This document shows positions 1-34,412 of a stretch of DNA of 34,412 bases, one piece after another. Within the stretch, counting starts at the first letter, position 1. Every line of letters starts with the position of its first letter. Both the position numbers and the translations under genes were made by a program. The stretch is taken from contig JAGNYI010000031.1 in the NCBI GenBank assembly GCA_017985015.1, forward strand, positions 1 to 34,412, written 5' to 3'. The notes under the pieces are model-generated. The model saw only the letters and a list, made by a program, of their open reading frames with translations, did not search any database and was not told the DNA's origin. The DNA comes from Giesbergeria sp. (GTDB taxonomy: Bacteria > Pseudomonadota > Gammaproteobacteria > Burkholderiales > Burkholderiaceae_C).

Positions 1-1345
1 CACTCTCGCGCAGCTCCAGGCCCAGCGCCTGCAACTCCTGGAAAAACGCGTCGGGCGAGACCATGGCCAGCGTGCGCACCGCAGGCACATTGAGCGAGGA
101 CGCCAGCGCCGTGCGCGCCGATACCCAGCCCTTGAAGCGCAGGTCGTAGTTCTGCGGGATGTACAGGCCCCCCGCAGTGGCAATGTGCGCGGGCGAATCG
201 TCGATGAGCGAAGCGGCCGTGAGGCGCCGCTCGGCCAGCGCCTGGGCGTACAAAAAGGGTTTGAGTGTGGAACCGGGCTGGCGGCGCGCCAGCACGGCGT
301 CGACCTCACCTGCCTGGCTGAGTTCGCCCGACGAGCCGACCCAGGCCAGAACCTCGCCGCTGGCGTTGTCGAGCACCACGATCGCGCCATCCTGCACATT
401 GCGGCCGGCCAGCTCGCGCAACTGCTGCGACAAGGTCTGCACGGCAAAGCGCTGCAGCGGCGCGCGCAGTGTGGTGGTCAGGCGTGCAGGCGGCAGCGCG
501 CCAGCCGGCAGCGCTGCCAGCGCGCGGCGGGCAAAGTGCGGGGCGATGCCGTCGCTGGCGGCAAAGGCGCGGCGTGCCAGGGTGCCGCTGGCCAGCAGCG
601 CCAGCGCGTCGCAATCGGTGTCGGCTGGCATGGCGGCACTGCTGCCCGCCGCCTGCATCTCGCGCAGCACGCCGCAGGCCCGGCGCGCGACCTGCGCGCT
701 GCTGGCGTTGGGGGCACGCACCAGCGCTGCGGTGATGGCTGCTTCACGGTCGTCCAGGCCGTGGGCGGCCTTGCCGAACAGGGTGCGACTGAGCGCGTCA
801 ATGCCCACCAGCTCACCCCGAAACGGCACCAGGTTGAGGTAAGCCTCCAGAATCTGCGCCTTGCGCCAGCGCCGGTCCAGCACCTCGGCCGCCGCCACCT
901 GGCCAATTTTCTGCACCACGCTGCGTCCACCTGGCCGCTGCCGCAAATCGGCGCCGCCGGGTGCGTCGATCAGGCCGGCGAGCTGCATGGTGATGGTGCT
1001 GGCGCCGCGTGTGCGCTCGTTCCACAGGTTGGCCCAGGCGGCGGCCGTGGCGGCCTGCCAATCAACACCGCTGTGCTCATAGAAACGTTTGTCTTCAGAA
1101 AGCAGCATGGCGCTGCGCAGAGCCGGCGACACATCGGCCAGCGCCACCCACTCGCCACGGCGCACGCTGGCATCGGTGCGGATGCGCTGCAGCACCTCGC
1201 CGTCCCGCGACAGCAGCAGGGTTTCGGACGAATGCCATCCGGCGCGCACGGCAGCATACGAGGGCAGCGCCATGGCGGGCGCCGCGGCGAACGCCAGCAG
1301 CGCCGCACAGACGCAGGCGCGCAGGGCCGCCCCAGAATTAGTCAT
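1..1345 (-). CDS. pbpC: Penicillin-binding protein 1C, 5' part (3' end outside window)
   Basis: Bifunctional peptidoglycan glycosyltransferase/transpeptidase acting on the periplasmic face of the inner membrane. About 448 residues are visible before the window edge. A hydrophobic signal or anchor lies at about 7-26. The GT51 domain shows SEDKRFYEH with the presumed catalytic Glu at 84, GASTITMQL at 114-122 and KAQILEAYLN at 162-171. The transpeptidase domain shows QPGSTLKPF, giving the SxxK nucleophile Ser359 and Lys362, and SSLN with the SxN motif at 417-419. The KTG motif and C-terminal domain lie outside. The ATG at 1345-1343 overlaps the stop of the upstream small membrane gene by 8 nt, suggesting translational coupling. 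PbpC is usually encoded next to an alpha-2-macroglobulin; here that gene lies at 3156-9164 with two genes between. Confidence 0.93.
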   Translation of the reverse strand, partial: MTNSGAALRACVCAALLAFAAAPAMALPSYAAVRAGWHSSETLLLSRDGEVLQRIRTDASVRRGEWVALADVSPALRSAMLLSEDKRFYEHSGVDWQAATAAAWANLWNERTRGASTITMQLAGLIDAPGGADLRQRPGGRSVVQKIGQVAAAEVLDRRWRKAQILEAYLNLVPFRGELVGIDALSRTLFGKAAHGLDDREAAITAALVRAPNASSAQVARRACGVLREMQAAGSSAAMPADTDCDALALLASGTLARRAFAASDGIAPHFARRALAALPAGALPPARLTTTLRAPLQRFAVQTLSQQLRELAGRNVQDGAIVVLDNASGEVLAWVGSSGELSQAGEVDAVLARRQPGSTLKPFLYAQALAERRLTAASLIDDSPAHIATAGGLYIPQNYDLRFKGWVSARTALASSLNVPAVRTLAMVSPDAFFQELQALGLELRES

Positions 1346-1706
1346 CGCGATGCTCAGCGTCAAAACGGCGCTCGGCCTGCGTCAGATGGCGCACCAGCAC
1401 ATGCGAGACGAGGTTGACCCCAATGCCGCCAAAGAGCACCGGCAGCACATACAAGGCCAAGCCCACTTCCGAGAGAAAGACCGCGTCGTCCACCACCGAC
1501 GCGGTCTTTGCTGCCAGGTGGCTGAGTGACTGCAGCAAATACACATCCAGCCCGGCCAGCACGATCAGCAGCAAGCCCAGTGCCAGCACCGTGCCAGAAG
1601 ACACCGCGCGGCGAAACAGCAAGACGGCGTAGATGGCGCAGGGCAAGACGAGCGAAAATGCGATCAGCAGCCAAAAACGCAATTCGGGGAAGACACTCGA
1701 AGGCAT
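1338..1706 (-). CDS. Small integral membrane protein, unknown function
   Basis: I do not recognise a family. The 122-residue product has three likely transmembrane helices at about 10-31, 38-58 and 79-101. A short polar loop rich in Ala/Lys/Asp separates helices two and three, and the tail is charged (ending EHRDD). It lies immediately upstream of pbpC on the same strand and overlaps it by 8 nt, so the two are probably co-translated; a role in the envelope near PBP1C is inferred only from this. The ATG at 1706 has no clear Shine-Dalgarno upstream, so the exact start is uncertain. Confidence 0.7.
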   Translation of the reverse strand: MPSSVFPELRFWLLIAFSLVLPCAIYAVLLFRRAVSSGTVLALGLLLIVLAGLDVYLLQSLSHLAAKTASVVDDAVFLSEVGLALYVLPVLFGGIGVNLVSHVLVRHLTQAERRFDAEHRDD

Positions 1707-1871
1707 GGAGAATGGGGGCGTAAAAAGCGCGCTCGGGCGGGTGGGTCCGCCAGCATGCCAGACTGTCGACGCGAACCCGGCCGCATGCCCCAGCCACCGT
1801 GCACGAGGCCGCCTAAAACGCGTTGGTTCACCCGGTCATGCGGGCGCTGGCCGGCCATCGAATTTTGAGAC

Positions 1872-1876
1872 AGGAG
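1872..1876 (+). promoter_or_regulatory. Ribosome binding site of alkB
   Basis: AGGAG at 1872-1876 lies six bases upstream of the ATG at 1883. It decides in favour of this start over upstream in-frame codons near 1823. Confidence 0.7.
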
Positions 1877-1882
1877 AGCCCC

Positions 1883-3085
1883 ATGTCTGCATCGCTTGAC
1901 CCCGGCAGCCACTCTGACGCCCCGGCCCGGCCCTACCGCGACCGCAAGCGCTGGGCTTGGCTGCTGTCGGTGGCCGTGCCCACCATCGTGTTGATCGGCC
2001 CGCTGCTGATGCTGCACACCGGCGACGCGCGGCTGCTCTGGCTGCCGGTGGGTTTCTTCTATCTGGTGGCGCCGCTCCTTGATCTGCTGCTGGGAGAAGA
2101 CCGCAGCAACCCACCGGAATCGGCGGTGCCGGCATTGGAAGCCGACCGCTACTACCGCATCGTCTGCTACCTTTTGGTACCGGTGCTGTGGGCGGCGTTC
2201 ATCTTCAGCGCCTGGTTTGTAGCGCGCCACGACCTGCCTTGGTGGGGCCTGGTGGCGATGGTGCTCACGGCAGGTTCCGTGGGCGGCTTTTGCATCAACC
2301 TCGGGCACGAGCTGGGCCACAAACTGCCCGCGCTGGAGCGGACCTTGGCGCGGCTGGTGCTGGCGCCCACGGGGTATGGGCATTTCTCCATTGAGCACAA
2401 CCAGGGACACCACCGCCATGTGGCGACGCCCGCGGACCCGGCATCGTCGCGCATGGGCGAATCGATTTACGGTTTTTTGCTGCGGGAGATGCCGGGCGCG
2501 CTGCGCCGCGCCTGGGCGATCGAAAGCGCCAGGCTGGCGGTCAACCGCCACTCGGCCTGGTCGGCGCGCAACGAGATTTTGCAGACCGCATTGGTCACGC
2601 TGGCGCTCTGGGCGGGCCTGGCCGTCTGGCTGGGGCCGGACATTCTGGTGTTTGTACTGGCAGCGTCGTTCTGGGCCAACTTCCAGCTCACTTCGGCCAA
2701 CTATGTCGAGCACTACGGCCTCTTGCGCGGGCGCCGGCCGTCTGGCCGCTACGAACCCTGCCTGCCGCGCCACTCGTGGAACAGCAACCACGTTTTCTCC
2801 AACTGGGCGCTGTTTCATTTGCAGCGCCACTCCGACCACCATGCGCATCCCTTCCGGCGCTACCAGTCGCTGCGCCATTTCGACGAAGCGCCGCAATTGC
2901 CCACCGGCTATTTCGGCATGTTCACCCTCGCCTACTTTCCACCGCTGTGGCGCCGGGTGATGGACCCGCGCCTGCTGGCTGCCGTGGGGCGCGACGCGAG
3001 CCGGATCAACCTGGATCCCCGCAAGCGGGCCGCGCTGGTGCGGCAGTATGGGTTGGTGGCCGAATCACCAGAAAAAGTTACTTGA
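1883..3085 (+). CDS. alkB: AlkB-type membrane diiron alkane 1-monooxygenase
   Basis: Inner-membrane non-heme diiron hydroxylase that, in characterised relatives, oxidises medium-chain n-alkanes to 1-alkanols with electrons from rubredoxin. The 400-residue product has the usual family length. It carries all the signature histidine clusters: HELGHK at 142-147, EHNQGHHRH at 171-179, NYVEHYG at 273-279 and LQRHSDHHA at 313-321. The family blocks RMGESIY and PRHSWNSNH are also present. Hydrophobic segments occupy about 25-70, 92-135 and 230-270. No rubredoxin domain is fused and no rubredoxin or rubredoxin reductase gene is in the window. The gene stands alone on the plus strand between two minus-strand envelope genes. 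Family assignment is firm; the substrate range is not readable from sequence. Confidence 0.95.
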   Translation: MSASLDPGSHSDAPARPYRDRKRWAWLLSVAVPTIVLIGPLLMLHTGDARLLWLPVGFFYLVAPLLDLLLGEDRSNPPESAVPALEADRYYRIVCYLLVPVLWAAFIFSAWFVARHDLPWWGLVAMVLTAGSVGGFCINLGHELGHKLPALERTLARLVLAPTGYGHFSIEHNQGHHRHVATPADPASSRMGESIYGFLLREMPGALRRAWAIESARLAVNRHSAWSARNEILQTALVTLALWAGLAVWLGPDILVFVLAASFWANFQLTSANYVEHYGLLRGRRPSGRYEPCLPRHSWNSNHVFSNWALFHLQRHSDHHAHPFRRYQSLRHFDEAPQLPTGYFGMFTLAYFPPLWRRVMDPRLLAAVGRDASRINLDPRKRAALVRQYGLVAESPEKVT

Positions 3086-3130
3086 AATGGCCGCTAGCGC
3101 TTATCTGTAAAGCGCAAGCTGCTCTTTTTT
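3085..3130. repeat. Intergenic palindromic repeat, copy 1 (inverted)
   Basis: A roughly 45-bp unit containing GCTAGCGCTT, a short spacer, and AAGCGCAAGC, with GGCC-ATTT on one flank and a T/A-rich stretch on the other. Read on the minus strand it resembles the elements at 14270-14318 and 17765-17809 (shared AAGCGCTAG and GGCCATTT blocks). It begins at the last base of the alkB stop codon. Confidence 0.65.
3093..3130 (+). terminator. Hairpin plus T-run between convergent alkB and alpha-2-macroglobulin genes
   Basis: A 10-bp stem (3093-3102 pairing with 3110-3119, one mismatch) with a 7-nt loop is followed by six T at 3125-3130, just after the alkB stop. This has the form of a rho-independent terminator built from the palindromic repeat. 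It may also act weakly on the opposite strand. Confidence 0.55.
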
Positions 3131-3155
3131 CAATAGCGTTTTCACTGCTGCGCCC

Positions 3156-6100
3156 TTACTTCCCTTGCAGCACGCGCACCGGCGCATTGGGCGATTCGCC
3201 AAACATCTCCGGCGCGTACAGCGCTTCGACGCGGGTCGGTGGGAGCGCGAAGTTGCCGGCGTTGTTCAGGCGAATCGTGTACTGGAGCTTCACCTTGCCT
3301 TCCGGCAAATACTCGTAGTAGCTGCGGAAGGCCTCGAAACTGCGCTCCTCGAAGGCCAGCCAGCCGTTGCCGGTGCGCTTTTCTCCCTGTGTGGCAATTT
3401 CGGAGTCGCGCCCCAAGCCGCTGCCCAGAATGGTCGCGCCGCCCGGAATCGGGTCGGTGATCGCCACCCAGGTCATGTCGGCGCTGGCGTCCACTTCCAG
3501 CGTGACGCGCAGCACGTCGCCGCGCGAATACTGGCCAGCCGGCAGGCTCTTGTCGGCCTGCTCCACCGGCACCACGCTGCGGCGAACGCGGTAGCCCGCG
3601 TCCAGTGGCGCAGTGCGCGGCACGGCAGCGAGTGACTGCACGGTCAGCCAGGGCTTGCCAGTGCCTTGGTGCGTGACGGCCAAGGTCTGGTTCGCGGCCT
3701 TCGGCCAAGGCAAGAACAGGGTGTTGCCGCTGAGCATGCCGGGCGCCGAGGGCGCGCCAAAGGTGCTGGTCTGGTGCGCTGCCCCTGCGGCGTCGGTGGG
3801 CTTGCGGCGCTCCACCTTGGTCCAGTCCACCCGGGCAGTCTCACTGCCCAAGGTGGCTTGCGTCGTACCGGCTACGGGGGTGTTCTCGAACTTCGCCGAG
3901 AAGCTGCGCAGCGCCAGAGCACCCCACAGGTTGGCCGTGGTGGTGTGCCAGGCGCCGCCTTGCTGGCGCCCGATAAATCCGGTAACAAGGCGCGGCAGAT
4001 CGCTCTGCCAGGCTGGGTCGTCCATGACGGCCAGCAAGAGGCGTGCGGCGTTCACGTCGCTGTTTTGCATCAGCCACCACCAGTCGTCCTGCTGCTCGGT
4101 GCTGAACGCCACGCGCGTGCCCTGGTAGTTCAGGCGGCTGTGCAGGATTTGCTCCGCTTCTTGCAGGCGCGCGGCCTGGTTGGCGATGCCGGGCACTTTG
4201 CGCAGAATGCGCAGCCAGTCGATCACGGCGTGCGTCGGCCATTGGTTGGGCGCAATCGTGATGCTGCTGAGCATGCGCGCCTGCGCCTTGCCGCTGCGCG
4301 ACAACGCCTCGATGGCGGCGAGCTTGCGCATAGACAAATCGTCGCGCGGGCTCCAGAACTTGCGCGTGATCTTCCCCTCGACAAAAGCCACCAATGCCTG
4401 CTCCATGGGCGCGCGCACGGCGTCCGGCAGGCCCATCGTGGGGTCGAGCTTGGCGGCTTCGTCGGCGGCGGATATCAGGAAGGCGGTCAGCGTGTCGCTG
4501 CCCCGACGCGTCTCGCCGGCGCGGGGCGGGAAGTAGTTCGCCAAGCCGTCTTCATCGAGGTAGGTCGGCACGCGCGCCATCAGGGCGCGCCAGGCGGCTG
4601 CATCTTCCATGCCGATGGCCTTGCTGGCCTGCTGCTCCAGGCAGCTGTAGGGGTAGCGCGCCCACCAGTCGCGCACGCCGGGCAGACCTTCGGCCAGCTT
4701 GGGCTGCACCGCCAGGCTGATGCCGCCGCGCCCGGGCAAGGCCGTGGGCGGCGGTGCCACAGGCAGCTCATAGCTGCCGTCCAGCTGCACCAGCGTGCCC
4801 TGCTGCACCGAAACCGGCACGGCGGGCACGATGCGCTGCTGCGCCTTGAGCGCGTCGCGCGCGCCGCCGAGCGTGTCGTGCGCTTCAATTTCCCACAGCA
4901 GCGACTGGGCGCGGGTTTGCGCCAACTGCTCGGGCGCGGTCACATCCCAGGCAATTTCGCGCGCTTCGCCGGCGGGGATGTCCACTGTCTGTGGCTTGAT
5001 TTCCAACAGCGTGGCACGCGGGGCGGCTTCCACTTTCATGGCCTTGTCCGTCGTGTTGCGCAGGGTGATTTGGGCACGGAACTGGTCGCCTTCACGCACC
5101 AACGGCGGCAGGCCGCTGATGATTTGCAGGTCCTGCGTACTGCGAATGGTGGCCGAGCCCGTGCCAAACAGGCCGATACCGGAATCGGCCACGGCGACGA
5201 TGCGAAAGCTCGTCAGCGCATCGTTCAGCGGCACGGTGACCTGGGCCTGGCCCTTGTCGTCGAGCTTGACCACGGGTTGCCACAGCAGCAGCGTGTCGAG
5301 CAATTCACGCGTGGGTGCGCGGCCACCACCGCCGCCGGGTGGCGCGGCTTTCTTGCCGTAGTGGCGCCGGCCGATGATTTCCATTTGCGCCGTGGCCGTC
5401 TGCACGCCCCAGGCGCGGCGCTGCAGCATGGCGCCCAGCAGGTTCCAACTGGTGTTGGGCATAAGTTCAAGCAGCGCTTCATCCACCGCGGCCAGCGCCA
5501 CTTCGGCGTTCGCGGCAGGTTTGCCGTCCGGCAGCGTGGCCGTGATGCTGACTTGCGCCTTGCCGCGCACCGGGTAGCTGGCCTGGTCGGCCGCCACCTT
5601 CACGTCGATGCGGTGCGCCGCCGCGCCCACCTTGATTTCGGCCATGCCAAAGCGGAAGGCCGGTTTACTCAGGTCCACCAGGGCGGTGGGTAACTTGTAC
5701 TCTTTGCCGTCGTACCAGAAGGCGCCCCACCAATCACGCGGTGCCTTGTAGCCCCAGGTGAAGAAGCTGTACCAGGGCACTTCGCTCAAGCGGCCGCGCA
5801 GCGCCAGCACGCTGATGTACACGTTCGGCCCCCAACTGGGCTGCACCTTGAGCGCCACGCTCGGGTCCTTGCCCGAGAGCGTCATCACTTGCGTTTCGAG
5901 AATGCCTTCGCGCTCCACCGCCACCAAGGCAGTGGCTTCGCGAAACGGCATGCGCACCTGCAGGCGCACGGTCTCACCCGGCTGGTAGCTGCGCCGCTCG
6001 GGCAGCACGTCGATGCGGTCGTGGTTCTCGCCGCCAAACCACTGCTCGCCCGCACGGCTGACCCAGATGGACGAGGCCGCATCAAAGGTGTTGCCGTCCT

Positions 6101-9100
6101 TGTCGCGCGCGGTGGCGACAAGTTCGATCTCGCCGACGTCGTCGAGCCGCGCCTCGCACAGCAGCAGGCCGCGCGCGTCGCTCTTGCCGGTGCACAGGGT
6201 GCCCAGGTCGCGCGTTTCGGTGTGGTTGTCGTAGCTGTAGAAGCCGCCGACGATGCGCTTCCTGCTGCTCGTCGTCGTACGCGCCAGGGCCTGCACCTGC
6301 ATCGGCACGCCGGCCTGAGGCTTGCCGTCGGGTGAGAGCGCCAGCACCTGGAACCGCGCCTTGCTGCCCGATGACACCCAGCCTTCGGTCTTGATGCCGG
6401 CAATCACACCGGCCGGCCACAGGGTGTTGCTGCTGCGCAGGGTCTGCACCTCGCCGCTGGGGTCGGCGTAGGTGGCTTCGATGACCAGTTCCTGTGCGCT
6501 TGCCGCGCGCGGCACCGGGTCCAGCGTCACCTGCCCAGCACCCTTGCTATCGAGCGTAAGCGGCAGCTTGTCGGCAATGATGCGGGTGTCGCTGGCGGCG
6601 GTGGAGGGCGCACCCGATTCGTCGCCGTCGTCGCCCCCATCGGCCATGTCTTGCTGCGCGTTCTGGGTATCGCGCTCGCGCGGCGGACTGAAAGAGAATT
6701 CGTCGTACTCGGCAAACGTCAGGCTTTTGCTGCGCACCAGCGCCGAAACACGCACCGGCAAGCGCGCAGCCGCGCCGCCCGCCACGTAGTGCACCTGCAC
6801 GTCCACGGGCACCTTGCGCAGGCTGACGAGAGCGTCCTTCTGCTGCGGACCAACACGGCCCTCCAACACCGGCAGGCGGAAGGCCTCGACACGAAACTGC
6901 CCCGAGGCCAGGCTTTGCGCCTGTTCACCCTTGCCGCGCAGTTCCACGCTGTACACGCCCAGCTTGGCGGCCGGCGGCACGGCAAATTCGCTGAGCGCAC
7001 TGCGTCCGCCGGTCGCGCTGCTGCGCCAGGCCAGCGGCTGAACGAACTGCTGGCCACTGCCCACATGCGTGACCACCAGTTCGGCGGGTTCCGATTTGGA
7101 CAAGGCAAAACCCGCTGCCGTTTCGGCGCGCAGGAAGTGCTTCATCGACACCGTTTCGCCCGCGCGCACCAAGGTGCGGTCGAACACGGTGTGGGCGCGC
7201 TGGTCGCGCTCGGCGTCGGTGCTGGTGGGCACGTTGAAGCGCCAGGGCTCGATGCCGCGCTGCCATTGGCTCCAGGTAAACGCCATGTCGGCCACGCCGT
7301 CGTCGTCGGTGTGCCGCACGCTGACGAAGTAGCCGTCGGCGCTGCCGTAATCGTCCTTGCCTTCGTTGCAGTCCGGTGCATTGGTCGGCAGACCATTGAT
7401 GGGCGCGCGGCCCTGGGCATCGGTCACGGCCTCAGCGAGCAGGCGGCCGTCACAGCCCGACACCTGCACCTTGGCGCCTTCGACGACTTTGCCCTTGTCC
7501 AGCGAGGTCACCCAGGCCAGCGCATTCTCGCGGCCCAGCTTGAAGTGCACCGCCAGATTGGTGACCAGCGCACTGGTGCGCACGTACATGGTGCGCTTGG
7601 AGCCGTACTCGGGCGCCAGCAGCGAGGCGCCCAGCAGGGGCGAGGCCACCTCCAGCACATGAAAACCTGGCGCGAGCGGCACGCCCACCACTTCGAAGGG
7701 GCGCGGGTCGGCCGCAGCGGCCTGCGGCAGGGTGACGCTGTGCACGCCGGGCTGACCGCCCAGCAAGGACACCATGCGGCTTTGCAGGTAGTCCTTGCTT
7801 TCCTCCTGCAGAGGCTTGGGCAGGGCAATGCGCGCATCGCGCCTGGCCTGCTTGCGCTGCACCGCGTCGTGGCTGTAGTACTGCACGCGGCGGTACCAGG
7901 CAATGATGTCGGCGTCGCTTTGCGGCGTCAGCGTGTTCATGGGCACGCCCGTCTTCTGTGGCACCGGGCCCGTGGTTTGCACTTGCAAGCCAGCCTCGAC
8001 TTTGCGCAGCGTGATGGGCAGCAGCGCCGGTCCGTTCGGCCCTTCGGCGAACCGCTCGACGATGCCAAAGGGCGCGGCGGCAAACTTGGCCAGCGGCGGC
8101 ATGGTGCCCGTGCCCACCGCCAGCGGAAACATCGATGCATTGGCCAGCGTTCGGCCCGAGGCATCGACGAAATCCTTGGGCAGCTCCAGCGAGTAGGCGG
8201 TGGATTCCGCAAACGGTGCAGCAAAACGCAGCGTACTGACCAGCGTGTCGCCCTGGACGACTTTGCTCTCGTCGTCCCCATTCAGGCCAGGCTTCAAGAC
8301 CTCGTGTGGCCCGCGCAGCCGCAGCGCCGACGCAAGCTTCCAGGACACGGGGGCGCTGAACGTGACCGTCATTGGGCGGATAGGCAGGCACGCGGCCTGC
8401 GCGTTCTCGCGCTCGCAGCTGAGTTCCGCAGTGAAGGCATCGCGCACCGTGTATTCAAAGCGCTTGTCGACCTTGGTGACCACGCCACTGGGGGTGGCCA
8501 GGCCCTTGCCTACCACCAGTTGCAGCTTGCTGCCGGCGGTCAGGCGCCGGTTGCAGGCCAGCGTGGCGATGGTGAGCGGCGCCTTCGCCGCCTCTTTGTC
8601 AAGACGCAGCGCCTTGAGCAGTTCGCCGCGCTGCGCACCGTCGATGAGGCGCACCGGAATGCGCTCGCCCACGCCTTCCATGCTGCACCAGGCGCTGGCT
8701 TTGACACTTGCCAGAGTGGCGGGGCCGCTCAATTGCAGGACAAAAAACTGGTCTTCGTCGAGCGCTTGCCAAGTGCCCGGTCGCACGTGGTCGACATACG
8801 GGCCGCCACTATTGAATGCATAGCTTCTCGCGCCCTTCCACTCTGCGCCAGAGGGTGATTTGAATGCTGAATTGGGCTGCGCCGTGCAGCGCACGCCGGG
8901 CGGCAGATGCTGGGCAAAATCAAACACCCATTCGCGCTCGCTGGTCCAACGCCCGGAGCCCTGGCTGGTAGCCGCGTCGCTGCAGGTGATGGCAAAAGGT
9001 GCGGGCGCTTTGGGGTCGCCAAACTGCACCGCCGGTGCGTCGAATTGCGCCACCACCTGGCGCACGCTGGCCACTTCGCCCTGCGGCGAGAAGCGGCTGG

Positions 9101-9164
9101 TTTGCAACGCCTGCGCGCTGGCGGCCGCCAGCGCAAAGCCCCATACTGCAATTTTTATATTCAT
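3156..9164 (-). CDS. Bacterial alpha-2-macroglobulin family protein
   Basis: Large periplasmic protease-trapping protein related to E. coli YfhM; such proteins are thought to act with PBP1C in envelope defence. The 2002-residue product starts with a cleavable signal (about 1-19, ending ASAQA). Macroglobulin-like beta domains rich in Tyr/Val/Pro follow through the first two thirds. The thioester motif CLEQ is at 1508-1511 within YPYSCLEQQ, followed by an alpha-helical thioester domain (about 1500-1790) and a C-terminal receptor-like domain. It is longer than the roughly 1650 residues of YfhM. It lacks the lipobox Cys typical of YfhM, so it should be soluble in the periplasm rather than membrane-tethered. 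An Asp/Gly-rich acidic stretch near 830-850 could be a bait or linker region, but this is a guess. Confidence 0.92.
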   Translation of the reverse strand: MNIKIAVWGFALAAASAQALQTSRFSPQGEVASVRQVVAQFDAPAVQFGDPKAPAPFAITCSDAATSQGSGRWTSEREWVFDFAQHLPPGVRCTAQPNSAFKSPSGAEWKGARSYAFNSGGPYVDHVRPGTWQALDEDQFFVLQLSGPATLASVKASAWCSMEGVGERIPVRLIDGAQRGELLKALRLDKEAAKAPLTIATLACNRRLTAGSKLQLVVGKGLATPSGVVTKVDKRFEYTVRDAFTAELSCERENAQAACLPIRPMTVTFSAPVSWKLASALRLRGPHEVLKPGLNGDDESKVVQGDTLVSTLRFAAPFAESTAYSLELPKDFVDASGRTLANASMFPLAVGTGTMPPLAKFAAAPFGIVERFAEGPNGPALLPITLRKVEAGLQVQTTGPVPQKTGVPMNTLTPQSDADIIAWYRRVQYYSHDAVQRKQARRDARIALPKPLQEESKDYLQSRMVSLLGGQPGVHSVTLPQAAAADPRPFEVVGVPLAPGFHVLEVASPLLGASLLAPEYGSKRTMYVRTSALVTNLAVHFKLGRENALAWVTSLDKGKVVEGAKVQVSGCDGRLLAEAVTDAQGRAPINGLPTNAPDCNEGKDDYGSADGYFVSVRHTDDDGVADMAFTWSQWQRGIEPWRFNVPTSTDAERDQRAHTVFDRTLVRAGETVSMKHFLRAETAAGFALSKSEPAELVVTHVGSGQQFVQPLAWRSSATGGRSALSEFAVPPAAKLGVYSVELRGKGEQAQSLASGQFRVEAFRLPVLEGRVGPQQKDALVSLRKVPVDVQVHYVAGGAAARLPVRVSALVRSKSLTFAEYDEFSFSPPRERDTQNAQQDMADGGDDGDESGAPSTAASDTRIIADKLPLTLDSKGAGQVTLDPVPRAASAQELVIEATYADPSGEVQTLRSSNTLWPAGVIAGIKTEGWVSSGSKARFQVLALSPDGKPQAGVPMQVQALARTTTSSRKRIVGGFYSYDNHTETRDLGTLCTGKSDARGLLLCEARLDDVGEIELVATARDKDGNTFDAASSIWVSRAGEQWFGGENHDRIDVLPERRSYQPGETVRLQVRMPFREATALVAVEREGILETQVMTLSGKDPSVALKVQPSWGPNVYISVLALRGRLSEVPWYSFFTWGYKAPRDWWGAFWYDGKEYKLPTALVDLSKPAFRFGMAEIKVGAAAHRIDVKVAADQASYPVRGKAQVSITATLPDGKPAANAEVALAAVDEALLELMPNTSWNLLGAMLQRRAWGVQTATAQMEIIGRRHYGKKAAPPGGGGGRAPTRELLDTLLLWQPVVKLDDKGQAQVTVPLNDALTSFRIVAVADSGIGLFGTGSATIRSTQDLQIISGLPPLVREGDQFRAQITLRNTTDKAMKVEAAPRATLLEIKPQTVDIPAGEAREIAWDVTAPEQLAQTRAQSLLWEIEAHDTLGGARDALKAQQRIVPAVPVSVQQGTLVQLDGSYELPVAPPPTALPGRGGISLAVQPKLAEGLPGVRDWWARYPYSCLEQQASKAIGMEDAAAWRALMARVPTYLDEDGLANYFPPRAGETRRGSDTLTAFLISAADEAAKLDPTMGLPDAVRAPMEQALVAFVEGKITRKFWSPRDDLSMRKLAAIEALSRSGKAQARMLSSITIAPNQWPTHAVIDWLRILRKVPGIANQAARLQEAEQILHSRLNYQGTRVAFSTEQQDDWWWLMQNSDVNAARLLLAVMDDPAWQSDLPRLVTGFIGRQQGGAWHTTTANLWGALALRSFSAKFENTPVAGTTQATLGSETARVDWTKVERRKPTDAAGAAHQTSTFGAPSAPGMLSGNTLFLPWPKAANQTLAVTHQGTGKPWLTVQSLAAVPRTAPLDAGYRVRRSVVPVEQADKSLPAGQYSRGDVLRVTLEVDASADMTWVAITDPIPGGATILGSGLGRDSEIATQGEKRTGNGWLAFEERSFEAFRSYYEYLPEGKVKLQYTIRLNNAGNFALPPTRVEALYAPEMFGESPNAPVRVLQGK

Positions 9165-9264
9165 CCTGGTCTTCTCTGCTGAACCGCGAGCAAAATTATG
9201 AGGTGCTCACACAAGGAGCACCCGCCAATGCCGGTGACATGCCATCCTGTCAGCACCATACGCC

Positions 9265-12200
9265 ATGCCCACGCGACTCGACATCCCATTTGGCCAGGAA
9301 CTGTGTGATGTTCTTCACGCAGAGCTGGGTTGGGTCTGCAGCTTCATGGGGGACGCCGGGCGCATCGTGGCATCGAGCGAGCGCGAGCGCATCGGCCACG
9401 CCCACGCAATAGCACAGCGCATCATGCAGGGGGAGTTGGAAGAATACAGCGTGACCCCGGAGGAAGCCTCCCGCTCGGCGAGCATGCGCGAGGGCATCAA
9501 CATGGCCATCGACCTGGGCGGTGAGCGCGTGGCCTGCTTTGCCATCGCCGGGCCGCTGCAGGCGGTGCGCCCTCTGGCACGGGTCGTGCGCTTTTGCGTG
9601 ACATCGCTGCTGCAGGTGCGTCAGGAAGCCGCTGCGTCGTCTGCGCCCACCGACATCGCACCTACCGCAAGGGGTCGCCTCGCGCATCCCAGTCTGACGG
9701 ACTTGCTCAGCCATGCCAGCCAGGCGGTGGCCTTCAGTCTCAGCCGACTGCATGACGCCGTCAACCACATTGACCAGGGCATCACGCTGTTCGACAACAA
9801 CCTGCAGCTGGTGGTCTGGAACCGGCGGTTCCTGGAGCTGATCGGCCTTCCCGATACTCAGGTTCGGCTCGGCCAGCCGCTGCAAGAGCTGGTGTTGCAT
9901 TACGCAACAAACACCGGCAATTCGCCGACAGAACTCAAGGCCCTGATGGACCGCGAAGTAGCACTCTGGTGCGCAGGGCAACCCAGCACATTCGAGTATG
10001 AAAGTGCCGAGGGCCATGTGCTGTCCATAGTAAATCGGCCGCTGCCTGACGGAAGTCTGGCCACCACCTTCACCGACATCACGGAAAAACGCCGGGCCGA
10101 CACGGCCCTGCGCGCCGCCTTCGACCACGCCGAGCGACTGGTCGAACAGCGCACCCGCACGCTGACGGATTTTTCCAATCTTTCGTCCGACTGGTTCTGG
10201 GAACAGGACACCGAGTTTCGTTTCACCCGATTTTTCGGGAACTCCACCGAAAAGCTGCGCCGCGAGCCCAGCTATTTTCTTGGGAAACGGCGCTGGGATA
10301 TGCCCATCCAGGGCATCACCGAAGAACAGCGGGCAGAGCACATTGCTTGCCACCAGCGGCATGAGCCCTTTCGCCATTTCGAGTACGAAATCGATGCAGA
10401 GGACGGCAGTACACAGTATTTTTCCGTCAGCGGCTCGCCCCTATTTGACGACCAGGACCGTTTCACGGGCTACCACGGCACCGGCAGCAACATCACCGAT
10501 CTGCGGTACGCAGAGTTGGCAATCCGCGAGCGTGAACGCCAGCTCGCGCAGATCGTCGACGGCAGCCCATTGGCCACCTTCGTCATTGATGCCCGGCACC
10601 GCATCACCCACTGGAACCGTGCCTGCACCGCGCTGACGGGCAAGGACGCCGCCACGATGCTGGGCCACAACGAGGTTTGGCGCGCCTGGTACCCGAGCCC
10701 CCAGCCGACCCTGGCCAGTCTGCTGGTCGACCAAGCCCCGGACGAAGTGCTTGCCACCCATTACCCCAACTTCCGCCATTCCACCCTGATCGCAGGCGCG
10801 CTGGAAGCCGAGGTATTTCTGGCCGACGTCGCAGAGAACGGGCGCTGGCTGCACATCACGGCCGCCCCACTGCGCGATGCACAGGGCCAGCTGACCGGCG
10901 CCATCGAAACCGTGCAGGACGTGACCGAACGGCGGCGCGACCAGCAACTGCTTGAGGACCGCAGCACCGCACTGCAGCACGCCAACCTGGTGATGGAAGA
11001 GCGCGTTCAGGCGCGCACCGAAGAGCTGTCGCAGCAGCTGGGCTTTATGCGCCAGTTGATCGAGGCCATTCCCAGCCCGCTGTTCTACAAGGACGCCCAA
11101 CTGCGCTATCTGGGCTGCAACAGCGCCTTCGAGGCCTTTATTGGAAAACCCGCAGCACACATCATCGGCAAATCGCCTCAGGGCATTGCCCCCCAAGAAC
11201 TGGCCGACCGGTACCTGAGCGCGGACCGCGAACTTCTGGGGCAGCGCGGGAAGCAAATTTACGAGGAAGAAGTGCTCCATGCCGACGGGAAACGCCGCCA
11301 AGTCATCTTCCACAAGGCCACGTTCACCCACCCCGACGGCAGCGTGGGCGGGCTGGTGGGCGTCATGCTCGACATCACCGAACGCACGCGCATGGAAAGT
11401 GACTTGCGCCATGCCGCCACGGTGTTTGACAACATCGCCGAGGGTGTGACCATTGCGAAGCAAGACGGCACCGTCGTCGCCGTCAACCGCGCGTTCTGCA
11501 CCATCACCGGCTACGACCGTGCAGAGGTGATTGGTCAGAATCCCCGCATGCTTCAGTCGGGTCGGCACGATCGCAAGTTCTACGCCGAGATGTGGGAGAC
11601 CATCAAACGCCACGGCCGCTGGCAGGGCGAGGTCTGGAATCGGCGCAAATCGGGTGACATCTATCCCCAATGGCTGTCCATCACGACAGTGGACGCTCCG
11701 CTGGGCCAGCCAACGCACTACGTCGCCACGTTTTCGGATATCACGCACCAGAAGCAGAACGAAGAACGCATCCAGCTGCTGGCCTTTTCGGACCCGCTAA
11801 CTGGTCTGCCCAACCGGCGCTTGCTGCTGGACCGCCTGGAGCATGCCCTGATCGTGAGCACGCGCAACCAGCGCGGGGGGGCCTTGTTTTTCATCGACCT
11901 TGATGACTTCAAGGGGCTCAACGACACGCGCGGCCACTACATGGGCGACCTGCTGCTGCAGCAGGTCGCCCAGCGCCTGGTCGGCTGCGTGCGCAAAGGC
12001 GATACCGTGGCCCGACTCGGCGGTGATGAATTCGTCATCATGCTCGAGGGCCTGAGCCAGGACGCTCTGCAGGCTGTCAAGCAGGCCGAAGCGGTGGGCG
12101 CCACCATCCTGCTCGCCCTCAACGAGCCCTACCTGTTGCAGGGCAGCGCGCACCACAACACGCCCAGCATTGGCGTGACGCTGTTTGGCGAACCCCAGGG

Positions 12201-13113
12201 CTCGGTGGAGGAATTGCTCAAACAGGCCGACTTGGCGATGTACCGCGCCAAGGCCTCAGGGCGCAATACGCTGTGCTTCTTCGACCCGCAGATGCAGTCG
12301 GTGCTGGCCGAACGGGTGGCGCTCGAAAAGGAATTGCGCATCGCACTGCAGCGCCAGGATTTCGTCCTGCACTACCAGCCCCAGGTCAACGGAGCAGGCG
12401 CCATGGTGGGTGTCGAGGCGCTGGTGCGCTGGCAGCATCCCGAGCACGCCCTGATCTCGCCGCTCGACTTCATTCCGCTGGCAGAGGACACCGGCCTGAT
12501 CCTGCCCCTGGGCCGCTGGGTGCTGGAAACCGCCTGCAGTCAACTGGCCGCATGGGCACAGCGTGCCGACCGCCAGCACCTGACCATGGCCGTGAATGTG
12601 AGTGCCCGGCAGTTCCACCATGCCGATTTTGTCGAGCAGGTGCTTACGGTGCTGCAGGAGACCGGCGCCAACCCCCGGCGGCTGAAACTTGAGCTGACGG
12701 AAAGCCTGCTCATCACCAATATCGAGGAAGTGATCGCGAAGATGAGCACCCTCAAGGCCCAGGGCGTGTGCTTTTCTTTGGATGATTTCGGCACCGGCTA
12801 TTCGTCGCTGGCCTACCTCAAACGCCTGCCGCTGGACCAGCTAAAAATCGATCAGGGCTTTGTCTCCCATGTGCTGACCGATGCCAGCGACGCTGACATC
12901 GCCCGCATGATCGTGGCCCTGTCGGAGAGCTTGGGGCTGGAGGTCATTGCCGAAGGGGTCGAGCAGGCCGAACAGCGCGATTTTCTGGCGCGGCACGGCT
13001 GCCAGACCTACCAGGGCTACTTCTTCAGCCGACCCCTTCCCATCCAGGGCCTGGAGGCCTACATCGAGGCCTGCCACACCGCACCTTTTGCGCTGGCAGG
13101 CGAGGGCATCTGA
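9265..13113 (+). CDS. Multi-PAS GGDEF-EAL protein with CdaR-like diacid-recognition N-terminus
   Basis: Cyclic di-GMP synthase and/or phosphodiesterase of 1282 residues with no obvious membrane helix. Residues about 5-120 resemble the sugar-diacid recognition domain of CdaR regulators (GRIVASSERERIG, then REGIN and a GERV strand). About five PAS domains follow at roughly 160-275, 300-420, 425-555, 595-710 and 715-835. The GGDEF domain (about 838-998) has an intact GGDEF at 919-923, with RKGD five residues upstream as a product-inhibition I-site. The EAL domain (about 1010-1260) keeps EAL at 1051-1053, NVSARQ, LTES, DDFGTGYSS and IAEGVE. Both catalytic modules look competent. It is divergent from the alpha-2-macroglobulin gene across 100 bp, and no Shine-Dalgarno is obvious before the ATG. 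Confidence 0.93.
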   Translation: MPTRLDIPFGQELCDVLHAELGWVCSFMGDAGRIVASSERERIGHAHAIAQRIMQGELEEYSVTPEEASRSASMREGINMAIDLGGERVACFAIAGPLQAVRPLARVVRFCVTSLLQVRQEAAASSAPTDIAPTARGRLAHPSLTDLLSHASQAVAFSLSRLHDAVNHIDQGITLFDNNLQLVVWNRRFLELIGLPDTQVRLGQPLQELVLHYATNTGNSPTELKALMDREVALWCAGQPSTFEYESAEGHVLSIVNRPLPDGSLATTFTDITEKRRADTALRAAFDHAERLVEQRTRTLTDFSNLSSDWFWEQDTEFRFTRFFGNSTEKLRREPSYFLGKRRWDMPIQGITEEQRAEHIACHQRHEPFRHFEYEIDAEDGSTQYFSVSGSPLFDDQDRFTGYHGTGSNITDLRYAELAIRERERQLAQIVDGSPLATFVIDARHRITHWNRACTALTGKDAATMLGHNEVWRAWYPSPQPTLASLLVDQAPDEVLATHYPNFRHSTLIAGALEAEVFLADVAENGRWLHITAAPLRDAQGQLTGAIETVQDVTERRRDQQLLEDRSTALQHANLVMEERVQARTEELSQQLGFMRQLIEAIPSPLFYKDAQLRYLGCNSAFEAFIGKPAAHIIGKSPQGIAPQELADRYLSADRELLGQRGKQIYEEEVLHADGKRRQVIFHKATFTHPDGSVGGLVGVMLDITERTRMESDLRHAATVFDNIAEGVTIAKQDGTVVAVNRAFCTITGYDRAEVIGQNPRMLQSGRHDRKFYAEMWETIKRHGRWQGEVWNRRKSGDIYPQWLSITTVDAPLGQPTHYVATFSDITHQKQNEERIQLLAFSDPLTGLPNRRLLLDRLEHALIVSTRNQRGGALFFIDLDDFKGLNDTRGHYMGDLLLQQVAQRLVGCVRKGDTVARLGGDEFVIMLEGLSQDALQAVKQAEAVGATILLALNEPYLLQGSAHHNTPSIGVTLFGEPQGSVEELLKQADLAMYRAKASGRNTLCFFDPQMQSVLAERVALEKELRIALQRQDFVLHYQPQVNGAGAMVGVEALVRWQHPEHALISPLDFIPLAEDTGLILPLGRWVLETACSQLAAWAQRADRQHLTMAVNVSARQFHHADFVEQVLTVLQETGANPRRLKLELTESLLITNIEEVIAKMSTLKAQGVCFSLDDFGTGYSSLAYLKRLPLDQLKIDQGFVSHVLTDASDADIARMIVALSESLGLEVIAEGVEQAEQRDFLARHGCQTYQGYFFSRPLPIQGLEAYIEACHTAPFALAGEGI

Positions 13114-13206
13114 GCCTTTCCAGGCTGGCGCTGGTTCAGGTCGATCTGATGATCGAAGCAGCAATAGGGTATCGGGCGACGCTGCGCCCACTGCTGACGC
13201 GCTGCC

Positions 13207-14196
13207 CTACTGCGGTTGAAAGCCGCTGGTCTTGATGATGCGTGTCCACGCCCGGGTGTAGGCGTGCTCGCGGGTTGCCAGTTGTTCACCGGTCATGTAG
13301 TCCACCGTCAGGCCCAGCGCGACGAGTTGCGTGCGCACTTCGGGCAGCGCCAGCACCTTGGCAACTCCGTCCGAGAGGCGTTTGATTTCCGCCGCAGGGG
13401 TTCCCTTGGGCGCGTAGATGCCGTAGTAGGGCAGGTCTTCAAAACCTTTGAGGCCGATCTCGTCGAACGTGGGCACATCGGGCAGCGCTGCCTGGCGTTC
13501 AGTTCCCAGCACGCCCACCACGCGAATCTTGCCGGCGCGGTGGTTTTCAATGAAGTCCTGCACCGAACCGACGCCGGCGTGAATCTGGTTGCCGAGCATG
13601 TCGGTCACCATGGGCGCGCTGCCGCGGTAGGGGGCGGATACCAAATCCAGCTTGTACTTGTCGGCAATGACCTTCACCAGAAACTCCGGTGTGGACGCGG
13701 GGGCCGGAATACCCACCGCGTCCTTGCCGCCGTTCTTCGCTTTGACCCAATCGACGTAGGCAGCAAAGCTGTTGGCCGGCGTGCCGCCCGAAACGGCAAA
13801 GGCGTTGACGAAGGTGGCGATACCGGCCACGGGAACGAAATCGGTTTCCGGCGCGTAGCCGGGGTTTTTGACGACCAGCGGAAGAATGGAAATGGTGTGG
13901 TCGTGCGAGAGGAACAGCACGCTGCCGTCCGCCGGTGCGGCCTTGAGCGCCTGCGCCGCAATCTGCCCCCCTGCGCCGGGGCGGTTTTCCACCAGCACCT
14001 CGGTGCCGAGCGGCGTGCGCAGCTTGGCGGCCAGCAGGCGGGCAATGGCGTCCGAGCCACCACCGGCCGGGAAACCCACCATGATGCGAATGGGTTTGGC
14101 GCTTTGCGCGAACGCGCTGCACAGGGCCAGGCTGGCGCCCAGAGCGGCGGTGGTGCGCAGGACGCGCGAGATCAGGGTGCGGCGGGACGGGGACAT
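13207..14196 (-). CDS. Bug-family periplasmic solute-binding receptor (TctC-like)
   Basis: Periplasmic receptor of the tripartite tricarboxylate transporter type, a family greatly expanded in Burkholderiales and binding small carboxylates or related solutes. The 329-residue product has an RRT-containing signal peptide ending near ALCSAFAQS (about residue 30). The family start KPIRIMVGFPAGGGSDAIAR and the VENRPGAGGQIAAQ block follow. No TctA or TctB membrane gene is in the window, as is usual for orphan Bug receptors. The start at 14196 is chosen because AAAGGAG precedes it by 8 nt and a signal peptide begins there; an upstream in-frame codon at 14271 is less likely. The ligand cannot be told from sequence. 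Confidence 0.92.
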   Translation of the reverse strand: MSPSRRTLISRVLRTTAALGASLALCSAFAQSAKPIRIMVGFPAGGGSDAIARLLAAKLRTPLGTEVLVENRPGAGGQIAAQALKAAPADGSVLFLSHDHTISILPLVVKNPGYAPETDFVPVAGIATFVNAFAVSGGTPANSFAAYVDWVKAKNGGKDAVGIPAPASTPEFLVKVIADKYKLDLVSAPYRGSAPMVTDMLGNQIHAGVGSVQDFIENHRAGKIRVVGVLGTERQAALPDVPTFDEIGLKGFEDLPYYGIYAPKGTPAAEIKRLSDGVAKVLALPEVRTQLVALGLTVDYMTGEQLATREHAYTRAWTRIIKTSGFQPQ

Positions 14197-14204
14197 CGGC
14201 GGAA

Positions 14205-14211
14205 CTCCTTT
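14205..14211 (-). promoter_or_regulatory. Ribosome binding site of the Bug receptor gene
   Basis: On the minus strand this reads AAAGGAG, 8 nt before the ATG at 14196. It supports that start over the longer frame. Confidence 0.7.
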
Positions 14212-14269
14212 GGCGGGTTGAAAACTTTGAGCGCCCCCACGCGCTCTGGTGGGAGGCGTAGAAACTCTC

Positions 14270-14318
14270 ATTTTGATAGCTGCTAACGCTTATGCATCAA
14301 TCGCTAGAGACCAATTTT
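14270..14318. repeat. Intergenic palindromic repeat, copy 2
   Basis: ATTTTGATAGCTGCTAACGC at the left arm and ATCGCTAGAGACCAATTTT at the right arm, in the gap between argH and the Bug receptor gene. It shares the ATAGCT and CGCTAGAG blocks with the copy at 17765-17809 and is related to the inverted copy at 3085-3130. The hairpin is imperfect. Confidence 0.6.
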
Positions 14319-14329
14319 CCTCAATATTT

Positions 14330-15829
<1,500 letters not shown>

Positions 15830-15881
15830 GGCAGGGCAATAATCGCGCACCCACGACAGCCGGACCATTCCGGATGCCGCA

Positions 15882-16994
15882 ATGCACGAGACGCAAATTT
15901 TATCGACCCTTCCCGGAGTGCCCAATCCCGCGCCCAAGTCGCAGGAGCGCGCACGCGTGCTGGTATTCGACGCCTGCGACCTGGGCGTGGTGCTGCGCGC
16001 GGTGTTGTTCGTCGAAATCGTGCTGGCCGTCGGGGCCATGTTTGGCGCGCAAGACCCCATCGCCTGGGTGGCGCGCCTGGCTTTGCTCACTGGCGGCGCC
16101 CTGCCCGCGACGCTGGCCTGGCTGATCGCCGCCTGCAGCGCCAAGCGCCTGATCCAGCGGCTGCCCACGCGCGGCCAGTACGCTGCGGGCGTGCTGCTGG
16201 GCGCCCTCGCCGGCTTGTGCGCCTGCGCCTTGCTGGGCTTCGTCGGTGTGGCTGCGGCACCTCCGTGGTGGGCCAGCGCCGCTACGGGCGCGTTGCTGGC
16301 CGCACTGCTGGTGGCGGCGCTGGCGCTGCGCGCGCGCGGCCGCACGCCGGCCGCCACGACGGCGCGGCTCACGGAACTGCAGTCGCGCATCCGCCCGCAC
16401 TTTCTCTTCAACACGCTCAACAGCGCCATTGCCCTGGTGCGCGCCGAGCCGGCCAAGGCCGAATCGCTGCTGGAAGACCTGAGCGATCTGTTCCGCCATG
16501 CGCTGGTTGAGCAGGGCGAGGCTGTCACCTTGGCGGAGGAACTGGTGCTGGCGCAGCGCTACCTCGGCATCGAGCAGGTGCGCTTTGGCGAGCGCCTACA
16601 GGTGCAGTGGCAGATCGATCCGCGTGCTGGCAGCGCCTTGCTGCCGCCGCTCCTGCTGCAACCGCTGGTGGAGAACGCCGTCAAGCACGGCGTCGAGCCC
16701 AGCAGCTGGGGCGGGCGCCTGCGCGTCTGCACCGAGCTGCGCGGCAGCCGCGTGGTGGTGCGCATCACCAACACCCTGCCCGCCGACAGCGCCCGCACCG
16801 GTGCGAGCGCGCCCGGGCACGGCATTGCGCTGGCCAACGTGCGTGCGCGCCTGGCGCTGCTGCACGATGTGCAGGCCGAATTCAGCGCCGGCGTGCGCGG
16901 CAGCCTGTACGAAGTGCGTCTGACACTGCCGCCCACCCGCGCCTCCAGCCCCGTCGAAGCGGGCCGTCGCAGCCCAACCACCCGCAAGCCATGA
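15882..16994 (+). CDS. LytS/AlgZ-type membrane sensor histidine kinase
   Basis: Sensor kinase of the His_kinase family that phosphorylates a LytTR regulator. The 370-residue product has four likely transmembrane helices between about 40 and 150 with almost no periplasmic domain. The phospho-acceptor block [13 protein letters not shown] follows with His173. The N-box [13 protein letters not shown] and the G-box [13 protein letters not shown] complete the ATP-binding fold. The stop overlaps the regulator's start as ATGA (16991-16994), so the pair is translationally coupled. Position beside divergent argH resembles AlgZ/FimS of Pseudomonas, but orthology and signal are inferred. The C-terminal 20 residues are Pro/Arg/Ser-rich and probably unstructured. 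Confidence 0.9.
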
Positions 16995-17743
16995 AGATCC
17001 TGATCGTTGACGACGAAGCCCTGGCGCGCCGCCGCCTGGCGAGCTTGCTGGCCGACTGCCCGGCGAATCCGCCGCACCGCGTCAGCGAAGCGGCCAGCAG
17101 CGCCGACGCCCTGGCCCTGCTGGCGCCGGTGGACGGGCGCGGCTTTGATCTGCTGCTGCTCGACATCCACATGCCTGGGCTCGACGGCCTGGCCTTTGCG
17201 CACCGGGTGCGGGCGCTGGCCTGGCCGCCCGCCATCGTCTTCGTCACCGCGCACGCCGAGCACGCCGTCAGCGCTTTCGAGCTCGATGCGGCCGATTACC
17301 TCACCAAGCCGGTGCGCCTGGAGCGCCTGCAGCAAGCGCTGGCCAAGGTGCAGCGCCTGCGTGAAATGGCAACGCGTACGCCCCCGGCTGCGGAGTCGCT
17401 GGGAGAGGTGCTCTTGATTCAGGACCGCGGGCGCACCGAACGCGTGCCCCTGACCGAGGTGCTGCTATGCAAGGCCGAACTGAAATACGTCACCTTGCGC
17501 ACCGCATCACGCAGCTACGTGCTCGACAGCACCCTGGCAGAGCTCGAAGCGCGCCACGGCGCACAACTGATGCGGGTGCACCGCAATGCGCTGGTGGCAC
17601 GCCACGCGGTACGGGCGCTGGAAAAGCACTTTGACGCCGAAGAGGGCGACTGCTGGGCGGTGCGGCTGGCGGGGCTGGCCGAGCCGATCATGGTCTCGCG
17701 CCGCCAGGTGGCGGCCGTGCGAGAGGAAATTGCGCACGGTTGA
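16991..17743 (+). CDS. LytTR-family response regulator (AlgR-like)
   Basis: DNA-binding response regulator of 250 residues. The receiver domain (about 1-120) has the acidic pair at 7-8 (MKILIVDDE), phospho-acceptor Asp58 in LLLDIHMPG, Thr in FVTAH, and Lys106 in YLTKP. The C-terminal LytTR domain (about 145-245) includes the typical KYVTLRT and LMRVHRNALV blocks. It follows its kinase with an ATGA overlap. In several proteobacteria the next gene is hemC; here it is followed by a repeat copy, a MITE-like element and hisF on the other strand. Targets are unknown; AlgR-type regulators control alginate and pili in Pseudomonas, so a link to the alginate-like genes downstream is conceivable but unproved. 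Confidence 0.92.
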   Translation: MKILIVDDEALARRRLASLLADCPANPPHRVSEAASSADALALLAPVDGRGFDLLLLDIHMPGLDGLAFAHRVRALAWPPAIVFVTAHAEHAVSAFELDAADYLTKPVRLERLQQALAKVQRLREMATRTPPAAESLGEVLLIQDRGRTERVPLTEVLLCKAELKYVTLRTASRSYVLDSTLAELEARHGAQLMRVHRNALVARHAVRALEKHFDAEEGDCWAVRLAGLAEPIMVSRRQVAAVREEIAHG

Positions 17744-17764
17744 AAACGCGAATCTGCTATAATA

Positions 17765-17809
17765 AATATAGCTATCAGAGATTGTCAGTCAAGCGCTAGA
17801 GGCCATTTT
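17765..17809. repeat. Intergenic palindromic repeat, copy 3
   Basis: ATATAGCTATCAG and AAGCGCTAGAGGCCATTTT arms, same orientation as the copy at 14270-14318. It lies 21 bp after the response-regulator stop. The left arm is degenerate, so the long hairpin is weak; a separate small palindrome GCTATAATAAATATAGC overlaps its left edge. Confidence 0.6.
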
Positions 17810-17820
17810 CCCTTAAAATC

Positions 17821-17922
17821 AGGACTCACGCAAAATGGTTGCCAGCAAGGCGCTCTGACGCAGACAGTGCAAGCGCACGGCAAGGAAGAGCAACGCCGCT
17901 GGGGCGATTTTGCGTAAGTCCT
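17821..17922. mobile_element. MITE-like element, 102 bp, with 15-bp terminal inverted repeats
   Basis: The left end AGGACTCACGCAAAA (17821-17835) and the right end TTTTGCGTAAGTCCT (17908-17922) are inverted copies matching at 14 of 15 positions. The 72-bp interior has no coding potential. No clear target-site duplication is visible beside it. The structure suits a non-autonomous transposable element, or the remnant of an insertion sequence, or alternatively a long-range hairpin. The parent transposase cannot be named from this window. Confidence 0.6.
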
Positions 17923-17942
17923 AAGAATTTTGACTTGCAAGG

Positions 17943-18746
17943 TCAGGCCAGTCGCACCGGAATGCCGCGCTCCGCCATGGCGCGCTTGGCCTGCTGCACG
18001 GTGAACTCGCCATAGTGAAAAATGCTGGCGGCTAGCACGGCGTCGGCGCCGCCGATCTGGATGCCGTCGCACAAATGCGCCAGCGTCCCGACACCGCCCG
18101 AGGCAATCACCGGCACAGCGACGGCGTCGCTCACCGCGCGCGTGAGCTCCAGGTCAAAACCTGCCTTGGTGCCGTCGCGGTCCATGCTGGTGAGCAAAAT
18201 CTCACCGGCACCGCGCCGCGCCATCTCGCGCGCCCAGGCCACGGCGTCCAGCCCGGTGTTCCTGCGCCCGCCATGGCTGAAAACGTCCCAACCCGGGCCG
18301 CGCAACTCACCATCGGCGCCCCGCTGCGCTGCTTCATCCGCGCTGCGGCGCTTGGCGTCAATGGCCACAACGATGCACTGCGCGCCGTAACGTTCCGAGG
18401 CCGCGTTGATGACGTCCGGGTTGGCAATGGCGGCAGAGTTGAAGCTGGTCTTGTCGGCGCCGGCGTTGAGCAGGCGGCGAACGTCGTCCACAGTGCGCAC
18501 GCCGCCGCCCACGGTGAGCGGAATGAACACCTGGCTGGCCACGGCTTCGATGATGTGCAGGATCAGGTCCCGCTCGTCGCTGGTGGCCGTGATGTCAAGA
18601 AACGTGAGCTCGTCGGCCCCCTGCTCGTTGTAGCGCTCGGCAATTTCCACCGGATCGCCCGCGTCGCGCAGTTCAACAAAATTGATCCCTTTGACCACGC
18701 GACCTCCGGTGACGTCGAGGCAGGGAATGATGCGTTTGGCGAGCAT
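17943..18746 (-). CDS. hisF: Imidazole glycerol phosphate synthase, cyclase subunit
   Basis: Forms imidazole glycerol phosphate and AICAR from PRFAR with ammonia supplied by HisH; cytoplasmic TIM barrel. The 267-residue product starts [12 protein letters not shown] with catalytic Asp11. It keeps LTVGGGVR, the second catalytic Asp130 in VVAIDAKR, and the phosphate-binding ASGGVG and AASIFHYGE blocks. It is slightly longer than the usual 250-258 residues because of a 15-20 residue insert after Asp130 ([13 protein letters not shown]). The ATG at 18746 is preferred to the longer upstream frame because the family N-terminus begins there. No hisA, hisH or hisI is beside it: the MITE-like element follows and an unrelated divergent gene precedes. 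Confidence 0.97.
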
Positions 18747-18901
18747 GGCAGCGAGATAGAGCAGTTCAAAATCGAGGACCGCAAGATAGCACGTGGCGCG
18801 GCATGATTGGCGCCTGTGGACTCTGCTCAAGCTTCACAGCAAGAACCGCCGGATGTGGCTATGCTCAGATTTCCGCGAATCGCACTGCTGCATTGAACGC
18901 C

Positions 18902-19915
18902 ATGTCGCCCCTTTCCCCCTCCCCACCGATCAACGATCCGCAGTACAGCCGGCGCGCCTGGCTGACTCTGGCAGCGGCTGCTGCCGCTTCTCTGGCAGCG
19001 GGCTGCGGCAGCGGCAGCGGCACCACCGAGAAATTTCAGGCGACTTTCCTGCAGCCCTGGCAGAGCTATGAAACGCTGCCCGTCGCGGAATGGCGACGTC
19101 GACTCAAGCTCACGCGCGATCTCGGCTGCAACGAAATCATCTTGCAGTGGAGTGCACTGTATGGCGGCAGCTACCCCTGGACCATGCCTGAAGAGCTGAT
19201 CCAACTTCTGTTCGAAGAGGGTCGCAGCAATGGCATTGGCATTCGGGTGGGCCTGCCCTACGACGAAGGCTGGTGGAAAGTGCTGAGTGGCAAGGGAACA
19301 CGGCGCGTGTCGGAGTTTCTCGATCGCACGCAGGCTGTTTGCATGGACACTCTGAACAACAGCCGCTGGCCTGACCAGGCGGGTTTCCGTGGCTGGTATC
19401 TGCCCTACGAACTGGACCAGTACAACTGGGCCACCCCCGAGCGAAGGGAACTTCTGGTCCCCTGGTTGAGCGCAATCTCAGAGGCCTCTGCCAAGCGCTC
19501 TGCCCAACCGTTGGCCCTTTCAACTTTTTACAGCCAGGTGGCGACGACGGGTACTTTGGCGGGTCTGTGGGGCGACATTCTCGACGCGGTCCGGCTGCGT
19601 CCCATGCTGCAGGACGGCGTAGGCGTGGCGGGCCTTGGCAACTACGCAGGGCTGGAGCCTTTGCGCCTGCTGCTGCGCGAGCGCAACATTCCCTTTGACC
19701 TGATTGTGGAACTGTTCGAGCAACTGCCCTCCCTGCCCAATAGCAACGATGCGTTCCGGGCCAAACCAGCCTCGGGCGAGCGCATCAGTGAGCAGATGCA
19801 AGTGGCACGCAGCTTCGGAGCGGACCGCATCGTGGCCTTCGCCGTTGATCCCTGGTTGCTCAGCAGCTCGGACGATGAGCTGACCTTTCCGTATTCCTGG
19901 GGGAGCCAGGTCTAG
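18902..19915 (+). CDS. DUF4434-type lipoprotein with Tat-like signal, possible glycoside hydrolase
   Basis: The 337-residue product begins with SRRAWLTLAAA (Arg pair at 17-18), a hydrophobic stretch and the lipobox SLAAGC (Cys35). It is therefore probably a twin-arginine-exported lipoprotein. The mature part starts with TFLQPWQSYETL, then EEW-like VAEWRRRLKLTRDLGC and EIILQWSAL. This pattern is like the DUF4434 family, which has a predicted TIM-barrel fold related to glycoside hydrolases. It lies 96 bp upstream of the flavoprotein-carrier-ligase cassette on the same strand and faces the exopolysaccharide operon, so a role in polymer trimming, like BcsZ or PgaB in other systems, is a reasonable inference. 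Family assignment is from memory of its motifs. An upstream in-frame ATG at 18803 is rejected because it would bury the signal. Confidence 0.75.
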   Translation: MSPLSPSPPINDPQYSRRAWLTLAAAAAASLAAGCGSGSGTTEKFQATFLQPWQSYETLPVAEWRRRLKLTRDLGCNEIILQWSALYGGSYPWTMPEELIQLLFEEGRSNGIGIRVGLPYDEGWWKVLSGKGTRRVSEFLDRTQAVCMDTLNNSRWPDQAGFRGWYLPYELDQYNWATPERRELLVPWLSAISEASAKRSAQPLALSTFYSQVATTGTLAGLWGDILDAVRLRPMLQDGVGVAGLGNYAGLEPLRLLLRERNIPFDLIVELFEQLPSLPNSNDAFRAKPASGERISEQMQVARSFGADRIVAFAVDPWLLSSSDDELTFPYSWGSQV

Positions 19916-20011
19916 GCGTGACCGATCACCAGCCCTGCGTGGGCGCAGCCACAAGCTTGCTGAAATCGGGGGCGGCGACGAGAATGCTGATTTTCAGTGG
20001 AAACTTCTTGC

Positions 20012-21181
20012 ATGAAATCCGTCAGCGCCGTGCCTGAAGCCCAAGTCGAAGCATCCGCAACTGCCTCCTCCGCCGCCATTGCTGCCCAATACGCCGACGC
20101 AGTCGACCAGGCGGGCCAGCTGCCCGTGCAAGCCCTGGAAGCCTTGCGCGCTGAGGGCTTGCTCGGGCTGCTGGTTCCCCGTCGCTTCGGCGGACCCGAG
20201 TTGTCGCTGCGTGCCGTCACCAATATCTGTCGGCGACTGGCTGAGGGCTGCGCTTCGACGGGCTTGATTTTCGCCATGCACCAGTCGCAGGCTGCTGTCG
20301 CCATCGAGCATTCAGGCGAGAGCGAATGGCACCAGCAACTGCTGCTGCGCATGGCGCGCGAGCAAAGCTTGATTGCCTCTGCCACCACCGAAGGGGCCAC
20401 GGGTGGCTCCATCCGAACCAGTGCTTGCTTTATCGATCTGAAAGACAATGGGCTGCATTTGCACAAGAGCGGCTCGGTCATTTCCTATGCGCATGCGGCC
20501 GATGTTTTTCTGGTGTCGGCGCGCCGATCCGAAGATGCGGCGGCATCAGACCAGCAGCTGGTAGCGGTGCTGCGCGAGCAACTTGCATTGGAGTCGTGTG
20601 GCCGCTGGAATCCGCTGGGCATGCGCGGCGCCTGCACCGATCGCTTCAATCTCACCGCGCACTGCTCAGCTGAGCAGATCTTCCCTGGTCGCTTTGCCAA
20701 TGTGATGTCAGACACCATGCTGCCCAGCTCCCACATTTTGCTGGGCTCCGTGTGGCTGGGCATTGCGGCTGCGGCGCTCGGCCGGGCGCAGGCCTTTCTG
20801 CGCAAGCGCAACCGCGCGGGGGCCCCGCTCAACCCAATCGCAAATCTGCGTCTGGCCGAAGGCGAAGCCATGGTGCACCAGATGCGCGCGCTGATTGCGG
20901 CCAACCTGTCACTGTATGAGGCGGACGACTCCCAGACTTCCACCACCGACCGCATGGTGAGCTACAACACGCTCAAGGTCAGCGCCTCAGCGCTGGTGAT
21001 TCGCGTCACCGAGATTGCCTTGCGTATCTGTGGCATTCAGGGCTACATGGAGGATGGCGAGTTCTACCTGAGCCGCCATATCCGCGACGCCCACTCTGCC
21101 ATGGTGATGGTCAACGACGACCGCATTCTCGGCAGCCTCTCCAGCGTCGTGCTTGGCATGCCCATCACGCGCGACGTGTAA
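20012..21181 (+). CDS. Acyl-CoA dehydrogenase-family flavoprotein, atypical active site
   Basis: Flavoprotein of the acyl-CoA dehydrogenase fold, 389 residues. Visible blocks are the N-terminal helices with LLGLLVPRRFGG (50-61), the flavin-contact strand ASATTEGATGGS (122-133), the long C-terminal helices with LGIAAAALGRAQ (249-260), and GIQGYMEDGEFYLSRHIRDA (341-360). By hand alignment the usual catalytic Glu is absent: Val367 sits where medium-chain enzymes have it, and the isovaleryl-type position also lacks Glu (near Val247). It is followed after 20 bp by a carrier protein and then an adenylating ligase. This order is known from prolyl-carrier dehydrogenase sets that make pyrrole-2-carboxyl thioesters, so the substrate is probably carrier-bound. 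The ATG at 20012 is chosen; a GTG at 19997 is possible. Confidence 0.85.
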   Translation: MKSVSAVPEAQVEASATASSAAIAAQYADAVDQAGQLPVQALEALRAEGLLGLLVPRRFGGPELSLRAVTNICRRLAEGCASTGLIFAMHQSQAAVAIEHSGESEWHQQLLLRMAREQSLIASATTEGATGGSIRTSACFIDLKDNGLHLHKSGSVISYAHAADVFLVSARRSEDAAASDQQLVAVLREQLALESCGRWNPLGMRGACTDRFNLTAHCSAEQIFPGRFANVMSDTMLPSSHILLGSVWLGIAAAALGRAQAFLRKRNRAGAPLNPIANLRLAEGEAMVHQMRALIAANLSLYEADDSQTSTTDRMVSYNTLKVSASALVIRVTEIALRICGIQGYMEDGEFYLSRHIRDAHSAMVMVNDDRILGSLSSVVLGMPITRDV

Positions 21182-21201
21182 TTTTTCTCTCTTTCTACCC
21201 C

Positions 21202-21435
21202 ATGACCCCATCCGAAGTTGAAGACCAGCTGGCCGAAATGATCCAGGCCGTCATCCTGAAAAAAATCGGCCCCGACACCTTGCTTCTGGAGTCGGGCCTG
21301 CTCGATTCTGTTGCAGCCGTTGATTTGATGTTGGCCATCGAGAGCCGTTTCGGCTGTACCGTGCCGCTGACTGAAGTGGAAGAGCACCTGCATTCCTTGC
21401 GCACGCTGTCCACCTACGTTGCTGCACACTGCTGA
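21202..21435 (+). CDS. DltC-like acyl/aminoacyl carrier protein
   Basis: A 77-residue phosphopantetheine carrier. The attachment Ser36 is in LLESGLLDSVAAV. The following LMLAIESRFGCTVPLTEVEEHL resembles D-alanyl carrier protein DltC (LLAIENRF...VPITE) more than fatty-acid ACPs. It lies 20 bp after the flavoprotein gene and 16 bp before the ligase gene, so the three form one transcription unit. The stretch before its ATG is pyrimidine-rich with no Shine-Dalgarno, so translation may depend on the upstream gene. It probably holds the residue activated by the ligase and passes it either to the flavoprotein or to the MBOAT protein. Confidence 0.88.
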   Translation: MTPSEVEDQLAEMIQAVILKKIGPDTLLLESGLLDSVAAVDLMLAIESRFGCTVPLTEVEEHLHSLRTLSTYVAAHC

Positions 21436-21451
21436 CGCGGCGAGCACGGCT

Positions 21452-22891
21452 ATGTATTTCGACTTCGATGCCTGCCGTTTTCAAGACCATGAAAGCGACC
21501 ACGATGCCTGGGCAGTGATCGCTCATGACCGCAGCCTCACCTGGCAGCAACTGGAATCGCAGGCCCGCGCCTGGTGCGAGCACGCCCAGGCCCTCGGTCT
21601 GCGCGCTGATGCACCCATCGTCATCCGGGGACACAAGGAAGCGGCGTTCATGGTGGCGCTCACCGGCGCCCTGATGCTGCGTGCGCCCTTTGTTCCCGTG
21701 GACGCCGTGTACCCGCAAAGCCGACTGCAAAGCATCATCGACACCCTCGATGCCAACCTGCTTTATGACACCGCCACAGGCTCGTTCCATGTGCTGCGAG
21801 AGGGCCCGCCGCCAACGCTGGCCGAGAGCGGCCTGTGCTACATCATGTTCACTTCCGGCACCACTGGCCAGCCCAAGGGCGTGCAGATTGGACGCGAAAG
21901 TGTGCAGGGCCTGATCGACTGGATGCGGCTGGATTTCGACTTGGGCCCGCATCCGGTCTTCCTGAACCATACGGTGTTCAGCTTCGATGTCTCGCTCTAC
22001 GACGTGTTTGGAACACTCGCCTTGGGTGGCAGCATCATGATGCTGGATCGCGATACAGCTGCTGCACCATTGAAGGTGGCGGAGCAAATCACGCACCACG
22101 CGGTCAGCACCTGGGTCTCAACGCCCTCTTTTGCCCAGCAGCAATTGCTCAATCCTGGGTTCTCGCAAACGGGATTGCCGTCTCTGCGGATCTTTCTGTT
22201 TTGTGGCGAACCCTTGCCTGTGCCCTTGGCGCGCACGCTGCGAAAGCGTTTCCCTGATCTACCCATTCTCAACACCTACGGACCGACCGAGGCCACGGTA
22301 GCTACGACCTTGTTGCGCGTCGAAGACTCCCATCTGGCGAACGACGCCATCATGCCGATCGGGCGAGCCAAGCGAGACAGCTGGGTGTTCTGCGACGCAG
22401 GCGAGCTGTGCATTGCTGGGCCGCACGTCATGCGCGGCTATATCAACCGGCCGGACCTGAACGCCAGCCGCATGTTTGAACGCGATGGCCAGCGCGGTTT
22501 TCGCACCGGCGACCTCGGCACTGAAGCTGCTGACGGCATGCTTTACTGCCACGGGCGCATCGACGATCAGATCAAGCTCAATGGCTACCGCCTGGAACTG
22601 CTGGAAGTCGATGCCGCGTTGGCTACGCTGCCGGGCGCCCGCCCTGCCGCCACTGTGGCCCTGCGCCGCGCCAATGGCGCTGTGGCACGGCTGGTGGCGT
22701 TCGTGGAAACCGGCAGCACAGAGGCGCGTCTGCCTCAGGATTTGGCCGACTGGAAAGTGCTGCTGGCCAGAAAGCTCCCCCACTACATGCTGCCCACCGA
22801 GCTGCTGGCCTGCGAGCGCATGCCGGTATCGGTGAACTTCAAAATAGACCGCGCCAGGCTGGCCGAAATCTACCAAGCGCTCAACGCGTGA
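21452..22891 (+). CDS. DltA-like amino-acid adenylating ligase
   Basis: Stand-alone adenylation enzyme of 479 residues that should activate an amino acid with ATP and load it on the adjacent carrier. Core motifs are YIMFTSGTTGQPKGV (130-144), FSFDVSLYD (176-184, Asp179 for the amino group), NTYGPTEAT (274-282), YRTGD-type FRTGDLG, and the C-terminal Lys in NFKIDR. Regions around STPSF, NPGFSQ and FCGEPLP match DltA closely, including Cys251, equivalent to the Cys linked to D-alanine choice in DltA. My hand-read specificity residues (D, V, Y, V, L, C, T, V, A) agree with DltA at the last four places. A small amino acid such as alanine is therefore favoured over proline. The ATG at 21452 is chosen; an earlier in-frame codon at 21419 would overlap the carrier gene. 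Confidence 0.87.
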   Translation: MYFDFDACRFQDHESDHDAWAVIAHDRSLTWQQLESQARAWCEHAQALGLRADAPIVIRGHKEAAFMVALTGALMLRAPFVPVDAVYPQSRLQSIIDTLDANLLYDTATGSFHVLREGPPPTLAESGLCYIMFTSGTTGQPKGVQIGRESVQGLIDWMRLDFDLGPHPVFLNHTVFSFDVSLYDVFGTLALGGSIMMLDRDTAAAPLKVAEQITHHAVSTWVSTPSFAQQQLLNPGFSQTGLPSLRIFLFCGEPLPVPLARTLRKRFPDLPILNTYGPTEATVATTLLRVEDSHLANDAIMPIGRAKRDSWVFCDAGELCIAGPHVMRGYINRPDLNASRMFERDGQRGFRTGDLGTEAADGMLYCHGRIDDQIKLNGYRLELLEVDAALATLPGARPAATVALRRANGAVARLVAFVETGSTEARLPQDLADWKVLLARKLPHYMLPTELLACERMPVSVNFKIDRARLAEIYQALNA

Positions 22892-23582
22892 AGGGATCGG
22901 TTCGGCTAGGCTGAATCACCAGCTGCGGGGCAGCGGCAGATCCCGTCAAAAACAAGCTCAGATGATCGCCTGGCTCCAGGTGCGGGAGCGATTGCGGCGC
23001 GGTTTTGGCATCGCCACATTGCCCCGCAAGCGACGCCCTGACCGGGTTGACCGATCGCGCTGCCGAAGCGCTGGCGGCCACAGCGGAAAACACCGCTGTA
23101 CCCGCCGGTGCCAGCAGCAGATTCGCTGCAGAGCAGCCCGCGGCGAGGTTGTAAAACCGAAGCTCGGCCTTCAGCGCATCTTCGGTATCCGCCGTATCGT
23201 CGATGACTGTGAGTGCGTAGGAAGCAGCTTCGCGGCGCAGGGCCAATGTGCTGAAGCTGTCCGGGCGTACCTCCAAACGAGCGACTTCCTTTCCGTCAAT
23301 CTGCACACCAAAACGCTGCCCGCCCGGAACGATGGCGTAGCTGCCCGCAGGTGCCTTGCCACCAAGTTGCTGCACCGGGCCCTTGGCCACGCGAATGGCA
23401 AGCGCCACAGGCAGCGGATTGACAACCCGCACGTAAGAAGCACCTGCCGGCGGCCGGGGTGCATACAGCTGAGAGAGCGCGCCTTCCTGCGCCAAAGCAG
23501 GAGCAGCGGCCGCCAGCGAAAGCGCAACCGCTGCGCACTCCAAAGCCTTGGAGCGCGCAATGGGCAAAGAAGATGGAAACAT
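22881..23582 (-). CDS. AlgF-like periplasmic polysaccharide acylation protein
   Basis: Relative of AlgF, the periplasmic protein needed with AlgI, AlgJ and AlgX for alginate O-acetylation. The 233-residue product has a signal peptide ending near APALAQ (about 31). LYAPRPPAGASYVRVVN follows, matching the AlgF start (LYGP.AP.GS.FVR). Later blocks are SVNPVRASLAGQ and LEPGDHLSLFLTG, also AlgF-like, with a central insert holding one Cys pair candidate (AGCSAAN and AGQCGD). Its ATG overlaps the AlgI stop (TGATG at 23584-23580). Its 3' end overlaps that of the convergent ligase gene by 11 bp. Alternative upstream starts inside the AlgI frame are unlikely. Confidence 0.82.
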   Translation of the reverse strand: MFPSSLPIARSKALECAAVALSLAAAAPALAQEGALSQLYAPRPPAGASYVRVVNPLPVALAIRVAKGPVQQLGGKAPAGSYAIVPGGQRFGVQIDGKEVARLEVRPDSFSTLALRREAASYALTVIDDTADTEDALKAELRFYNLAAGCSAANLLLAPAGTAVFSAVAASASAARSVNPVRASLAGQCGDAKTAPQSLPHLEPGDHLSLFLTGSAAAPQLVIQPSRTDPFTR

Positions 23583-25165
23583 CAGAACTGAAAGTAAAGA
23601 AAACGGGTTTCCCGATGAAGATGCATCAGGCAGACCCACAGTACGACGAGAAACGCAAGGAGCCATGCGCCATTGGGGCGCCAGCGCAACCACCGCATAT
23701 CGGCCTCTTGAACGCGCGCCAATGCCGGTGAAAAATGTCCAAGGATCTGGTGCGAATTGGGCGCCAGCCAGACCACAGCAAGCAAAAGCGCCAACTGGAT
23801 GGTCAGCAGATGCCGACCGATCAGCAAGCGCCAGTCTTGCAGGCCCGCCAGTTCACTCAGTTCATGCTGCGGCCACTGCACGGTTTCCACCCCCTGCAAT
23901 CCCACCATGGCGCGCAGAAGCGCCATGGCTTCGTGTACGTTCGACGCGCGAAAGAAAGCGAAAGCCGCCATCACAGCCACAAAGGTGAGCAGCACACACG
24001 CACGGCTCCAACACCATTGAGACCATGCGCGGCGCGGCGCGAAGCGTTTGGCAAACAGCACGCGCCAGCCGTGATTCACGCACAGGTAGGCGCCGTGCAG
24101 CAGTCCGTAAATGGCGAACTGAAGGCCCGCCCCATGCCACACGCCCGCGAGCCCCATGGTGTAGAGGGTAGGCAGGGCAATCATCAGCGCAAACCCCCCC
24201 GGTGTGCGACTGCCCGCGGAGCCCACGGGCAAACCACGGCGATTGCGCCAGCGCGAGACCTGCATGGCGAGTGGGTAGTAAAGATAGGCGGTGAGATAGC
24301 GCGTGAGCGTCATATGCCAACGCGCCCAGAAGTCAATGATGCAGTTGGCCTTGTACGGCGAGTTGAAGTTAAGGGGGAAGCGGATGCCGAACATCTTGGC
24401 CAGGCCTAGTGCCATATCGGAATAGCCAGAAAAGTCGAAGTACAGTTGCATGGCGTAGGCCAGGCTGGTGGACCAAGCGCCCCAGAACTGCAGCTCTGCG
24501 GGCGCCACAAATCCGGCATCGGCGTACGCTGCAATACCATCTGCAAAGAGTACCTTCTTGGCCAGACCAATGACAAACAGGGTGCCGCCGATGGACAGGT
24601 TGTCCGCCCGGAACCGGTAGGTTTCCGGCTCAGCGAACTGCGGCATCATCTCTTTGTGGTGCAGCACCGGACCCGCAATCAAGTGGGGGAAAAACGTGAC
24701 GAACAGCGTGTGCTTGAGCAGGCTGGGCGATTGCACGAAACCGGCGCGGCAATCGAGCAGATAGCCGATCTGGGTAAAAGTGAAGAAGGAAATACCCAGT
24801 GGCAGGAGGATACCTTCGGGGCGATCGGCATACAGGCCCCAACCCTGAAGCACGCCCAGCAGAGTGACGAAATACTTGTAGTAGAAGAGCAGCGTCAGGT
24901 TGCTCGCTACACCGAACGCCACCATCCAGCCCTGACGGCGTGGCGCACTGGCCTGCTGAAGAACATACCGGCTGACCACGTGGTTGAACAGAATGGATGC
25001 CGCCAGCAGCACTACAAAGCGAGGATTCCACCAGCCATAAAACACGAACGATGCGGCGCACAACCACAGCGCCGCCCAACGCAGGCGAACGCGCCCAAGC
25101 AGGTAGTAGCCCCCCAGAGCCACCGGCAGAAACAAAAACAAAAAGAGATAGGAGTTGAAGAGCAA
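23582..25165 (-). CDS. algI: AlgI-type MBOAT O-acyltransferase
   Basis: Polytopic inner-membrane acyltransferase that moves an acyl group across the membrane for attachment to an exported polysaccharide. The 527-residue product (from TTG 25165) starts LLFNSYLFLFLFLPVAL, typical of the family. It carries LGISFFTFTQIGYL, FFPHLIAGPV, LYFDFSGYSDMALG, DFWARWHMTLTRYL (His284) and the catalytic-site GVWHGAG (His344). DltB of the D-alanylation pathway belongs to the same superfamily. This matters because DltA- and DltC-like genes lie just beyond the operon end. No ATG start is present: TTG at 25165 fits the family N-terminus, while TTG at 25189 would overlap the upstream stop. The ATG of the algF-like gene follows with a TGATG overlap. 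Confidence 0.93.
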   Translation of the reverse strand: MLFNSYLFLFLFLPVALGGYYLLGRVRLRWAALWLCAASFVFYGWWNPRFVVLLAASILFNHVVSRYVLQQASAPRRQGWMVAFGVASNLTLLFYYKYFVTLLGVLQGWGLYADRPEGILLPLGISFFTFTQIGYLLDCRAGFVQSPSLLKHTLFVTFFPHLIAGPVLHHKEMMPQFAEPETYRFRADNLSIGGTLFVIGLAKKVLFADGIAAYADAGFVAPAELQFWGAWSTSLAYAMQLYFDFSGYSDMALGLAKMFGIRFPLNFNSPYKANCIIDFWARWHMTLTRYLTAYLYYPLAMQVSRWRNRRGLPVGSAGSRTPGGFALMIALPTLYTMGLAGVWHGAGLQFAIYGLLHGAYLCVNHGWRVLFAKRFAPRRAWSQWCWSRACVLLTFVAVMAAFAFFRASNVHEAMALLRAMVGLQGVETVQWPQHELSELAGLQDWRLLIGRHLLTIQLALLLAVVWLAPNSHQILGHFSPALARVQEADMRWLRWRPNGAWLLAFLVVLWVCLMHLHRETRFLYFQF

Positions 25166-25172
25166 GGCGAAC

Positions 25173-26285
25173 TCAGCGAATGGCGTCAAGCGCGCGCTGC
25201 TCGGCCGGGGTCAGCGGCAGCGACAAGGACAATTCGGAAAATTGCCACACGACCAGCTTGAGGCTATGCGGCAGAGTCCGCTGCCGGTCCAGCGCCGCCA
25301 GCATGGCGCCTGAAAAATAGCCACCGTCCTGGCTCAGATTCCAAACTTCGCCGCCAAGTTGTCGGCCCAGGCGTTCTGCGAACTCGCTGCGAAGACCATT
25401 GGAGTCACCGAGCAAAATTACTTGTGCACTTGTCCCTTCGTCAAGCAGCCCACCGCTGCGCACCGGCTCGATGTGTTCGGGCACAACCTGCTCAAGCTCA
25501 GGACGCCACCCTTTTGGCGCATGCTCCAGCCCAGCAAGCACGATCAAGTCGCCCATGCGCGGCACCGCTTCCGCTCCACTGGACGAGGTGAACTTCTGCG
25601 TCCCTTTGCCGCCCAGAATGGGAAGTGCTGCCTTTGCGCTGATGTCGGCCGCCGCGTCGGCGCCTTCTTGCGTCATGTGTACGTCGGTTCGGTAAAACGC
25701 CTGTGGCACAGCGCCCAGGGCAGACCGAAGATCAACAAAGGGCACTTCCGCGCCAGCGAGTGCATGCTGCCATTCATCCAGCCGTCCCGGGAGAGGCGCA
25801 GCCACTCGCAGACCACAGAGCTGGGCTGCCTGTACGCGCGATTTGTCGGGCACGGTAAGCACCAGCAGATGAATGCCAGTTTTTTTCCATTGTGCAGCCC
25901 AGTGGCGCATCAGCTCCGCCCGCTGTGCAAATGCACCGCTGGAGCCCGGCGCTGGGCGCAGGCCGTCGCGATAGAACAGCCAACCAGGACAGCCCTCAAG
26001 CACCTGAGGGCCCAAGTCTCCAAAAAAACGGAAGCGCAGCGCGGCCGATGCCCGATCAACCCAAGTCTGGCCAGGCAGCGTGCCCAGCGCCTTGTTGGCC
26101 TGTTTGCCCGCCTGGCCGTCCACCCAGGTGGACGGTGCCCATTCACTGGGCGCAAAGCGCAACTGACTGAGGCGCAGCACGCCCCAGACAAAGCCCGCAG
26201 CCAGGGCCAGCGCAACCACGATCGCGATACGCCGATGCCCGGAGAGGTCTGATTCGCTCGGCGGCAGCGGCGCTGGTATCGCCAT
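25173..26285 (-). CDS. AlgJ/AlgX-like SGNH acyltransferase, membrane-anchored
   Basis: Periplasmic SGNH-hydrolase-like protein of the alginate acetylation type, tethered by one N-terminal transmembrane helix (about 19-38). The 370-residue product shows CPGWLFYRDG early, the Asp/His pair in YRTDVHMTQEGA (Asp201, His203), and the nucleophile block LLGDSNG (Ser295), so the catalytic triad looks complete. It would take the acyl group delivered by the AlgI-type MBOAT and place it on the polymer or on the partner protein. Its ATG at 26285 overlaps the stop of the preceding AlgX-like gene (TGATG), and its own stop is 7 bp before the TTG proposed for AlgI. Confidence 0.85.
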   Translation of the reverse strand: MAIPAPLPPSESDLSGHRRIAIVVALALAAGFVWGVLRLSQLRFAPSEWAPSTWVDGQAGKQANKALGTLPGQTWVDRASAALRFRFFGDLGPQVLEGCPGWLFYRDGLRPAPGSSGAFAQRAELMRHWAAQWKKTGIHLLVLTVPDKSRVQAAQLCGLRVAAPLPGRLDEWQHALAGAEVPFVDLRSALGAVPQAFYRTDVHMTQEGADAAADISAKAALPILGGKGTQKFTSSSGAEAVPRMGDLIVLAGLEHAPKGWRPELEQVVPEHIEPVRSGGLLDEGTSAQVILLGDSNGLRSEFAERLGRQLGGEVWNLSQDGGYFSGAMLAALDRQRTLPHSLKLVVWQFSELSLSLPLTPAEQRALDAIR

Positions 26286-27286
26286 CACGCCGGCAGTGCT
26301 GCGCCAAGCCTCCGGCTCCAATCCTGGGCAGAGAGGACAGAAGCTGCGTCCCATAGGCCTTCCGCATCGGGACCGAGGTGGAAATTGGGCTCAAACAATT
26401 GCCAGACCACCACTTGGGGTGGCTGCTGGCGAAACGCCGCAGACTCCAGATATTCGATCAACACGCTCCAAAAACCCACGTCGCCTGGCTTCCAATTCAC
26501 GGAAACCGGCCGGTCAATCAGATTCGACAATTTTTGCGGAAACCCGAAATATGGCTGCACCATGCTGTTGCCCGTCACGTGAACAGGGGCGATGGCCGCA
26601 TCAAGCAAGCCCGTCGTCTGGGTTTGGCGGCGTACCGTAAAAATCTCACGCCCAGCGGCGCGCCGTTGCTCTGGCGAGAGAAAGCGCTCTGCAAGGTCGC
26701 CATACCGCCGTTCCTTGGATATTGCGCCCAGCGCGAGCCCGGTACCGGCGGCGCCAGCCAACTTGGGAACCAACTGGTGAATGAGGTCCGCAGTAGCTTG
26801 TGCGGTGGCATCGGCCGCCGACTGGGTCCAGTGTTGATCGGTGCGGTAGTAGACCGGCTCGCCGTTTGCCTGAAGGGCGCGATAAAGTCGCTCCACATCG
26901 AAACCAGGCACGCCGGCTGCAGCCAATCGATCCCGGATGCCTGCGTAGCGACCAAGCATTTCGGGCGTCAGGGCGTCGACAGCGGGAAGTTTGTCGGCGT
27001 AAAACAGCTTCTTGCTGGGCAGCACCGGTGCCACCAGCGCAATGCCGCGCGCAGCAAGCCGCTTGTGCACCTCAGCGACACGTGCCACCGTGGCGTCAAT
27101 GGCCGGCCAATTGGGTTCGTCCGTGGTGCCCCATGCGGGGAACAGATAGTTGTCTTTGCCGATGATTGCCAGAATATCGGGCTGCGCGATGGCTACCTGC
27201 GGCAAGGACATACCAAGAGTGAATCCGAGCGACAAGCCAAGCAAGCCTCGCCGAGAGACTGCGGAAGGAGCAATAGGAGTTTTCAT
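26285..27286 (-). CDS. AlgX/AlgJ-like SGNH protein with Tat-like signal
   Basis: Second alginate-type SGNH protein, 333 residues, with a twin-arginine-like signal SRRGLLGLSLGFTLG (Arg12, Arg13) ending near QVAIAQ. The mature part has IGKDNYLFPAWG, the Asp/His pair in YYRTDQHWTQSAA (Asp150, His152), and VTGNSMVQPYFGF. The last block puts Ser241 in a GNS rather than GDS context, as the block-I nucleophile. Tat-type export of an AlgX-like protein would be unusual, since AlgX uses the Sec route. No carbohydrate-binding module like that of AlgX is obvious after the catalytic part, so it may be closer to AlgJ. It is separated from the NfrA-like gene by 37 bp. Confidence 0.82.
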   Translation of the reverse strand: MKTPIAPSAVSRRGLLGLSLGFTLGMSLPQVAIAQPDILAIIGKDNYLFPAWGTTDEPNWPAIDATVARVAEVHKRLAARGIALVAPVLPSKKLFYADKLPAVDALTPEMLGRYAGIRDRLAAAGVPGFDVERLYRALQANGEPVYYRTDQHWTQSAADATAQATADLIHQLVPKLAGAAGTGLALGAISKERRYGDLAERFLSPEQRRAAGREIFTVRRQTQTTGLLDAAIAPVHVTGNSMVQPYFGFPQKLSNLIDRPVSVNWKPGDVGFWSVLIEYLESAAFRQQPPQVVVWQLFEPNFHLGPDAEGLWDAASVLSAQDWSRRLGAALPA

Positions 27287-27323
27287 CGATTACACGAATA
27301 TTTCAACAAGCTCGCGGTGCCGC

Positions 27324-30300
27324 TCAATACGCGAATGTCAAGCTCAGGAAGACGCCCTTGGCGCGGTCTTTAACGCCACCCAGGCGCGTGCGGTATTGCA
27401 GACTTCCGTCCACATAGGAGCTTTGCGCACGGTATTTATCGCCTTCCAGCCAATAGCGCAAGTTGACGCCAACGCCCGCGCCTACAGACCAATCGCCGTT
27501 GATGCCGACCAGATCAAAATTGGAGGCGCCTGCCACCGGTGTGCCCGTTGCACGATTGCGGTCCGAGTACCAGTCGGCAGCGAGCGACACATGGGGAAAG
27601 AACACCAGCCGATCGCTGTAGTCAGAAAGGTAGCTGCGGCCCACCCGCACCTCACTGGCCGCGAAAGCCTGGCCGCGCTTGAGTCTGCCCTCGGAGCGTC
27701 CCAGCACCTGGCCTGAACTGTCGCGCAGGGTGTAGGCCGTCGGGGCGTCCATCAAGGTGTACCCAGCCTGTACGTAGCCTTCCATCGTGAACCAATTGCG
27801 GGCATCAAGCCTGAGCCCCGTGCCCTCATAAAACCCATACAGCACATAGGCCTGCCAGGCTCCGGCAGCCGCGTCGGTACGGTAATCGACCGCTCCGGCC
27901 TGCTGGTTCAACAAGCAGCGCACGGCACTGGAATCCGCATTCAGAGAGCCACTGCGTGCCGCGTTGCCCAGAAAAAACTGCCTCTCCAGTCCAAAGGTGA
28001 TGTTCTTTTCGGTCCATGGCGTGTAGCGCGCGCCAATTGCGCCGGTCGTCGTGGGAAAACCGGAGACGGCCTGGCTACGGGTCTCCGCAACATTGATCGT
28101 TCCTCCGCAAGGATCCGGGACAGTTTGTGCACCCGTGACATCGGCGCCACTGTGCAGGGTATTCGACAAGCGCCCATAGACGTCGAACGTGCTGCTGCTG
28201 GAGTTGAGAAACTCCGGCGGGCGCCAATACGCCTCAACGGTGCTGAAAGCGGCGTTTCCAGGCAGTGATACCGGCTGACCGACCAATGCATTGGTCGGTG
28301 CACGCGCACCGCGATAGCCAACGGACGCGGTTGCGCCCCACTCGCGCGAAAAATTGGCCACGGCGCTTCGGGTATCGAATCGCTGCTGCGCATCGAGTGC
28401 AAACTTCCCATTGTCTGCGTCGTCAATCGCCTGACGCAACATGGCTGCAGCCGCGATCCGGTTGCCACTCGCAGCCAAGGCATATGCCTCGTCCAGAATG
28501 TTCGTTGGCGGGGCATTGCCCGTGCTTCGAGCCGCCACAAAATCCTGCAAAGCCAGTTCAGGTTGGCGATTCGCAAGGCGCAAGTAGCCGCGCTGACGCA
28601 GTAAATTGGCGTCTTGTGGCTGAGCCAACAGGGCTTGGTCCAGTCGGGCCAGAGCTTCTTGCTGTTCGTTCGGTGTTCCTGCGGCCAATGCCGTAGTGAG
28701 CAAAATCTGGTTCGATTCGCTCTTTGGATCCTCGGCGATCGCTCTGCGCGCCAGCGCAATGGCTTGTTCATAGCGCTTCTGGCCGTAGGCGGCATAAGCG
28801 CGCGCTGCGGGGCTGTCCGTACCTGGGGCGTCCCAAGGCTGCATCTCGCAGACTGTCCCATAGGGCGTGTCGTGACACAGCTGCAAGGGGGCATAGGCAG
28901 TGGCAGGCAAGACTTCTTGCGCGGTCCAGAAGCTGCCAAGCGCCCTCGCGGCCTGGCGCCGGGACGCGGCCTGTTCGTCATCGAGCGCAACAGACTCAAG
29001 GAGCTTCTCGACACGCGCTGGCTGCCGATCGGCCAGCGCAAGGTCGGCGCCAATCAGGCGCACATTGCGCCGCAAGGATTCATCGATCCAATCCTGGGCC
29101 AGAACGGCGTCGATGTCCTGCTGCGCAGCTCCGCCACGCCCCAGTAGCTGACGCAAATAGGCCCGCTGAATACGGATTGTGGCGTTTTCTTCGTCTGTCT
29201 CCAGAGCCTCCCCTGCCGCCGCCTCTGCACCCGCAAAGTCATTGGTTGCTTGCAAGGCGCTGATTAACAGCAAGCGATGGCTGGCCACATCCGGGGCGCG
29301 GCGCACGGCCTCCTGGGCTTCCGGAAGCGCCTCCTGCGGCAGATTTTTTGCCAAGGCCTCATAGGCTTTCTGCGCGTGTTGGAAAGCGATGGCCTGCTCG
29401 GCCAGTCGCATCAACGCCCCAATCGCTTCGGCGTTTGGCGCGCCCAGTGCAATCGCCTGGCGGCCTGCCACGATCGTTTCCTCATAGCGTTGGAGATCTT
29501 CCAAAGCGTTGAGCCACAGCAAAGACCATGGCCCTTGGCTTGGATCGGTGCGCACGGCAATCTCGGCGTTGGACGCCGCATCCGCAAACTTTCCATCCGC
29601 GAGCTGCTCGTAAGCAAGCTTGGCAATGGGGAAGGCCCTGCGGTATTCGGCGGTGGTGGGAACTTCTGAAACACCTGCAGGGGCGGGCCGCAAGTTTTCC
29701 AAGGCCGCTTGCAATTCGGGACTGCCGTGGCCGCTTGCAATGGCCTCTGCTGCGGCTCGCTCGGCCTCATCATGACGATTGAGCTTCTGCAATGCGTAGA
29801 CACGCAGTTGGTACAAACGAACCACATCGGGCCGAAGTTTCAACGCGGCATCGGCGCGGCGCAGGGCAGTCTCGTAGTCACCGCGAGCGTAGGCTTTGTA
29901 GCCCTGATCAGACAAGCGCCAGGCCAGTCCACGCAGTCGCCCACCTTGCCGGGCACGGGCCGCAGGCCGGTGCGACCTTGGTTCAAGCGCTTGCGGAGTG
30001 TCTGACTGAGGGCTGTCCGCTTGCGAAGCACGCGGTGTCGGCATTACCAGTTCTGCTGGACTTTGCGGTCTGGGCGCCTGCCACATCGGCAAAGCAGGCA
30101 TCTGCAAACGCACATAGCGACGCAATGCGCGCTGGAATTCGTCGTCTACCACTGTGTCTGCAGGCCCACGGCCCCAGGGCGCAGGGTCTGTCCGCTCAAT
30201 AGCCTGCAACGCCGTCTGCCAAGCAGATGGAGGTTTCGGCGGGACGGGGGCAGGAGTCGACGCAGACTTGGCCAGCCTGTCTGGCGCCGGCGAATCCTGG

Positions 30301-30599
30301 GGCCGCAATACCAGCTCAGCAGAGAGGCGCAAGCGCGCAACCGTCGCATCGCTCGGTTCGCTTGGCCGCTCGGCCAAGGCAAGCTCGTTGTCAGCAGAAG
30401 ATCGCCCACCCACAGGATGCAGAGCTCCGAGTGACGTGAGCTGCAAGGACATGGTTAGTCGCAGCGGGCTCTCCTCGCCACGCCCCTGACTCTGCGGCGA
30501 CTGCGTGGGGACACGCATCCCGGCGGCAAGAAGGGGAGCGGCAGGCCATGCCATGGCAAGGGCCACGGCCAACAAGGTTCGACTTCGCAAAGGCTTCAT
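27324..30599 (-). CDS. NfrA-like TPR and outer-membrane beta-barrel protein
   Basis: Likely outer-membrane exporter of the polysaccharide, related to E. coli NfrA (phage N4 adsorption protein A). The 1091-residue product has a signal peptide (about 1-26) and a Pro/Ser-rich linker to about 220. An array of TPR-like helices follows at roughly 225-720 (for example YKAYARGDYETALRRADAAL and AYGQKRYEQAIALARRAI). The C-terminal portion of about 350 residues has alternating-strand beta character and ends KGVFLSLTFAY, with the terminal aromatic typical of BAM substrates. The layout matches NfrA and the BcsC/PelB/PgaA principle of periplasmic TPR plus barrel. The ATG overlaps the glycosyltransferase stop as ATGA (30599-30596), coupling the two. 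Confidence 0.88.
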   Translation of the reverse strand: MKPLRSRTLLAVALAMAWPAAPLLAAGMRVPTQSPQSQGRGEESPLRLTMSLQLTSLGALHPVGGRSSADNELALAERPSEPSDATVARLRLSAELVLRPQDSPAPDRLAKSASTPAPVPPKPPSAWQTALQAIERTDPAPWGRGPADTVVDDEFQRALRRYVRLQMPALPMWQAPRPQSPAELVMPTPRASQADSPQSDTPQALEPRSHRPAARARQGGRLRGLAWRLSDQGYKAYARGDYETALRRADAALKLRPDVVRLYQLRVYALQKLNRHDEAERAAAEAIASGHGSPELQAALENLRPAPAGVSEVPTTAEYRRAFPIAKLAYEQLADGKFADAASNAEIAVRTDPSQGPWSLLWLNALEDLQRYEETIVAGRQAIALGAPNAEAIGALMRLAEQAIAFQHAQKAYEALAKNLPQEALPEAQEAVRRAPDVASHRLLLISALQATNDFAGAEAAAGEALETDEENATIRIQRAYLRQLLGRGGAAQQDIDAVLAQDWIDESLRRNVRLIGADLALADRQPARVEKLLESVALDDEQAASRRQAARALGSFWTAQEVLPATAYAPLQLCHDTPYGTVCEMQPWDAPGTDSPAARAYAAYGQKRYEQAIALARRAIAEDPKSESNQILLTTALAAGTPNEQQEALARLDQALLAQPQDANLLRQRGYLRLANRQPELALQDFVAARSTGNAPPTNILDEAYALAASGNRIAAAAMLRQAIDDADNGKFALDAQQRFDTRSAVANFSREWGATASVGYRGARAPTNALVGQPVSLPGNAAFSTVEAYWRPPEFLNSSSSTFDVYGRLSNTLHSGADVTGAQTVPDPCGGTINVAETRSQAVSGFPTTTGAIGARYTPWTEKNITFGLERQFFLGNAARSGSLNADSSAVRCLLNQQAGAVDYRTDAAAGAWQAYVLYGFYEGTGLRLDARNWFTMEGYVQAGYTLMDAPTAYTLRDSSGQVLGRSEGRLKRGQAFAASEVRVGRSYLSDYSDRLVFFPHVSLAADWYSDRNRATGTPVAGASNFDLVGINGDWSVGAGVGVNLRYWLEGDKYRAQSSYVDGSLQYRTRLGGVKDRAKGVFLSLTFAY

Positions 30600-32296
30600 A
30601 CGGTAACAACGTCCTGCATGGCGGGCGGCGGCGCGGGCGCGGGCGCCAACTCGGCCTGCTGGAAGGAAATGGCTTCCTCCAAAGTGTGCTGGTCCAGCCA
30701 GCCTTGCTCCAGCAATATGCGGCCCAGGGGCCGCCCCAAATCCCTTTGCATGGCCAGCGCCTGCTCCAGATGGTCGGCATCAATGGCACGCCAGGACAGC
30801 AGCACCTCGCCCAGGCGCTGGCGATGGGACTCCAGTTGATCGGCAGACGGGAAATCGTGCGCGGTCTTGTCCCAGAGCAGCCGGGTACCAAAAATTTTGT
30901 GGGAGAGAAACAAACGCCAGGCGCGCGCCGCCGCCATGGCGTTAATGAAATTGCCGATGACCATGCGCGGAATGGAAAGAAAACCGTGTTCCCAACCATA
31001 CATCTTGCCCACAAAATAGGCTCGCTGCACCACACGCAACAGCAAGGCCACAGCGTTGAGCCCCATGACGGTCATGAACCATCCGTTGGTATGGAACAAG
31101 GAGGGGTAGTACACCGTCCACAAGCCGAGCAGGTCTGCGGCATAAAACAGAAGAAAATTCAGCATCAGAACGTAGCCAAGGATCGCCACGAAGGCAGTAA
31201 CCAAGCCTTTGCGATCCCGAAACAACAAGTATTTGGTGGCCAGCGACCCCGCCCAGCCCACTTGCTGCCAGCCCTGCAGGCCAATGCCAATGGTCCAACG
31301 CGCCTTCTGACGGTATGCAGCGCGGAAGGTATCCGGAAAAAATTCGCGCACCCCCAAAGGCATCTGAATCGAACCTATCTTCTCGCGTCCAAGACCAAAC
31401 CATGCGGTGCGGCGGGTCAAATAGTCCACGTCGAATTTGCCAAAAATCTGTTTCATACCCATCCGACTGAGCCGGGTACCAATGTCGTAGTCTTCCGTCA
31501 GACTCTCCACATTGAAAGGCTCGTTATGGGACGTTGCCGCTAAGAGCTGCATCGCACTGTGGGAAAAGCAGGTGCCGACCCCGGCCGATGGGACCATGTT
31601 GGAAAGGCTCTCGCGCACGACCAAATCCTTGCTGTGCCATTCGGCGAACTCATCCATATAGGTGCCCGCTACCAGTTCGAACCAGCTGCGCTCGAGCGAA
31701 GTCACCGGCAACTGGATGAAATCCATCCGCGGCAGCAGGTAGTTGTAGTACTTCAGCTCCAGCGGGTGAAGCACGTCTTCGCTATCGTGCAGTATGAAAC
31801 CGGCAAAGGTATGGGACTGTATTCGCTCCTGCTGAAAGGCGGCCTGCACGATCCAGTTGAGACAGTCGGCCTTGCAAGTGGGCCCGTCGTGCGGCACCTC
31901 CACACGCACCAGCTGCCGATAGCGCCTGCGCATGCGCTCGACTTCCTCGATGGTGCGGTGATCGTTGCGGTAGGTGCCCACAAATATCGTGTAATTCCGA
32001 TACTCAAGCGTTGACACCATGTTGCTGAGCATGGGCGCGATCACGTCGAATTCCAGCCATGCTGGGACCATGATGGCCATGGGCTGCTCAGGGTGCTCCC
32101 GCAGCTGCTCGGCCGTCAGTCGCTTGTATTGGCGCCGCACTACCAACGAGCGGTAGCTCTCGCGAACCCAGTACCAGGCATCGATAAACAGATCGTCGAT
32201 GCTGGACAGCAGGATGATCACGCCGACCGCCGCCGTCAATATCTCAAGCCCGCGGTAGTAGTCGGCAAAAAGGTAGGGCCAGTACAGCGTGAACAT
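30596..32296 (-). CDS. NfrB-like GT2 glycosyltransferase with C-terminal MshEN c-di-GMP-binding domain
   Basis: Inner-membrane polysaccharide synthase of 566 residues related to E. coli NfrB. One N-terminal helix (about 18-33) precedes the cytoplasmic GT2 domain, which has HDSED (170-174), TEDYD (267-271) and RQKARW (329-334), the D,D,D,Q/RxxRW-type signature. About three further helices lie between 365 and 450. Residues 494-546 form an MshEN domain. The first 24-residue motif runs from RLGEVL at 494 to Gln517 and the second from PLGRIL at 523 to Gln546, separated by exactly five residues. All expected Leu/Ile/Gln positions are filled. MshEN domains bind c-di-GMP, so polymer synthesis is probably switched on by it. 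The sugar substrate is unknown. Confidence 0.92.
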   Translation of the reverse strand: MFTLYWPYLFADYYRGLEILTAAVGVIILLSSIDDLFIDAWYWVRESYRSLVVRRQYKRLTAEQLREHPEQPMAIMVPAWLEFDVIAPMLSNMVSTLEYRNYTIFVGTYRNDHRTIEEVERMRRRYRQLVRVEVPHDGPTCKADCLNWIVQAAFQQERIQSHTFAGFILHDSEDVLHPLELKYYNYLLPRMDFIQLPVTSLERSWFELVAGTYMDEFAEWHSKDLVVRESLSNMVPSAGVGTCFSHSAMQLLAATSHNEPFNVESLTEDYDIGTRLSRMGMKQIFGKFDVDYLTRRTAWFGLGREKIGSIQMPLGVREFFPDTFRAAYRQKARWTIGIGLQGWQQVGWAGSLATKYLLFRDRKGLVTAFVAILGYVLMLNFLLFYAADLLGLWTVYYPSLFHTNGWFMTVMGLNAVALLLRVVQRAYFVGKMYGWEHGFLSIPRMVIGNFINAMAAARAWRLFLSHKIFGTRLLWDKTAHDFPSADQLESHRQRLGEVLLSWRAIDADHLEQALAMQRDLGRPLGRILLEQGWLDQHTLEEAISFQQAELAPAPAPPPAMQDVVTV

Positions 32297-32325
32297 GCTG
32301 AGCGATCAGTAGAAAATGCGCACGC

Positions 32326-34412
32326 TTACGAAGACTTCCGGCGGTTGCGCCTGATGCGATAGGCCCAGACGACCAACAGCAGCAGCAGCAGGAGCGCGAC
32401 GCTCACAAGAGGCACGCTCCAGGACAGATAACGCCGCCATTCGTAGAAGGCGCTTTCGCCTGCCCGAGGAGGCTGACTCGCCGATGGGTTGCTGCTGTCC
32501 ACCCAGCTCACTGGACCCTCAGCACCGATCAGAGCGATATCCCCGCGGTTAAGTACGAAGGGCTTGTCTTGCGTTGCAGTCTGTGCGCCCAGCGGCTGCC
32601 AAAGGAGACCTGGCTGAGCGTGCGCACTGGTCACCTCGACGGTGCTCAGGCGCGCCAATCCATTGACGTCAATCCAAGGAGCGTTTTTCCCGTTGATTCG
32701 CAGTTGTGCGTCCTTGACGACAACTTTCGAACTGGCGCCATCCACCGGCACCTGCATGGCGAGGAAGGGACGACTCGGTGTGAACGCCTGGCCCTGCACG
32801 GCCACCACAAACTCGGCGCGTATGGGCGTGACGCCTGCCGCAACGGCCATGCGAACGACGCGCATCAAACTTGCGGGTGCGTCCGCCAGATAGGCTTCGG
32901 GAACGATGATCTGCGGTGTGCCTGACATCAAGGGAAGCAATCCGACGAAGGTACCATCGGGCTCTGAGTCGCCACCGCGCACGTAGCTGGTGGGCAACAC
33001 GTTCACCGGAAATGCCTGCGGTGTTTCGTTGCAGTCATTGGAATAGGGCTGGCGCTGAAAAGATACGCGCACCACATTTCTCAGTCCGAGCGCATAGCCC
33101 GGAATGCGCGCGTCGAGACGCTCGGGACGCCCATCGGCCTGGAGGCGTTTGGCCGAAAGCAAGACGTTGTTCCAGAACACCGACGCCACCGGGCGGGTAG
33201 AGGAAGCACCGGGCGCGGCGGCCACGTCCACCACCAGATCGGACGGCATCCGGCCATTGACCGCCACCGCTCCCAGCGGAATGGTCGCCGTCCAGTCCCC
33301 CCGTGCCAGGACATCGAAACTCGCATCGCTGCCACCGAGGTTGGTCAGGCGAATGGCCGAGCGGTCTAACACGTCGGGCGCATTGGCTTCTGCCACGGTC
33401 ACTTCTCGCGTGGTCATGGCGCTGCGCCAGACATCGGCAAAAACGCCTGCGGCCTTGGCACCACCATCCTCGGACACCACGATCACCGGACGCGCCCCCA
33501 GGGTCGCCAGACGAATCGAATGCGACGGCAGGGCTCCGGCCGCCACCGCTGTCTGCAAACTGCGCCAGCTTGCGAAAGAACGCGCCGCATCAGCGTCACC
33601 ACCCAATTGAGCGCCCAGCGCATCGAGGGCAGCAGCAATTTCCTGTTGCAGAGCGGTGTCGACTACAGCGATGTCGCCGGTAGCAAGCGAAGAGCCCAGC
33701 ACCACCAAAGCGCCCACCTCGGCGGCATTCTTTAGCACGTATTTGGCATTGCCTTGTGCAAGACCGGAAAAAGCCGGCAGGTTTGCCAGTCCAGCGGGCA
33801 CTTGCCATCCGGTCGTGTCAATCGTCTCGCCAGGAGCGGGGAATGACTTCACCATGACACGGCGATTGGCCTGCTCTAGTGCGACGCCAAGTCGCCACGC
33901 GGTGTCGTAGCTGGCCTTACTGACCTTGCGAGACGCAACCATCAGCGTCGGATGCGCCGGCAAGGTGAGCCAGGCATCGGCCAGACTGGTCAGAGCGGCA
34001 CTGCTGAAACGGTAGTTGAAGCGCGTGTCCGCAGAGACCGACAGCACGTTGCCCGTGGATCGCTCCACTTCGCAAATGCGTTGTCCCACATTGTTCTGCC
34101 AGTTCACGCGAAAGCGCAGAAAGCCGTTGGTACGTTGGCTGGTGTCCACCTTCAACACCTGGCTGGCATCGCCTTCGGAGACTTCAATGCGGCGCGAATG
34201 TACGGGCCTGCCATTGACGAACAGCACCATCGAAGTGCGCCCCTCTTCGGCCTTGTAGTAGTGCGCGCGGAAGTCAACGGTGGCATCGGCCAACTTCAGC
34301 ATCTGGGGGACCGGAAGATAGAACTCCTGGCGACTGTCGAAGCCGCTCAGCAACACGTCGTCTCCGAACCCGAGGTCCGACAGGGAGAAACTGCGGTTGA
34401 CCCAGGTGTCCC
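32326..34412 (-). CDS. BcsB-like periplasmic polysaccharide synthase subunit, 5' end outside window
   Basis: Relative of cellulose synthase subunit BcsB, the periplasmic, membrane-anchored partner of the catalytic synthase. About 694 residues are visible; the frame is open to the window edge, so the signal peptide is missing. The visible N-terminal part carries beta-rich carbohydrate-binding-like segments (ATVDFRAHYYKAEEGRTSMV, VNGRPVHSRRI, LRFRVNW). Flavodoxin-like segments follow, including TLMVASRKVS. The C-terminus is one transmembrane helix (about the last 30 residues) and a basic tail RIRRNRRKSS. It is 29 bp upstream of the NfrB-like gene, so it is the first visible gene of the operon. 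E. coli nfrAB is, as far as I recall, not accompanied by a BcsB homologue, making this a mixed system. Confidence 0.85.
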   Translation of the reverse strand, partial: DTWVNRSFSLSDLGFGDDVLLSGFDSRQEFYLPVPQMLKLADATVDFRAHYYKAEEGRTSMVLFVNGRPVHSRRIEVSEGDASQVLKVDTSQRTNGFLRFRVNWQNNVGQRICEVERSTGNVLSVSADTRFNYRFSSAALTSLADAWLTLPAHPTLMVASRKVSKASYDTAWRLGVALEQANRRVMVKSFPAPGETIDTTGWQVPAGLANLPAFSGLAQGNAKYVLKNAAEVGALVVLGSSLATGDIAVVDTALQQEIAAALDALGAQLGGDADAARSFASWRSLQTAVAAGALPSHSIRLATLGARPVIVVSEDGGAKAAGVFADVWRSAMTTREVTVAEANAPDVLDRSAIRLTNLGGSDASFDVLARGDWTATIPLGAVAVNGRMPSDLVVDVAAAPGASSTRPVASVFWNNVLLSAKRLQADGRPERLDARIPGYALGLRNVVRVSFQRQPYSNDCNETPQAFPVNVLPTSYVRGGDSEPDGTFVGLLPLMSGTPQIIVPEAYLADAPASLMRVVRMAVAAGVTPIRAEFVVAVQGQAFTPSRPFLAMQVPVDGASSKVVVKDAQLRINGKNAPWIDVNGLARLSTVEVTSAHAQPGLLWQPLGAQTATQDKPFVLNRGDIALIGAEGPVSWVDSSNPSASQPPRAGESAFYEWRRYLSWSVPLVSVALLLLLLLVVWAYRIRRNRRKSS

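Follow-up and report, generated by a model that had tools for sequence, protein, structure and literature searches.

A putative carrier-fed acylation pathway for an Nfr-type exopolysaccharide in Giesbergeria sp.

Gene clusters related to the one analyzed here were described in 2021, when NfrAB proteins accompanied by alginate-type acylation proteins were reported in Simplicispira suum (PMC8669469) and, together with BcsB and WecB, in Achromobacter xylosoxidans (PMC8669472); both were read as acetylation systems. On the acylation side, PatA, a member of the same MBOAT class as AlgI, uses acetyl-CoA and carries the acyl group on the Tyr of an FXYXXF-type shuttle motif, and MBOAT/SGNH pathways other than Dlt are described as working without a carrier in a 2025 paper (PMC12148441). 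In the open-access literature, we found no paper on a ligase or a carrier as a partner of Nfr/AlgI clusters. The original prediction of a new exopolysaccharide system must therefore be narrowed, since the combination of NfrAB with alginate acylation was already on record, while the ligase and carrier partnership is absent from the literature found.

The window, that is, the whole stretch of DNA analyzed, comprises 34,412 nt of contig JAGNYI010000031.1 from Giesbergeria sp. (GCA_017985015.1), and the cluster occupies positions 18902-34412. A minus-strand run encodes BcsB, NfrB with a c-di-GMP motif, NfrA, two AlgX-type SGNH proteins, AlgI, and AlgF, and it converges with a plus-strand run encoding a DUF4434 protein, an acyl-CoA-dehydrogenase-family flavoprotein (ACAD), a carrier, and a DltA-like ligase. 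Every gene originally named in these two runs, including the MshEN motif of NfrB, was recovered with Pfam and NCBIfam models. Starts were refined by alignment with relatives for the ACAD (20012), ligase (21452), and AlgI (25165) genes; AlgF begins at an ATG at 23582 that overlaps the AlgI stop, and the 3' ends of the convergent ligase and AlgF genes share 11 bases. The best explanation for the cluster as a whole, to which we assign a probability of roughly 0.6, is carrier-fed acylation of an Nfr-type exopolysaccharide, and under that same overall estimate the cluster region would be the half of a single exopolysaccharide locus that is devoted to modification.

Polymer synthesis is probably the task of NfrB (30596..32296, minus strand; GT2, 4.3e-34; NF012033, 924 bits), a processive glycosyltransferase whose C-terminal, MshE-related c-di-GMP motif spans residues 494-546 (NF053729, 55.5 bits; cut-off, 38). 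Across 541 aa, it is 43% identical to the E. coli protein, and it scores 571.8 bits against the E. coli NfrB equivalog NF008411 (cut-off, 1170). NfrB is the synthase of the operon; no alginate polymerase family was found among the window genes scanned. The NfrA-like outer-membrane export protein (27324..30599, minus strand) contains TPR repeats and NfrA_C (3.2e-21); a comparison with E. coli NfrA itself listed no match, so the assignment is at the family level. The BcsB-like periplasmic protein (32326..34412, minus strand; Pfam BcsB, 6.8e-07) is cut by the contig end, and longer BcsB homologues adjoin NfrB in three related loci. A WecB-type gene is present on contig C55 of the same assembly (Epimerase_2 at 332-1369), and such a gene lies beside BcsB, on its upstream side, in two relatives.

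The DUF4434/YbcH-family protein (18902..19915, plus strand; Pfam DUF4434, 1.2e-47) carries near its N-terminus a lipobox-like LAAGC, recognized by eye, and is 25.5% identical to E. coli YbcH over 200 aa (BLAST E of 2e-11 in a three-protein search). Its structural model (mean pLDDT, 74.7) has a TIM-barrel fold, with the putative alpha-L-fucosidase 4h41 as best PDB match (TM, 0.56) and mostly GH10 xylanases among further matches. Its probable role is that of a glycoside-hydrolase-like accessory protein acting in the periplasm alongside the Nfr proteins.

The acylation genes conform to a relay. The AlgI-type MBOAT acyltransferase (23582..25165, minus strand; Pfam MBOAT, 3.4e-19) ends in FLYFQF, and this FXYXXF end recurs in 26/26 cluster rows, 24 of them distinct, as several rows represent one species from two collections; among window open reading frames of at least 25 aa, only AlgI ends this way. 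Upstream are AlgX/AlgJ-type SGNH transferase 2 (25173..26285, minus strand; Pfam ALGX, 3.2e-59) and SGNH transferase 1 (26285..27286, minus strand; Pfam ALGX, 1.1e-56), whose likely catalytic triads (D224, H226, and S318 in the former and D150, H152, and S241 in the latter, numbered as in the 26-row comparison) are invariant in all 26 rows of each. Both match ALGX only in Pfam, with no DltD among them. The AlgF-like periplasmic adaptor (22881..23582, minus strand; Pfam AlgF, 3.7e-16) completes the set. DltB-likeness of the cluster AlgI was tested as a direct sign that the donor is a carrier and then set aside: cluster proteins score 162 and 179 bits against the DltB model, six control AlgI proteins from elsewhere score 145-182 bits, and five of those six share the FXYXXF end. 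Since controls match both scores and motif, AlgI itself gives no sign of carrier binding.

Evidence for a carrier donor comes instead from the plus-strand cassette. The 77-aa DltC-like carrier (21202..21435, plus strand; PP-binding, 5.8e-09) has the phosphopantetheine site GLLDSV and scores 42.9 bits against TIGR01688 dltC, below the cut-off of 52.35. An AcpS-family match was absent from the window's assembly, which is 95.6% complete, and present once in a genus mate. The adjoining DltA-like amino-acid:carrier ligase (21452..22891, plus strand; AMP-binding, 2.2e-55) is 54% identical to two ligases from dlt operons of the same order and retains the FCGE Cys. One of these two operons, L171, was checked and encodes, besides the ligase, DltD (8.4e-58), a carrier, an MBOAT, and a DltX-like open reading frame. 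At the positions that we take to line the pocket, it reads DVYVLCTVAK against DLYVLCTVAK in those two reference ligases, with 9/10 letters equal and the reference substrate taken from operon context; the substrate in the window variant is thus probably D-alanine or a close analogue, as judged by this comparison. The ligase scores 356 and 355 bits against two DltA models, below their cut-offs of 476 and 560, and a dlt-operon ligase of the same order also falls under the DltA cut-off (374 versus 560 bits). Its best PDB match is linear gramicidin synthase A (3.9e-90), slightly ahead of DltA (1.4e-86). On whether the ligases of the two cluster variants have an origin of their own, separate from the dlt ligases, tree tests gave p-AU values of 0.132 for a grouping of the ligases of the two cluster variants described below and 0.021 for a grouping of the window variant with the two dlt ligases, on trees with long branches.

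The original prediction, in which the carrier pathway serves the AlgI-type MBOAT, called for a co-occurrence test in other genomes, and comparative data show the two gene sets recurring together. A scan of genome contigs with the ACAD as query retained 80 loci from 120 relatives, and 17 of the 80 contained an ACAD of 66-91% identity. The plus cassette was present in all 17 of these, and AlgF, AlgI, and both AlgX genes were present in 16, the exception stopping at a contig end. At the remaining 63 loci, with ACAD identity of 45% or less and some on short contigs, nothing of the cluster was found within the available stretch. Because the cassette and the Alg genes are conserved across relatives, chance association is unlikely. 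Among 250 family genomes, 16 contained NfrB and 9 contained the ligase, every one of the latter being also an NfrB genome; an order sample of 300 genomes yielded NfrB in 14 and the ligase profile in 7. When 33 NfrB genomes were pooled from the family, order, and class samples, which as related genomes are not independent, cluster-type AlgI (at least 804.9 bits) occurred in 10, exactly those with the cluster ligase, and a genome-wide search found no cluster-type ligase in the other 23 (best, 233 bits). Four of the pooled NfrB loci reach contig ends, and the genome-wide searches for AlgI and ligase include these genomes. One genome has its cassette on a different contig from its Alg run.

The same partners are also kept in a second arrangement. 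At five loci, here termed variant B, the carrier and ligase genes sit within the operon, flanked by AlgI and AlgF on the same strand, and a long-chain-type ACAD of another subfamily (ACAD-B) follows AlgF. An ACAD stands beside the cluster genes in all 10 genomes with ligase and AlgI; it is of type A, as in the window, in 5 of them and of type B in the other 5. In variant B, the ligase pocket reads DFFAVGSCSK, and because it differs from that of the window, the substrate probably differs between variants; one variant B ligase, which lies in two overlapping reading frames, was excluded from the ligase alignment, pocket table, and trees. Outside the cluster, no ACAD-A of at least 66% identity was found, and ligases (a second copy in G384 and those in G480, G476, and G463) were dlt-like and had no cluster ACAD near them in the sequence examined. 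A cassette of the window type was thus not encountered apart from the operon, and the observations support the view that the two gene sets form one unit.

In the flavoprotein of the window, ACAD-A (20012..21181, plus strand; Acyl-CoA_dh_N, 1e-13; Acyl-CoA_dh_1, 5.6e-11), both positions where a catalytic Glu is usual hold other residues in pairwise and multiple alignments, the long-chain position being Ser in the former and Val in the latter, and ordinary dehydrogenation is therefore unsupported for the window protein. An acidic residue three places past the usual Glu position is kept in 31/32 ACAD-A family rows; for one relative with its ACAD in two pieces, a single piece entered the motif view of the multiple alignment. 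ACAD-B retains the LCAD-type Glu. The ACAD-A model (pLDDT, 89.1) matched dehydrogenases, a desulfinase, and flavin monooxygenases, so that the fold search left dehydrogenase and monooxygenase unseparated. Some ACAD-A relatives of 45% identity or less adjoin NRPS-type ligases in actinobacteria; as a functional hint, the five listed neighborhoods of such distant relatives yielded no assignment. The steady presence of an ACAD drawn from two subfamilies suggests that a flavoprotein step is needed, and we propose that ACAD-A may act on the carrier-bound aminoacyl group. The originally predicted delivery of an aminoacyl or oxidized aminoacyl group to AlgI is partly supported, in that the cassette belongs to the unit; alanine is suggested by the pocket comparison, and oxidation by the presence of an ACAD that in the window lacks the usual Glu.

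In the proposed model, c-di-GMP would switch on NfrB and a sugar would be polymerized, by analogy with E. coli from UDP-ManNAc, with BcsB and NfrA carrying the chain across the periplasm and outer membrane. The DltA-like ligase, working in the cytoplasm, would adenylate a small amino acid and load it on the DltC-like carrier, and the ACAD would probably oxidize the bound group. AlgI may then receive the acyl group on the Tyr of its C-terminal FLYFQF motif, with the carrier arm as donor, and the SGNH proteins and AlgF would hand it on from this Tyr to a Ser and finally to a polymer hydroxyl. In its most specific form, which we hold only tentatively, a carrier-fed AlgI-class MBOAT/SGNH pathway places an ACAD-altered amino-acid group (e.g., dehydroamino, imino, 2-oxo, or N-oxidized) on a c-di-GMP-controlled exopolysaccharide, an outcome reached twice via two ACAD subfamilies. 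We know of no such polymer with an ACAD-altered amino-acid substituent.

Alternatively, the polymer may simply be O-acetylated, with AlgI using acetyl-CoA and the ligase, carrier, and ACAD serving another purpose and merely traveling with it. The proteins that acetylate alginate are likewise AlgI, AlgF, and AlgX/J, the two 2021 reports (PMC8669469 and PMC8669472) read related clusters in this way, PatA sets an acetyl-CoA precedent in its MBOAT class (PMC12148441), and the cluster AlgI is no more DltB-like than control AlgI. Simple co-travel fits poorly, however, with a ligase that accompanies cluster-type AlgI in 10/10 versus 0/23 NfrB genomes, with variant B carrier and ligase genes inside the operon, and with the same partners in two orientations, and we regard plain acetylation as unlikely. 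A narrower form of carrier-fed acylation, whose odds overlap with those of the best explanation, is Dlt-like aminoacylation without oxidation, which would yield a plain alanyl ester and leave the ACAD an accessory, for instance in supplying or editing the substrate or in the turnover of another metabolite. The near-equal dlt pocket, the missing Glu of ACAD-A, and the lack of an ACAD match in the examined stretches of two dlt operons (L171 and L172) agree with this; an ACAD with the ligase in 10/10 genomes, from two subfamilies, and the Glu kept in variant B speak against it. We see it as a serious possibility at somewhat less than even odds.

Two further readings give the flavoprotein other chemistry. 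Trios of a proline ligase, a carrier, and a dehydrogenase are known from the prodigiosin and pyoluteorin pathways, and the cassette, which brings together the same three protein types, could by this token place pyrrolyl esters derived from pyrrole-2-carboxylate on the polymer. ACAD-B reaches 199 and 222 bits with the RedW prolyl-carrier dehydrogenase model, yet this is far under the cut-off of 650, ACAD-A reaches only 58 bits, the window ligase has a dlt pocket, and the top proline ligase among the PDB matches listed (7e-52) ranks below DltA; this origin appears very improbable. ACAD-A might otherwise be a flavin monooxygenase that, rather than dehydrogenating its substrate, oxidizes it at the amino nitrogen or elsewhere; this reading falls within the best explanation, and the odds of the two overlap. 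Its missing Glu positions and the presence of KijD3 (a nitrososynthase), DszC, TdsC, and DnmZ among the 50 fold matches listed point in this direction. Short-chain dehydrogenases and the desulfinase match too, however, the conserved acidic residue could act as a base, no flavin reductase family appears in the Pfam matches of the cluster genes, and ACAD-B is of the normal dehydrogenase type, making a monooxygenase rather improbable.

Should carrier-fed acylation hold, clusters read as acetyltransferases make another ester, and the carrier offers a clean handle on the donor that feeds an AlgI-type MBOAT. The polymer family serves as receptor for N4-like phages, and its decoration may thus bear on phage adsorption. 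Amino-acid esters would make the matrix polymer more positively charged, an effect known from D-alanine on teichoic acids, and oxidized esters would be a chemistry new to polysaccharides.

In sum, the cluster resembles four known systems and departs from each. With the E. coli Nfr pathway, which makes the glycan receptor of phage N4, it shares NfrB with an MshEN-type motif, NfrA, a YbcH-family DUF4434 protein, and, in relatives, WecB near BcsB, whereas the surroundings of E. coli nfrBA-ybcH lack BcsB, acylation, and carrier genes. The prolyl-carrier dehydrogenase trio (PigA/RedW) likewise combines an amino-acid ligase, a separate carrier, and an ACAD-family enzyme, but the family scores and the dlt-type pocket of the window ligase set the cluster apart. 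As in Dlt D-alanylation, a near-equal ligase pocket and a DltC-kind carrier accompany an MBOAT and SGNH relay; unlike Dlt, the MBOAT is AlgI-type with a built-in shuttle rather than DltB plus DltX, ALGX-type SGNH proteins replace DltD, and AlgF, an ACAD, and an exopolysaccharide synthase are present. As in Pseudomonas aeruginosa alginate O-acetylation, an MBOAT with a shuttle motif, two SGNH proteins, and AlgF lie in one run; here, in contrast, the synthase is NfrB, and a dedicated ligase and carrier accompany AlgI in 10/10 NfrB genomes having the cluster AlgI. Given this dedicated pair beside AlgI, the donor is probably not acetyl-CoA, and the window cluster looks like an exception to the carrier-free rule for non-Dlt MBOAT/SGNH pathways.

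The minus-strand and plus-strand genes at the end of the window form a real, conserved unit. Every gene listed in the original prediction, which had joined Nfr/BcsB-like synthesis to alginate-type acylation and a DltA/DltC-flavoprotein cassette, was present in the window by family-model matches. The minus-strand run starts at 34412 with a BcsB-like gene truncated by the contig end and proceeds downward through an NfrB-type glycosyltransferase that carries an MshE-related c-di-GMP motif at its C-terminus, then NfrA, two SGNH proteins with ALGX domains (AlgX1 and AlgX2), an AlgI-type MBOAT and finally AlgF. The plus-strand run encodes a DUF4434 protein, a flavoprotein of the acyl-CoA-dehydrogenase (ACAD) family, a 77-residue carrier with the phosphopantetheine site GLLDSV and, last, a DltA-like ligase. 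Packing is tight: the AlgI stop carries the AlgF start, the AlgX1 stop carries the AlgX2 start, and the ligase gene overlaps that of AlgF tail to tail by 11 bases. The window is the entire contig C66 of an assembly of 3.37 Mb in 110 contigs (95.6% complete). Contig C55 of this assembly carries a WecB-type epimerase gene at its end, and both G225, the genus mate, and locus L024 have such a gene immediately upstream of BcsB, which suggests that C55 continues the window's operon. Elsewhere, the window encodes a bacterial alpha-2-macroglobulin-like protein of 2002 residues (3159-9164, minus strand); a 1281-residue protein combining several PAS domains with GGDEF and EAL domains (9268-13110, plus strand), possibly a c-di-GMP enzyme, about 6 kb from the cluster with other genes intervening; and an argininosuccinate-lyase-like open reading frame (14333-16528, minus strand) whose Pfam match starts only at residue 266 of 732, so that its front may be an extension of the reading frame or a genuine extra domain.

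Co-occurrence was examined in 250 genomes of the window's family, 300 of its order and a class sample of 321 genomes for NfrB and 239 for the ligase. The family sample contained NfrB in 16 of 250 genomes and the ligase in 9 of 250, all nine being NfrB genomes; the ACAD was found in 20 of 250 (E 1e-30), and in 5 of these, with at least 67% identity, it lay inside the cluster. NfrB occurred in 14 of the order genomes and the ligase profile matched in seven, four of them new. G384, new in this sample, has the cluster and, within a dlt operon, another ligase; G480, G476 and G463 gave no NfrB match, and their ligases lay outside any Nfr cluster. The class sample yielded NfrB in 7 of 321 genomes and the ligase in the window's genome only (of 239). 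The predicted association of the gene set was borne out across the 33 NfrB genomes of all samples, which are related and do not count as independent events: cluster-type AlgI (at least 804.9 bits) was present in 10, exactly those with a ligase in the cluster, and neither gene in 23. The next best AlgI scored 450 bits and was located elsewhere in its genome. None of the 23 had a cluster-type ligase, the best-scoring match among them, at 233 bits, lying within a 3617-residue open frame; the NfrB stretches retrieved from these genomes, some of which stop at contig ends, contained neither AlgI nor ligase. In one locus (L160, in G117) an Nfr cluster with AlgF was accompanied on the opposite strand by an SGNH gene resembling AlgX1 and by a weak match to DUF4434; AlgI and ligase were absent from that stretch.

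A profile search of genome contigs with the ACAD alignment, annotated with the window's proteins, kept 80 loci from 120 relatives. DUF4434, ACAD, carrier and ligase stood together in 17 of these (ACAD identity 66-91%), spanning Xylophilus, Paracidovorax, Pseudacidovorax, Simplicispira, Ideonella, Acidovorax and one Burkholderiaceae MAG. AlgF, AlgI, AlgX2 and AlgX1 were also present in 16 of the 17, the remaining locus (L044) ending at a contig end. One locus, L054, had its BcsB-NfrB part inverted, and NfrA was not found within the stretch around it; in G148 the cluster was divided between two contigs (L025 and L162). No such cluster was found in the stretches around the other 63 loci (ACAD identity at most 45%). 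As the ACAD alignment was itself the query, the scan cannot assess how constant that gene is. A further ACAD-ligase pair, in a different setting, was seen in Streptomyces flavidovirens (L064, 9923-12552), where a relative of the window-type (type A) ACAD, with 42% identity, directly precedes an adenylating ligase.

Two ARRANGEMENTS of the cluster were found among the 10 genomes with ligase and AlgI, five having the window type and five (G219, G018, G231, G147 and G384; loci L150-L153 and L170) a variant B. In the latter, BcsB, NfrB, NfrA, AlgX1, AlgX2, AlgI, carrier, ligase, AlgF and ACAD follow one another on one strand, with DUF4434 convergent. Because carrier and ligase sit between AlgI and AlgF, this order is the strongest single hint that both serve AlgI. 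The variant B ligase of G147 occupies two overlapping reading frames (L153, 5215-6707), reflecting a frameshift or sequence error. The variant B flavoprotein (ACAD-B) matched mitochondrial long-chain acyl-CoA dehydrogenase best in the PDB (6.1e-101), keeps the QERL glutamate of the long-chain type and scored only about 18-19 bits against the window's ACAD (ACAD-A). An ACAD thus stands beside the ligase and Alg genes in 10 of 10 genomes, five of each type (in G148 over two contigs), and the most economical interpretation is that the system requires a flavoprotein step, which was supplied twice, from two subfamilies.

The Nfr and alginate-type part is already published and interpreted as acetylation. 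Two reports describe an alginate-acetyltransferase-like gene group within the nfr cluster of Simplicispira suum (PMC8669469) and, for Achromobacter xylosoxidans, a grouping of nfrA, nfrB, wecB, BcsB and O-acetyltransferase homologues (PMC8669472); the words "ligase", "acyl carrier" and "dehydrogenase" are absent from both main texts. A search of the open literature found no paper on ligase, carrier and ACAD as partners of the Nfr and alginate-type part.

The ligase pocket was read at the ten presumed sites of the customary letter code. Type A cluster ligases gave DVY(V/T)(L/V)CTVAK; DLYVLCTVAK was read in two dlt-operon ligases and DLYVLC(T/S)VAK in two more that are dlt-like, whereas type B ligases gave DFFAVGSCSK. 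The window's ligase, whose best PDB match is linear gramicidin synthase A with DltA close behind, shares 54% identity with the two dlt-operon ligases; together with the pocket letters, this makes alanine or something close its likely substrate, with alanine itself at roughly even odds. The type B substrate is probably different. No ACAD-A family row has glutamate at the usual catalytic places: valine (VNDDR) occupies the medium-chain position, presumably the YEGT site, and serine (pairwise alignments) or valine (multiple alignment) the long-chain position. An acidic residue three places past the medium-chain site, at position 375 in the window, is kept in 31 of 32 rows and may act as a replacement base. 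Dehydrogenases, a desulfinase and flavin monooxygenases match the ACAD-A model (pLDDT 89) about equally. Oxidation of the carrier-bound group, in some form, is thus plausible, though judged less likely than not.

According to a 2025 report on PatA/PatB, the MBOAT hands its acyl group to the tyrosine of a C-terminal motif, FXYXXF, and the serine of the SGNH protein receives it next (PMC12148441). Cluster AlgI ends in FLYFQF in 26 of 26 rows (24 distinct), and the likely Asp, His and Ser of both SGNH proteins are kept in 26 of 26. Control AlgI proteins from elsewhere end in FXYXXF in five of six cases and score equally well against the DltB model, so that the AlgI sequence by itself does not decide for or against a carrier donor. 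Overall, we place carrier-fed, amino-acid-derived acylation of an Nfr-type polymer at a probability of about 0.62.

Loci L171 (G480) and L172 (G384) resemble dlt operons, with ligase, DltB-like MBOAT, small reading frame and carrier; the small frame ends in FQYQQF, the MBOAT is without the shuttle motif, and L171 has a confirmed DltD protein (8.4e-58). G384 thus carries both a separate dlt-type operon (L172), with a DltX-like frame, and a variant B cluster (L170). No separate DltX-like frame was found among the window's reading frames, and with the AlgI motif and the conserved SGNH residues this gives the system the look of a transferase of the alginate type coupled to a ligase-carrier donor of the Dlt type. 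The likeness to the E. coli Nfr system lies in NfrB (43% identity) and in the DUF4434 protein of the YbcH family (25.5% identity over 200 residues, BLAST E 2e-11 in a three-protein search), which places an Nfr-type gene in the plus-strand run as well. The predicted TIM barrel of the DUF4434 protein (pLDDT 74.7) matches a putative alpha-L-fucosidase best (TM 0.56), followed mostly by GH10 xylanases, and the protein has conserved glutamates within WYLPYE and ELFEQ; its putative role is periplasmic and glycoside-hydrolase-like.
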